DNA of 64,000 nt, taken from positions 162,388,491 to 162,452,490 of the forward strand of contig OZ020587.1 in assembly GCA_963971535.1 (NCBI GenBank). Direction: 5' to 3'. Source of the stretch: Notolepis coatsorum (taxonomy: Eukaryota > Chordata > Actinopteri > Aulopiformes > Paralepididae). Positions 1-64,000 of the stretch are shown here, piece after piece. Within the stretch, counting starts at the first letter, position 1, and every line of letters starts with the position of its first letter. Below the pieces are notes generated by a model. That model did no database searches and was not told where the DNA came from. It saw nothing but the letters and a program-made list of their open reading frames with translations. Both the position numbers and the translations under genes were made by a program.

Positions 1-790
1 TAGCATCATATACTGTAATTATATACCATTAGGCTATACAATTATTTACTGGAACTCACATTATGGCAGGTTTCACATGCATAGCACAGCCTTGCACCAT
101 AGCAGTCAACACTAACAATGTATGGCTCAATAACCACAATAACAACCACATTGTAACTCAGAAACAACAATATGCAGCTTGAGTTAGCTAGCAAGTTGAC
201 TTGCTAACTCACCAGGATTCTTCAATTTGTTTATCAGTCTTTCAATTGGCAATGGTTTCTCCTCCAATTCGGTCTTCAAGTCAGCTAGTCTTTTCTTCTC
301 TCTTTCTTGTCCAGTTCCAGCACTGTTATGTCAGTGAACAGAATCACTGTGTTAACATTCTCCTTTCATCCAATATCCTGACTGTTTTTTGATTACACAC
401 TGTAGCTCCATATTAGCAATGAGTAGGAAATGCTAGCTAGCATGAACACGGTATGACTCACCGGAATCCTCTCTTTATCCTCTATCTTTCATCTTCTGTC
501 CAAGTAGTTCTGTTCAAGTATACCGTTTTGTCACTTTTCTAATATTCTCCAACTGCTCCAATAGTCTGTCTCTAGCTTGCAGCCAGGAACAGTTTTCAAC
601 ACGCTGCTCCCAAGCAGGCTGTACTACGTAAATCTCAGGGGAGCGTCAACAAATTACACTCTTCCAGGGAGCGTCAACAAATTACACTCTTCCAGGGAGC
701 GTCAACAAATTACACTCTTCCAGGGAGCGTCACCCAATTCACAGTCCATAATGAATGTTTCAGCTAGACAAGAAAATAGCATGGGCTACA
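1..790 (-). mobile_element. 3' LTR (partial) of Ty3/Gypsy element
   Basis: Positions 1-790 match 7707-8496 almost perfectly, with a fixed offset of 7706 and, by eye, a single substitution (near 386 versus 8092). On the minus strand the LTR begins TGTAGCCC at 790. The window cuts off about 410 bp of its far end, judged from the complete copy at 7297-8496. A 28-bp unit is repeated three times at 639-722. Confidence 0.92.
639..731. repeat. 28-bp tandem repeat inside Gypsy LTR
   Basis: The unit starting gggagcgtcaacaaattaca occurs at 639, 667 and 695, with a partial fourth copy at 723. The same array is at 8345-8437 in the other LTR. Repeats in this part of an LTR (U3 side on the minus strand) are often promoter or enhancer modules; that role is inferred. 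Confidence 0.85.
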
Positions 791-804
791 TACTCCCCCC
801 CTAG
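791..804 (-). promoter_or_regulatory. Polypurine tract of Gypsy element
   Basis: On the minus strand a run of eight G followed by AGTA abuts the LTR start TGTAGCCC at 790. This is the expected position for the plus-strand primer of reverse transcription. Confidence 0.75.
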
Positions 805-827
805 AACGCTTGAGTCCCTTCATGCGC

Positions 828-2657
828 TTACCACCTCTCAGGTTCTGGGAGGAGGCCTTCCAAACTCTTGCAGAATGCAACAATTGCCAGAATCAGGGGT
901 CTCCCAAGACTCTCATAGTGTAGTCTATCAGGCTGTTGCCGTGATCTACTTGACCTTCTGACTTCAGCTTGTGGCTCTAGGTTGCCCGACTGTTCAGCTT
1001 GAGACACAGGATCGATGGCTGCTGCCACATCTTCTACGGCTGAGTGGTCTGATCTTTCATTCCGTTCATGTTGATCTTCGTCCACAGGCTCAGCATTGGT
1101 AAGAGGTTCCATTGCATGTTCCTGACAGTCACCTTGGAGTGAATCACGTTGGTCACTGCAGACACTGTCAACATCAGCTTCTAGGGTCCCAGCAGTAGGA
1201 GTCTGATCTATGTCTGTTTCTTGTCTGGAGGGTCTCCTCTTGGCTCCCATCTCCAGAGTTTCGATGAGAGGTTCCATCACAGTGACTTCGGGCCTGTAGA
1301 CAACTGTATATTCCTCTTCGTCGCAGCTGCTACAGACATCATCCTCTTCATGGCTCAGCGTGTTGCCTCCTGTATCCATCACCGGCTGCTCCCGGGATCT
1401 CAACTTCATCCTCTTAGTGGACCTTTTTTGTTCGGTTTCCTTCTCCTCTGTGATGGGTAGGAACCCACACGGTAAGAGGAGGTCCCTGTGGAGGGTGCGT
1501 ACAGGCCCAATCCCCTTTTCTGGCTTCACAACGTACACTGGTCCATCTCCCATCCTCTTCTCCACTACATAAATCTCTCTCTCCCATCTGTCCGCCAGCT
1601 TGTGCTTTCCTCTGATGTTTACGTTCCGTACCAAGACTCTGTCACCTGCCCTTAGTTCTGCAGCTCTGACCTTGGAGTTGAACCTTGTCTTGTTCTTTTC
1701 CCCCATCTCCCGTGCACTCTCTGCAGCTAGAGCATAGCTTTCCCGAAGCTTCTCTCGAAGGGCCTTTACATACTCCGAGTGAGTCCTGGCAGGATTCCCT
1801 TGTGGCTGGAGTCCCAGGACAAGGTCAATGGGAAGAGTCGGTTGCCTGCCGAACATCAGTTCATAAGGAGAGTATCCAGTAGTGTTGTTCCTCGTGCAAT
1901 TGTATGCATGAACGAGTGGTTTTACAAAGTCTCTCCAGTGGTACTTATCTTTGTCCTCCAGTGTTCCAAGCATGCCAAGCAGGGTTCTGTTAAATCTTTC
2001 AACTGGGTTCCCGCGGGGGTGGTACGGGGTAGTCCTCACTTTTTTTGCTCCCATCAGGGAACACAGCTCTTTGATGGTGTGACTTTCAAAATCCCTCCCC
2101 TGATCACTGTGAAGGCGAGCAGGGAACCCGTAGTGAACAATGAAGTTCTCCCAGAGTGCCTTGGCTACGGTCTTTGCTTTTTGATCCCTTGTGGGAACAG
2201 CCACAGCAAATTTAGTGAAATGGTCTGTAATCACTAATACATTTAGTGTATCTCTGCTGTCGGGTTCAATGGACAAATAGTCCATACAAACCAACTCAAG
2301 GGGGTAACTTGTACTGATGTTCATCATGGGAGCAGCCCTCTCGGGATTTGCTTTCCTTCTGAAGCACCTCTCGCATGTGTGACACTTCACATCAATCGCT
2401 TGAGCCATCTTTGGCCAGTAGAATCGGGTGCGGGCCAAGTTAAGGGCGCGCTCAAACCCAAGGTGGCCAACTTCATCATGCACCCCTTCTAGTGCTTTGG
2501 CTCTGTATTTCTCAGGTAAGACTAACTGGTAGCCCTCTGTTCCTCTGTCCACATATCTCCTGAACAGAACTCCCTCCTTGAGTTCAAGTCGGTTCCATTC
2601 TCTGAGGAAGCCCCTCACCTCCGGTAGCTCTAACTTAGCCTCTCTGTACGAGTTCAA
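828..2657 (-). pseudogene. Gypsy integrase region of pol
   Basis: This 609-codon frame holds the integrase. A zinc-binding HHCC region has H60, H65 and cysteines at 92-98. The catalytic triad reads D126 (CMDYL), D185 (SDQG) and E220 (NPVERFN), with the expected 35-residue spacing between the last two. A GPY/F-like region follows near residues 335-395, then a long acidic tail without a recognisable chromodomain. It integrates the cDNA in complex with the other Pol products. The frame is offset from the RNase H frame at about 2640, so Pol is broken here unless this is an assembly error. The first codons before LELPEV are out-of-frame artefacts of the shift. The frame ends close to the polypurine tract, as usual for this order. 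Confidence 0.9.
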
Positions 2658-3417
2658 TGATGCGCCTTATGGGTGGGTCTGCCCTCTGAGACTTATACCA
2701 GTCCGCTTGAGACATCCCTGGAACTGTTCCTTGGGCGAGGCAGGTGTAACTTGGGGGAATGGCAGAGGGGGCCACCGCTAGGGATTCTGCTAAAACGATG
2801 GTTTCCTGGAAGTATTCACAGGGCTCCATCCGCACTGCGTGTCTTTGGCAAAGGGCAGTGAAGGTGTCCTTTGAAAGCACTTTGTGATCTCCATCCAGAA
2901 CACGTTGACGGAGCTCGCGGATCCTTTCTCTTTCCTCGAGAAAAGCATGGTCTTCTGGTGAGGGTTCCTGAGGGCGCCTTGACAACCCATCTGCATCTTG
3001 GTTTGTATTACCAGGCCGATACTTTATCTCAAATCGGTATGTTGACAGGGCTGCTAGCCAGCGGTGGCCTGCCGCATCGAGTTTTGCAGAGGTCAACACA
3101 TAAGTGAGAGGGTTATTATCTGTAAGAACTGTGAATTCTGCTCCATAAAGATAATCATGGAACTTCTCACACACAGCCCACTTCAGTGCTAAGTATTCAA
3201 GCTTGTGTGTTGGATAGTTTCGTTCGCTCTTGGACAGCCCTCGACTGGCGTAGGCTATGGCCCTTAGTTTCCCTTCTTGCTCTTGGTAAAGGGCTGCACC
3301 AAGGCCCTCTCCGCAGGCATCCGTGTGGAGAATGTAAGGGAGGTTGGGGTTGGCAAAAGCCAAGACAGGTGCTGATGTTAACTTGTCAATGAGCATTCTG
3401 AACAGTCCTGTGTCCAC
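2635..3417 (-). pseudogene. Gypsy RNase H region of pol
   Basis: This 260-codon frame holds the Ty3/Gypsy RNase H. The acidic residues sit in HTDACGEGLG, KLEYLALKWAV and TDNNPLTYV, and a DADGLSR motif closes the domain. RNase H degrades the RNA strand of the RNA-DNA hybrid during reverse transcription. The frame starts inside the domain and is shifted from the reverse transcriptase frame near 3400-3420. It is shifted again to the integrase frame near 2640. The order RT, RNase H, integrase is that of Ty3/Gypsy. It is listed as broken because one uninterrupted Pol frame cannot be read. Confidence 0.9.
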
Positions 3418-5072
3418 TCACTTCCAAAAGACTGACTGGGGCTCACTGACATCTGAGGTTTCGGCCTACTATAGTCCTTCCCTCTTTTCCTTGGAGCCAC
3501 GTAGCCAGCTGTGAGGGCATTCAATGGCTTTGCTATCTTTGAGTAGCCTTGCACGAAACGGCGGTAGTACCCCGCAAATCCCAAAAAGCACTTAAGCTCT
3601 TTGCGATTGGTGGGCCTTGGCCAGTCTTTTAAGGCTGAGGTCTTTTCGGGATCAGTATGGACACCGCTAGCGTCTACAATGTGGCCCAGGTATCTTACGG
3701 AGGACTGAAAAAAGTGACATTTGTCAGGGGACAACTTCAGCCCGTAGTCCTTGAGTCTGTTCAAAACCTTCATCAGTCTGGTTTCATGCTCCTCCAAGGT
3801 ATCTGAGAAAACTATCAGGTCATCCAGAAAAACCAAGACTTCATTCAGGTGCAAGTCTCCAACGCACTTCTCCATCAATCGCTGAAATGTTGAGGGTGCA
3901 TTAGTAATGCCCTGTGGCATGCGGTTAAATTCCCAAAAACCCAGCGGGCATGTGAACGCGGTCTTGTGTTTGTCTTCTTCAGCCATTTCCACCTGATAGT
4001 AACCTGACTTAAGGTCCATCACAGAGAACCATCTAGCTCCACTAAGAGCCGAAAAGGTTTCCTCGATGTTGGGGAGGGCATAGGCATCTTTAACAGTGTG
4101 CAGGTTCAGTTTTCGATAGTCCACGCATAGTCGGATCTTTCCGTTTTTCTTTTTCACAACAACTATAGGGGAAGCAAATGGACTCTCCGATTCTCTGATG
4201 ATCCCAGCCTCCAGCAACTCCCTAATATGTTGCTTCACAGCTTCCCTATCACATGGATGAATTGGTCGGGACCTCTCCTTGAAGGGGGTTTCATCTTTTA
4301 GTCTTATCCTGTGTTTGACAGCAGAGGTACGCCCATGGGTTAAGTCGTCAACTGCGAACACTTCAGGTAGGGCATTCAACTTGTCCATGATGCGTTTCTT
4401 CCAATCGGCTGGAATGGGAGAGTCTGCTAGGCTGCATGTTACTTTGTCACTCAGGGGGGTTTCTGTGTCAAACGTCTGAAGACCACACAAGATGGGGGTG
4501 TCATTGGATTTCATAGGTATCACACACTGAGCTGCCGTCATTTCTGCTATCACACGGTTTGGGTGTAGTGTGACGTCGTGTGCACTCATATTGCAGAGAA
4601 GAACAGGAACTTTGCTGAAGGACTGATAAGGAACATCCAGTAGTGTTGGTACTACGAAGATGCCACCGGGCAGAGGAGAGTTCATTGGAGCCTCTACTGC
4701 ACATGAGGTTTGATCTGAGGATGCGCCCATCCTAACGCCTCCTAGCACACGCACTTTCTGTCCAGCTGGAACGATGACCAGGTGACGCCCAATCAACTTC
4801 ACCGGTCTTGTTCCTACTTTTTCATTGTGAGTCTGAGCAATGTGCTGAAATAGCATGACACACTCAGCACTTAGTTCACACCCCTGTAGGAATTTCTGCC
4901 CTTCTCGGGTAACTCCTTTTTCGTACAATCTATTAAGTACATTTGTCCCTATCAACAGAGGGATCTCACGGCTTAGGTCACAGTCGGGTACAATGAGAAC
5001 TAGGGAAGACACATTTTCTTCTATGCCAGTAACACTCTTAGGGAGAGTTAAAAAGACCTGGGTGTAGCCTAT
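3378..5072 (-). pseudogene. Gypsy protease end and reverse transcriptase
   Basis: The frame begins just after an L2 insertion with the C-terminal half of the aspartic protease (GYTQVFLTLP through LIGTNVL). A linker and the reverse transcriptase follow: the fingers motif KKKNGKIRLCVDYRKLN, the palm motif VMDLKSGYYQV, the catalytic pair in VFLDDLIVF and the thumb CFLGFAGYYRRF. The open frame formally starts at 5111 within the inserted LINE tail, so those first codons are not native. A frameshift near 3410 separates it from RNase H. The protein copies the element's RNA into DNA inside the Gag particle. With the protease split and the frame broken, this copy should be non-functional. Confidence 0.92.
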
Positions 5073-5370
5073 GTAAGTAAGTAAGTAAGTAAGTAAGTAT
5101 TTATAAAGCACCTTTCATACATGTCATGTAGCTCAAAGTGCTGTACACAATTATAGGCATATATAACGATAAAAGCAATAAAGTCATAGTGATCAGTTAA
5201 GATCAATGTTTAAAAAAAAAAAATAATAATAATAATAATAGTAACGTAAAAATGAAAATAACGTAAAAACAGTCATTTGCTTACCAATTTGGGAGAACAG
5301 GTCCGCACAAACATTTCCGCTCAGTGGCAACCGGAAGTGCACTAAACCAATGCACTTGTATTGTAGGTAG
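5073..5370 (-). mobile_element. 5'-truncated L2 LINE 3' end inserted in Gypsy protease
   Basis: This 298-bp stretch matches 24646-24929, the 3' terminus of the L2 element in this window, including its (GTAA)n tail. It falls between the GGQLVPYL and GYTQV codons of the protease. Reading from the upstream frame gives a run of non-native residues (QYKCIGL onward). The left end has the tail microsatellite and the right end is the truncation point. I found no clean target duplication. Confidence 0.85.
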
Positions 5371-5744
5371 GGGACTAGCTGACCCCCTGCGCCTGTAATC
5401 TCAAGTAGTGCATTAATGGGTTCAACAGGGAATGATGAGAGGTGTTCTGAGTAATAGGTCTCTGAGACTGTACTAACCTGTGATCCAGTATCTAGAAGAC
5501 ATTTACATGGGTGGCCTTCAACAAGCACAGTCAAGGTGCAACATGGCCCCACAAGACCACTGGGTAAGGGTCTATAGTTACAGGGTGGGCCATTCTGAGC
5601 ATAGTTTGTGGCCCTAACTACATTAACTTCTAAGTCTTGCATGGGACTAGATAAAGGGGGGTTCATGGCTCCTGATTGCCCCACAACAGGGGCCACTACA
5701 TGTTTAAAGGGAACTCGGGCTGGCCCTGGTGCTGCATGTTCCAC
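5371..5744 (-). pseudogene. Gypsy aspartic protease, N-terminal half
   Basis: The frame carries the retropepsin-like active site CLLDTGSQVS followed by ITGAGGQLVPYL, and then runs into the L2 insertion, where it terminates in foreign sequence. The enzyme would cut Gag-Pol into mature proteins. The first residues overlap the zinc-knuckle frame (5696-6151) in another phase, so a frame change near 5720 is needed to reach it. That change may be a normal Gag-Pol shift site or decay. The protease's second half resumes at 5072. Confidence 0.88.
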
Positions 5745-6151
5745 CGCTCACGCCTTTCTCTGAGTTCAAAGTTCTTTTGCCGTACAGCGGCAGGGTTTGG
5801 CTCGTTCGAACATTGGGCAGCAATGTGGCCGTCTTCTCCACATCTAAAACAGAACCATGCTCGGGGCATGTCGGAGGTGTTCCTGTTCATCTTGCGGCTT
5901 GTCGCATTAGAGGCCATACAGTTCCCCCTAACCGCATTCTCGCCACCGGGGTTGTTTACATTCTGGGGTCCAACTGCTCTTAAAGCAAGCTGCTTCTTTA
6001 GCTCTGCCACTTCCTGAGCGAGCCTTTGGGTCTCCGTGAGATGTTTTTTCACTTCCTTCTCGCTTGCAACAGGTTCTGTCTCTTCCAGCTCTTCACATTG
6101 GGGGCAGGCCATAGACTGTATGCATATGTGACATAGCTTTATTGCTCCCAA
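5696..6151 (-). pseudogene. Gypsy Gag C-terminal zinc knuckle segment
   Basis: A 151-codon frame contains two CxxC-type pairs near its start (LCHIC, CPQC), a short heptad-like stretch (AQEVAELKKQLAL) and one CCHC zinc knuckle, CFRCGEDGHIAAQC, typical of nucleocapsid that packages the element RNA. It continues the capsid frame ending at 6093 after a frame change near 6150, and is followed by the protease frame. Whether the change at 6150 is decay or programmed cannot be decided from one copy. Confidence 0.85.
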
Positions 6152-7259
6152 GGTGTTTCTTCATCCTGTTGAATTTTGTTTGTCGTCTATCCTCCTGTTT
6201 CCTCAATAGCAGTAGTAGCTCAGGGAAGGATGGGGGATTGGCCTTCTTTTCCTCAAGCTGGAGCTCAATGAGCATGGCCTGGTCCCAGCAACCCCTACAA
6301 AACTGCCTGAGAAGTTGCTTCTGGGAATTTTCAGCAGACACCCCTCCTCCAGTAACAGCTTTCTCCAGCATCAGGTGTAGGCGATTCAAGTAATCTGAGG
6401 ATTTCTCTCCGGCATTTTGATTTGCACCCAGGAATGCTGCATATAGCTCTTCTCCATCTGCTACTGCCCCAAAAGCTGCGTCAAGCTGATTGAGATACTG
6501 TGAGGGCGAGGAGTCAATACCAAGGCTTTTGACTAGGTCACTTGCTGGGCTCAGTAAGCTCTCTAAAATCCTTCTGACCTTCTGAGTATCCGAGCTGGAA
6601 GGATCACTCAGTAACAGTTCAACTTGAGTGTGCCACGTCTCATAATCAACTTCTCCACTGGGTTTTGGTGTTCTTCCTGAGAAGGTGCGGATTTTGCTGA
6701 CATGTGAAGATTGATGTTCAGTTTTTATTACATGCTCCACAACTACTTTCTGAACACTGGGGGGGTTGATGAGGCTCTCATCCAGACATGGCGGTGTTTG
6801 AGGGGACTCAGGCGCCAGAGTTTCAATTGTCTCTTCACCTGCTGTGTCACTATCAGTCATCTGAAGTTTAGAAAGATAAGTTTGGAGCATCTGGATTTGA
6901 CTGGTCTTGCTTAGACCTGCTACTGCTGCAGAAAACTTTTGTTCATCAACGTTTTCTTGTTCTTCTGTTTCCTGAACTGTCTCGTTTTGTATGGTGGTGA
7001 TGTACCATGTGGCATCATCAGAAATGAATGGTTCAGTGAAGAACGCTGGATCCATACGAGCTATTACTCTTTCATCTTTATATTGGACCAGAGCCCTGCC
7101 TTTAGGTTTACCTGGTTCATTAGGGACTCGTACACATTTCACTACTTCTCCATGTGTCTTAAAGACATTAGCAATGTCAATTTCTAAATACTTATCATCG
7201 ATATTGGAGACAAAAAGGCAGCCCTGCTCATGCATTTTATAATGGTTACAATATTCCAT
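6093..7259 (-). CDS. PNMA-like Gag of Ty3/Gypsy element
   Basis: The 388-codon frame starts 32 nt after the LTR edge region at ATGGAATATTG. Residues about 10-90 (LFVSNIDDKYLEIDI through GRALVQY) look like an RRM-type fold. Residues about 195-365 resemble the PNMA-type Ty3 Gag capsid: IRTFSGRTPKP at its start, then GEKSSDYLNRLHLMLEKAV, then a closing FPELLLLLRKQEDRR. It would assemble the particle in which reverse transcription occurs. The domestic PNMA genes of mammals are thought to descend from such Gag proteins. The frame is open throughout, unlike pol, although it ends before the zinc knuckle found in the next frame. A purely domesticated gene is unlikely because LTR, PBS and pol are attached. 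Confidence 0.88.
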   Translation of the reverse strand: MEYCNHYKMHEQGCLFVSNIDDKYLEIDIANVFKTHGEVVKCVRVPNEPGKPKGRALVQYKDERVIARMDPAFFTEPFISDDATWYITTIQNETVQETEEQENVDEQKFSAAVAGLSKTSQIQMLQTYLSKLQMTDSDTAGEETIETLAPESPQTPPCLDESLINPPSVQKVVVEHVIKTEHQSSHVSKIRTFSGRTPKPSGEVDYETWHTQVELLLSDPSSSDTQKVRRILESLLSPASDLVKSLGIDSSPSQYLNQLDAAFGAVADGEELYAAFLGANQNAGEKSSDYLNRLHLMLEKAVTGGGVSAENSQKQLLRQFCRGCWDQAMLIELQLEEKKANPPSFPELLLLLRKQEDRRQTKFNRMKKHLGSNKAMSHMHTVYGLPPM

Positions 7260-7273
7260 TTTGTATTACCAGT

Positions 7274-7291
7274 CTCCTGGCTAGCTCGCCA
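7274..7291 (-). promoter_or_regulatory. Primer binding site of Gypsy element
   Basis: On the minus strand TGGCGAGCTAGCCAGGAG lies 5 nt after the LTR end (TTACA at 7297). A PBS starting TGG is expected here for a tRNA primer. I could not match the primer tRNA with confidence. Confidence 0.6.
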
Positions 7292-7296
7292 CTTTA

Positions 7297-8496
7297 TGTA
7301 ACCTACTGTAATTCAACACTATCAGTTCTTTCTGCAGTGGTACAACTATCAACTATAGGTTCAAGGAGACTGGCTCTAAGAAAAAATACACAGGCACCGT
7401 GATCTACGTTTTACCTTTTATATAACTTAAAAGGGTTCACCAGGTTCAATACATATTACAACATCATAGCTTCCATGCAATGGTCCACATTTATAGAAAA
7501 TAATAAATGAAATAAAAAGGGTACCCAATAAAGTCTGTTTTGAGTGCACTCAATTAAACAAAAAGGGAACGTCACCAGCCGACCGTTGGGTGATGGTGAG
7601 TGGAGAAGGTCAATGAAGAAGACCACTTCAGTTGATGCAGATCCGTGTTCACTGAAGGGGGTAACAAAAACCAATCTGCACAGAATTGTACAGGCCATCA
7701 ATAGATTAGCATCATATACTGTAATTATATACCATTAGGCTATACAATTATTTACTGGAACTCACATTATGGCAGGTTTCACATGCATAGCACAGCCTTG
7801 CACCATAGCAGTCAACACTAACAATGTATGGCTCAATAACCACAATAACAACCACATTGTAACTCAGAAACAACAATATGCAGCTTGAGTTAGCTAGCAA
7901 GTTGACTTGCTAACTCACCAGGATTCTTCAATTTGTTTATCAGTCTTTCAATTGGCAATGGTTTCTCCTCCAATTCGGTCTTCAAGTCAGCTAGTCTTTT
8001 CTTCTCTCTTTCTTGTCCAGTTCCAGCACTGTTATGTCAGTGAACAGAATCACTGTGTTAACATTCTCCTTTCATCCAATATCCTGACTGGTTTTTGATT
8101 ACACACTGTAGCTCCATATTAGCAATGAGTAGGAAATGCTAGCTAGCATGAACACGGTATGACTCACCGGAATCCTCTCTTTATCCTCTATCTTTCATCT
8201 TCTGTCCAAGTAGTTCTGTTCAAGTATACCGTTTTGTCACTTTTCTAATATTCTCCAACTGCTCCAATAGTCTGTCTCTAGCTTGCAGCCAGGAACAGTT
8301 TTCAACACGCTGCTCCCAAGCAGGCTGTACTACGTAAATCTCAGGGGAGCGTCAACAAATTACACTCTTCCAGGGAGCGTCAACAAATTACACTCTTCCA
8401 GGGAGCGTCAACAAATTACACTCTTCCAGGGAGCGTCACCCAATTCACAGTCCATAATGAATGTTTCAGCTAGACAAGAAAATAGCATGGGCTACA
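7297..8496 (-). mobile_element. 5' LTR of Ty3/Gypsy element
   Basis: This 1200-bp LTR reads TGTAGCCC...GGTTACA on the minus strand. The right edge is set by divergence from the left LTR at 8497 (ttggatag here, the polypurine tract there). The left edge is inferred from the TGTA...TACA inverted ends and the adjacent PBS. Region 7297-7706 has no partner in the window because the other LTR is truncated. The 28-bp repeat array lies at 8345-8437. Confidence 0.85.
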
Positions 8497-8801
8497 TTTG
8501 GATAGTGTGTCACAATCACAAAGCAAATAAACTCCATTTGAAACGGTGACTGCTGTGTCATTTATGTTTAATGTAGACCTTTATTTGTATGTCAGCTCTT
8601 TGACTGCCAGAGTGGAGTGGACTCAACCTTGGTGACTCGGACTCGGACTAGGGTAATGGGGACTCGACTCGGGCTCTTCTTTGGTGACTCTGACTTTGAC
8701 TCTGACTCGAACACTGGGTACTCGAGACTCGACTCGGACTCAAGATTTAGTGACTCGACTACAACACTGGCTGCTGGTAATGCTTAGTTACTGGAGGTCA
8801 A
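8497..8801. other. Unassigned spacer with GACTCG-rich degenerate repeats
   Basis: No gene is visible. Positions about 8630-8762 are a degenerate array of gactcg/gactctgac motifs, probably decayed simple repeat. Confidence 0.6.
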
Positions 8802-9137
8802 GGTTGCGTTCACACTGACAGCCTTCATGCTTAATTCTGATTTATTGCTGCTCAGATATTTTTTTTTTTTTGCCAATATCGGATTCCAATGTGAACTGGT
8901 CACATGCTCCTGAACTGACACGCACACGCGCAAATGAACAATGAAGAAGATGGACGTAAAATAATTGCGACAAATGTCAATCTACTACTACTGTGCCGTG
9001 AAAGTCGCCTGACGGTTCAGAATTTGAAAAGATCAGATTCCATGTGATTTGTTCTGTTCACACTGTCGTGGGAAAAAAATCTGATCCGAGTCACATATGA
9101 GCAAAGAAATCAGTTTTGGGCCTGTGTGAACGTAGCC
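8802..9137. mobile_element. MITE with GGYTRCGTTCACAC terminal inverted repeats
   Basis: The left end ggttgcgttcacactg and the right end ctgtgtgaacgtagcc are inverted copies. The 336-bp interior has no ORF. A second, partial copy starts at 57820 with the same order of motifs (ttattgctcagat, gtgaactgg, gaagatggacgtaaa). I could not define a target duplication or superfamily. Confidence 0.75.
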
Positions 9138-9237
9138 GGAATGTGTGGCTATAACATCGTCTTCAATGACTTGCTACTGTATCAAATTAAGGAAAAGCTG
9201 GATGGATCATTTAAGCAGATAACTCATGAATATCAAT

Positions 9238-9735
9238 TGATTTGATGTAACTTTATACATTTTTTCTCCTCCTATTTTTCTTGTATTTTCCTCCCATCCC
9301 AATTTAGTCGTTATGCCAAGTCCCCCCTCCCCTTCCTGGTCGTTGTGCGCATTTTCCCCCTACTTGCCGGTCTAGAGAGCCCTGAAGTCTATCACATGCT
9401 TCCTCCGATACATAGGAGACAGCCAGCAGCCTCTTTTCACCTGCCAGCGAGGACTCTCATTGGGTGAGTGTAACGCGTGGGAGGGCACACTATACCTCAC
9501 CCAGATCCCTTCCTCGCTGTGCAGGCGCCCCGACCGACCTGTAGGAGTTGCTGTTTACAACGACCAGATTACCACCCACCGGCTTCCCTCCCTCTGACAC
9601 TGCCAATTGTGTCAGTATGACGACCGGCCCAAGCCGGAGGCACCGCTGACAGCCGGATTCGATACCAGTGTCTCTGCGGTGGTAGACAGACGCTTAGTCT
9701 GTTGCGCTACCCGGCCGCCTGATTTGATGTAACTT
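9238..9735 (-). mobile_element. tRNA-derived SINE with 16-bp TSD
   Basis: The flanks tgatttgatgtaactt at 9238-9253 and 9720-9735 are identical. Read on the minus strand from 9719 the element starts with a tRNA-like head: box A-like GGGTAGCGCAACAGACTAAGC region and box B-like GGTATCGAATCC. The body (GTCGGGGCGCC, CATGTGATAG) ends in A-rich sequence. Two relatives lie at 15030-15420 and 59001-59461. It has no protein and would depend on a LINE for mobility. Confidence 0.9.
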
Positions 9736-9895
9736 AAAATGTTAATAAAACACTTAATGTACGATGAAATACATTTGAGAAGCATGTTCTAAAAAGAAAA
9801 AGTGAATTATATGATTTTGTAAGTTGAGTTGTTCTTCCAACGGACTGCATTTATATAACAGCTTTTATCCCAAGCGCTTTACAACTTATGCCTCT
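9736..9895. other. Repeat flank, dispersed family split by SINE insertion
   Basis: Sequence near 9848-9893 (gcatttatataacagctttt, aagcgctttacaactt) continues after the SINE pair at about 10470-10605 (ggtgccgacctgctcatcgg, cttgctcaaggacact). Together they look like one fish dispersed repeat interrupted by the SINE pair. Confidence 0.5.
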
Positions 9896-10209
9896 GTAAC
9901 GGAGGTACCGCAGTCTATCCACAGTCACGAGGGACAGTAAGTGAAGTGGCTGTGGACGTTAAGCGGTACTGCAAGTAAAAACTCACTCCCCAGAGGCATC
10001 CAGACCCAATAGCAAGAAGTGAATTCACCTCTTGGTATAGTGGTCTGTGATGTCGCCCGCGACGCGGGAGACCGGGGTTCAACTCCCACTCAGGGCGATC
10101 CCTTAACAGGGGTCGAATCGAAAACACAATGCAGAGTAAGATCACACCGGCTACACGTGGTGCCGTTAGACCCGGATGCCCTGGGTGGAGTGAGTTTAGG
10201 GGGGTGAGT
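9896..10209 (+). mobile_element. tRNA-Asp-like SINE, copy 1 of tandem pair
   Basis: The segment 10028-10100 resembles a tRNA-Asp gene: box A-like TTGGTATAGTGG and GACGCGGGAGACCGGGGTTC through box B. It cannot be a working tRNA because the 3' acceptor pairing is lost and a SINE-type body follows. The whole 314-bp unit, starting gtaacggaggtaccgcag, repeats immediately at 10210. Confidence 0.75.
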
Positions 10210-10470
10210 GTAACGGAGGTACCGCAGTCTATCCACAGTCACGAGGGACAGTAAGTGAAGTGGCTGTGGACGTTAAGCGGTACTGCAAGTAAACTCACTC
10301 CCCAGAGGCATCCAGACCCAATAGCAAGAAGTGAATTCACCTCTTGGTATAGTGGTCTGTGATGCCGCCCGTGACGCAGGAGACCGGGGTTCAACTCCCA
10401 CTCAGGGCGATCCCTTAACAGGGGTCGAATCGAAAAACACAATGCAGAGTAAGATCACACAGGCTACACC
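10210..10470 (+). mobile_element. tRNA-Asp-like SINE, copy 2 of tandem pair
   Basis: This is a near-identical head-to-tail copy of the unit at 9896-10209, with a few substitutions (for example gtgacgcagg for gcgacgcggg in the anticodon arm). It ends at ggctacac, after which the interrupted flanking repeat resumes at ctctaattc. Confidence 0.75.
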
Positions 10471-10627
10471 TCTAATTCACTCATTCACTCACACAGTCAC
10501 CGCGGAGGCGACCGTGCAAGGTGCCGACCTGCTCATCGGGAGCAGTTAGGGGTTAGGTGTCTTGCTCAAGGACACTGCGACACGCTGTCTCGGGAGAAGC
10601 CGGAATGGAACAGGGAACCGTATGATG

Positions 10628-10894
10628 TCATAATCAAACATTCTAGAACATTTGTGATGTCACAGTATGATGTCATAATCAAACATTCGAGAACATTTGT
10701 GTATCTATTCAACAATTCTCTCAGAGGATCTCATTGCGCATCTTGAAACAGTACTGAACAGTACTGAACAGATAGACTAAACAACATAGATTGAAGCCTG
10801 CATTTCTCAACCAAGGTGCCTTGCCTACCGTTTCCATTTAGCCGTGGAAAGGTGAGTGTCCACAACGACCTGTTCTACTTGAATGTACTGCTAT
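10628..10894. repeat. Repeat X, copy A of tandem duplication
   Basis: Sequence from gatgtcataatcaaacattc to ttgaatgtactgctat matches 17760-18060, including short direct repeats of cagtactgaa and the ccaaggtgccttgcctacc block. A reverse-orientation fragment is at 53900-53995. Confidence 0.85.
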
Positions 10895-10902
10895 GTGGTA
10901 GG

Positions 10903-11428
10903 CAGTGGTGCAGTCGTAATATCAGAACTGCCTGTACGCTGTTTAAATGACGCCACGTGCATATGTGCGCACAGAACAGATGATTATTATGCATAAATAG
11001 TATGAAACATGTTTGTATAGGAAATTACTCGTTTTAGTTTTTGTAAATTGCCTTGAAATAGAGAAGCTGAAAAAGGTTTACAGGAGGACAGTTTCCTTCT
11101 GAAGCACAACTTGAAATGTCTCATCCTTCCAGTCGGGACCATTTTGTCACATAGTGAGAGCTCCACAGATCAAACAAACCCCCACAGGGCTTGTATTTTG
11201 GTTGTGCACTTCTCGTTCTTTGTTATGCTATTGCTATGCCATTGTTATGCAAAGGCTAGGTGATAGCTGAGTACCGGGTACTTGGCGCACGGACGACGAG
11301 TCGAGTGAAAGTTGTGAACGCATTTTTGTGTATGCGTGCGTGCACATCCGTGAGTGACTGTGCATACTTCTGCTCAGAAAACAGCTGGGACGGCGTGGTA
11401 CCCACATGGCACCACCACTGCATCACTG
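10903..11428. mobile_element. hAT-type non-autonomous element (526 bp)
   Basis: The 8-bp duplication gtggtagg flanks it at 10895-10902 and 11429-11436. The ends are inverted: cagtggtgcagt and actgcatcactg. The duplicated locus at 18060-18071 lacks it, so it is the empty-site comparison. Eight-bp TSD and CAG...CTG ends are hAT hallmarks. No transposase ORF is present. Confidence 0.88.
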
Positions 11429-11437
11429 GTGGTAGGT

Positions 11438-11848
11438 AAGGCTGTCCCCGAAGCCTGTTTTTGGGATTCGAACTTCGTCAGGGTTTTTCGAACGGACGTT
11501 CTAACCTTTGTTTTTAATTACATTTTTTTTTTTTTTTTTTTTTTATTAATTCTTTTTAATTTTTTTTATTGTTTTTCCATTCTGTTTAAACCAATGGGGT
11601 TTTTCTTCACAGTTGCAGATAAAGTTTAGGCTACACTAATATTATAGTAAAATAAACTGATGAGTTATATTCATTAGAAAGTTGATTTAATTGATTTAGT
11701 TGGCTGGGGCTTCTCCCTGGGCTGGGTCGGGGGCTGGAAAGTTGATTTAATAAAAGAAAAAATACTAATTTAATCAGATGAATCACTTTATTCAAATTGA
11801 GGATTTAGTTTGAGGATATATACAAAAATTTAAAAAATTTATAAAAAG
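11438..11848. mobile_element. TIR element copy A, left part
   Basis: The left terminal repeat aaggctgtccccgaagcctg runs about 85 bp. Its inner sequence (ttagttggctggggcttctc and flanks) matches copy B at 18072-18574. The element is split by an L1-like LINE at 11849-17562 and its right terminal repeat is at 17605-17688. A poly-T tract lies at 11521-11544. Superfamily is not certain; the ends and possible TA target fit an ISL2EU/Harbinger-like MITE. Confidence 0.75.
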
Positions 11849-12021
11849 GGGGGCGGAGCTAGGCGCTCATGGAGTAGACGTGTTTCATGTGAGCTCCCTT
11901 CTACCGTGCGAAATATACGCTTCTCCCCATTAGTCTTTATTTTATTTTTATTTGTTTTTTGTCTGCTTGTTAAGTCGTCGAGTTTCAACTACTGTCGTCG
12001 ACTTTTTTTCGACTTTCTGCG

Positions 12022-12927
12022 ATGTCGGTGGTGGAAACCAGATCCATGAGCGCCCCAGCCAGCAAACTGCCACCGGGCCTGGCCGCGTCGTCGCCCGGTA
12101 TCGGTGAGATAAGCGAAGCTGTGCTCTCGGTCATGACCAAGCTCCATGCAGACTTTGAGACACGCTTCGCTGAAACACAAAGAAAAGTGCTGGCGGATTT
12201 TTGTGATAACCTTCATCGAGAGATATCAGAGGAAATTAGGTTGGCGGTCGTCCCGTTGAAAGACAAGATGGAGTCGCTGTACGTTATCTCCTCGACTAAT
12301 GCTAACGAACTAGCCACGCTAACGACAGAGGTCTCATTACAAGGCGAGAAGATGGCGGGTCTGGAGTCCTCCCTGCTGGCTAGGCAGGCTGAAGTTGCCA
12401 AACTACAGTCGGTAATTGTGGAAATGCAGTCCCGGGAGAGACGCTACAACATCAGGATTGTTGGAGTACCGGAGGGCAACGAGGGAGGCCGTCTCTCTGA
12501 GACCATGCCGGAATTGCTGCAAGAAATACTGGGGAAAGATGTCCTCCCCACCCCTCCCGTTTGTGAGTCGGCCTACAGAGCGGGCAGGACCAGTCCTGGA
12601 GCGAACAAGGAGCCGAGGCCCATCATTGTCAAGCTGAACAGGCTTCAGCAGAGGGAACTCATCATGCGGTCGGCCCGTGCCAAAAGGGGTAATCTAAGGC
12701 TTGGCGATCACAAAGTGGCCATTTTCGAAGATTTTACGCCGGAGGTTCAAGCACAGAGAGGCAAATACAAAGTGGTCATGTCCAGGCTATGGAAACTAGG
12801 CCTGAGGCCCACGCTATTCGCTCCCGCGAAATTATCTGTGCTGGGTAAGGACGATGGTCGGCGTTCATTTTGGTCGTTGGCTAAAGCGAAGGAATATCTC
12901 GAGGGGATAGCCGAGACTGTAGCTTGA
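12022..12927 (+). CDS. L1-like LINE ORF1 protein
   Basis: The open frame of 301 codons has a coiled-coil region at about residues 85-140 (AGLESSLLARQAEVAKLQSV), a non-canonical RRM starting RRYNIRIVGVPEGNEG near 145, and a basic C-terminal domain with IFEDFTPEVQAQRGKY. This is the layout of L1 ORF1 proteins, RNA-binding trimers that coat the LINE transcript and act as chaperones. The frame is intact although ORF2 is destroyed. I chose the ATG at 12022 because it is the first in the frame and lies about 170 nt from the element's 5' end, a normal leader length. Confidence 0.85.
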   Translation: MSVVETRSMSAPASKLPPGLAASSPGIGEISEAVLSVMTKLHADFETRFAETQRKVLADFCDNLHREISEEIRLAVVPLKDKMESLYVISSTNANELATLTTEVSLQGEKMAGLESSLLARQAEVAKLQSVIVEMQSRERRYNIRIVGVPEGNEGGRLSETMPELLQEILGKDVLPTPPVCESAYRAGRTSPGANKEPRPIIVKLNRLQQRELIMRSARAKRGNLRLGDHKVAIFEDFTPEVQAQRGKYKVVMSRLWKLGLRPTLFAPAKLSVLGKDDGRRSFWSLAKAKEYLEGIAETVA

Positions 12928-14267
12928 TATCTATGTCGGGTGAGTGACTTGGCGATGTGGGCCTGAATACATTGATAGGGCCGACTACTCACAAATGCTT
13001 GCTGTCAGGCCCAGACATGCTAACTGTCCACTGCCCATCCATACTAGCGGGGCTTCCCAATGACTTCTGTTACTTGCTAATGCTGTCCTCATGGTCGTAC
13101 TTGTGTATCGCCTCTATGAAAGCTAGCGAGCTAGCTGAACAATGTACATAACAGACTCTAACGTGCTATCCGGATTCATCACTAGCTTACGCGCTAGCCT
13201 CGGGCTAACTAGCGGGCTGCGTCTATCGTTTGCGCCGAGGCATTCGAGACCCGTTAATATTTACGTATTTGGTTGTTGTTGCTGTTTAAGTGTCATCGGT
13301 TTGCAAAATTCAACGGTGATCGGGTCCTTAACTAACTTCTTGTATGCTTTTATTTTTATATCCAGGCTGTTTTGAGCTTTGGGCTCCGGTAGGAGAAGAT
13401 CGGTTGAATATATATATATACAATATATGATAACAGGTTGTGTCAGGTATTGCTTATTACCATCCCCGGGTTAATGAAGGTGTTTAATTCTATTCTTACA
13501 TAGGTTATGTCATTCCAGCCGTTGTGCCTGATCAGAGGGGCTGTTACATGTGTGCACTTTGACCATAACCCCCTTTTTTCCCTTTCTTATTATTGTCGTT
13601 GTTTAAATGACATCTGTTTGCGCAATTTACCTGTGATCCGATCCTGCCTTAGACTATCTGCTGGTATGCTTTAATTTAATTTTGTTTTGAATTTTCCTTT
13701 ATCCATTTGTGCTATAACATTGCGACGTTGATGCGCAGACTCGGAAGTAGATGGTTGCAGGGTTGGTGTTGAGTTATTATATAATAATGGCTATTTTTTC
13801 CATTATAGTTGTCTCATGTTAGGGCCAAGGCTCACGGTGGTTTTCGACGGATATCTTTATTGAATTTAATTTTTATTATTATTTGTGTTTATTGGACTAG
13901 TGGGGGTTTAATCAGGGGTTTATCTAGAGGGGGGTCGGAGTGGAGAGCGTCTTATTGGATCCATGACTCCAGTGGGAAATGATAGGAAGATGACCATCCT
14001 TAGTGGATGGGGCATAGGGAGGGGATTGGAGAGTGGGTATAGGAGGGTTTATAATAGGACGGGTGGGTTAGGATTTAGAGTAGAAGGAGGGGGGGTTGTA
14101 ACTGGGGTGGTATTTTTATGTGTTTTATGTACTGTTGTCTTATATGTGTGTAATTGTTCCTCCTCTGAACTCCTGGGATTGACCGTCTGGGCCCGCCTGG
14201 ATCAGCGGCCTCTGTACTCAGCCTGGCTGCACTGGTATGTTCTCTACGCATTTAGACAAACTCGACC
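12928..14267 (+). other. Inter-ORF spacer of L1-like LINE
   Basis: The 1.34 kb between ORF1 and ORF2 has no credible ORF. It contains two diverged copies of a roughly 90-bp block (about 13267-13345 and 13592-13680, sharing the order gttgtttaa, catc, gtttgc, gtgatc, tcct), suggesting an old internal duplication. Confidence 0.5.
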
Positions 14268-17200
14268 ATGGCTAAATTGAATATTTTAATTTGGAACGCG
14301 GGGGGTCTTAACACCCCACACAAGCGTGCCAGTGTCCTTTGGTTATTGAAGAGAAGAAATATTGACATTGCTCTCCTTAGTGAGACGCATTTATTGGTGG
14401 GTGATGTGTCAAGGCTAGCAAATCGACAATATCACGTTATCTCCTCATCCTCAGCCGATGATAAGACGAAAGGAGTCGTCATAGTTACAAGACGTAACCT
14501 TGATATCAAAGTCCTGGATGTGTGGTCGGACACGGAGGGAAGGATTACTATAGCAAAAGTTGAGTTCTCTCATAGGAAGATGGCAATAATAGCATTGTAT
14601 GCCCCTAACACATTTGATTCAGCGTTCTATAATACAATCACGAAGAATATGTTGGAACTTACTGGATACACTCTCATTGTGGGTGGCGATTTTAATGCGT
14701 GCTGGGATGCGGAATTGGATAGGTCCGGGTCCTCTGAAACAAGCGACCAAAAACGGTCCTCTAAGGCCCTCTGGATGTGGGCCCAGGACACGGGGCTCGC
14801 AGACCTATGGCGCTTATCCAATCCCACCCTCAAGGATTACTCTCACCTGTCTGCCAGACACAAAACCTTCTCTCGAATAGACTATGCATACGCATCCCCT
14901 AATATGTTTGATAGTTTTGACGTCTCATTGGTTCCCCTGGCTCTCTCGGACCACAAGGGGATTTTCCTTGTGGCAACCTTTGGCAGGCTCTCCATGAGAG
15001 CTCCCAGGTGGCGTTTTAACTCAACCTTATTTTTTTTTTTATTGGTCTTTTTCCCCCTCCATTTTCCTCCGATTTTTCTCCCATCCCAATGTTAGTCGTA
15101 TGCCAATTCCCAGTCCCTTCCTGGTCGCTGCGCTTTACCCCCCACAGTCAGATAATTTGGGAGAGTGGAGGCTACCACGTGCTTCCTCCGACACACGTCC
15201 AGCCAATCACCGCTTCTTTTCACCTGGCAGCGCGGATTCTCATTGAGAGGGCGTAGCGTGTGGGAGGACCACACTATCCCCCTCACGTCCAATCCGCGCT
15301 TAGCAGGCGCCCCGACCGAACTGTAGGAGTCGCTGTTTACAACGACCCGGACCCACCCCGCCAGCTTCTCCCACCCTCTGATACAGCCAATTGTATCAGT
15401 GCAGACGGCCAGCCAAGCTGTTAACTCAACCTTATTAAAGAACGATGATTTCTGTTCTGAGTTCAGGAGTAAACTAGCTGAATTCTTGCAGATCAATGTT
15501 GGCACGGTCGATGACCCCAGGGTCCTATGGAACGCATTGAAAGGATTTATCAGGGGTCATGTCACACTTTTCGCCTCCAATTTGCGTAAATCCCGGTCAA
15601 AAAACTAGAATGACTGGAAACATTATATGCGGACCTATACGCATCTTTGCAAACTAACTATAGTGAACGACTAAACACACAACGTAAGATAGTCAAGAAG
15701 GAAATAAACTCCATACTTAAACAACAGTCTGAGTTCTTGATACATAGGACAAGGCAAAATGACTACTTTCACGGCTCCAGGCCTAGCCATCTATTGGCAA
15801 TGAAAATATGCTCGAATGATCATTTCTCGGATATCCCCTTGATCAAGATGCGACAGGGTACAATCACTACTGATTCGAAAAAGATCAACGAAACTTTTAA
15901 AGAGTTTTACTCACAGTTATATAGCTCAGAGGTTAATCTCGACGACTCTAAATTTGAATCGTTCATTGGCAGGCTTGAGATACCCCACATTTCTGAGGAA
16001 GAGGCTAAGGAACTGGGGAAACCAATCACTCTTATGGAACTAAGGGAGACGATTGCTGAAATGCAGAGGGGTAAGGCACCAGGCTGGGATGATATTCCAT
16101 ATACAGCTCCGTCCACTGTTCTGTCTTTGGATGCCATGAAGGCGTTTGACAGACTAGAATGGTCATACCTGTGGAAGGTACTTGAGGTCATGGGTCTTGG
16201 AAAAATTGTTATTCATATGATTAAAGTCCTGTATGCCTCGCCGTCGGCAATGATACTGACAGGCAAAAACTGTTCCACACTTTTCCCAGTCTCCAGATCT
16301 TCTAGACAGGGTTGTCCTCTGAGCCCAGGACTATTCGCGCTTTCCCTCGAACCATTGGCCCAATTTATTAGGCAATCGGAAGACATCGTCCCCATAATGA
16401 TCAATAATACACCACACAAAATCGCTCTCTATGCGGATGACCTACTGATTTTTATGGATGACCCTTCCCGGTCGGCCACAAAATTATTGGGAATAATCGA
16501 CGACTTTGGTAAATTGTCAGGCTTTAAGATTAACTGGAACAAATCAGCCTGCCTACCTCTTAATGAGCTGGCCAAGGCGGTGCGACTACCAGCTGATATC
16601 CCCATAGTGGAACATTTTAAATACTTAGGTATAGAGATATTCCCCACGCTGAGTCAAACTACTAAGTACAACTTCACGGGTACTTATGATAAAATACGCC
16701 AGGATCTAGACAGATGGTCGTCCCTTCCTAACTCCTTACAAGCCTGAGCTTCCATAATCAAAATGAACGTCCTGCCTAGGATACATTTTGTTAGCTCAAT
16801 GCTCCCCCTGCCCCCTCCGATAGACCACTGGCGCAAGGTACAATCGATGGTATCTAAGTTTATCTGGAATAACAAACGCCCGAGAATCAAAAGAGCTACT
16901 ACTCAACGTAGGAAACAAGATGGGGGCCTCGCAATCCCTGATTTTAAGCTTTATTTCTGGTCCTTTTCACTGAGACCTCTGATGTGCTGGCTAGACCCTG
17001 TAGATGCTGTTTCTTGGCGCTCCTTAGAAGCGGCGGCGGTCTCACCGCTAAGATTGCAGGATGTGGTGTACTCCACTGTCTCTATTTCAAAATGCCGGCT
17101 GAGGTATGGACCGATCATAACTCACGTGATCCAAACATGGCGTAATGTACAGAAGTCGTGTGGGGTTAAATGCCCTTGGCACCTGGACTCTCCAATTTTT

Positions 17201-17320
17201 AATAACCAGCAATTACTTGTTGGGCGCAAGCCGGTTAAAGAGGAGGAAATGTCTTGTCTGTCTTGTCTTTTGTTATGTCTTGAATTTAACTGGGGATTTT
17301 ATTGGGGGGCAGCTATTTAG
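14268..17320 (+). pseudogene. L1-like LINE ORF2 (endonuclease and RT), broken
   Basis: The first 250 codons are an APE-type endonuclease (LNILIWNAGGL, LLSETHL, IIALYAPN, VGGDFNACWD, SDHKGIFL), which nicks target DNA. A SINE at 15030-15420 then splits the frame. After it come a stop at 15606, the frame from about 15617, and the reverse transcriptase with [31 protein letters not shown] and the catalytic YADDLLIF. Near 16095 [17 protein letters not shown] joins two motifs normally about 100 residues apart, so an internal deletion has removed the first RT palm blocks. A stop at 16745 and a shortened C-terminus follow. This copy cannot retrotranspose by itself. Confidence 0.88.
15030..15420 (-). 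mobile_element. SINE (head-less copy) inserted in LINE ORF2
   Basis: The 14-bp duplication ttaactcaacctta flanks it at 15016-15029 and 15421-15434. It is the same body as the SINE at 9238-9735 but lacks the tRNA head, so it is a 5'-truncated insertion. It splits the codons of RFNSTLF. Confidence 0.9.
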
Positions 17321-17604
17321 CTATTTCTTCACTATTTGGTCATTTATTAGATAGCCCCCCTTGAAACCTTGAAATTTTGAAATTTAAAAAGGTTGAACTC
17401 TATTTTCTTTTCTTTTTGTCTTTATAATTTATAAATTGTTATTCTGTATTATTATTGTTTTTGTTATTTTCCTGTGAAGATCTGTGTATTGTGATTGTGG
17501 TTAATGTGTTGTCTTGTTTGATGTGATTAATAATAAAAAAAAAATGATAAAAAAAAAAAATGTATAAAAAGAAAATGTGTTAAAAAAATTATAATAATAC
17601 AAAA

Positions 17605-17688
17605 TTCATTAAAAACGAAGGTTCGAACATCCGTTCGAAAAACCCTGACGAAGTTTGAATCCCAAAAACAGGCTTCGGGGACAGCCTT
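17605..17688. mobile_element. TIR element copy A, right terminal repeat
   Basis: It is the reverse complement of 11438-11517 (gaaggttcgaacatccgttc through acagcctt). It completes the element that hosts the L1-like LINE. Confidence 0.8.
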
Positions 17689-17747
17689 ACCATACATATT
17701 ATTTATATTATTCAAATGGGACTCAAACATGTTCCGTTGTGATGTCA

Positions 17748-18071
17748 TAGTATGATGTCACAGTATGATGTCATAATCAAACATTCTAGAACATTTGTGA
17801 TGCCACAAACATTTGTGATGTCACAGTATGATGTCATAATCAAACATTCTAGAACATTTGTGTATCTATTCAACAATTCTCTCAGAAGATCTCATTGTGC
17901 ATCTTGAAACAGTACTGAACAGTACTGAACAGTACTGAACAGATAGACTAAACAACATAGATTGAAGCCTGCATTTCTCAACCAAGGTGCCTTGCCTACC
18001 ATTTCTGTTTAGCCGTGGAAAGGTGAGTGTCCACAACGACCTGTTCTACTTGAATGTATATGTGGTAGGTG
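17748..18071. repeat. Repeat X, copy B of tandem duplication
   Basis: It matches 10628-10902, with one extra direct repeat of the acatttgtgatg block and three rather than two cagtactgaa units. It leads straight into TIR element copy B without the hAT insertion seen in copy A. Confidence 0.85.
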
Positions 18072-18574
18072 AGGCTGTCCCCGAAGCCTGTTTTTGGGAT
18101 TCGAACTTCGTCAGGGTTTTTCGAACAGACGTTCGAACCTTCATTTTTAATAAAGAAATTAAAATTAAATATATATATATTTTTTAATACGTTTAAAATT
18201 TTTTTTAATATATATTCTGTTTAAACCAATGGGGTTTTTCTTCACAGTTGCAGATAAAGATTAGGCAACACTAATATTATAGTAAAATAATTCATTAGAA
18301 AGTTGATTTAATTGATTTAGTTGGGCTGGGGCTTCTCCCTGGGCTGGGTTGGGGGCTGGAAAGTTGATTTAATAAAAGAAAAAAGACTAATTTAATCAGA
18401 TTAATCACTTTATTCAAATTGAGGATTTAGTTTGAGGATATAAAAAAAGAAAATTATTAAAAGAAATTTGATTCTTTTTTATTAAATTTTTGTATTAAAA
18501 ATGAAGGTTCGAACGTCCGTTCGAAAAACCCTGACAAAGTTCGAATCCCAAAAACAGGCTTCGGCGACAGCCTT
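18072..18574. mobile_element. TIR element copy B (complete MITE)
   Basis: Terminal inverted repeats of about 85 bp (aggctgtccccgaagcctg at left, its complement ending acagcctt at right) enclose about 330 bp that match 11560-11830 of copy A. There is no ORF. The element is uninterrupted and acts as the empty-site control for the LINE insertion in copy A. Confidence 0.82.
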
Positions 18575-18924
18575 AATCTACAGTATATATTCAAGCTTAC
18601 AGACAAGTAGCCGTGGGGGGAGAAGGATTGTGGGAGATTAGACAGAGAGAAGAGGGTTCCCCCTCTTGGGGGGGCACTTCGAGAGATGAGATGATGTTTG
18701 GATTGTGATTGTATGACAAGAGGAGCAGAGAAGAAGGAGACAGACAAGAGGAGCAGAGAAGAAGGAGACAGAGACGATAGTAATGTGTTTTGAAGATGAG
18801 AAGAAGAAGAAGAGTGTAAACTAGATTGTAGTTAGGCAGCAATACGCCGAAAGGTGTCTAGACTGCCGGAAATTCACAAGAAGAAGAAGAAGTAGCCGTG
18901 GGATCACATACGGTAGCGTAGCCT
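18575..18924 (+). other. Flank and probable 5' UTR of I-like LINE
   Basis: The block actgccggaaattcacaaga followed by (aag)n and tagccg (18866-18902) also occurs at 53697-53733. Here it lies just before the ORF1 start at 18925 and is probably the LINE leader. A 37-bp duplication (gaggagcagagaagaaggag) is at 18717-18770. Confidence 0.5.
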
Positions 18925-19232
18925 ATGGATACAGGGAAGGCTGGGGGGAGTGAGGGAATTGAGGAAGGAGGAAAAGTGGGAAAGGCAGGTAGGAAGAGAG
19001 CACTTTCCTTAGAAAGTGTCCGGTCAGCAGTGAAGGGTTTGTTGTGTTGTTTAAATTAAAAAGTCAGAAGTTGGAGGACACAGCTGGATTTAGAGCATTG
19101 AATCCACTAGGAGTATCTAACAGTTTGGAGGGACAGATAAAAGGAGGCTTCGAGGCAAAAGTTTTGTCAAACGGCATATTGAGAGTTTGTTGCAAGAATA
19201 AGGAGCAGTTCGATGCAGCTATGAAGGTGACA

Positions 19233-19238
19233 AAGGTG

Positions 19239-19283
<45 letters not shown>

Positions 19284-19650
19284 AAGTTTATTAACAGATT
19301 GCAGAATGGGTACAGTACAGTACAGTTCAATACATACAATTGTTAAGGGGATGCAGACCAGAGAAAGACTTTCGTCTTGTTTACATCAGGGTCCCACATT
19401 TTCAATTCATCATAACATATATGACACACACGACATACAGATAGACAGTACTGCTACATCTATACATTTATGCAAATACAGTACTGTTTGTGATACAAAA
19501 AGTGTCCAGAAAAAGAGTGTATATACATTTGATGTAGAAACTGTACATTGGGGGAGGTTGGGTAGGTGGGTTGGGTGGGTGGGGGGGGGGGGGTTGAGTA
19601 GGGGGTGGGTGGGGGACACTGTACACTGTACATTGGAATACTGGTTGAAG
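19233..19650 (-). mobile_element. LINE 3' tail insertion, TTGA-tailed family
   Basis: A (TTGA)n array at 19241-19281 is followed by aaaagtttattaacagattgcagaatgggtacag and the cttaaggggatgcagacc block, shared with 21361-21515, 25880-26160 (opposite strand) and 52755-52850. The tail on the left marks a minus-strand, 5'-truncated insertion. A G-rich stretch lies at 19550-19615. Confidence 0.75.
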
Positions 19651-21030
19651 GTGGGGGTGGAGACAATTATCCCCGGAGAGAGACAACAGGGGCTTAAAGG
19701 AGTGATTTATGGGGTTTATGGTGCGTTGTCTAAAGAGGAAATAAAGGATAATATCAAGGGAGGAAATGTCATCGATGTCTTTAGATTCAAGGCTAGGGAG
19801 GGTAGCTCAGGAGATGCGCCAGCCGTGGTAACATTTGCAGACACTGTGTTATACCAGTCAGGGTGTTTATAGGGAGTATGTCATATATCGTGAGAGAGTA
19901 AGACCGCCGCTGCTACAAGTGCCAGAGGTTTGGGCATATTGCTGGAGCTTGCAGGGGGAAACAGAGGTGTGCGAAATGTGGCGATGACCACGATATTCAG
20001 GCGTGCAGTGCAGAGGTTCCTAAATGTTTTAACTGTGGAGGGGAACATGTAGCAGCGTTTCATGGGGGTGAACTTGTTGTCCGGGCCAAGAGAGTCCAAA
20101 CTGTGAGGGATCAGACCAAGGTGTCATATGCCGAGGCAGTTAAGACAGTTGCGACTTGCGAGTGAGAGAGAAACAGTGGCGGCTCGCCACTAGGGGCGCA
20201 AGGGCGCCGACCCACCTGCTGGCCAGCTGCTGTTAAATCAGAGAAGAAGACAATAAAACTTTTTCGTTTTTGTGTTTTATAGCCCTATAAATAATATAAA
20301 CATGTTTAAAATGAATAATATTTACTCATTTTAAGTATGTTTGTATTTCCAATGCACAATATAACGTTATTATCTAAATAAAAAAAACACCGTTTTCATG
20401 AGCAGGAAGTGACGTTTTTTTTAATTTTTTCGTATTTCTCGCCCGGGCTAGAAGCGATAGCGCTCTGAGTGCGCGTCACAGTTTGATCGCTGTCTCCGTC
20501 ACAGCCAATCAGTGCATACAGCGTTGTGCGTTGAAATATGACTATTATGTTGGAATCCGAGCGCGATTTGAAGCGGTCTAGGCAGCAGCGTGAACTTCCG
20601 TGAAGATTTTCCATAGCCGCATTTCGCGGAGACGCTCTCTGAATGGCCGACGCCAGTATTTTTTTCCATGGCAGAATTTCACAGAGACGATCTCTGATTG
20701 GCCGAATCCAATTTCTAATGTTCCAATTCTAGCTTCTAGCTTGGTTCCTAGGTTGGTCTAGGTTGTTTGTCTTAGAGCGTGACGTGACTGCAAGTTCTTT
20801 AGACTGTTAAGCTTAGGCACTCTTTCAAAGTTGGTTAAGGTTAGAGTTTGTCTTAGAGCATGGCGATAGAACGCCAGGTAGTTTGCAGTCTGTTCGAGCG
20901 GAAATGGACAAAGGAATGTACTTGTTGAGTGTTGTGCTAACGAGCTCAGCTAACACTTGGCTAACAAGCTATATGGCGGATTATACACGTTTATCAAGCT
21001 CTCCTGCCCTGGACGTTTCAACTAAACAGT

Positions 21031-21031
21031 G

Positions 21032-21092
<61 letters not shown>
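21031..21092. repeat. (CT)n microsatellite
   Basis: About 30 uninterrupted CT dinucleotides. Confidence 0.95.
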
Positions 21093-21097
<5 letters not shown>

Positions 21098-21360
21098 TAA
21101 CGTTAACGTTTGTAAATAGTTTTTTTTAGGAGCAGTACTACTGCTGGCCATTCATGAAGCGAGACATTGCTGATTGTTTATTTATTTTATAACACAAGAC
21201 TATGACTACCAACTGCCTAGCCAGCCGTGTATCAATCTTGGATGCAATAATAACGTTACTTACCACACTGACTATGTCGATGGCTCATTGATTTAACTAC
21301 TGCAGCTCTCTCGGATTGAAAATACGTGGATTATGGCTTGTTCAATATCGTCTATGTTTG

Positions 21361-21515
21361 AATGAATGAATGAATGAATGATAACTTTATTAACAGATTG
21401 CAGAATGGGTACAATACAGTACGGCTCAATACACACAATTGTTAAGGGGATGCAGACCAGAGAAAGACGTTTGTCTTGTTTACATCAGGGTCCCAGATTT
21501 TCGATTCATATCGAT
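21361..21515 (-). mobile_element. LINE 3' tail insertion, short copy
   Basis: (GAAT)n then aactttattaacagattgca and the ggggatgcagaccagagaaa block match 19270-19400. It is a 5'-truncated minus-strand insertion of about 150 bp. Confidence 0.75.
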
Positions 21516-22182
21516 AGTTTAATAGCTAGCCTTGGCTCGTTTAACAATATGCAAAATATGTGTACAGCCCTGTACTCATACTGAAGTTATTCTTGGTATA
21601 TAATAGGTCTGATTGTGTAACGAATCGATTCCACGTCGCGCTGTGTGTGAGAGAGAGAAGGAGAGAGGGAGAGATCTGCCTGTGTTTGGAGACGGGCGAG
21701 TTTTGTTTCTAACTTTTCTATTTATATTGTGTTTCAAGTTGTGAATTAGAGTCTAGACTATACTTTATTTGACTGGTTGTGTGTTGTTGTAGTAACAGCT
21801 GAGCGACTCGTTCATAAGAGCCGATTCATTGCCGTGAGCGTGAGTCGAATATATATTCTGCCAACCACGTCTCAGTCTGACATGGTGATAATGAACAAAC
21901 ATGCGTTTCTGGCTTTCATGGTAGAGGTGGTGGTGAGAGTTAAGAACAGTGGCAGTAAGTCAGACGCCTGTAGTACGGTGGCTGAAGCAGCCGGGAGGTT
22001 TTTGGATTTAGAGGTACATGGTGAAGAAATGTACTACAGGAAAAGGAGAATGAGAAGAAAATTGGTGGTGATCAGCAGGCAGGCAAGAGTGGGCGGGGTT
22101 CGCGGTCAGTAGACGGGGGGTGGGGGGGAGGGAGAGAGAGGGGGAAAGTAGAATGGAGGAAGGTGATAGTAGATTAGATCTA

Positions 22183-24062
22183 TATAGTAAAAGGGGTAAA
22201 TGGTTCTACCTTTAAGAACCAGCGTTATCTAGTACCCTGCGTTGTGATTTGTCCGTCTGTTAAACCCCTAATACTTAAAAAGACCTTCACGGTCTTGTAT
22301 GAACGGCGGCGAGAATAGGAAGCTTCAAATGAGGAGGCAGAGAAGGTTCTAGTACCAATCAGATCTGTTCTTTATTTCAATTCCAACAGTGAACAAAGAT
22401 GATCTGGTTCAATTAAAAAAATTGATTGTGCAATGATATAAGTGTACTCAAGTACTATGCCACCGATCACTTATATCAGACTAATCAAAAAGTAGATTAA
22501 AGAATGGTCAATGTAGGCCCGATGGTGGTCGAGTCTTCTTCCTGGAAACAAAGAGATCCCGTTCTCGTTCAAGCCTGCTTCCAACGGCCTCCTCTGGTTC
22601 TCGTTTCCTTGTGCATGAGTGGTTTTCCAAAAAGTGTGTTCCTGCTTGCTGTCCTCCTGTGGGTAGAATCCTTCCAGAAGCTTCCTCTCTCTGTGTATGT
22701 TGCATTCTATTTTAAACCTTAACTCCCGCCCCTGTGAGAACGACGACCCGATTCGTCAGGGAGCGGAGCACTCCTTCCTGATTGGCTAAAGCTTCACGTC
22801 AGCCATTTTGAACCAGGTCTGACGTCAGATATTACTTTATTTGGCTAGATGTAAATCTTACAAGGCAGGCTGTTCCTTGTTTAGAGCTACAAGTTGTAGT
22901 TCTCTAGTTTAGCTTTTAAATGTATCTGGCATTAGATTTATCAATTTATCAATCAAAGATTAATGCTTATTTTGATTATACATCTAATTTAGTCTTTCCA
23001 CCGAATTTCTTAGTGTCCTAAACCTAGATTTATACCTATTGTTGGTTTTAAGACAAGCTGTTTTACTTTCTGTATTCTAGGTTAATATCTTTGAAGTTGG
23101 TTTGATGCTTCTAAATAAATTACACTTGTTTACCAACTTCTAAACCTATTTTAAACCATATACCTTGCTTAACTCAACTTTAACTATAGTTAATAATGTC
23201 CTGTTTAGTCTTGATTTGATCAGTTCAATATTGTAAACAGATTGATTCTATGTTTCATCCTTGAGTAATATTAGTTTTCTGGTTGTTGTTTTCCAACTTT
23301 GACCAAATGGTTGTTCCTCTGTTACAGGCAAACAGGAGGAACTTTAAGAATAGATTCTGTCCCCACTATGACACCAGATGGCTCTTTGAAGTAAATAGCA
23401 ACTGGGTGTTTCTAAACCTCCTAGTCTGGAGGATGTTTTTAGAGCATTTTTCTGTTTTATAGTTGGCCTTATCAGTCACCAGGACTGGGTGTTTGTTGAC
23501 AGGCCCATTGTGTGGGATGATAAGATCAACACAGCCACAACTGTTCTCATAGAGGTGACATTTATTGGTTTGAATAGAAGCTTGGAAGCTTTCCGCATCC
23601 CCACCCCCAACTAAGGCCTTTCTTTACAAATCAGTTGGCTGGGGCTCCAAAAGGCTATTGTTTGAATGTTTACAGGAAAGGGGGAAGTTTAGTCATCTTA
23701 CGACTGTATGTATCTAAAGGGTTTCATTCCCCCCCCCCCCCCCGTTGCGGTCCTCCAGAGAAAACAGGCCGCACAGTATTTAGCCATTAACCTTTCAGTC
23801 TCATAGTGAGTTTTGTCCAACCCTTTTATTATCTGTGCTAACGTTAGAAGTCCATTTTTATACTTATCCCTAGTTTAGAGCACCTGTATTTTAATAATCT
23901 ATGTTAGGGAGAACATACAGACTATTCTAAAATGTGTGTGCACTGGTCCTTTACCAAGTCCAACCTCTTTCCGGAGCAGTTTGACCTTTGGGACTCAAGA
24001 TTCAACAAACATACCCATATTTCCATAATATTTGGACAGTTTGAGCAGGGAAGGATACTACA
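22183..24062 (-). mobile_element. 3' LTR of IFITM-bearing LTR element
   Basis: This 1880-bp stretch matches 44542-46417 with roughly 1-1.5% substitutions by eye, from tatagtaaaaggggtaaatg to ggaaggatactaca. On the minus strand it starts TGTAGTATCC. The 4 bp before it, TCTA (22179-22182), recur right after the other LTR at 46418-46421. A poly-C run is at 23730-23744. Confidence 0.93.
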
Positions 24063-24645
24063 GTCCCCCGTCGTGGGTTTCTATACCCACGTATACCTGC
24101 TATTAACTTCTCAATCAAACTGGTCGTACGCCGTACAGATACCATAACTTTTTAACCTTTAGCAAAACTACCCAAAAAAACAAAAAACTTAAAGAATTTC
24201 TAAAACACAGTTAAATTCTGTACAGTACCAGATTCTTTCATCACCCTCGTTATTCACTTTCACACACAGTTATCAGTTATTAGAAGTTGACACCCAGTCT
24301 AGGTCCGTTTCTCTATACAAAGAGAACATCGTCCCATTTATCAGCTTTTTTGTTTATTTTACTATACTTATGTGTAATATCCAAATGTCTATTTTGTGTG
24401 TCTGACTCTGAAAGAAAAAGATTATTGCACCGCACAAAAGATCTAAACATTTCTAAGAAAAGAGGGAGCGTAAAATCAAAAAAATATATACAATTCTGCT
24501 CCCTTCAATGGATCCCTGAGATCTCCAATTAGCATTAGCTTTCATCCTGCCAGTTATCCCTCATCAACCTCCTGAGGTTTATTGATAACTCTTTGTGGTC
24601 GAGGACATCCTTCTGGACTTGTGCTAATCACTGCTCCTTCCGGTT
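24063..24645 (-). other. Internal 3' region of the LTR element
   Basis: No gene is recognised. The first bases, cgacgggggac on the minus strand, could be a weak polypurine tract against the LTR. The rest is A/T-rich with no env-like membrane ORF that I can support. Confidence 0.5.
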
Positions 24646-25177
24646 GTAAGTAAGTAAGTAAGTATTTATAAAGCACCTTTCATACATGTCATGTAGCTCA
24701 AAGTGCTGTACACAATTATAGGCATATATAACGATAAAAGCAATAAAGTCATAGTGATCAGTTAAGTTCAATGTTTAAAAAAAAATAATAATAATAATAG
24801 TAACGTAAAAATGAAAATAACGTAAAAACAGTCATTTGCTTACCAGTTTGGGAGAACAGGTCCGCACAAACATTTCCGCTCAGTGGCAACCGGAAGTGCA
24901 CTAAACCAATGCACTTGTATGGTAGGTAGCAATGTTTAGGTCTTATAATGCTAGTGTAGTTACGTTTTTATCAGTGGTCATAGTTGGGTCCATAGTGCTT
25001 TACCAAGTCCCATGGATCCATCAGTGGCCGTGTATTGTGTGCGTATGTACCCGTTCGCTCATGTGGTCAGTGGCCAGAGTTGGGTCCACAGGACTTATCC
25101 AAGTCCCATGGACCCATCAGTGGCCGCGTCTTGTGGTAGAAAGAAAGAAAAAGAAAAACGTATAAAGAAAACAGTCT

Positions 25178-25511
25178 AAAGTTTGAAAGTTTGGGAGGTC
25201 CGCAAAAACACGCCTTCAGCTCAGAAGCTGAGGCGTGTCAAAAACTTTTGAAAAACTGGAGGCGTGTCTCCTATTGTACCCATTCCTTCATCTAAAAAGT
25301 TTGAAAGTTTGGGAGGTCCGCAAAAACACGCCTTCAGCTCAGAAGCTGAGGCGTGTCAAAAACGTTTGAAAAACTGGAGGCGTGTCTCCTATTGTACCCA
25401 TTCCTTCATCTAAAAAGTTTGAAAGTTTGGGAGGTCCGCAAAAACACGCCTTCAGCTCAGAAGCTGAGGCGTGTCAAAAACTTTTGAAAAACTGGAGGCG
25501 TGTCTCCTATG
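25178..25511. repeat. 118-bp tandem repeat in L2 3' UTR
   Basis: Units beginning aaagtttgaaagtttgggag start at 25178, 25296 and 25414. The third is cut by the hAT element and its end resumes at 26846-26870. Each holds the inverted pair acacgccttcagctc/gagctgaaggcgtgt, so the RNA could fold into repeated hairpins. Confidence 0.9.
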
Positions 25512-25879
25512 CAGTGTTGTGCTAGTTACTGAAAAATAGTAACTCAGTTACTTTACTAGTTACTTCATTTCAAAGTAACTTCGTTACTGTACTAGTTACT
25601 TACACCCAAAAGTAATGAGTTACTGTGAAAAGTAACTATTTAGTTATTTAAAAAAATAAATAAAAAAAAAAATTGCTCAAGTCCCATGCCCCATATACTC
25701 AAAATCGGTTGATCAACTTGACAGTTTCCATTCACATCACCGAACTCTGCTAAGCAATGTGGTCTAGAGCGTTTCATTATATATTCCCTCCCCGCTGTAT
25801 GTATATTTCTCTCCCACCCACCCACCCCCTCCTAATGTACAGTCCCCTCCCCATCATATGTATATACTCTGTCAGGATC

Positions 25880-26160
25880 TAGGGGTAACAGTACTGTATA
25901 TTTGAATACCGCTTATGTCACAAATGTATCAGTACTAAATACCTATATGTCCCTATGCCATAAATGTCATGTATGTTGTGTATGTCATAAATGTCTATAT
26001 GAATTGAAAATGGGGGACCCTGATGGAAACAAGACAAACGTCTTTCTCAGGTCTGCATCCCCTTAACAATTGTATGTATTGAGCCGTACTGTATTGTACC
26101 CATTCTGCAATCTGTTAAATAAAGTTTTCATTCATTCATTCATTCATCCATTCATTAATT
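25880..26160 (+). mobile_element. LINE 3' tail insertion, ATTC-tailed copy
   Basis: It is the plus-strand version of the tails at 19233 and 21361: ggtctgcatccccttaacaa, gtacccattctgcaatctg, then (ATTC)n at 26128-26165. The 5' limit is approximate. Confidence 0.7.
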
Positions 26161-26442
26161 CATTCATAACCATCATGCAGCGTTGTTATCAAAGCATTGC
26201 AACGTTAGAATAGTTAGGATATCAATTGTGCATGAAAGGACTATATTTATATTGTTTGATTAGTATTATGAGATTCCCTGGCAATCCGTTGATCTTGAGT
26301 TTCAGTGAACACATTGCACTCACCGTCACCAGTCTGCGGTGGTCGAGATGTAACGTTAGTCCAGTTGACTCCAGCAGCCCTTCAAACATGTTCTTTATCT
26401 CGTTTCCATGTTGTATATTAATTATCTCTCCAAGTAGTTGCT

Positions 26443-26728
26443 AAATGGTTTGTTAGTTCATTATTATTACTGCGTTCTTATTATGTAGATTCATAGCGAG
26501 CGTCCTCTTGTTGTTTACTGTAGAGAGCGCCTATTTCTTTCAGAACGTCAGTGGCCAATCAGAAGTGCGAAACCAGAATGAGGCTACGGAAAGAAATAAT
26601 AATAATAATAATACTTCGTTTTATATAGCGCCTTTCAGTCTACAGTAAACAAAACAAACGCAGGCGAAATAAGGACGCTCGCTATGAATCTACATAAAAA
26701 GAACGCAGTAACGAACTAACAAACCATT
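26443..26728. repeat. Long inverted repeat (hairpin) inside hAT element
   Basis: Arms 26443-26523 and 26640-26728 are imperfect inverse complements (aatggtttgttagttca versus its complement, tagattcatagcgagcgtcc versus its complement). The loop of about 115 bp holds an (AAT)n LINE-tail piece. Confidence 0.85.
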
Positions 26729-26934
26729 CAGTAACGTAAGTAGCGTTACTGAATTTCAAAAGTAATGCGTTAGAGTACTAGTTGCGGCAAAAAGTAACTT
26801 CGTTTCTGTAACGCGTTACTTTGTAACGCGTTAGTCCCAACACTGCTCCTATGTACCCGTTCCTTCATCTAAAAAGTTGGGTCCACAAGGCTTATCCTAG
26901 CCTCATGGATCCATCAGGTTTTTCCAAGCCATAA

Positions 26935-29856
26935 CTATTTGTAAGCTAGACTGTATAGGTACGTTTTTAATTTTCCTTTAAAAATGTGTATAGAGCTGGC
27001 GTTTCTGATGTGTGTTGGTAGTGTGTTCCATAGTTTTGGGGCATAGTTGGCAAATGCCATACTTCCTATCCTTTTTTGGTTTCTGGGCGTGTCTAGTAAA
27101 CCTGTAGTGGATGACCGTAGCGTTCTTGAGGGCAGATAACTAACTAGGGAATTTGCTATGTATTTTGGGCCTTGCTCATTAAGAGCTTTATATGTTAGGA
27201 AAAGGACCTTAAAATCAATTCTATGAGTTATTGGAAGCCAGTGCAGAGTGGCCAGGACTGGAGTGATATGTTCTCTTCTCCTTGTATGAGTTAGTAATCG
27301 AGCTGCAGAGTTTTGGATAAGCTGAAGCTTCCCAATGGTTGCTTTGGGAAGACCAGTGAACAGTGCATTACAATAGTCAAGCCGACTTGATACAAAAGCA
27401 TGAATAAGTTTCTCTGCATCCTTTTTATTTACGAAAGGTCTTACTTTCGCTATGTTTCTTAGGTGGAAGAATGACGTTTTCATGGCCTTATTTATATGAG
27501 ACTTAAAGGTCAGGTCTGAGTCCAAGATGACACCTAGGCTTGTAACCTCAGTCTTTACATAGGATGACAGACTCCCCAGGTTTTTACAAAGCACTTCCCT
27601 TTTCGCTTTTGGGCCGATCAATAGGATTTCGGTCTTGCTTTCGTTTAATTTTAGGAAGTTATTGTTCATCCACTTGTTTATTGCTAACAGACAATTTGTA
27701 ATGGACTGTATGGCTGTAGTGTTATTTGGTTCTGCGGAGATATATAGTTGTGTATCATCAGCATAACTATGGAAGCATACATTGTGGTCTCGAATGATGT
27801 CCCCGAGGGGCAGCATATATAGTGAGAAGAGTAATGGACCAAGGCAGCTTCCTTGTGCGACTCCAAAATTGCTGTCATGTTCCTCGGATACATTGTCTCC
27901 AAGCTTAACATAGAACCTTCTCCCCTTAATGTATGTTATGAGCCAATTTAGTACATGATCGGAAAAGCCAACCAGTCTTTCTAGACGACTGATCAAGATA
28001 TTATGGTCAATCGTATCGAACGCTGCACTAAGGTCCAATAGGACAAGAATTGAGACTTTGCCAGCATCGGAGTTTAGCCTGAGGTCGCTAACTATTTTGG
28101 TAAGGGCAGTTTCAGTGCTGTGATTTGTTCTGAAACCTGATTGTAGTTCCTCCATGATGTTATTATCTTTGAGAAAGGAGTTTATTTGTACTGAGACTAT
28201 CTTTTCTAATATCTTGCTGATAAATGGAAGGTTCGATATTGGCCTATAGCTTTTTAGTTCGTTTACATCTAAGTTTGTTTTCTTTAGTAGTGGTTTTACT
28301 ACAGCTGTTTTAAATGCATCTGGAAAAGTGCCTGTTTGAAGAGACATATTTATGATTTCAAGGACATGATTTGAGACACTATCAAACACCCGCTTGAGAA
28401 ATGCTGTTGGTATAGGATCGAGGCAGGAGGTGGCGGAATTACACTCAGAGACAATCTTACAGAGGTCAGGTAATGTAATACATGTGAATTCCCCCATAGT
28501 TATCTCAGGTGGGGTTTCACTCATAGTCAGATCTATATCAGCGGTAATGCTTGCTCTAATCAATGATATTTTTTCATTAAAGAAAACTGCGAACTCTTCA
28601 CATTTTGTGGCTGATTGCTGCGGTATATGGGGGGGTGGTATGTTAATCAGCCGGTCAATGGTGGAAAAAAGTACCCTGGAGTTACCCATATTTTCTGAGA
28701 TCATTTTGGAAAAATATTCCTTTCTCGCAAGTTGTATTGCCTTATTGTATGCGCCCATGGCGTCTTTGTATAAATTAAAGTGAGCTGTGAGTTTGAGTTT
28801 CCTCCATTTTCGCTCGGCTATCCTACATTTTCTCTTGTTATCTTTAACATTGGTTTTATTTAGCCATGGAGAGATTCTATCAGTTTTTACCTTTTTAACC
28901 TTTAGAGGGGCAACAGTATCTAACACAGTTGACAAGGTGCTGTGGAAGTTTTGCACTTGCTGATTTAAGGAGGATTCACTGCATTGGTCATATGATTTCA
29001 TCATACCAGAGAATTTTGCTTCAGCTCTAGCGTCCAGAAGCCTTCTGTGAACTAGGAATTCGCTTCTGGTCTTATGTAATATTAGGCTTGTACCATAGAA
29101 CACACAATAATGGTCAGAAATTGGAATTTGTTTTACTGATATATTCTCAATGTTTAGCCCTGTTGTTATTAGTAGGTCCAGAGTGTTGCCATGTTGGTGG
29201 GTGGCCTCGTGAACATGTTGCATCAGTCCAAAACTGTCCAGTAGGTTCAGAAACTCACAACCCCTGGGGTCATCCTTTTTGTTGATATGAATATTTAGAT
29301 CTCCATTAAGAATGATTCTATCATACCTGGTAATGCAGATCGATATGAGTTCTGAAAATTCCTGTATGAAGAGTGGCGAGTACCTTGGTGGTCGATACAA
29401 TGTCACACATATTACTGGCATTTCTGTTTTCAATACAATAGCAAGGTATTCAAATGATAAAAATGTTCCCAGGTCAATATCATTGCACACAAATTGAGTG
29501 GAGATGATTGCTGCTATTCCTCCTCCCCTCCCACTCTGTCTGTTTGATTGATAGAATTTAAAATTGGAAGGGCAGGTCTCAATCAGTGTTGCTACACCAG
29601 TGATATTGTCTAACCATGTCTCTACTAAAAACATACAATGTACACCATGTTTTACTATGAGTTCATTTATCAGAAATGATTTTTGTTTCAGCGCTCTAAC
29701 GTTGAACAGTGCTAGTTTTAGCTGTACGGGTTCTGTAGTGGGGTGTGAGATAGTCTGTGGTTGAACACTGATATTGATAAGGTTAGATTTACATATGGGA
29801 CGTGATAATGAGTAATTGATTAGTCTTTTGGTGATCAGAATCGGGATGACACTCAA
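26935..29856 (-). CDS. L2 LINE ORF2: endonuclease and reverse transcriptase
   Basis: An uninterrupted 973-codon frame. The N-terminal APE endonuclease spans about residues 45-270 (ALFNVRALK, FLVETWLD, VTLYRPPR, ILNGDLNIHI, ISDHYCVF). The reverse transcriptase follows at about 520-800, with YRPISNLPFISKILEK, LLDLSAAFDTIDH, GVAQGSCLGPLLFSLYM and the catalytic SYADDTQLYIS. A C-terminal region of the L2/CR1 type ends RSSTTGLLDTPRNQKR and later. The protein would nick genomic DNA and copy the LINE RNA at the nick. Because all the motifs I can see are retained and there is no stop, this may be a recent, possibly competent copy. Confidence 0.92.
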   Translation of the reverse strand: MSVIPILITKRLINYSLSRPICKSNLINISVQPQTISHPTTEPVQLKLALFNVRALKQKSFLINELIVKHGVHCMFLVETWLDNITGVATLIETCPSNFKFYQSNRQSGRGGGIAAIISTQFVCNDIDLGTFLSFEYLAIVLKTEMPVICVTLYRPPRYSPLFIQEFSELISICITRYDRIILNGDLNIHINKKDDPRGCEFLNLLDSFGLMQHVHEATHQHGNTLDLLITTGLNIENISVKQIPISDHYCVFYGTSLILHKTRSEFLVHRRLLDARAEAKFSGMMKSYDQCSESSLNQQVQNFHSTLSTVLDTVAPLKVKKVKTDRISPWLNKTNVKDNKRKCRIAERKWRKLKLTAHFNLYKDAMGAYNKAIQLARKEYFSKMISENMGNSRVLFSTIDRLINIPPPHIPQQSATKCEEFAVFFNEKISLIRASITADIDLTMSETPPEITMGEFTCITLPDLCKIVSECNSATSCLDPIPTAFLKRVFDSVSNHVLEIINMSLQTGTFPDAFKTAVVKPLLKKTNLDVNELKSYRPISNLPFISKILEKIVSVQINSFLKDNNIMEELQSGFRTNHSTETALTKIVSDLRLNSDAGKVSILVLLDLSAAFDTIDHNILISRLERLVGFSDHVLNWLITYIKGRRFYVKLGDNVSEEHDSNFGVAQGSCLGPLLFSLYMLPLGDIIRDHNVCFHSYADDTQLYISAEPNNTTAIQSITNCLLAINKWMNNNFLKLNESKTEILLIGPKAKREVLCKNLGSLSSYVKTEVTSLGVILDSDLTFKSHINKAMKTSFFHLRNIAKVRPFVNKKDAEKLIHAFVSSRLDYCNALFTGLPKATIGKLQLIQNSAARLLTHTRRREHITPVLATLHWLPITHRIDFKVLFLTYKALNEQGPKYIANSLVSYLPSRTLRSSTTGLLDTPRNQKRIGSMAFANYAPKLWNTLPTHIRNASSIHIFKGKLKTYLYSLAYK

Positions 29857-29919
29857 CGTGTTTTTTTGTAGTTTAGGCTGCTTCTGTATATAGTCTACAG
29901 AGCTAGATATGGTTGGTTG

Positions 29920-30582
29920 TCAGGCCAGTGATGCTATACTTTGTATGACGTTATGTATTAGCACATTTACCCCTGATATGTTTGGATGGATGCCATCGGG
30001 TCTGTAATGGTATTTCCTGGACCAGAGCAGATCAAAGTTATTTATATAGCAAAGTCCTATAGTAGTACAGTGGGTCTGTAGCCATTTGTGCAACCAGAAC
30101 AGACGGCTAAATCGCTCAGATCCACGACCTATGGATGGAATGGGGCCAGACACAATGCATATTTTACCCAGGCTTTCAATAGTGAGTATTAGTGATTCAA
30201 AGTCAGATTGGAGTTTAACGGATTGTCTAGCCATTACGTCATTTGCTCCGATATGAATAATAACGGTGTGGGCGGACGGATATCTCTCGATGATTTCGGG
30301 AGTACACTCAAGTAAGTCAGTAACTTTTAAACCGGAAAAACAATACGTAATGCCGTGTGGTATTTGCAAAAACCTGGTGATGGAATCTCCGATGAGTAGG
30401 ATCTCTGGCTGTTCCTGGATGCATTCCCCGTCGTAGATGGCCAGGTTTCTATGGTGAAAAGCCGCAGGAGTAGCGTCTGCATTGCTGGCGGAGTTAGACG
30501 GTTGGTCGGGCAGCAGCGCCGTGTGGAGGGGCTCGTTCACAGCGGCATTTCCATCGATGACACTCGCCGTTTGAATGATCAT
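29920..30582 (-). CDS. L2 LINE ORF1: SGNH esterase-like protein
   Basis: This 220-codon frame has the SGNH-hydrolase blocks GDSITRF (residues about 68-74, nucleophile Ser), GANDV (about 113-117) and DGIHPN (about 195-200, catalytic Asp/His). Esterase-type ORF1 proteins are known from fish L2 and CR1 LINEs; what they do in transposition is unsettled, with membrane or lipid association proposed. The frame lies 63 nt upstream of ORF2 on the same transcript. The ATG at 30582 is the first seen, but an upstream extension in another exon or frame is possible. Confidence 0.85.
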   Translation of the reverse strand: MIIQTASVIDGNAAVNEPLHTALLPDQPSNSASNADATPAAFHHRNLAIYDGECIQEQPEILLIGDSITRFLQIPHGITYCFSGLKVTDLLECTPEIIERYPSAHTVIIHIGANDVMARQSVKLQSDFESLILTIESLGKICIVSGPIPSIGRGSERFSRLFWLHKWLQTHCTTIGLCYINNFDLLWSRKYHYRPDGIHPNISGVNVLIHNVIQSIASLA

Positions 30583-30735
30583 ACTGGTATGGGCTGCAGA
30601 GCACCGCAGACGAGGGCGTTTAAACTTTGGGGAGTCGGACCCATCGCGTGAGTCTGGGGAGCTTGGCGATGCGAGAGCAAACAGGGCAGAGCGCTTTCTG
30701 CTCCGGGTTGCAGATATACTTCCATGGTTGAGTTG

Positions 30736-32176
30736 TGAGCTGGTTGTGAGTTGTGTGCAGTCTTGGTACTGCTCCAGTCTTCACAGAAGGAAAATAATTC
30801 TCCCTCTGTCCTGTTATTGCTATTTGGATTTGTTATGTACAACAGACAATTTGATTGGAATATCACATTTTCGCTCAGATACATCTTTACTGTTCTGTAT
30901 TGACAATACACTTTTCTCCAAATTAGTTATCTATATATTCCATGGCTCCTTATCGTTAATATTCAAAAAATTCACATGGCTCTCCTTACTTTGTGCTGTA
31001 CTTTATTACTAGACCAATGTCTCAAGTTCAACACAGTACCCCACCACCCTATGACTGTGGAATATCATTTTCACAATCATACCTCCGTTTCTGGACAGCT
31101 TCCTCGGGGCTCAGACAGCCAGTACTGACGAGACCCCTCCTCCAGCAGACCCTATACGCACGGCAACAAACCACAGTCGCCTTTAAACACACATCTCTCA
31201 CACGCTCTGCCAGCCTCTAACAAGCCGTCAGAGTCCCCCACAAGCCAATTATCAATTACACATGTCCACACCTTACACAAAAGCTATTTGGCCAATGGCG
31301 ACCAAAATCTACAGAGCTTATGTACAGAGAATCATGTTTTTCCAACACTCCCCACAAGACTGCGACACAACCTCCCAGATCCTAAATCTGGATTCTCAAT
31401 GGGCGGAGAACAAAATCATGAACCAGCTCCAGTCCATCCACTTTGTTCTCAGTCCACTATATAGACATATACTACCAGTCCCGCTGTGTCGAGATCACTC
31501 CCAGCCTGTCAGGTTCCTAAGAAAAAAAATAGAGAAAAGAAACAAAAACAAAGAAAAACATGCCAGACCAAACAAATGAAAACAATAACCAAAATTGTGC
31601 GTGTCGTTTTTCAACCACACCCTAAGAAACAAAATCAACCTATTATCTAGGGGCATAACCACCCCCGTATACACTAAGAAAGAGAAAGAAAAAAATCAAA
31701 AGAAGAAAGAAAATGAAAACTTCCGGCCTGAGGCAGAAATTGCTTGTAAAAAACTAGGAATGAAAAATAAACAGAAATAAACTCCTTATCTATTATTCAT
31801 GATTGTTAATGTCAGTCTACCAATATCATCTTCTTAATTTCTTAATCATGCAGTCCACCCTTTGACCAATCTGATTATTGCTCAAGCATGGATAATTACT
31901 ACTGATCACTAGCTGAAGCAGTGTCACATCATCTCTCTGTCTAACATAAAATGTCTAATATTAACTATTTAACCACCAGTTTTTGTTAGTACGATTAGCT
32001 CATGCAACTGTCAGTTACTCCATCATTCCACGTTAGTCACACATCCATTTTAGTAACTTGCACACATAATCTAATCCCCTAACCTATCTATATCGCTTCT
32101 GTTCTATTTTTATTCTAATCAGTAATATTTTTTTTTTTTCAATTTATTTTTATTCTTAATACCTATCTATATTTTT
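30736..32176 (-). other. Internal region of the LTR element without pol
   Basis: Downstream of the Gag-like frame on the minus strand I looked for protease, reverse transcriptase, RNase H or integrase motifs and saw none. The minus frames near 31000-31580 are stop-riddled. Small plus-strand ORFs (31262-31579 and others) are unrecognised and of ordinary composition. The L2 insertion lies at its lower end. Confidence 0.6.
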
Positions 32177-33364
32177 CTATTCTGCCGATGGCCTCCGCAG
32201 ACATGACCTTTGGAAATGACCTTTCAGTCCACAGGACCAGCACACCTGTCCTGGTTCCCTCGGTTGCGGGGCCCTGTGGGCCCCCCGCCCGTAATCGGAT
32301 GGCCCTGGGTCCGTCGGCCACAGAGTCTGTCCTTGCTTTCTGCCATTACCTCCATGGCTCTTTCCTCCGACAGTCCATTTTTGGGCCCGCCCCCTTTTGC
32401 CACAGGATCCGGCCATGTGACCAAATTCACCACAAATCCAGCAAACTAGATTCACACCTCTTTGGTCTTCTCCTGGCATGTCCTGCTGCATGGGAAAGAA
32501 AGACACATACCTTTTCCTCTCAGCCGCTGTCCTTTGAGCCTGGTGTGGGGAGGGGTCTGGAAACTCACCCCGCCCGCGGTTTTCTTGATCACGGCGGCCT
32601 AGTTCTGACGCCCGAAGCATGATATCACAAACTGTACCACTCAGCAGTTCATTCTTTCTAGCCAGTTCTTGCTCCAGTCTCTGCGTCTCGTGTGCGGCTT
32701 GACCAATCGCCCGCTGTGTCTTCATCAGGTCTCGATGAACTGCCTCATGTCGCTCGAACGCTTCTATAAACGCCCTCCCTTGCTTGTAGGTCTGTCCCCC
32801 TTCCTCCACCTCTGCGCTGGCGGTCTGACTTCCCGTCTCTGGGCCCCGCCTCTCATCTTGGCTCTGGTGTTGGGGGGGTTCCGGACAGGGGGAGCTTATG
32901 GGCTGTGGACACTGTTCTTGATACCGACCTTGGTTTTGCCCGTAGCCACCTCTTCGTCTGTTATTCCATCGAGGACCACTTCCTCTGGCTTGAGGACGAT
33001 ACCCTTCTCCTCGGGGTCGATATTCCTGGTCACAGTCCCTAGACATATGTCAGAAATTTCCGCACGGTCAGCACTCCACTGGTCCTGACCGAGCTCTGGA
33101 CCCATTTGATCCTCCTCTTCTGTTTCCACCTTGTTCCGGTGACTGCCAGGGTGGTCTCCTCGGACTCTGTTGCGGTCCTTGCGCCGGACCCCCCTGTGTT
33201 GGAGGCAAGTTTAACATTCCAAGTCCTTCTGACCCGCTCGTCACATGAGGGAAATCAATCATATTTAAATCAATCAGGTTAATGTCACTGCTCAATGCGG
33301 TCAGTGAAGTGTCTGCAGAGGTTCCTGGCATTTCCCCACTATTGGCCTGACTATTGTTGGCCAT
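32177..33364 (-). pseudogene. Gag-like protein with three CCHC knuckles, two TGA stops
   Basis: One reading frame of 396 codons runs from ATG 33364 to the stop at 32177, with TGA at 33068-33070 and 33050-33052. N-terminal 97 residues are Pro/Gly/Arg-rich without a visible capsid domain. Codons 98-111 have the spacing C-X2-C-X4-H-X4-C, with the two TGAs at X positions where the other two knuckles have W and G. An Arg/Gly-rich stretch, a helical region at about 194-241 (RHEAVHRDLMKTQR), and intact knuckles at about 308-321 (CWICGEFGHMAGSC) and 375-388 (CWSCGLKGHFQRSC) follow. It resembles a nucleocapsid, which packages element RNA. Capsid homology is not seen, so the name Gag-like is an inference from the knuckles and the position between LTRs. 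Confidence 0.7.
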
Positions 33365-33942
33365 TTCTATATTGCTTCTATTTTTTACACTCCGGGTTAT
33401 TGAAATAGACTTATTATCAACTCTCGTTTTTGTTATTCTATTTACTTCTATTTTCTTCTATCAAAGTTGGTGAATTTGCTCTATATTAACCATTCACTCG
33501 CTCATGCACTCATATTATTACCGTTTGGAAAAACAAGTTTCTCTGTGTTTTAAACTATCTTTACAAACTTGAGTTAAAATTCACTTCACACTTTCAGATT
33601 TTACTGGTGCAGACAGGAATCGATAAGACGCTTATTATACTTCTACCCAGACTTTAACAGTCAATTGTTCCCCAATCTGGAGTTGGAATCGTCAGCACTG
33701 TCTCAGTCCGCCCCGAGCAACTGTGGAGAAAAGAAAGAAAAAAACACTTAAATTCCAGTGATATTCGCTTTTCATTTCATCATTTATCTTAAGCATAGAA
33801 ATGTTGCGCGTCTCTATACTAATACCACTTTAGAGAGAGTTAGTGCAATTTATTTGAATCATAACGACAGCCTTAGCTGCGTTTTGTCCTTTGTCCAATC
33901 TGGAAAACTGGATCTTCCAATCATTTTGTCATGTATCCTCTC
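33365..33942 (-). other. Leader sequence upstream of the Gag-like frame
   Basis: A/T-rich, no ORF that I can support. It is continuous with 35516-36717 once the hAT element is removed. Confidence 0.5.
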
Positions 33943-35507
33943 TAGGGATGACCCCCGGACCCCGGTTTTAAACGGGAACCGGTACTATATTAGAAAATAC
34001 CGGAGTATTTATAAGCTCCGACGTCATCGGTACTGCTATCGATACTCTAGAGAAATTATTATTATTATTTAAAAGTTGCCAACGATCTCTCCTTTCTCTG
34101 TCTCTGCACGAGAAGCGAGCCGCAGCGAGTCATCATTATTACACACACTCCTCGCGAGTCGCTACACATACGGGTACTCCTTAGTGTTCCTCCTTAGTGC
34201 TGTCCCGAGATGCTTCCACCTGCAGAACCCCAGATCCCCGCAGGCTGAGGATCCGCAGGCTGAGGATCCTCAGCCTGCGGGGATCTGGGGTTCTGCAGGT
34301 GGATAGTATTGGCTGTCCCCGACGCCCGTGCTGAAGCGCGCTGCACACAGACAGCTTTGCCTCTGCATGCACTCAGTCGTGATGGCGGATAGAGCGAACT
34401 GCGAAGCGTTCTAAAGTATGGATATATAATACAACGCACATTGCCACAAGTGCAACAAAACATTTGCCAGTAAGGGTGGCAATACGAGCAATCTATCAAA
34501 ACATGTTGGCAAAACAAGATATTAGTGTGCAGAAATGCGCCGTATTTGACTGCGCGCACTGTTCCATCTGCATCCACGTCCACTGCAGCCGATAAGCCAA
34601 TATACGGAGTTTCCTAGGCTAATAACGAATTATTACAAATAGGCTAATAAACAAAATAATTGTTTAGCTACAAATACTACAATCTAAAAACTTTTTATAG
34701 ATCGTCAAGCTGAGGCGTCAGCCACCAATGTGTCCCAGGCCAGTGAGCCCAGGGCCACCACACATCCTCCCTCTACCTCCACCACCCAAAGTCCCTTCTC
34801 CCTAGCAGCTAGGAAGGATGACAGAGGATAGGGTGAACGAGTGTCACAGGGCTGTGACCCAGTTTGTTGTCAAAGGCCTGCACCCCTTCTCTACAGTGGA
34901 GTCCAAGGGCTTTAGGTAACAACTAATCATTCAGTGTATATCGTTTTTTTTTTGTATACATAGTTGTCTAACTTGTCTGTTGTTGTTGTTGTTGTTGTTG
35001 TTATAAGTTATTATTGAAGCAGCTATTCCCACCACTCCACACAAATTTACAATAATTCAATCATTTCTAATCTTTACTGTAGGGAGATGACCAATGCTCT
35101 CAACTGCAAATATACCCCTCCCTGCAGGAATGTCCTCAGTAACACACTGATTCCTGCCTGGTATAATGTTGAAAAGGCCAATGTTATCACAGAGCTTAAA
35201 GATGTGCCAAAGTTAGCCTTTACATCGGATGGGTGGACCAGCTTAACTCAGGACCACTACTACTAAATAAAATAGAAAGTCCCAAAATAGTTAATTTATC
35301 TGACTGCTTGTATTAATTGATAAAAAAAGTAGCCATGTGCAGTAATATAGTTATATAAAAGAATAATAAAGCAATGTCGATTCTGTTCTTAATAATTTTT
35401 TTGCTAAATCAAAAAGAACCGATAAGAGTATCGATAAAGTACCGAACCGTTAAGCAGTATCGATAAGAGTAGTAGTATCGATAAAATCCTAACGATACCC
35501 ATCCCTA
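33943..35507 (+). mobile_element. hAT (BED-finger) transposon remnant
   Basis: The 8-bp duplication atcctctc flanks it (33935-33942 and 35508-35515); ends are tagggatg and catcccta. It encodes remnants of a hAT transposase on the plus strand: a BED zinc finger near 34440-34530 (CHKCNKTFASKGG), a segment near 34815-34915 (TQFVVKGLHPFSTVES), which may have a splice donor, and EMTNALNCKYTPPCRN through FTSDGWTSLTQDHYY near 35082-35265. Catalytic and dimerisation regions are missing, so it is an internally deleted copy. It holds a perfect 39-bp inverted repeat at 34215-34302. Confidence 0.9.
34215..34302. repeat. Perfect 39-bp inverted repeat
   Basis: Arms of 39 bp starting ccacctgcagaaccccagat are separated by gcaggctga. 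The centre can also fold as a 24-bp perfect palindrome (gcaggctgaggatcc...cctgc), so two alternative hairpins exist. Confidence 0.92.
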
Positions 35508-35515
35508 ATCCTCTC

Positions 35516-36717
35516 GCACAACTCTGCGGAATACCCATTGTACATCAACCTCTCCCGTTCTTTGGTACGTTGATGGTCCTTTCCTTTGAACAATCAGAAT
35601 TATTTTTACAGCCTATCATTTCTAAACATTTGTGCTGGATATGGTAATTTAGTTGATTAAAATGTCTTCTTCGCCTTAATGAATTTGTAATTATTTTCTC
35701 ATAAAATATTCTAAATCCTATTACCCTTTAAATGACTATGTGTAGATTTAATTCTAACATTAGCTTCTATGTGTTGCTGTATTTATTTCTATCTGAGAAA
35801 GCCTAATATGTATTCTTATCTTACATCACATTTTACATCACAGTATTCACATAATTACTCATAATTAATACACATACCCCCTTTTTAACACCTTAACCTT
35901 AGGTGTTAAACGTCAACCGCCATCATCTCACGAGGAAAAAATAAACCTTCAGTGACTCATATCACTGAAACCTCGTGCCAGGCGTAGCGCCCCACACCTG
36001 TCTCATAAATCACAGGCGCAGACACCACTTCCAATGAAATCCCCTGCAGACCAATGATATCCCACAGGTCTGCCATCCGCAGCCCAAGGCATCCCCTCCC
36101 AGTTTGCAACCTGAAAGAGAATCCCCGGGCCCCCCACAAGGATATTCAAAATTCACACAACCTCCATCTACCGCTGCCCCTAAACCGGCCAGCGTCTACA
36201 CAGCATTTCAGATTTAAAACCATAACAACATACACCACTACCATAAGTCCCACATACAATACGACACAAAGCCTAACCCCGTACCCAAATGCACCCCTCG
36301 ACCCCCTGATACCTCAGTGGGGGAGTTGGGAGCCGGTACCCTGTTGAAATGAAAAAAATTACACACCCTGTTCGCCTAAGCCCGAACTAGAATCAACTCA
36401 CTAGGAAAAAAAAATTTATACACACACACGCAACCGCGGCAGGCAAGAATCCTACCACTGAACCAACAATGCATACAGCCACAGGCACGTCCCCCATGTC
36501 ACACCCCTTGCACACCCTGGCCTTATCATTCCCCAACCCAGAATGTCTACCACCCAGATCGCAGAAAGGCAGCTGGGGCGTACTCCTGATATGTCGCCAT
36601 CTACGGGACGCCCACCCCTGCTCGGCCCCCGTCACAACCTCCTGTATCCCTACCAACATCGCAACTGCAGGTGCAGCCGAGCAGCGCAACCTCCCATACA
36701 CAGGTCCATCTGCGCAG
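35516..36717. other. Leader region of LTR element, single-copy part
   Basis: This precedes the first copy of the IFITM unit and has no counterpart before the second copy. Short minus-strand ORFs (for example 35957-36139) are not recognised. It contains an A-rich run at 36403-36417. Confidence 0.5.
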
Positions 36718-36794
36718 AGAGTCCCAAACATAACACCAAAGCACATTTTGACTTACAGCCACACCACCATGAACGCAACACAAAATACACCGAC

Positions 36795-37193
36795 ATGGAG
36801 CCCCCGCCTTACCAGCCGGAGCTCGTCCAAATGCAAGGGAAGAAGTACGAGCGCCTTGTCGACCAAAGCGTAGCGCCACTGGTTCAACACGACCGGCCGC
36901 CACCCAGGGACCACATCATATGGTCCATATGCAGCTTCGTCAACCTGAACCCGCGTTGCCCCGGGTCAGCAGCGCTTCACTTCCCCGTTAAGTCAAGGGA
37001 CCGGAAGGTGGCTGGAGACCTGGAGAGAGCCAGAGAGTACGGCCCCACCGCCCGCTGCCACGACATCATCACCCTGACGTTGGCCATTACCACTGTCATC
37101 GCATCTGTCCCACTCGCCATCACCATTCCGTGGGTGTCAACTAAACCAACACTAAAGCAATCCTGCCGTTCAGCCCTACGATGTGGCTCCTAA
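36795..37193 (+). CDS. IFITM-like (CD225/dispanin) protein, copy 1
   Basis: The 132-codon frame encodes an interferon-induced transmembrane protein homologue. IFITMs sit in plasma and endosomal membranes and restrict virus entry by stiffening membranes. Visible: PPPY at residues 3-6 (a PPxY motif), YERL at 18-21 (a YxxL endocytic motif), the CD225 domain from PRDHIIWS (37-44), the family signature KSRDRK (66-71), C55 and C88 at the family spacing of 33, and a hydrophobic C-terminal segment at about 91-113. One of the paired cysteines is Arg54. No intron interrupts the domain although IFITM genes usually have one. Start chosen at 36795 because upstream codons differ between the copies and lack family resemblance. 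It is antisense to the Gag-like frame. Confidence 0.92.
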   Translation: MEPPPYQPELVQMQGKKYERLVDQSVAPLVQHDRPPPRDHIIWSICSFVNLNPRCPGSAALHFPVKSRDRKVAGDLERAREYGPTARCHDIITLTLAITTVIASVPLAITIPWVSTKPTLKQSCRSALRCGS

Positions 37194-38115
37194 GCGCTGT
37201 TGAGTCCCCATCACAACTATGTGATGCACACTCCTACTGGTGCAGCTTACAATGGGAAGAGAGAGGGAGAGAGGGAAAGAGAAGGAGAGAGAGAGAGTGA
37301 GAGAGGAGGGGGGCTGGGATCCCACCTCCCCCTACATCCCACCACTAGACTAAACTACACTACCAACACTACCACTGCTTAACAATCTAACCTTACTAAC
37401 AAATTAACCCTTAAAAGAAAAAACATCCTGTGCGCAGGATAATACGAAACCCAAAGCAGCTCTGAATGGAAACCGAAACATGGCCTCTGCCGCCTCCTAC
37501 TGCAATCCCAAACAAACACCACCTAGAAAAAAATAAATCCCTCAAAATGGACGCCCCGCGCCCCTACCCTAGATAATAAACACGGCGCCCCCACCCAAGA
37601 TGGCCGCGCTCCTTGTTTACATGAAGTGAAAGAGGAGGGGGGAGGGGGGAGAGGTAAAAAAAGAAAAAGGGGGGGGGAGAGGGGAAAGGAGGGAGGGCGA
37701 TAGAGAGGAGGGGGGAGAATGGAGGGAGGGAGGGAGAAAGGAGGGAGGGAGAAGGGAGGGAGGGGGGAGAGGGAAAAGGAGGGAGGGAGAGAGGAGGGGA
37801 GGGGGGAGGGAAAAGGAGGGAGGGAGAAAGGAGGGGGAGAAGGGAGGGAGGGGGGGAGAGAGAAAAGGAGGGAGGGAGAGAGGAGGGGAGGGGGGGGGGA
37901 GGGAAAAGGAGGGAGGGAGAAAGGAGGGGGAGAAGGGAGGGAGGAAGGAAGAAAGAGATTCTATGTCCATATGTCACCTTATTGGCCGAAACTATTATCA
38001 CTGCAATATAGTTATTGTATTATACGAGGCTCGACCCCATAACAAATGGCCTCATACTTGAAGAATGTAATCTAAACCAGGACGGGAGCCTAAGACATGG
38101 CTCTACCGCCCCCTA
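37194..38115. repeat. Purine-rich tract downstream of IFITM, copy 1
   Basis: No gene. 37255-37320 is (GA)-rich and 37630-37955 is an almost pure G/A strand built of gagggagggagaaagg-like units. ORFs read through it are low-complexity Pro/Ser or Gly/Glu/Arg artefacts. Copy 2 has the same tract at 42640-42965 with length changes. It may form triplex or G-quadruplex structure. Confidence 0.85.
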
Positions 38116-38364
38116 GTGCACTTTCAACCACATACCATCCACACTGAACACAACCTTCACACACCACACATATCTCACTCACAACCTAGTGCGCGTGCGC
38201 AAGTCTCTGTTACGGCCTACCAACTAGCCTTAACCATAATTATATTGCCAAACAACATCAAAAGTACACAACCATACTGCAATTCACACTACGCATTAAC
38301 ATTAATGTTATATCAGTCACACAACAATATCACTCATTCTCAACATTCAGCATTTGAACAGTCC

Positions 38365-38517
38365 CAGCAGCATGTAGCACGTAGCTAGGTAGCCTTAGCC
38401 ATCGCGAGCCACGCCGAGCAGCATGCAGCACGTAGCTAGGTAGCCTTAGCCACCGCGAGCCACGCCGAGCAGCATGTAGCACGTAGCTAGGTAGCCTTAG
38501 CCACCGCGAGCCACGCC
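38365..38517. repeat. 51-bp tandem repeat (3 units), copy 1
   Basis: Units begin gagcagcatgtagcacgtag and include gctaggtagccttagccacc. Starts are at 38365, 38416 and 38467. The matching array of copy 2 is at 43375-43527. Confidence 0.92.
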
Positions 38518-39117
38518 GCAGCGGCCGTCATCCAGTAACAATAGCCCCAGTAGCCCATATTAGCTCCCATTACCGCCTGTTAGCTTGCAGCATAGCTTAG
38601 CATCATAGCTTAGCCTAGCCTAACAACGGTACGAGCGTAAACGGCAATCTTATTCCGTTCACCGAGCACCTATAGTAGACCACGGCAGCGTTACAACGAC
38701 GTCACCCATTAACTGGACTTTAATTCAACGCAATTATGGCTAGAAAAGCTTTATACCCCCAGAGAAAATCGCCTAATATTCAGCTAATCTGGGTGATATT
38801 CTCAAAAGCTGTACGCGTTCAGCCTTGAAAGGGCCCCCTCTATGCTCATTTCACCTACTACGTTATTATCCCGCGACCCGTGACGAACACCACCATATCG
38901 ACGCCTTCGTTACACATCCATCTGATTCCGCGACCTGTACGGTTGTGAACCGGAGCCTGAAAATACCATTTGCGTTCGTTGCCGACGTTCTATACCGTCC
39001 TCTCCCTGCCGTTTGAGATACGGTAGTAAGCGGAGGTCTGGCGTTTACCCAGCAATCGCACACATCCATAATTCACCCACCGTATAGATCACGATAAAAA
39101 TATCCAACGTACCATAC

Positions 39118-41300
39118 AGTTCAAGTTCTTTAATAGTTGTCATACAGAAGTACAGAATACTTTCATACAAAATGCTTCTTACTGTTACGCTCCAGAGACT
39201 GTGCTAGACAAGATAGTATCAAATAACATAATAACATAATATAGCATGAATTTAGAAGAAGAATGAGGTCACAGTTGTTCGGTATAGACATATGTACAAT
39301 GTTCTGAGTTACCATATAATATACAATACACAATACTATGCAGTGTACTAATGTACAGTACTATCTAGTGCAAAGCAGAAATGGGATGAGGTACAATTTT
39401 AGGTACAATTTACAGTAAGGTGTACGAGTTGTAGTGCAATCCTTCATCCATAAATATAAAGTGTGGGGAGTGGGTGCTACAGTGTGTTTGTTTAAAGTGG
39501 GTGTGTGCTATAAAGTGTGTGTAGTGGGTGCTACAGTGTGTTTGTTTAAAGTGAGTGTGTGCGTGTGGATGTGTGTGCTATGTGTGTTTGGTGGTTGTTG
39601 TTGTGTAGTGTTCATTCATTGTTCGTTTAGCAGCCTGATGGCCTGGGGATAGAAGCTACTTCTGAGTCTTTCTGTGCTCGCCTTGAGACTCCTGTGTCGC
39701 TTGCCTGACGGCAGCAGTTCAAAGAGGCAGTTGTTCGGGTGGCTCGAGTCCTTAATAATTCTCTTAGCCTTCCCCTTGCAACGCTTGTTGTAAATGTTCT
39801 GGAGGGTGGGGAGCCCCCCTCCAATTGTGCGTTCGGCTGAACGTGTCACTCTTTGTAGTCTGCTTTGGTCTTTTGCAGTGCTATTCCCAAACCAGGAGGT
39901 GATGTTGCCGGTCAAGATGCTCTCTATTGTACATGAGTAGAAGTTCTTAAGGATCTTCTGGCTGACTTGGAACTTCCTTAGGCGCCTGAGGAAGTAGAGG
40001 CGTTGTCGTGCCTTCTTCACCACACTGTTAATGTGTATGGTCCATTTCAAGTCCTCGGATATGTGGGCTCCGAGGTACTTGAAGCTGTTGACTCTCTCAA
40101 CCGGTGCCCCGTCGATGCTGAGGGGGCTGTAGTCCTTGACCCCCGACCTCCTGAAGTCCACAATCATCTCCTTTGTTTTGCTGACGTTCAGGGAGAGGCT
40201 GTTTTCCTGGCACCATCCCGCCAGGACCTTGACCTCTTCCAGGTAGGCCCTCTCGTCGTTGGCAGAGATCAGGCCCACCACCACTGTGTCGTCAGCAAAT
40301 TTGACGATTGTATTGCTACTCCGCTGAGCCACACAGTCGTGTGTGTACAGGGAGTAGAGGAGGGGACTCAGAACACAGCCCTGGGGGGCCCCTATGTTGA
40401 GGGTGATGGATGAGGAGGTGCAGTTGCCTGCTCTCACCACCTGGGGTCTGCCAGTCAGGAAGTCCAAGACCCACTGGCAGAGGTCATAGCCCAAGCCCAG
40501 GTCCCTGAGCTTGGCTATGAGTATGGAGGGGACTATGGTATTGAATGCCGAGCTGTAGTCGATGAATAGCATTCTCACATAGTTCCCCTGCCTCTTGTCC
40601 AGGTGTGATGCTGCTGTGTGCAGCACATGGGATATGGCGTCCTCCGTGGACCTGTTGGGGCGGTATGCAAATTGCAGGGGGTCCATGTTGATGGGGAGGG
40701 AGGAGCAGATGTAGCCCTTTACTAGCTTCTCAAAGCACTTCATGGCTATGGAGGTGAGAGCTACAGGGCGGTAGTCGTTGAGGCAAGCAGGCTTGGATTT
40801 TTTGGGTACAGGGATAATAGTGGACTTCTTCAGGCAGGTGGGGATGACAGCCTGTTCTAAGGACAGGTTAAATATGTCAGTGAATACTGGGGCCAGTTGG
40901 TCGGCACAGACTTTTAGGACGCGGCCGGGGATGCCGTCCGGACCTGCTGCCTTCCTGATATTCACTTTTTTAAAGGTCCGCCTCACCTCATGCTCTGTTA
41001 CCCTGAACACTGCGCCTCCATCAGCAGCCGACCCCCCCCCCCCCCATTGCCGAGGCTTGTGAGCTGGTGTTGTTATTACCAGCATCAAACCTCGCATAGA
41101 AGGTATTGAGGTCGTTTGCTAAGGAGATGTCATTGTTCAGTTTGAGGGAGGCGCCTTTGTAGTCTGTCATCGTTTTGAGCCCCTGCCACATAGCTCTAGA
41201 GTCAGCTTGTTCAAACTGGAGTTCAATTTTATCCCTGTAGCGCCGTTTGGCCTCTGACACTGTCCTCCTTACGTTGTGTTGCGCCACCTTGTGGTCATTC
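39118..41300 (-). mobile_element. 5'-truncated Rex1-like LINE inserted in IFITM unit copy 1
   Basis: The uninterrupted copy 2 (44121-44133) defines the empty site: accatac/acccctg. The LINE starts within the end of its endonuclease-RT linker (DHKVAQHNVRRTVSEA) and carries RT to a 3' UTR ending ttaaagaacttgaact on the minus strand. At most 1-2 bp of target is duplicated. Confidence 0.92.
39616..41300 (-). pseudogene. Rex1-like LINE reverse transcriptase, truncated
   Basis: Reverse transcriptase motifs are [63 protein letters not shown] and [10 protein letters not shown], followed by the C-terminal thumb and the closing [12 protein letters not shown]. The frame runs open for 493 codons (to about 41097). 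Upstream, the linker continues in another frame (41021-41365), the shift falling in a run of 15 C at 41030-41044. There is no endonuclease, as expected from 5' truncation. Note FADD instead of the FSDD in the full-length Rex1-like copy at 47608-50685. Confidence 0.9.
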
Positions 41301-41810
41301 ACCCCTGAAAAAAACACGGCCTGTGTGCAATTCAGTGTGCATTCTACCGAGCTTCCCAAACGCAAGACGAAATTTGGCCATGATCAAAAGCCATTCGCAA
41401 ACGCAGCCCAGTTTCATAAATTTTCGAGTGCCGTCCTAGACAACCCCGTTTTTAAATTGAAACATGCCGATATGATCTGTGAACCGTCACGCACCCTGCT
41501 ACCCCATCATTTCCCTCCCCGACGGTTCCTCCGTTCCGGCGAGAGTGTCATGAGGTCATTGCAGAGCTCTCCCACCACCCCTGGTTCGAACTGAACGCCC
41601 CACTTTTTCACTCATCACGGCCTGTATCCACTCACCTCTTACGCAGATCTTCAGGATTCTGTCGTGATGATCCCGATCTCCCAGACGCCGATTAGCCGAG
41701 AGAAAGAAAAAAAATTCCTGAGCGCTTCAGCGCAGAGTCCCAAACATAACACCAAAGCACATTTTGACTTACAGCCACACCACCATGAACGCAACACAAA
41801 AGACACCGAC

Positions 41811-42209
41811 ATGGAGCCCCCGCCTTACCAGCCGGAGCTCGTCCAAATGCAAGGGAAGAAGTACGAGCGCCTTGTCGACCAAAGCGTAGCGCCACTGGTT
41901 CAACACGACCGGCCGCCACCCAGGGACCACATCATATGGTCCATATGCAGCTTCGTCAACCTGAACCCGCGTTGCCCCGGGTCAGCAGCGCTTCACTTCC
42001 CCGTTAAGTCAAGGGACCGGAAGGTGGCTGGAGACCTGGAGAGAGCCAGAGAGTACGGCCCCACCGCCCGCTGCCACGACATCATCACCCTGACGTTGGC
42101 CATTACCACTGTCATCGCATCTGTCCCACTCGCCATCACCATTCCGTGGGTGTCAACTAAACCAACACTAAAGCAATCCTGCCGTTCAGCCCTACGATGT
42201 GGCTCCTAA
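41811..42209 (+). CDS. IFITM-like (CD225/dispanin) protein, copy 2
   Basis: The 132-codon protein is identical to copy 1 in my reading; the only nearby coding-strand difference (agacacc versus atacacc) lies just before the ATG. All features noted for copy 1 hold, including PPPY, YERL, KSRDRK, C55 and C88, and there is no intron. Upstream sequence differs from copy 1: here it is the leader next to the PBS (41301-41733), so the two copies would have different promoters if transcribed. Identity of both frames fits either very recent duplication or selection. Confidence 0.92.
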   Translation: MEPPPYQPELVQMQGKKYERLVDQSVAPLVQHDRPPPRDHIIWSICSFVNLNPRCPGSAALHFPVKSRDRKVAGDLERAREYGPTARCHDIITLTLAITTVIASVPLAITIPWVSTKPTLKQSCRSALRCGS

Positions 42210-42639
42210 GCGCTGTTGAGTCCCCATCACAACTATGTGATGCACACTCCTACTGGTGCAGCTTACAATGGGAAGAGAGAGGGAGAGAGGGAAAGAGAAG
42301 GAGAGAGAGAGAGTGAGAGAGGAGGGGGGCTGGGATCCCACCTCCCCCTACATCCCACCACTAGACTAAACTACACTACCAACACTACCACTGCTTAACA
42401 ATCTAACCTTACTAACAAATTAACCCTTAAAAGAAAAAACATCCTGTGCGCAGGATAATACGAAACCCAAAGCAGCTCTGAATGGAAACCGAAACATGGC
42501 CTCTGCCGCCCCCTACTGCAATCCCAAACAAACACCACCTAGAAAAAAATAAATCCCTCAAAATGGACGCCCCGCGCCCCTACCCTAGATAATAAACACG
42601 GCGCCCCCACCCAAGATGGCCGCGCTCCTTGTTTACATG

Positions 42640-42965
42640 AAGTGAAAGAGGAGGGGGGAGGGGGGAGAGGTAAAAAAAGAAAAAGGGGGGGAGGGGAAAG
42701 GAGGGAGGGCGATAGAGAGGAGGGGGGAGAATGGAGGGAGGGAGGGAGAAAGGAGGGAGGGAGAAGGGAGGGAGGGGGGAGAGGGAAAAGGAGGGAGGGA
42801 GAGAGGAGGGGAGGGGGGGAGGGAAAAGGAGGGAGGGAGAAAGGAGGGGGAGAAGGGAGGGAGGGGGGAGAGGGAAAAGGAGGGAGGGAGAGAGGAGGGG
42901 AGGGGGGGGAGGGAAAAGGAGGGAGGGAGAAAGGAGGGGGAGAAGGGAGGGAGGAAGGAAGAAAG
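42640..42965. repeat. Purine-rich tract, copy 2
   Basis: G/A strand matching 37630-37955 with unit-length differences. There is no real ORF; the reading frames through it are artefacts. Confidence 0.85.
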
Positions 42966-43374
42966 AGATTCTATGTCCATATGTCACCTTATTGGCCGAA
43001 ACTATTATCACTGCAATATAGTTATTGTATTATACGAGGCTCGACCCCATAACAAATGGCCTCATACTTGAAGAATGTAATCTAAACCAGGACGGGAGCC
43101 TAAGACATGGCTCTACCGCCCCCTAGTGCACTTTCAACCACATACCATCCACACTGAACACAACCTTCACACACCACACATATCTCACTCACAACCTAGT
43201 GCGCGTGCGCAAGTCTCTGTTACGGCCTACCAACTAGCCTTAACCATAATTATATTGCCAAACAACATCAAAAGTACACAACCATACTGCAATTCACACT
43301 ACGCATTAACATTAATGTTATATCAGTCACACAACAATATCACTCATTCTCAACATTCAGCATTTGAACAGTCC

Positions 43375-43527
43375 CAGCAGCATGTAGCACGTAGCTAGGT
43401 AGCCTTAGCCATCGCGAGCCACGCCGAGCAGCATGCAGCACGTAGCTAGGTAGCCTTAGCCACCGCGAGCCACGCCGAGCAGCATGTAGCACGTAGCTAG
43501 GTAGCCTTAGCCACCGCGAGCCACGCC
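43375..43527. repeat. 51-bp tandem repeat (3 units), copy 2
   Basis: Same three units as at 38365-38517. Confidence 0.92.
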
Positions 43528-44518
43528 GCAGCGGCCGTCATCCAGTAACAATAGCCCCAGTAGCCCATATTAGCTCCCATTACCGCCTGTTAGCTTGCAG
43601 CATAGCTTAGCATCATAGCTTAGCCTAGCCTAACAACGGTACGAGCGTAAACGGCAATCTTATTCCGTTCACCGAGCACCTATAGTAGACCACGGCAGCG
43701 TTACAACGACGTCACCCATTAACTGGACTTTAATTCAACGCAATTATGGCTAGAAAAGCTTTATACCCCCAGAGAAAATCGCCTAATATTCAGCTAATCT
43801 GGGTGATATTCTCAAAAGCTGTACGCGTTCAGCCTTGAAAGGGCCCCCTCTATGCTCATTTCACCTACTACGTTATTATCCCGCGACCCGTGACGAACAC
43901 CACCATATCGACGCCTTCGTTACACATCCATCTGATTCCGCGACCTGTACGGTTGTGAACCGGAGCCTGAAAATACCATTTGCGTTCGTTGCCGACGTTC
44001 TATACCGTCCTCTCCCTGCCGTTTGAGATACGGTAGTAAGCGGAGGTCTGGCGTTTACCCAGCAATCGCACACATCCATAATTCACCCACCGTATAGATC
44101 ACGATAAAAATATCCAACGTACCATACACCCCTGAAAAAAACACGGCCTGTGTGCAATTCAGTGTGCATTCTACCGAGCTTCCCAAACGCAAGACGAAAT
44201 TTGGCCATGATCAAAAGCCATTCGCAAACGCAGCCCAGTTTCATAAATTTTCGAGTGCCGTCCTAGACAACCCCGTTTTTAAATTGAAACATGCCGATAT
44301 GATCTGTGAACCGTCACGCACCCTGCTACCCCATCATTTCCCTCCCCGACGGTTCCTCCGTTCCGGCGAGAGTGTCATGAGGTCATTGCAGAGCTCTCCC
44401 ACCACCCCTGGTTCGAACTGAAGGCCCCACTTTTTCACTCATCACGGCCTGTATCCACTCACCTCTTACGCAGATCTTCAGGATTCCGATTAGCCGAGAG
44501 AAAGAAAAAAAATTCCTG

Positions 44519-44538
44519 AGCGCTTCAGCGCGGCACCA
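44519..44538 (-). promoter_or_regulatory. Primer binding site of IFITM-bearing LTR element
   Basis: On the minus strand TGGTGCCGCGCTGAAGCGCT starts 3 nt after the LTR edge at 44542. The first eight bases, TGGTGCCG, match the 3' ends of tRNA-His and tRNA-Phe; the rest does not, so the primer is uncertain. Confidence 0.65.
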
Positions 44539-44541
44539 ATT

Positions 44542-46417
44542 TATAGTAAAAGGGGTAAATGGTTCTACCTTTAAGAACCAGCGTTATCTAGTACCCTGCG
44601 TTGTGATTTGTCCGTCTGTTAAACCCCTAATACTTAAAAAGACCTTCACGGTCTTGTATGAACGGCGGCGAGAATAGGAAGCTTCAAATGATGAGGCAGA
44701 GAAGGTTCTAGTACCATTCAGATCTGTTCTTTATTTCAATTCCAACAGTGAACAAAGATGATTTGGTTCAATTAAAAAAATAGATTGTGCAATGATATAA
44801 GTGTACTCAAGTACTATGCCACCGATCACTTATATCAGACTAATCAAAAAGTAGATTAAAGAATGGTCAATGTAGGCCCGATGGTGGTCGAGTCTTCTTC
44901 CTGGAAACAAAGAGATCCTGTTCTCGTTCAAGCCTGCTTCCAACGGCCTCCTCTGGTTCTCGTTTCCTTGTGCATGAGTGGTTTTCCAAAAAGTGTGTTC
45001 CTGCTTGCTGTCCTCCTGTGGGTAGAATCTTTCCAGAAGCTTCCTCTCTGTGTATGTTGCATTCTATTTTAAACCTTAACTCCCGCCCCTGTGAGAACGA
45101 CGACCCGATTCATCAGGGGGCGGAGCTCTCCTTCCTGATTGGCTAAAGCTTCACGTCAGCCATTTTGAACCAGGTCTGACGTCAGATATTACTTTATTTG
45201 GCTAGATGTAAATCTTACAAGGCAGGCTGTTCCTTGTTTAGAGCTACAAGTTGTAGTTCTCTAGTTTAGCTTTTAAATGTATCTGGCATTATATTTATCA
45301 ATTTATCAATCAAAGATTAATGCTTATTTTGATTATACATCTAATTTAGTCTTTCCACCAAATTTCTTAGTGTCCTAAACATAGATTTATACCTATTGTT
45401 GGTTTTAAGACAAGCTGTTTTACTTTCTGTATTCTAGGTTAATATCTTTGAAGTTAGTTTGATGCTTCTAAATCAATTACACTTGTTTACCAACTTCTAA
45501 ACCTATTTTAAACCATATACCTTGCTTAACTCAACTTTAACTATAGTTAATAATGTCCTGTTTAGTCTTGATTTGATCAGTTCAATATTGTAAACAGATG
45601 GATTCTATGTTTCATCCTTGAGTAATATTAGTTTTCTGGTTGTTGTTTTCCAACTTTGACCAAATGGTTGTTCCTCTGTTACAGGCAAACAGGAGGAACT
45701 TTAAGAATAGATTCTGTCCCCACTATGACACCAGATGGCTCTTTGAAGTAAATAGCAACTGGGTGTTTCTAAACCTCCTAGTCTGGAGGCTGTTTTTAGA
45801 GCATTTTTCAGTTTTATAGTTGGCCTTATCAGTCACCAGGAATGGGTGTTTGTTGACAGGCCCATTGTGTGGGATGATAAGATCAACACAGCCACAACTG
45901 TTCTCATAGAGGTGACATTTATTGGTTTGAATAGAAGCTTGGAAACTTTCCGCATCCCCACCCCCAACTACGGCCTTTCTTTACAAATCAGTTGGCTGGG
46001 GCTCCAAAAGGCTATTGTTTGAATGTTTACAGGAAAGGGGGAAGTTTAGTAATCTTACGACTGTATGTATCTAAAGGGTTTCATTCCCCCCCCCCCCCGT
46101 TGTGGTCCTCCAGAGAAAACAGGCCGCACAGTATTTAGCCATTAACCTTTCAGTCTCATAGTGAGTTTTGTCCAACCCTTTTATTATCTGTGCTAACGTT
46201 AGAAGTCCATTTTTATACTTATCCCTAGTTTAGAGCACCTGTATTTTAATAATCTATGTTAGGGAGAACATACAGACTATTCTAAAATGTGTGTGCACTG
46301 GTCCTTTACCAAGTCCAACCTCTTTCCGGAGCCGTTTGACCTTTGGGACTCAAGATTCAACAAACATACCCATATTTCCATAATATTTGGACAGTTTGAG
46401 CAGGGAAGGATACTACA
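44542..46417 (-). mobile_element. 5' LTR of IFITM-bearing LTR element
   Basis: The 1876-bp partner of 22183-24062, followed by the target duplication TCTA at 46418-46421. The minus-strand end ...TTTTACTATA is nearly the inverse of its TGTAGTA start. LTR divergence of about 1-1.5% means the insertion is older than the IFITM-unit duplication, whose copies look closer to identical. Confidence 0.93.
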
Positions 46418-46439
46418 TCTACTATCAGATTCGATCTAG

Positions 46440-47375
46440 ATAATTCTTAAATTTTTTTAGGTAGGCCTATGCATATTTAAGTTTTCTCAGGGGGCTTTCT
46501 CAGGGGCCTTTCTCACTCACGTTTGGGGATCGAATCACTGCTCCCGAGAACGGAGGGGAGTGTTCTCACTCACCCCTTTTGCGATGCGAAACGGCGCTGA
46601 TTCGTTTTACCCCCCGCTGAACGGGATCAGTTGGATTAGGTGGTCTCGGAATCGAGCCGTGCGGGTGCGGGGGGCGTGACACACACAACGTCGTTACTGT
46701 CATGCTTGCTTGAATTTTGGGCAGATAACACCACACACAGCAACAACTGGAGAATACCCACAAAAACGATATTTATGGGCAATTTGAGAGTTCAGACCTC
46801 AACCAAAAACAAGTGGATGAAAACATGAAACCACATTACAAAGCACATATGCACATATGTTTGCCATGCTATTTTCTGTACATTAGTTTCTTGTTTGAAT
46901 GCATTTATTTCTATTAGACCAGTGGTGCCCAACCAGTCGGCCGTGGTCGACCAGTAGATCAATGACATGTAATATAATTGCCACGAACGATGGGATAATG
47001 TTAGCTGCTGGACAGGCTAAGCTAACTAGCGTTAGCTTAGCGTTAACGTTAACCCTGCAAAACGCTCAAAAGCGGACTCTACAACAGAGTTCCATTCGTG
47101 AGAAAAGAGGCAGAACACACAGTGAATGTATCCGTTTTGTTTATTGCACATTCTTTGCTGAAAAGAAAGTGCTACAGGCTATACTAGACTAGGCTAAGCT
47201 AACTAGCGTTAACCGTTAGCTTAGCGTTAGCCCTGGGAAACGCTCAAAAGCGAACTCTACAACACCATCCATTCGTGATAAAATGGGGTGGGTTATATTG
47301 ACAAGGCTTGACAACAGAGGTTCAAATATAACTTCATATTTATTGCTTATTTATTCATTTTATATCAGCATCCAG
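46440..47375. repeat. Unclassified tandem repeat family S, first part
   Basis: Order of blocks: gattcgtttt near 46600, gttcagacctcaacc at 46793, gtttcttgtttgaatgcatt at 46887, cagtggtgcccaacc at 46921, gatcaatgacatg, gctaagctaactagcgtt, ggggtgggttatattgacaa at 47285. The same order recurs at 51240-51935 and 53276-53645. An inner duplication (gctaagctaactagcgtt, about 47017 and 47194) is present. Possibly hAT-derived (cagtggtgcccaac), but no matching terminus was found. Confidence 0.6.
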
Positions 47376-47641
47376 CCTCCAGCGCCGAGTAGTGGCGCCG
47401 AGGAGAGTGGCAGCCTTTTCATAGCAGCTCCCACCCCCTTTACTTCTTATCCCGTTTTACTACTTTCTTACTTATTCTTTTGTGATTATACTTACTTAAT
47501 AGGTGTCTAAGTGACTGTGCGTTGCTTTAGACCAAGTTAAGGCATTTGTAACAACTTCTGTGAAGTTAGCTGAGTTAGGCAAGTTCGGTCGAGCACAGCT
47601 CTGAACAATGGACACCGGCGGGCTGGTTTACCCGCGGCAGG

Positions 47642-47681
<40 letters not shown>

Positions 47682-50600
47682 CGGCGGGCTGGTTTACCCG
47701 AGGGAGGCTCTCCTCTGCTTTCGAGACAGAGTTGCAGAGCCACCGAGGAATCTACCAGCCGAAATAAGGATTCGCAGACGGGGAAATCGAGCTGGCACGA
47801 TCGTGAAGGACAGGATAAAGGACAGCAGGAGATTCAAGCCTTACCTGCCCTGTGTCGTCATGGGGAACGTGCGATCGCTGGCCAACAAGACCGACGAGCT
47901 CTCAGCCCTGATGATCAACCAGCGTGAGTACAAGGAGGCAAGCCTACTGTGCTTCACCGAATCCTGGCTGAACGAGAACATCCCGGACAGTGCAATCGAA
48001 CAGGAGGGCTTCACGGTGGTGCGCGCCGACCGGAGTAAACAGAGCGGCAAGCGGAGAGGCGGAGGGCTTGTTGTCTTTGTTAACTCCAAATGGTGCCACC
48101 CGGGGCACATCACCATTAAGGAACGTATCTGTTCCCCCGACATTGAACTATTGGCACTGGGTCTGCGGCCATACTATTTACCGCGAGAAATAACACACGT
48201 CCTGGCTCTAACTGTTTACATCCCACCCAGCGCGGCGGCGGCGCAGGCGAGTGACGTCATACACTCCACCGTCGCGGCGCTTCAGACAAAACACCCGGAT
48301 GCATTTATTTTTATCAATGGGGACTTCAACCATGTCAGACTGAACAAGACCCTGACAAACTTCACCCAGTATGTCACCTGCAAAACCAGGGGAGACAAAA
48401 CTCTGGACCTCCTGTATGCTAACGTGAAGGAGGCTTTCAGTGCGACTTCCCTGCCCCCCCTCGGCCAGTCAGACCACAACCTTGTGAGGCTTGTATCCAC
48501 ATACACGCCTCTCATTAAGAGACAGCCTCCGACCACCATGTCTGTCCCACAGTGGTCTGACGACGTCGAGGAGGAGCTACAGGAGTGTTTTAGGTCGACA
48601 GACTGGGATATGTTTGAGAGGGCCCATGGTGATGACATTGATGGACTATCCCACTGCATCACAGACTACATCAGGTTCTGTGAGGAGAGCATCGTACCCA
48701 CAAAGAAGGTACGCTGCTTTTCAAACAATAAACCCTGGATTAGCAAGGACATTAAACACCTGCTAAACAGGAAAAAGAGGGCCTTCATGGCAGGGGACAC
48801 TGAGCAGGCCAGGGCTGTCCAAAGGGAGCTCAAAAAAGAGCTAAGGGCAGCCAAGGTCAGCTACAAGGACAGGCTGGAGGGCAGACTACAGGCCAACAAC
48901 ACCAGGGAGGTGTGGGCGGGGGTCAGGAAGATCACTGGTTTCAAACAGCAGGGCACAGCTGTGGAGAGCCCGCCAGAGCGTGCAAACGAGTTCAACTCGT
49001 TTTTCAACCGCTTTGACCAGAGTGGCCTCCCCACACCCCTCCCCCCACCCATCGACACCAGCACCAGATCACACCTACAAAGCAGCCCCCCCACCCCCCA
49101 CCCACCCACACCCATCAGCAACGGCACCCCACCCCCAACACCAGCAGACTGCCCACCACCCCCAACCCTGACGATCACAACCAGTCAGGTCAGTAGGCAG
49201 CTCTCCAGAATTAATGTAAACAAGGCCAGAGGACCGGACAACACCAATCCCAGGGTGCTCAAGGTATGTGCAGAGCAGCTGGCAGCACCGCTCCAGCATC
49301 TTTTCAACCTCTCCCTGAGGCTGGAGAGGGTGCCCCAGCTCTGGAAGACCTCCTGCATTGTCCCGGTGCCCAAGAAGGGACGTCCCAGCACCCCCAACGA
49401 CTACAGGCCAGTCGCTCTGACGTCACACGTCATGAAGACGTTTGAGAGACTGGTCCTGCAACACCTCAAGCCCCTGGTGCGTGACTCCCTCGACCCCCTG
49501 CAGTTTGCATACCAGGCAAACATCGGGGTGGAGGATGCCATCATCTACATGCTCCACAGAGCGTACACGCACCTGGAGAAGCCGCGCAGCTCAGTGAGGA
49601 TTATGTTCTTTGATTTCTCCAGCGCCTTCAACACCATCCAGCCGTCACTGCTAGCGGAGAAGCTCTCTGCGATGCAGCTGGAGCACGGCTTGGTGGCCTG
49701 GATCAAGGACTACCTCACTGAGAGGCCACAGTACGTCAGACTAAAGGACAGTCAGTCTGACGTACTGGTGAGCAACACCGGCGCCCCCCAGGGAACTGTG
49801 CTGTCACCCTTCCTCTTCACCCTCTACACCTCAGACTTCTGCCGCAACTCCAGCGGGTGCCACCTGCAGAAGTTCTCAGACGACTCCTCCATCGTAAGCT
49901 ACATCACCGACGATGATGAGGAGGAGTACAGAGCCCTGGTGGAGAGCTTCGTGGGGTGGAGCGACAGCAACCACCTCCAACTCAACACCAGTAAGACCAA
50001 GGAGCTGGTGGTGGACTTCCGGAGGGGCAAGAAGAGGCCCCCCCCGATTCCCATCTCCATCCGAGGGGTGGATGTGGAGATGGTGGACTCATACAAGTTC
50101 CTTGGGGTACACCTGAACAATAAACTGGACTGGTCGGACAACACAGAGGCCCTCTACAGGAAGGGACAGAGCAGGCTGTTCTTCCTGAGGAGACTCAGGT
50201 CCTTCAATGTGTGCAACAAACTGCTGCAGTCTTTTTACCAGTCTGTTGTGGCCAGCATCCTCTTCTATGCTGTGGCATGCTGGGGAGGCTACATCAACTC
50301 AAGGGACACCAACAAGCTCAACAAGCTGGTGAGGAAGGCTAGCTCCGTGGTGGGAGTCGAGCTAACTAGACTTGAGGTGATGGTAGAGAGGGGGATGATA
50401 AGGAAGCTGGATGCCATCATGGAGAACCCCTACCACCCCCTCTACGACGAGCTAGTCAAGATGAGAAGCTCGTTCAGCCACAGACTCATTCCCCCCCGAC
50501 ACTCAACTAACCGCCTCGGACAGTCCTTCATACCAGCGGCCATCAGGCTCCACAACAGTGGGCAGCGACTAGCAGCCTCCAGGCCCCACAACAGGGGGCA

Positions 50601-50956
50601 GCGACAGCGACTGCTACCAGACATTGACCTGGGACTTATAGGAACCCAAGGGGGACAACGTAGACTACCCTGGTACTTTGATTAATGTATACTCAGTAGA
50701 TAGTAAATTATAACACTACCTCATGCATACTGCACCTTATGTGACACTGTGAATAATGTGAATATTCCTCAGCTAGTCAGATAGTAAATTATATTGATCA
50801 ATTTGTTTACACTGCCTGTGTTGTCCTTTACTACCTGTATACTGTGTTGTTTTACTACCTGTACCCCTCCCCCCTCCCCCCCATGCTGCTATGATGCCTG
50901 AATTTCCCCAAGGGGATCAATAAAGGAATATCTTATCTTATCTTATCTTATCTTAT
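47376..50956 (+). mobile_element. Rex1-like LINE with open ORF
   Basis: It interrupts repeat S after tcagcatccag (compare 53420) and resumes at gttaacacttcctgtg. The 3' end reads ccccaaggggatcaataaag followed by (ATCTT)n at 50928-50956. The 5' leader is about 230 bp. Confidence 0.88.
47608..50685 (+). CDS. Rex1-like LINE protein: endonuclease and reverse transcriptase
   Basis: A single open frame of 1025 codons. Near the N-terminus an (AAC)n microsatellite encodes 13 Asn between two GGLVYPR repeats. The APE endonuclease covers about 90-310 (VVMGNVRSLANK, LLCFTESWLNE, VYIPPSAAA, INGDFNHV, QSDHNLV). A Pro-rich linker sits near 475-530, then RT with [47 protein letters not shown] and the catalytic KFSDDSSIVS. 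The protein makes new LINE copies by target-primed reverse transcription. No stop or frameshift is visible, so it may be active. The Pro-rich linker and poly-Asn tract are tolerated low-complexity segments. Confidence 0.93.
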
Positions 50957-51525
50957 GTTAACACTTCCTGTGTTTACATTTTCGAACGTGACATCATCAC
51001 CTACGGCAAGTGTAAACGCTCAAAAGGCAAACCGTAAACAGAACCCGGAACGAAACAAGACTGCAGTGTGTACGCAAACTAGAGGGGGGAGAGGGGGGGG
51101 GGGGGTTTGCATCAGATCTCGGAACGGGCCAGAACAGAACGAAATAGAAACGAATAGGGTGAGTGAGAAAGGGCCCTCACTAGCCATTCGGGGTCGAATC
51201 ACAGCGCGATCGCACCAAAATAGGGTGTGATCGTCCTAATGAGAACGCTCCCCCCGTCACCGGGGACGCTGATTCGCTCCAAACCTGGACCGCTGGAATA
51301 GGTGGTTTCGGGTGCGCGCCAAGTTCAGACCTCAACCAAACAAGCATGTTGAGCCTCACGGCTCAGTGGATGAAAACTTCGAGATGAAGCCACGTTACAA
51401 GCACAAGCCCAAGACTTCCCTGGCTCGCATTAGGCCTGGAATTTTTTTGCCATTGCTATGTCTACTATACATTGGTTTCTTGTTTGAATGCATTTATTTC
51501 TATAGACCAGTCAGTGGTGCCCAAC
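50957..51525. repeat. Repeat family S, continuation and second unit
   Basis: Carries ctgcagtgtgtacgcaaact at 51060 (also 53546), gttcagacctcaaccaa at 51330 and gtttcttgtttgaatgcatt at 51474. No gene. Confidence 0.6.
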
Positions 51526-51850
51526 TTTGTTGTTTTATTGTCTCAGTTTGTTGTTTTATTGATATTTGTTTTTATTGATATTTTATTTGTTCTATATGTT
51601 TGTATATTTGTTATTGTTCTATATTAGAAGATTTTGCATACATATTTGTTTGTATGTCTGATTTTGATTGGTTTAATGTTCTATAATTGTTTGTATATGT
51701 TATTGGTGTTTTATTGATATTTGTTTTGTTTTTATGTTTTATTGATTATTCTTGTTTAATTTTTATATGTTTGTATACAGACCCCAGGAAGAATAGTCGC
51801 TGCTGAGGCAGTGACTAATGGGGATCTGAAATAAAGAAATAAAGAAATAA
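51526..51850 (+). mobile_element. 5'-truncated LINE 3' end in repeat S
   Basis: It separates gcccaac from accagttgg, which are contiguous at 46928-46938. It ends with cagaccccaggaagaatag, taatggggatctgaaataaa and (AAAGAAAT)n, a LINE/CR1-type 3' end. Confidence 0.7.
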
Positions 51851-51935
51851 ACCAGTTGGCCGTGATCGACCGGTAGATCAATGACATGCAATATAATTGA
51901 CGCAAGCAATGGGCTAATGTTAGCTGCTAACTAGT

Positions 51936-52300
51936 AATACCCATTATACAACGGCATGCAAATTTCTCGATTCTGATTGGCCATTCACACGTCTTTATTG
52001 GCAACAATCCACGGTCCTGGGCTCAGGACCCGCCCACAACCGAATCACATAACCCTCCCCGGCTCACTCCGGGAGAAAACAAGATCGCGGACAACAAATG
52101 GTTATGTTGAAAGCACCATAACGACTAAATATGAAGCGATTCTGTCAAGGGGAATGTGTTAGTATTTTAAACAATGTTGGATGATGTAATTGATGGGTCT
52201 TGAGTCAATCTAGAACAAAAGAAAAATCGCGGTTTGATTGATAGATTAATTGATTGATTTAAATTTCTTCCTTCCTACTTTCTACTGACTGCAGCGTTCT
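51936..52300. other. Unassigned interval
   Basis: Interrupts repeat S between 51935 and 53276. No gene seen; the small frames are unremarkable. Confidence 0.4.
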
Positions 52301-52328
52301 CTCTCACACTGTCCGACGCTGGCGTACC

Positions 52329-52342
52329 CACAAACACACACA

Positions 52343-52397
<55 letters not shown>

Positions 52398-52433
52398 ACA
52401 CACACACGCACGCACACACACACACACACTGTG

Positions 52434-52497
<64 letters not shown>
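52329..52497. repeat. (CA)n microsatellite
   Basis: About 170 bp of CA with a few interruptions (cgcacgc, ctgtgac). ORFs of Cys/Val through it are artefacts. Confidence 0.95.
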
Positions 52498-52499
<2 letters not shown>

Positions 52500-52754
52500 C
52501 TGTCTGCAACAGCGGGGGAGTCAGACTGAGAGAGAAGCAGCGCTGTTTTAAGTGAGCATGGTCTATTGAATTGATTGATTGGTTGATTGCTAATTTTATT
52601 ACTGTACCCCTGGTTTCCAACTGGTTAAGTTTAGGCTAAAAGAAATAAATAAAAAAATAGGGCGAAGAAAACGTTTTTTTCCTATAGAGCAAAGAAAACG
52701 TTTTAATTTGTTTTACCTACTTTATATAGAAGCATCTAAGAATGAAGTTCTATG

Positions 52755-52850
52755 GAAAGTAGGTCTGCATTCCCTTAACAATTGTGTGTATTGAGCCGTA
52801 CTGTATTGTACCCATTCTGCATCTGGTAATAAAATTTTCAATCAATCATT
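52755..52850 (+). mobile_element. LINE 3' tail, short copy
   Basis: cattcccttaacaattgtgt, gtacccattctgcatctg and (CAAT)n match the tail family at 26060-26160. Confidence 0.7.
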
Positions 52851-53005
52851 CCAATAATACACAGTTGGATGTGTTAGTTGGTTGGATGCACTTCAAGCTG
52901 CTTCCACATGAGGCAACTTCTCTCAATCATTCCAATAATACACAGTTGGATGTGTTAGTTTGGTTGGATGCACTTCAAGCTGCTTCCACATGGAGGCAAC
53001 TTGTC
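52848..53005. repeat. Two-copy 79-bp tandem repeat
   Basis: ttccaataatacacagttgg to cttccacatg occurs at 52848 and 52927 with one or two differences. Confidence 0.9.
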
Positions 53006-53140
53006 TTTTTTGTAGTTGTGGGAACTACTTTTTCTGGCGGATGGTTTTTTCAATAAATCTTCGATTAATGTATGTTTATTGTATAGAAATAAGGTTGGAT
53101 GAATCTGGCAGTTGTATAAAAGCTTTACACCACGTGCAGT

Positions 53141-53250
53141 CGTGATTTGTGACCAATAAACCATGCCTAGGGGGGTCTAACGACCCTCGGCTGCGCCTCG
53201 GGCCTAACGACCACCCCTAGGCATGGTTTATTGGTCACAAACCACTCCTG
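53141..53250. repeat. Near-perfect 36-bp inverted repeat
   Basis: Arms start ttgtgaccaataaaccatgc and end in the inverse copy gcatggtttattggtcacaa. The roughly 30-bp loop is taacgaccctcggctgcgcc and following bases. Probably one end of a DNA transposon or a foldback element. Confidence 0.85.
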
Positions 53251-53275
53251 CGTGTGATGTAATGCTTAATTAGTA

Positions 53276-53645
53276 CCCAGCGTTAACCGAAAACGCTCAA
53301 AGCGGACTCCACGACACCAGTTCCATTCATGAGAAAAGGGGGTGGGTTATATTGACAAGGCTTGACAACAGAGGTTCAAATATAACTTCATATTTATTGG
53401 TTATTTGTTTCTTTATATCAGCATCCAGTTTCCACCACCGTGTGTTAAACTCTTCCTGTGTTGACGTTAGAGCGTGACATCATCGCCTATGGCAGCTTAC
53501 ATGCTCAAAATGCAAACTGTAAACAAAACCCGGAGCGCACCAAGACTGCAGTGTGTACGCAAACTAGGGGGGGGAAGTTCGCACCCAAGGACGGAGCGGA
53601 GCTGATTCGACCCCGAATGGCTAGTGAGAAAGCACCCTAAATTGT
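53276..53645. repeat. Repeat family S, third unit
   Basis: ggggtgggttatattgacaa at 53338 through ctgcagtgtgtacgcaaact at 53546. It supplies the uninterrupted version of the Rex1-like insertion site. Confidence 0.65.
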
Positions 53646-54130
53646 GGGCGTATAAGAACTGAGGAGGGCAGTAAAATACGCCATGTTGCGTTTACACTGC
53701 CGGAAATTCACAAGAAGAAGAAGAAGTAGCCGGAAACAACAAGTGAGATCTTCACTTGTCTTCTGAGATCTGAGATCTTCTGAGAGAATGAATGAAAAAG
53801 TTTATTTTTGAACATGTAATTCTCCATATTCCTCCAAACAAATCACGATCTAGCTCCGTCAAACCAAACAAACGCTTGTAGCTTTATAAATAAGTAGAAT
53901 AGATACACAAATGTTCTAGAATGTTTGATTATGAGATCATACTGTGACATCACAACATGTTTGAGTTCCATTTGAATAATATAAATAATATGTATGATAA
54001 TATAATGTAATGTAATATTATAATATAATATAATAATAAAGTATAATATATTTAGCTCTATTTGAATAATATACACATGTCTAAAAACATGACATTCTTT
54101 AAAGTCTTAATAAAATACATTTAATTTAAA
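53646..54130. other. Mixed repeat fragments
   Basis: 53697-53733 repeats the actgccggaaattcacaaga block of 18866. 53788-53890 is a minus-strand LINE tail (gaatgaatgaaaaagtttat). 53900-53995 is a reverse copy of repeat X. 53996-54130 is A/T-rich. No gene. Confidence 0.6.
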
Positions 54131-54448
54131 TAAAAATAAATGTAAAATAATAACTTTATTTATATAGCACCATTCATACAGATTGCAGCTCAAAGTGCTT
54201 TACACAAAAACGAAACAAAAGGATAAAACATGTTTTATTAATTAAATAATAAAGACATTAAAATGATAAAAATGGGAATAAAACAACTAGATAACATAGT
54301 AGAAATAAATAAGACAAACAGTAAGACAATAAAATAAGACAGAATTACAAATAAAATAATAAGACTGAAAAATGAAATAGTTAAAAATAATAAAATAGCT
54401 AAATTAGATAGTAATATGTAATAACATAAAATATAATAACAGTAAAAT
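54131..54448 (-). mobile_element. LINE 3' end (A/T-rich), interrupted by solo LTR
   Basis: aataactttatttatatagc and gcagctcaaagtgctttaca are typical fish LINE 3' end sequence. The A/T-rich body resumes at 57268-57425 after the solo LTR. Confidence 0.65.
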
Positions 54449-54642
54449 TGTTATGGTTTATAATGCGACCCCAATTGCACGACACAGACAGGTAATCAGA
54501 GTTAGCCAAAACAAGGGCATGATTTATTATACACAAAAAAGCGGCACTGAGCCTTTAAGGGGGAAAAAACACTAAAGTCCATGAACACAAAAAAATGCGG
54601 CACTGTGCCTTTAAAGGGCGAACAGGCAGGAATCCTCTAGAA

Positions 54643-54751
54643 CAGTGTTTCTCAACTGGTGGGTCGCGACCCAAAAGTGGGTCGCGGGGCCATTTTGAGT
54701 GGGTCGCGGATGTGTGTAAAAAAAAAAGTAAAAAAGTAAAAAAAGTAAAAG

Positions 54752-54782
<31 letters not shown>

Positions 54783-55735
54783 TTTTTTCACTACCTATCT
54801 TTGTGAAAGTGGCTTCTCAGCTCTGGTCCAGCTGAAGACAAAGCGGAGGAACAGATTGGACATTGAGCATGACCTCAGAGTTGCTTTGTCTACAATCACC
54901 CCAGACTTTGAGACTCTTGTCAGGAGCAAACATCATCCCCAGTTATCCCATTAGTCCCCTGCATGTTAAGCTAAGAATTCTGCTAAGAAGGATATATTAT
55001 TTATTATTATTATTATTTTATTTCATTGTGTTTTTAGCCCTTAGTTGCACTTTTGTTGCAACCCCAGTTATCCCATTAGTTCCCCCAAACGTAGGTCTGT
55101 TATGTTAAGCTAAGAAATCTGCTAAGAAGCATATTATTTATTATTATTTTATTTCATTGGGTCTTTAGCCCTAGTTGCACTTTTATTGCAATCCCAGTTA
55201 TCCCATTAGTTCCCCCAAACTTAGGTCTGTTATGTTAAGCTAAGAAGTCTGCTAAGAAGCATAATTATTTATTATTATTATTTAATTTCATTGGGTTTTT
55301 AGCCCTAGTTGCACTTTTGTTGCAACCCCAGTTATCCCATTAGTTCCCCCAAACTTAGGTCTGTTATGTTAAGCTAAGAAATCTGCTAAGAAGCATATTA
55401 TTTATTATTATTTTATTTCATTGGGTTTTAGCCCTAGTTGCACTTTTGTTGCAAACTCAGTTATCCCATTAGTTCCCCCAAATTTAGGTCTGTTATGTTA
55501 AGCTAAGAAATCTGCTAAGAAGCATATATTATTTATTATTCTTTTATTTCATTGGGTTTTTAGCAATAGTTGCACTTTTGTTGCACTTTTTTGTGTTTAT
55601 TTCATGTTTTGAAAGATTGCGTATTACTGCAAATTTTTTTTTTTACATAAATCATAGTGGTTCAAAATGTTGGGTCGCGACTTAATGACTAAGGAAAATG
55701 TTGGGTCCCGAGGCTAGACCAGTTGAGAACCACTG
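54643..55735 (+). mobile_element. hAT deletion derivative (ZBED5/SCAND3-like)
   Basis: The 8-bp duplication ctctagaa lies at 54635-54642 and 55736-55743. Ends cagtgtttctcaactggt and accagttgagaaccactg are inverse copies. A plus-strand remnant near 54795-54952 encodes YLCESGFSALVQLKTKRRNR through the stop: the C-terminal hAT dimerisation region. A poly-T run at 54752-54776 interrupts it upstream. Confidence 0.92.
54950..55590. repeat. About 125-bp tandem repeat, five units
   Basis: Within the hAT element, units contain agttatcccattagttcccc, gttaagctaagaaatctgct and gccctagttgcacttttgtt, starting near 54938, 55064, 55194, 55328 and 55458. It follows the transposase stop codon. Confidence 0.9.
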
Positions 55736-55929
55736 CTCTAGAACACAGGCAAAAAAAGTACACAGGAAATCCTCTGGAACACAGGCATCCTCCCGACCAG
55801 AATGCTGCCGACGGGCAACGCAGCAACCAGGGGGTCCAAGGGGAATGGGGTAAGAACACGGGCATCCTCCCGTGGTACAATAGAGAGCGGTGAAGCGGTC
55901 TCACCCCAGGAAACGAGGTCCATGTAGAG

Positions 55930-56951
55930 CAGGGATCAGCAACCTTTTTGACATGGAGTGCCTGTTTGAAATATAGTTGTAACTAGTGTGCCTCAACAAT
56001 ATTCCATGCATCGTAATTTATTTTTCTCATAATCAGGTATTTTTAATGATAATTTTTACATTATTACATCATTATTGTTATTGTTATTATTAACAATATT
56101 ATTATGATGGTTGTATCAACCCTAAATCTGAGTTGGGGGGGGGGAATGCAATGCAGACAAACAGCTGCATACAGTGCGACCATTTCACTCACATTTGCCC
56201 ATTCATTTTTGGACACATCACACACCATCAATGTGTGTACTGTACGTGTGCTGTCATAGCTCCACCTACAGGCCTAATGGAGAACACCAGGATGTGAATG
56301 GAGGGTGAATGTGAGGTATATCGTGTAAATAAGTTTTGATTGATCGCAAGACTACACTGTAAAAAAAATTATAATAATAAGTTACCAGAACTTAAAAATA
56401 TTGAGTTCAGTTACTGTGCATTAAGGTTTTCAGTTTTCAATCCATAATAAGTTAACAGAAAAATAAGTACACAACCACATTATTTCAACCTAATAAAACT
56501 ATGTTTATTGTCATTGTTTTAAGAACACAAGTTGACTTGGTAATGCTCACATTTTGAGTAAAAAAAATGGCTTTTAACATGTGCAATGTTCAATGAAATA
56601 GAAAAATAAATAATATAATTTGTTGATTAATCCCACTGGTCACAATGGTGACCGTAATAATGTTTTTGTTATAAGGCTCTGCAAATGTTACTGAATGATG
56701 TAGCAATGTATTTCCAGCTAAATTGAAATAATAAACAAATAAAGGGTCTCAATTAAATATGTGGTAGTAAAAAGAACATGTGGGAGGATTTCAACAAGAT
56801 AAATGCGACAACAGTGCAAAATATTTCACTATAATATTTCAAAGCAAAAAAAAAAAAAAAAAAATCTTTTTTTTTACTGCTGCCCCCTGTGCCTATGCAA
56901 ATGACCCTGCGTGCCTATGCAGGCACGCGTGCCTAGGGTTGCCTACCCCTG
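55930..56951. mobile_element. hAT non-autonomous element
   Basis: The 8-bp duplication atgtagag lies at 55922-55929 and 56952-56959. Termini are cagggatcagcaacc and ggttgcctacccctg. No transposase remains; A-rich and T-rich runs lie near 56847-56875. Confidence 0.9.
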
Positions 56952-57546
56952 ATGTAGAGGGAGTAGGGAAGTAGCCGGCATGACATCTGGAGTGGGAACA
57001 TTGGGATCCTCCCGTGGAATAGAGAGCGAAGACGATGTCCTACTCCAGGAAACGGCGATAGGTGGTGATGTACAGAGGTGGCACGACGTCTCACGCCGGA
57101 GACGCGGCAGTAGATGGTGGTAACAAGACAAACCGACAAGGAGTGGAAGGGAGTCTGCAATACTTGTACTCTTATCCGAGCTGATTGCAAACTCCTCTCA
57201 GGTGCGTGAAGCAGAAAAACGGCACGCCCCCTCGTTGGGCAGCATGCAGTCCTTTCCAGCCCTCACAAAAATAAGACATTAATAAATAACAAATAAAATG
57301 ATAAAAAAAACTACATCAAATAATTATACAAATTATAATAAAATATTTAAGTAAAAATAATATAAAGAAAGAAAAATAAGACAATAAAATAAAGATAATA
57401 ATTAATTTAAAAGCTATTAAAAAGGTAAGTTAAGAAAAAAAACTGTTCCACAGTTTTGAGGCGTAGCAGCAGGAAGTCATTCCCTCATCTCTACCGTTTC
57501 CCCTCGCGGTGTTCTTCTTCCCAGCCGAAGCAGACGTAACGGGACG

Positions 57547-57726
57547 ATGCCGCCTCCGGACCTCCGCCAGGTCACCGTCCTGTCCAGAGCGGAGTGGATG
57601 AGGATTCAAGGTGGTTTGAACCACGTTAATAAAGACGAGGAGAGGGCCAAAGAGGTGGCGCAAGAGAGACATGCTCTGCACCAGCACTCACAGGAAGCAG
57701 TGAAACTCATGTCCAACACCATTGAG
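57547..57726 (+). CDS. First coding exon of coiled-coil ciliary-type gene (CFAP210-like?)
   Basis: ATG at 57547 begins 60 codons ending ...SNTIE, followed at once by the donor gtacgt at 57727 (exon ends in phase 0). The protein starts MPPPDLRQVTVLSRAEWMRI and continues with a charged helical stretch (NKDEERAKEVAQERHALHQH). The DLRQVTV...EW.RI opening and helical continuation resemble CFAP210/CCDC173, a microtubule inner protein of cilia and flagella; the resemblance is from memory and not certain. A C/T-rich leader at 57475-57540 fits a 5' UTR. The next exon is not seen in the remaining 6.3 kb, so it lies beyond the window or is unrecognised. This is the only likely host gene here. Confidence 0.55.
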
Positions 57727-57727
57727 G

Positions 57728-58015
57728 TACGTGGGTCTGCTATAAAAGTTTTCTTATAGAATTCTATTTAATAACTAATTATCAATAAGGGATGCACTGA
57801 TGCCAAGACTGGTCTCTCTGGCTACGCTCACACTGCAAGCTTTAGTGTTCAATTATGATTTATTGCTCAGATTTCAGTGTGAACTGGACACACGCTCCTG
57901 AACTGACCCGCATGCGCAAATTAACAATAACGAAGATGGACGTAAACATGGAGGACACTGAAGTCACAGTTTATGGTTTCATTTATAAGTTGAATGTCAG
58001 GATTGGGGGGTAGGA
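57728..58015 (+). other. Intron start with partial MITE copy
   Basis: 57820-57955 is a partial copy of the MITE at 8802-9137 (ggctacgctcacactg, gaagatggacgtaaa). The rest is unassigned intron-like sequence. Confidence 0.65.
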
Positions 58016-58019
58016 CACA

Positions 58020-58208
58020 CACAAAAGGAGGGAATTTTAAAGTCTTCAGGGGTATGGCCCGACAAGCCTAGTGCTTCTCCCTAGCCCTTTTCGGACAATT
58101 GGACAATGCTGCAATAGCAGCTGGTAAAACTTTGGCGATTTATGGAATGACCGTTGTTATGTGTCCAAAACCTGAAATAAAAAATAACTGAACTGAACTG
58201 AACTGAAC
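58020..58208 (+). mobile_element. LINE 3' tail with (CTGAA)n
   Basis: A short 3' end (tgtgtccaaaacctgaaata) is followed by about five CTGAA units, typical of a 5'-truncated LINE insertion. Confidence 0.65.
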
Positions 58209-58985
58209 CATCAATCGCAGAGTGATGAGATAGGGTGAGGGAAAACACGAAAATAAATCAAAATAAAAGCTGTAGAAAACAAAACGCCAGCATAAAATAA
58301 ATGGGGAAAGACCCCAAAGTAACCACCACTGCCTAGCAGTTGAAAACGGACAAGAAATAAAAATAACTACAGAAAGCGAAAACCCTAGAAACAATACTTG
58401 GGACACTCCTCTACTTACTACTGAGGGAAAACATTAAATAAATAAGCGTCCGAACACAGGAAACCAAGCCTCCTTAACACATTGGCGGCCACTGGGATGA
58501 GTCTAATATCACTAGAGACGACCAGCATATGTAAACAGACTTGGGGCTGTTTGTAGAGCTAAATCTATACTTTATAGTATTGCTATCTGTCCATTCTCAT
58601 TGTTGTTTCTTATTATTGATTACCAATAACCGTGTTCGTCTAAGTAGCCACATACGCTAATCGCCTGGTTGAGTATCATAACAAGGCCCGATCAGCATGT
58701 AATTTACGTGAAAAAGATCTTACCATGAGCCGGTTGGATCCCCCCAAGCATTTCCACGTTATCGATCGCCATCTGGTAGATCGATATGTCCATTGGCTGA
58801 TGATAAATCCCCTTATTGCATAGTGAAATCCGCGATCCAAAACGTATTCCGTGCAACAGACAATAGCTATCGCTTCAGGTGAGTAGAAAACTACATTAGA
58901 GATAAAAAAAAAAAAAAGACAACTTCGGCCACAGGGAACACTGCATTATCGCGATAGCGCCCCTAAGAGGATCTGGCCGGTAATG
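58209..58985. other. Unassigned intron-like interval
   Basis: No ORF or repeat that I recognise. A poly-A run is at 58903-58917. Confidence 0.4.
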
Positions 58986-59476
58986 CACTTTCTCGAATTC
59001 TCTCAATTATCTTTTTCCCCCTCCTTTTTTCCAATTTTTCTCCCATCCCACTGTTAGTCGTTATGCCAATTCCCAACCCCCTTCCTGGTTGTTGCGGACC
59101 CCCCCCCTACTGTTGGTCCGGGAGGCCGGAGACTGTCACATGTTTTCCTCCGACACATGTGCAGCCAGCCGGCAGCCAGCCTGGCAGCGCAGATTCTCAC
59201 CGGGAGAGTGTAACGTGTGGAAGGTCACACTACCTTTCTCCAGATCCTACCCTCGCTGTGCAGGCGCCCTGACCGAACTGTAGGGGTCGCTGTCCACACC
59301 GCCCAGGACCCACCCACGGCTTCCCTCCCCCTAACTCAGCCAAACGAGTTAGTATAGCGATCAGCCCAAGCCAAGGCAATGCTGACTCTCCGGGAGTCGA
59401 GACCGCAGCCTCTTGCATTGGTGACGAGCACAATCTCCGCTACGCCACCTGACCGCCCTAACACTTTCTCGAATTC
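58986..59476 (-). mobile_element. tRNA-derived SINE with 15-bp TSD
   Basis: cactttctcgaattc at 58986-59000 and 59462-59476 flanks a copy of the SINE seen at 9238-9735. The tRNA-like head is at the right end on the minus strand (GGCGGTCAGGTGGCGTAGCG). Full length, but box B is altered. Confidence 0.9.
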
Positions 59477-59999
59477 AAAGAGTAGGGTACATCTGCAGTG
59501 CAGCTCGGCGACCTTGAATAGGTTATTAAAATGGAATAAAAGCCAAAACAACTTGCCACGGATATATCCGTCCTTCGGTCCATTAAGCATGGATTCGAAA
59601 CACGTATATATCCGTGGTCGGGCGCCATTGTGTTAAAGGCACTGCACACCTGACACCAATCAGGTGGCAATCAAGCCCACACACCTGCCATGCCGCATGG
59701 CAATCAACTGGTGTCTGGTGATTGACAGCTCACCAGAGAAAACCCCAAATAGATTAAAAGCACACAGGAATAAACAAAACCAAACCCACATAGACCGTGA
59801 TCCATCACATTGGATGCTTGTGAAATGGACGCGCTCTAGGTGGTGCAGTGAGACAGTACCGTCGGTCCATGTTTACTCTAGGGCAGTGGTTATATATCGT
59901 ATTTGCTTATCGCGTCCCGCTCTGAGCCTTATGAGATACCCCTTATCTCCTATGGTACCTATTGTACCCCAACGAACAACTAAATGCACCCACACCTGA
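59477..59999. other. Unassigned interval with short inverted repeats
   Basis: ccacggatatatccgt at 59556-59571 and acgtatatatccgtgg at 59605-59620 can pair; an inverted caccaatcaggtggcaatc/cacctg region lies near 59650-59720. No gene. Confidence 0.5.
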
Positions 60000-62700
60000 A
60001 GGAGCCCCCGCCCCTATGGAGGCGTAGCCTATATAACCATGACTCTGGTCACCAAACACTCTTCCTCTATTTTCGTTCCATCGTATCGGCTGCGTGCACC
60101 ATACGTAACTAGCAGGATGAAAAAGATCAGAGTCATAATGTTGAAAGCTTACCGGAGGTTGCTGGCCCCTGGCATCTTCGAAGCATGTTTTCGGCGACAC
60201 GACGGGCCTATGTTGATGTTCCTCGTCTGATGACAGCAGATCAAGGTTCAGCTGTACAAGATTGGCTGTCGGGCCAGCTTGTACCCAGGTAGGCCCTGTG
60301 TCTTCAGGCATCGGTATTAGTGTTAGTAATGCTGGTTTGTTTTGTTACACAACCATGTTGTGTGTTGGCGCCGGGGGCAGGATGGTTTGGTGAACGTTCA
60401 CTGCAGTGAACGGTTTCCAAACTGTCTTGGGCGTGCTGCTAAACATCTAATGCTATGCTACATGCTATCGCTAATGCCACATGCTACCACTACTGCTACA
60501 TACTAACTGCTACGCTGTTCTAATGTCTCCGCCGTGAGATGTTGTCACTTCTCCCTCCTCTTGCCCGGTTCATCAATGAAGGTCAGTCGGTGGCTGTTGT
60601 GGTTTTTTTTGCTGAGTCCTATTTACCTTTTTTCGGGTAAATGGGTTGACAACAGGGTAGGCCGTGGCTAGGTAGCCTAGCCAGGTATGTTACCTTGTGT
60701 TCCGGCGGGGTCTATGGAATGGTGTCCCCATCTGGGGCCGATGCGTGTGCTCGGCGGTGTAGCAGTAGAGCTATATTACTGCAGGACGGGACTTAATGGC
60801 GGGTTATGGCTCAGCTGGCTAGTTCCTATCCACATTGGCGTCGGGTAGTGGGGCTATGGGTCCAGCCGACATGGTAAACATGTTGCGTGTCTGTGCGCAG
60901 GCGGTTGTTGATCTGGGTTCCACATCGCCTCACGCTAGGCTGTAGTAGTATAGGGGCAGGGCCGCCTGGGAGAAATGTGAGGCCCTGTGCGAATTTAAAC
61001 GCGAGGCCCCCCACCCCCTGAGGCGGCCCTGTGTAGTGGGCTATTGTTTCGTTCTGTCACTCTGCTATGAGAAGGTCTGTCTTGCTACAGCTTTCTCTCC
61101 TCTCAACCATTCATACTGACGGTAAATCGGTATACTGGGGGAGTAGTGCGGGGGGGGCTTTGTTTACCTTTTTTGGTAAATGGGCTAAGCTAGGGCTGGT
61201 GTGCTGTTGTGAATATTTTGAATGAAGGCGGGACTAGTTCGCTCTGGTCCGCCTCCCCTTAACGTTGTGTATATGGGTTTGCTCATTCTACAGTATTTTG
61301 TGGTTTAGTTCTTTTATTCATTTAACCCTTTCATGGTGCACACCACAGTGGAGGTTGCTGTTTGCAACCACCACTGGTGCTCCGTGTTAACATCAGTCCT
61401 TTGTTTTTGACACATTGAAACAGTGCCCCGCCCGGCCGACGCCATGGGTGGGTCGGCCTGGCGAGTGGCTGGTGGACTGTTAAAGCCTGTACCGCCACGG
61501 TATGGAATTGGCAGCGATTAGAACTGTGTTCGAATTGCTGTTTTTTTCTATTAAAAAAAAATGGTGTCTGGTGGTGGGGCCTTGAGGGCCAGCCGACGTC
61601 GACACATCGCGCGAGGTTGTTGACGTTATTAGCTTTGACCCAGCCGCAAGCTATAACCGCTCAGGGTTCCCCTCTCCGCAGGGGATTTTGGTCTTCTGCT
61701 GGAGCGCGGGCGGTATTGTCCTAGGCCCTACACCACCGCCTCACACCGCGCAGCCAGAAGAAGAGAGAGCACGGCCTTGTCAGCGGCGATGACGAGGCCC
61801 TCGACAGGCGGCCATGTTTTCCCCCGCCGGAGGTATCCTGGGCGTTGATTCGACAGGTGTCCACAAGGCCGACAGCCTTGGCGGCCGAGGGATCGGCCAT
61901 GTAGGATGGGTTCGGCTTGAACAAACAAGCCGTCACCGTCCTGCCGCGAGCAGCCCGCTCTCCGATCACTCCCTTCCCCAACACCAGCGGAAAAAGTGGG
62001 CTCTGATTGTTTCCTTTGGCTGCGGGCCGCGTGCCTTCGTTGAAGCGCGGGCGGCCCCCCTTTCGCTTCTCATGGGGACAGGGGCTGACACCCAGTTGAT
62101 GGCTGAGCCTGGGTCTGTCCATGAGAATGTTGTGCTGTCAAGCGGCTCCCACACCATAAGCTGTGTTGGTTGAGCCTGGTGTTACGTCTGTCAACTTAAG
62201 TGTTGTCAGCAGGGGGGCTCGAAACCTTTTGAGGCACACAGTGCAGGCTTCCCCGGCCTCGCCTTCGCCAGGCCAGGTATCATGTTGGTGCCTCCCACTC
62301 CTTAAATATTGGCAGTGGTCGCAGGCACGCGTGATTTGGGGTGGTAGTAATATCACTGCAGGGCTACGGTGTGTAGGAACCCATGGGGTCCTGACACCTT
62401 GCATGTCCGGCTGCAGAACAACTCCTCAGCATGTTCTGGAGGGGTGTTCAGTGGGGGGGCTTTTTTCATCGGAAGCCCCCCGTATCAGACCGGCCCTTTC
62501 TGTCGGGGTCCCCCCTTGGGTGCGATTGCCTCGTGGGTGGTGTCAGGGTCAGATGTCCCGACACGGAACGCGCTGCTCGCACGGTTCCAGGGTTGGCTAC
62601 GCACAGCGGGGGGACCGGGCCAACTATCTACAGTTCCTGGCGGACCTGCGCCACGTGACGGCGGGTGCGTTGGGAGTGTCATCACATATGACTACGGCAG
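60000..62700 (+). other. Putative 5' part of DIRS-like element, degenerate
   Basis: A TATA-like tatataa is at 60028. An 18-bp perfect palindrome cgttcactgcagtgaacg lies at 60395-60412. A mini-element (60957-61032) interrupts it. Translations in 61590-62700 are broken and not clearly Gag. Assignment to the DIRS-like element rests on position only. Confidence 0.35.
60957..61032. mobile_element. 76-bp foldback mini-element
   Basis: Ends cagggccgcc and ggcggccctg are inverse copies around ggccctgtgcgaatttaaac. Flanks are only partly similar, so the TSD is doubtful. Probably a very short hAT-derived MITE. Confidence 0.55.
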
Positions 62701-62749
62701 TACCATATGTCGAGGTGGATGGAGAGAACGCTGAGGCGGGGACTTGTGT

Positions 62750-64000
62750 TTACACAACCCCACCCGTTTTCAGGTTTGGTACAGACCCTATTGTCAGGGT
62801 CTCCAGCAGTGACAGCTCTGGTCAACGAGATCCAATCTCTGTGGACGAAGCAAGCCATCGTCGTGGCGTTCTCCTCCCGGTGTTCTCTGCCTGAGAAGTC
62901 GGGAGGGAGGGGTGTAAGACCCAGGCTGGACCTGTCCCATGGGAAGGTTCAGCATTTTTTGGATCGTCTCCTACCTGTTGAACACTGTCAGGTGGGGGTC
63001 TGGTTCTCCTCCATAGACCTGTAGGATGCGTATGCGCATCTCCGATCTTCCATCCTAGGGCTTACCTACGCTTCCTTTGCAGGGTTAGCGTATGAGTACC
63101 AGAGGCTGCCGTTTTCTCTGGCTCCCCGCATCTTCACCAAGTGCGTGGAGGCCGCACTGGGGCCTCTGCGTCGTCAGGGGTTACGGAGTGTTCTGCCCTG
63201 ATGACGTTCTGGTCCTTCGCGGTCAAGGTGGATCGTCAGGTCTCGTACCAGGCAGGTCTCTACCAGCCTGGGGTTGCTGTAGACTGGATGTAGAGTACTC
63301 TTCCCAGTCAACGGTTGGAGGGCTATGGGCATCCCTCTCAGAGCGTGTTGTCAACACGCTCGGGAGGTTCTGTCCTAGGACGGTTACGGCGCTGTCTCAC
63401 GTCGCGTTTTCACCGACGCCTCCCTCGCTGGTGACGCGTCGGGCCAACGCAGTAGGGGGCAGCTGGCAAACCATGCTGCACGGTCTGCGCTAAGTTCAAT
63501 GTGTTGGTGTTGAAAGCGGTGCTTCTGGTCCACAAATGGTGTTGATCAGGACGGACGATACGACGTCAGTGTCGTGTATCGACAGACAGGGAGGAGTACG
63601 CTCCCCCTGTCTGCACCAGGCGGCGGGCGGCTGGCTATGGGCGTCCTCCATCTGCGCGGCCTGAGGGCTCCCCACATCCCCGGCAGGGAGAATGTGGGTG
63701 CAGGTGTACTGTCGCGGGGCGGTCCTCATCCTGACGGGTGAGGATTACGTCTGGACATAGCCAGGCAGGTCTGGGACCGATGCCGTGCCGCCAGGGATTC
63801 TTCCCCATACATCTGTTAGGTCAGTTGTTGGGACGGGTACGTTGAGGGGCGCAGGTTCTTGATCCTGATGGTGTTACCATCCGGAATGCGCATGCTCCCT
63901 CCACTGTCGCGCTTACGCGGGCAGATGACGTATGTTCCAAGTGTGGTGTAAGGCGGGGGGCCGGGACTCAGTCTCCTGCCCCCTGGATGCTGTCCTTAGT
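62750..64000 (+). pseudogene. DIRS-like retroelement RT and RNase H, decayed
   Basis: Shifting frames give in order TALVNEIQSLWTKQAIV and RGVRPRLDLSHGK (62800-62945), VWFSSIDL, a stop, then DAYAHL (62995-63045), YEYQRLPFSLAPRIFTKCVE (63090-63155), the catalytic PDDVLVL (about 63196-63216), an RNase H-like start near 63400, and RAPHIPGRENVG with LSRGGPHPDG (63668-63740). This order and the LPFSLAPRIFTK motif are those of DIRS1-type reverse transcriptases, which move with a tyrosine recombinase instead of an integrase. The recombinase and inverted terminal repeats lie beyond the window. Several stops and shifts show it is inactive. Confidence 0.75.

Follow-up and report, generated by a model that had tools for sequence, protein, structure and literature searches.

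An IFITM segment lying antisense in an LTR retroelement family of Notolepis coatsorum

Organization of the element

The window is a stretch of 64,000 nucleotides of Notolepis coatsorum DNA (contig OZ020587.1), in which two LTRs of 1.88 kb each bracket an element that reads on the minus strand, with two IFITM open frames in its leader on the opposite strand. The boundaries, gag-side sequence and nested insertions are as follows (a dot marks features given no strand).

22179-22182 (.): left target-site duplication TCTA, the same 4 bp as outside the other LTR
22183-24062 (-): 3′ LTR
24063-24072 (-): polypurine-tract-like sequence CGGGGGAC, read from the sequence, abutting the 3′ LTR
24648-30750 (.): inserted DNA with LINE-type frames at 26935-30582 (-), RVT_1 match; alignments of loci L019, L023 and L028 jump from 30750 to 24647
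32177-33049 (-): Gag-like frame, from the open reading frame list, in which two CCHC knuckles can be made out by eye
33068-33457 (-): more gag-side sequence in a different reading frame, from the same list; no Pfam match
33943-35507 (.): remnant of a nested DNA transposon, judged hAT-type by eye and flanked by the 8-bp duplication ATCCTCTC at 33935-33942 and 35508-35515
39119-41295 (-): LINE with RVT_1 match, ends approximate
44532-44538 (-): PBS-like TGGTGCC, read from the sequence
44542-46417 (-): 5′ LTR, placed by alignment to the other LTR
46418-46421 (.): right target-site duplication TCTA, outside the 5′ LTR

The two LTRs are identical in 1853 of 1880 aligned columns, with 23 substitutions, and their termini are TG...TA, not TG...CA. 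The alignment and the flanking 4 bp agree, bearing out the first-pass annotation in its proposal of two LTRs with a common TCTA around a minus-strand element; with its paired LTRs and target-site duplication, the structure is an LTR retroelement. As for the PBS proposed at the same time, TGGTGCC begins 3 nt beyond the inner edge of the 5′ LTR (44538 to 44532 on the minus strand), the right position for a PBS; no primer tRNA was assigned to it, and we call the site PBS-like. At the other end, GTCCCCCG, which matches the polypurine-tract-like site of the window, also adjoins the LTR in locus L062. Rfam and tRNA scans returned nothing useful, nor did a promoter scan, the consensus of which is bacterial and unsuited here.

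The knuckles of the Gag-like frame, recognized by eye, have the spacing CX2CX4HX4C; the frame has no Pfam match, and no homologous protein was found for it (523 candidates, none significant). Retroviral pol was not found in the window element, as the reverse transcriptase matches among the frames scanned fall in two LINE-type frames and 10 further frames had no significant match, in keeping with the earlier description of a Gag-like frame and no pol. The DNA transposon, the LINE at approximately 39119-41295 and the insert at 24648-30750 are later nested arrivals. The transposon, whose frame at 35018-35266 has no Pfam match, is skipped (35508 to 33942) in alignments of L003, L007, L008, L019, L022 and L028, and both it and the insert are missing at several related loci. 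We also considered the IFITM segment as cargo of this DNA transposon and rejected it, since the transposon ends at 35507 and is missing from relatives that have IFITM.

The IFITM segment, its host parent and its copies

Both IFITM frames match the Pfam CD225 profile (E-value of 3.6e-15; score 56.3 bits, cut-off 27.1), and the profile search thereby confirms the first reading of the two 132-codon plus-strand frames as IFITM; a search of solved structures gave nothing useful. A host IFITM gene with introns lies elsewhere in this genome (G000), on contig C45 at 101.92-101.93 Mb. Its exons were inferred from homology and splice sites: the 5′UTR exon is followed by GTAAGT, exon 1 is preceded by TAATAG and runs to GTTAAG ahead of a further GTAAGT, and exon 2 is preceded by TTCCCAG. 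The parts of the first copy listed below were placed by blastn against this gene, and the duplicated units by self-comparison.

36718-39118, resuming at 41296-41738 beyond the LINE (.): tandem-duplicated unit, copy 1
36754-37241 (+): processed host IFITM mRNA copy, copy 1
36754-36789 (+): its 5′UTR exon part
to 36992 (+): its exon 1 part
from 36993 (+): its exon 2 part
37160-37241 (+): its 3′UTR part; 37100-37159 unalignable
36795-37193 (+): open IFITM frame of copy 1 (132 aa)
36884-36934 (+): 51-nt block without a difference from host IFITM exon 1
41734-44537 (.): tandem-duplicated unit, copy 2, with 3 substitutions against 36718-39118 and 2/364 against 41296-41659
41811-42209 (+): IFITM open frame, copy 2, protein identical to that of copy 1

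The element copy joins the host exons exactly at the splice sites, at two junctions; its identity to the host is 90.7% in exon 1 (183 nt), 87.2% in exon 2 (109 nt) and 83.6% in the 3′UTR (61 nt). Judged from this alignment, the element IFITM is a processed, mRNA-derived copy from which the host introns are precisely missing. The copied segment stops inside the 3′UTR, upstream of the first host AATAAA or ATTAAA; there is no poly-A tail at the 3′ end of 36754-37241 and no convincing target-site duplication nearby. The host IFITM cluster on C45 holds the parent gene (predicted protein of 120 aa), which has the same exon contents as the element copy; unlike that copy, the host genes keep their introns, and their first membrane segment is intact.

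The duplicated unit differs at 5 of 2758 positions, as against 23 of 1876 for the LTR pair (Fisher p 8e-6), and the LINE is in unit copy 1 and not in unit copy 2. These comparisons mark the second IFITM frame as the product of one later, post-insertion tandem duplication of 2.8 kb, and two independent IFITM captures within the window are rejected on this account.

A 51-mer from the IFITM block has 105 matches in the genome at up to 3 mismatches, with 0 for the control; 44 are exact, including 1 in the host gene and 2 in the window. The IFITM segment is antisense to the same gag-side sequence, in the relative orientation of the window, in all 20 long loci fetched around IFITM matches. Locus L048 is flanked by two LTR stretches that are identical to each other in 1050 of 1068 ungapped columns and 84% identical to the window LTR over about 530 columns, and LTRs are spaced by about 10-12 kb at loci where they can be paired. 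IFITM-less relatives also exist (L059, L060). As a site predating the capture L060 is ambiguous: its homology runs to 36764, some 10 nt beyond the capture boundary, and it lacks the long leader as well. Queries of IFITM, gag and the LTR end against viral contigs gave nothing useful.

Capture, spread and route of entry

The explanation we favor, and consider likely, is that one captured IFITM mRNA spread with the element family as a passenger. An LTR element family without detected pol would have acquired one spliced host IFITM mRNA, antisense, in its leader, past the PBS and ahead of the gag-like frame; the proteins of an autonomous relative would move the element, and the IFITM segment would ride along, its protein hardly constrained or not at all. 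The window copy has lost a stop codon that most comparable loci keep, and the duplication that followed insertion gave it two frames. The exact exon fusion, about 100 dispersed copies and the uniform antisense arrangement agree with the first-pass annotation, which had proposed that an IFITM mRNA was captured and spread with the element and had suggested a search for other copies of the unit in the same genome. It had also named, as the finding that would speak against capture, IFITM-less relatives of the LTR family together with a sole host IFITM gene with introns at this very locus; such relatives do occur, but the intron-bearing host genes are on C45.

The route of entry is a separate matter. 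In its ordinary form, copy-choice on an mRNA is expected to yield the sense orientation, and LINE retroposition is expected to leave a poly-A tail. Because neither expectation fits the segment, we lean towards a strand transfer, in the course of reverse transcription, that involved an IFITM cDNA. A LINE-made IFITM retrocopy, perhaps decayed since, that landed in an ancestral element and travelled with it from then on, which is compatible with passenger status, appears to us unlikely, though it deserves the most weight among the alternatives. The exact splicing fits such a retrocopy, and primate IFITM retrogenes, intronless and with poly-A tails and target-site duplications, are attributed in PMC10415907 to retrotransposition by class 1 elements (LINEs in mammals); against it are the missing tail, the lack of a convincing target-site duplication and the end of the copy ahead of the first host polyadenylation motif.

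Like the primate retrogenes as described there, the copies reported here are scattered, intronless and processed from an immunity-related IFITM mRNA, but they lie inside an LTR element, antisense, spread with it and have no A-tail that we could see. The plant LTR retrotransposons Retand, Grande and RIRE2 have additional antisense ORFs between pol and the 3′ LTR, the origin of which is left open in PMC11963269; they share with our family an extra gene antisense to gag-pol, whereas here it lies between the PBS and gag and its host parent is identified. Among the matches listed in open-licence literature (on IFITM, introns, retrogenes, viral IFITMs and host-gene capture) there was no report of IFITM inside an LTR element, and for percomORF the matches listed concern retroviral Env or fish endogenous retroviruses. 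Retroviruses are known to transduce host genes, such as oncogenes and the cyclins of fish retroviruses, as a rule in the sense orientation. There too a spliced host mRNA joins a retroelement, but the IFITM of the window lies antisense, and no pol was detected in the element around it. With about 100 copies of a restriction-factor segment, antisense in LTR-element sequence wherever flanks around IFITM matches were examined, nature offers here a capture that can be compared base by base with a parent gene of the same genome. Two questions become testable in this way: by what means a retroelement acquires host sequence in antisense, and whether a selfish element is able to direct a defence gene of its host against the mRNA of that very gene.

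Possible roles of the segment

It is conceivable, though we think it improbable, that element RNA pairs with host IFITM mRNA or feeds small RNAs, thereby lowering IFITM and aiding the element or a helper retrovirus. The window copy has a perfect run of 59 nt with host exon 1 (chance 0.016 given 17 mismatches in 183 nt), and the exact 51-mers recur genome-wide, but 61 of the 105 matches are inexact, so that some copies have changed in the block. In a variability scan of 13 sequences over 35508-37305 (1.8 kb, 1694 windows), the 51-nt block is in the least variable stretch: 4 windows are as invariant, the block included, and the three lowest, slightly below it, all overlap it. The block was chosen after the alignment had been seen, codes for a stretch of CD225 with almost no variation among relatives, and could owe its invariance to recent ancestry from a conserved host exon. 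Among loci of group i, IFITM is above the mean identity of other regions at 11 of 12, but its mean of 91.8% is close to that of two other regions (91.6% and 91.7%; the rest 83-90%). In group ii, the second element group, the segment is 92% identical as against 79-82% elsewhere in the element, though its protein drifts; this may reflect exchange between lineages, or unusual conservation. That transcripts perfectly complementary to 51-59 nt of host exon 1 lower the entry-restriction factor, and that the segment reached the second lineage because it was helpful, seems slightly less probable again.

Expression from an antisense promoter of an IFITM variant with a modulating effect on membranes or on oligomers of host IFITM is, in our estimation, highly doubtful. 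In its favor, CD225 is found in all 5 element frames scanned (two of them identical), the first membrane segment of L048 resembles that of the host (CD225 score of this copy 77.7 bits), and variants within group ii lean synonymous (19/43 against 26% expected, p 0.008, with CpG effects uncontrolled; dN 0.004 and dS 0.033 among 10 copies). Against it, divergence from the host is near-neutral, with dN 0.115 and dS 0.097 for the window copy and means of 0.121/0.138 among 17 other rows of group i and 0.115/0.152 among 29 rows of group ii; moreover, 9 of 10 aligned group-ii copies start with ACG and 9 of 10 have a stop near residue 87. Within residues 2-86, stop codons occur in 5/17 group-i rows and 0/29 group-ii rows. 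The first membrane segment of the window protein is the least hydrophobic of 121, and the protein differs at 9 of 39 conserved sites (median 1 among 120 relatives, with two relatives at 10). Judged by the hydrophobicity of its first membrane segment and by its conserved core, the window copy thus departs from the IFITM pattern, and its frame is of 132 instead of 121 codons because a stop kept at 8 of 9 other comparable loci has been lost. On these grounds it has probably ceased to work as an antiviral protein, and the earlier antiviral-type label is not supported for it. Open frames are unsurprising at such divergence, since the probability of no stop is 0.37-0.21 for 30-50 random substitutions (substitutions only, no indels); with dN close to dS, we dropped protein selection as the reason for the open frame. 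An argument from a lost oligomerisation glycine, based on PMC7665892, was likewise dropped, as the host gene, inspected by eye, is also without glycine there.

Mis-assembly or chance bracketing, with the LTRs as unrelated flanks, can be set aside as very improbable, since TCTA, the PBS-like and the polypurine-tract-like sites agree, the order of leader, IFITM and gag-side sequence is repeated at 20/20 loci and L048 is a second LTR-bracketed copy.

Several features would be odd for a pure passenger: several copies retain open frames, L048 has its host-like membrane segment, group ii combines a synonymous lean with no stops in residues 2-86, and group-i IFITM identity and the invariance of the 51-nt block are as described above. 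We rejected a placement of the gene by tree: the window row falls on a long branch with the Oncorhynchus protein P0032, the best N-terminal match of the window IFITM protein; this grouping may be long-branch attraction, and the parent gene of the same genome is a better candidate.

Build of the IFITM element

The first-pass annotation had correctly located both LTRs with their TCTA duplication, the sites resembling a PBS and a PPT, and the pair of CD225 frames. The element reads along the minus strand; its leader, from the PBS-like site up to the gag-like frame, holds the two IFITM frames on the plus strand.

Features of the window
1-8497 (-): second LTR element, LTRs 1-791 and 7707-8497
22183-46417 (-): IFITM element, LTRs 22183-24062 and 44542-46417
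24063-24072 (-): PPT-like sequence
24648-30750: insert in the IFITM element, holding another LINE-type frame
32177-33049 (-): gag-like frame
36795-37193 and 41811-42209 (+): IFITM frames
about 39.1-41.3 kb: LINE nested in the IFITM element
44532-44538 (-): PBS-like site

A DNA transposon, flanked by an 8-bp duplication and judged hAT-type by eye only (its one scanned frame has no Pfam match), is also nested in the element. This transposon or the 24648-30750 insert is missing from several related loci, so both are later arrivals. Inside the transposon is a 44-bp inverted repeat (34215-34303; arms 98% complementary, 1-nt spacer).

The two IFITM frames are the product of one event, in that the unit 36718-39118 plus 41296-41738 recurs as 41734-44537. 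The unit copies differ by 5 substitutions in 2758 bases versus 23 per 1876 compared bases for the LTR pair (p 8e-6, substitutions only), and being closer than the LTRs, they point to duplication after insertion or to later homogenisation. Each IFITM copy is followed downstream by long GGGAGG arrays rich in purines (37671-37958 and 42684-42959), which are unequal in length between the units. CpG observed/expected is about 1.0-1.4 at 43500-44500, in the leader adjoining the 5' LTR.

The second LTR element has 791-bp LTRs that are 99.9% alike, a PNMA-like Gag frame that includes an RRM domain, an RNase H frame and, by eye only, a putative integrase-like frame (828-2657). Its segment 5081-5370 is 97% identical over 290 columns to 24646-24929 in the 3' region of the IFITM element.

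Parent gene, mRNA origin and spread

Published descriptions give IFITM genes two exons, both in mammals and in further vertebrates (PMC3424830, PMC3499546). A fish IFITM query led to a cluster in the same genome (contig C45, 101.92-101.96 Mb, minus strand), where the exons of a pair are spaced about 1.0-1.5 kb. Host exons 1 and 2 (L049 and L050), inferred from homology and splice sites rather than from transcripts, give a predicted 120-aa protein. Aligned to the element frame, exon 1 is 90.7% identical over 183 nt and exon 2 is 87.2% identical over 109 nt, and in the element the two are fused at the splice junction. The host 5'UTR exon is represented by 38 aligned columns, fused at the donor, and the host 3'UTR by 61 matched nt, preceded by an extra 22-nt match; 37100-37159 does not align to the host gene. 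Because the exons are fused, the copied part terminates within the 3'UTR and no A-tail is found at its 3' end, the segment is, judged from sequence, mRNA-derived but devoid of LINE hallmarks.

Copies were sought in the 3.42-Gb genome to which the window belongs. A protein search gave at least 150 matches at E<=0.001 (150 of 871 candidates scored), one of them a host exon on C45. A 51-mer from the IFITM frame occurs 105 times at <=3 mismatches (control, 0), 44 of these being exact, including one in the host gene and two in the window; other copies of the IFITM unit, which the annotation had proposed to seek, are thus present. In a flank test of 20 loci of 9.9 kb around IFITM matches (L009-L028, where L028 is the same place as L003; the short stretches L029-L047 lie outside the test), all 20 have IFITM adjoining gag-side sequence, the two oriented to each other as in the window. 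At another locus, L048, the copy is flanked on both sides by LTR stretches 98.3% alike. The earlier proposal of mRNA capture and spread is borne out by the fused exons and this recurrent antisense setting, and at sequence level the mRNA origin, the antisense position and the spread beside the same element sequence are established. We infer the route of capture, and likewise that the element may be mobilised in trans with the IFITM segment as its passenger. The nearest precedents are primate IFITM retrogenes (PMC10415907), plant LTR elements with antisense ORFs (PMC11963269) and capture through abnormal template switching (PMC13317346); among the matches listed in open-licence literature, no report of IFITM within an LTR element was found.

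Locus L059 lacks the coding part of IFITM and keeps both UTR-derived ends, a gap that we interpret as a deletion showing GC microhomology. In locus L060 no match to IFITM is present, and homology breaks off near the capture boundary. L005 and L006, at C8:206.84 Mb, are two copies of IFITM separated by about 2.7 kb; they join leader sequence at a different point than in the window, perhaps by independent local amplification.

Two element groups

The copies comprise window-like loci (group i) and group ii, with 10 long loci and 19 short ones, the latter assigned by matched range. Group ii (10 long loci) is 92% identical to the window in the IFITM segment versus 79-82% in four other regions; derived residues of the window are common to group ii, and the match stops near 37094. 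This pattern fits an exchange of the IFITM segment between element lineages. Few stretches vary less within group ii than the IFITM part, whose mean pairwise difference is 0.011 versus 0.014-0.24 in equal-length flank windows, though some 85-nt flank windows go down to 0.009. Mean identity in group i is 91.8% for IFITM versus 83.1-91.7% for five other regions, with IFITM above the mean of the other regions at 11 of 12 loci.

The stretch 36884-36934 shows no difference from the host exon. When 35508-37305 is scanned in 51-nt windows across 13 sequences (the window and 12 loci), this block has a mean pairwise difference of 0.028 (median of the scan, 0.100); 4 of 1694 scan windows are as low or lower, this block included, and the three lowest overlap it. 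This low variability is suggestive only, because the block was selected after the alignment had been inspected and encodes a nearly invariant part of CD225.

Protein constraint

Against the host, the window frame has dN 0.115 and dS 0.097; the corresponding mean dN and dS are 0.121 and 0.138 for 17 other group i rows and 0.115 and 0.152 for 29 group ii rows, some rows in these sets being near-duplicate loci. Frame variants number 27 synonymous, 48 non-synonymous and 2 stop in group i (p 0.05) and 19, 24 and 0 in group ii (p 0.008), with 26% synonymous expected. Stops at residues 2-86 occur in 5/17 and 0/29 rows, respectively. Compared with 120 relatives, the ones listed out of 1255 matches, the window protein deviates at 9 of 39 conserved positions (median 1 among these relatives, two of which reach 10), and its first membrane segment is the least hydrophobic of the 121; L048 retains a host-like one. 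Among the 9 other loci whose alignment reaches codon 122, this codon is a stop in 8, whereas the window and L021 read Q there. From these data together, we read protein constraint in the window's lineage as probably little or none; in other lineages there may be weak constraint.

An uncharacterised salmon protein (P0032, Oncorhynchus tshawytscha) carries an internally duplicated CD225 segment, and its N-terminus is the most similar to the element frame among the 120 matches listed; it could be another element-borne copy.
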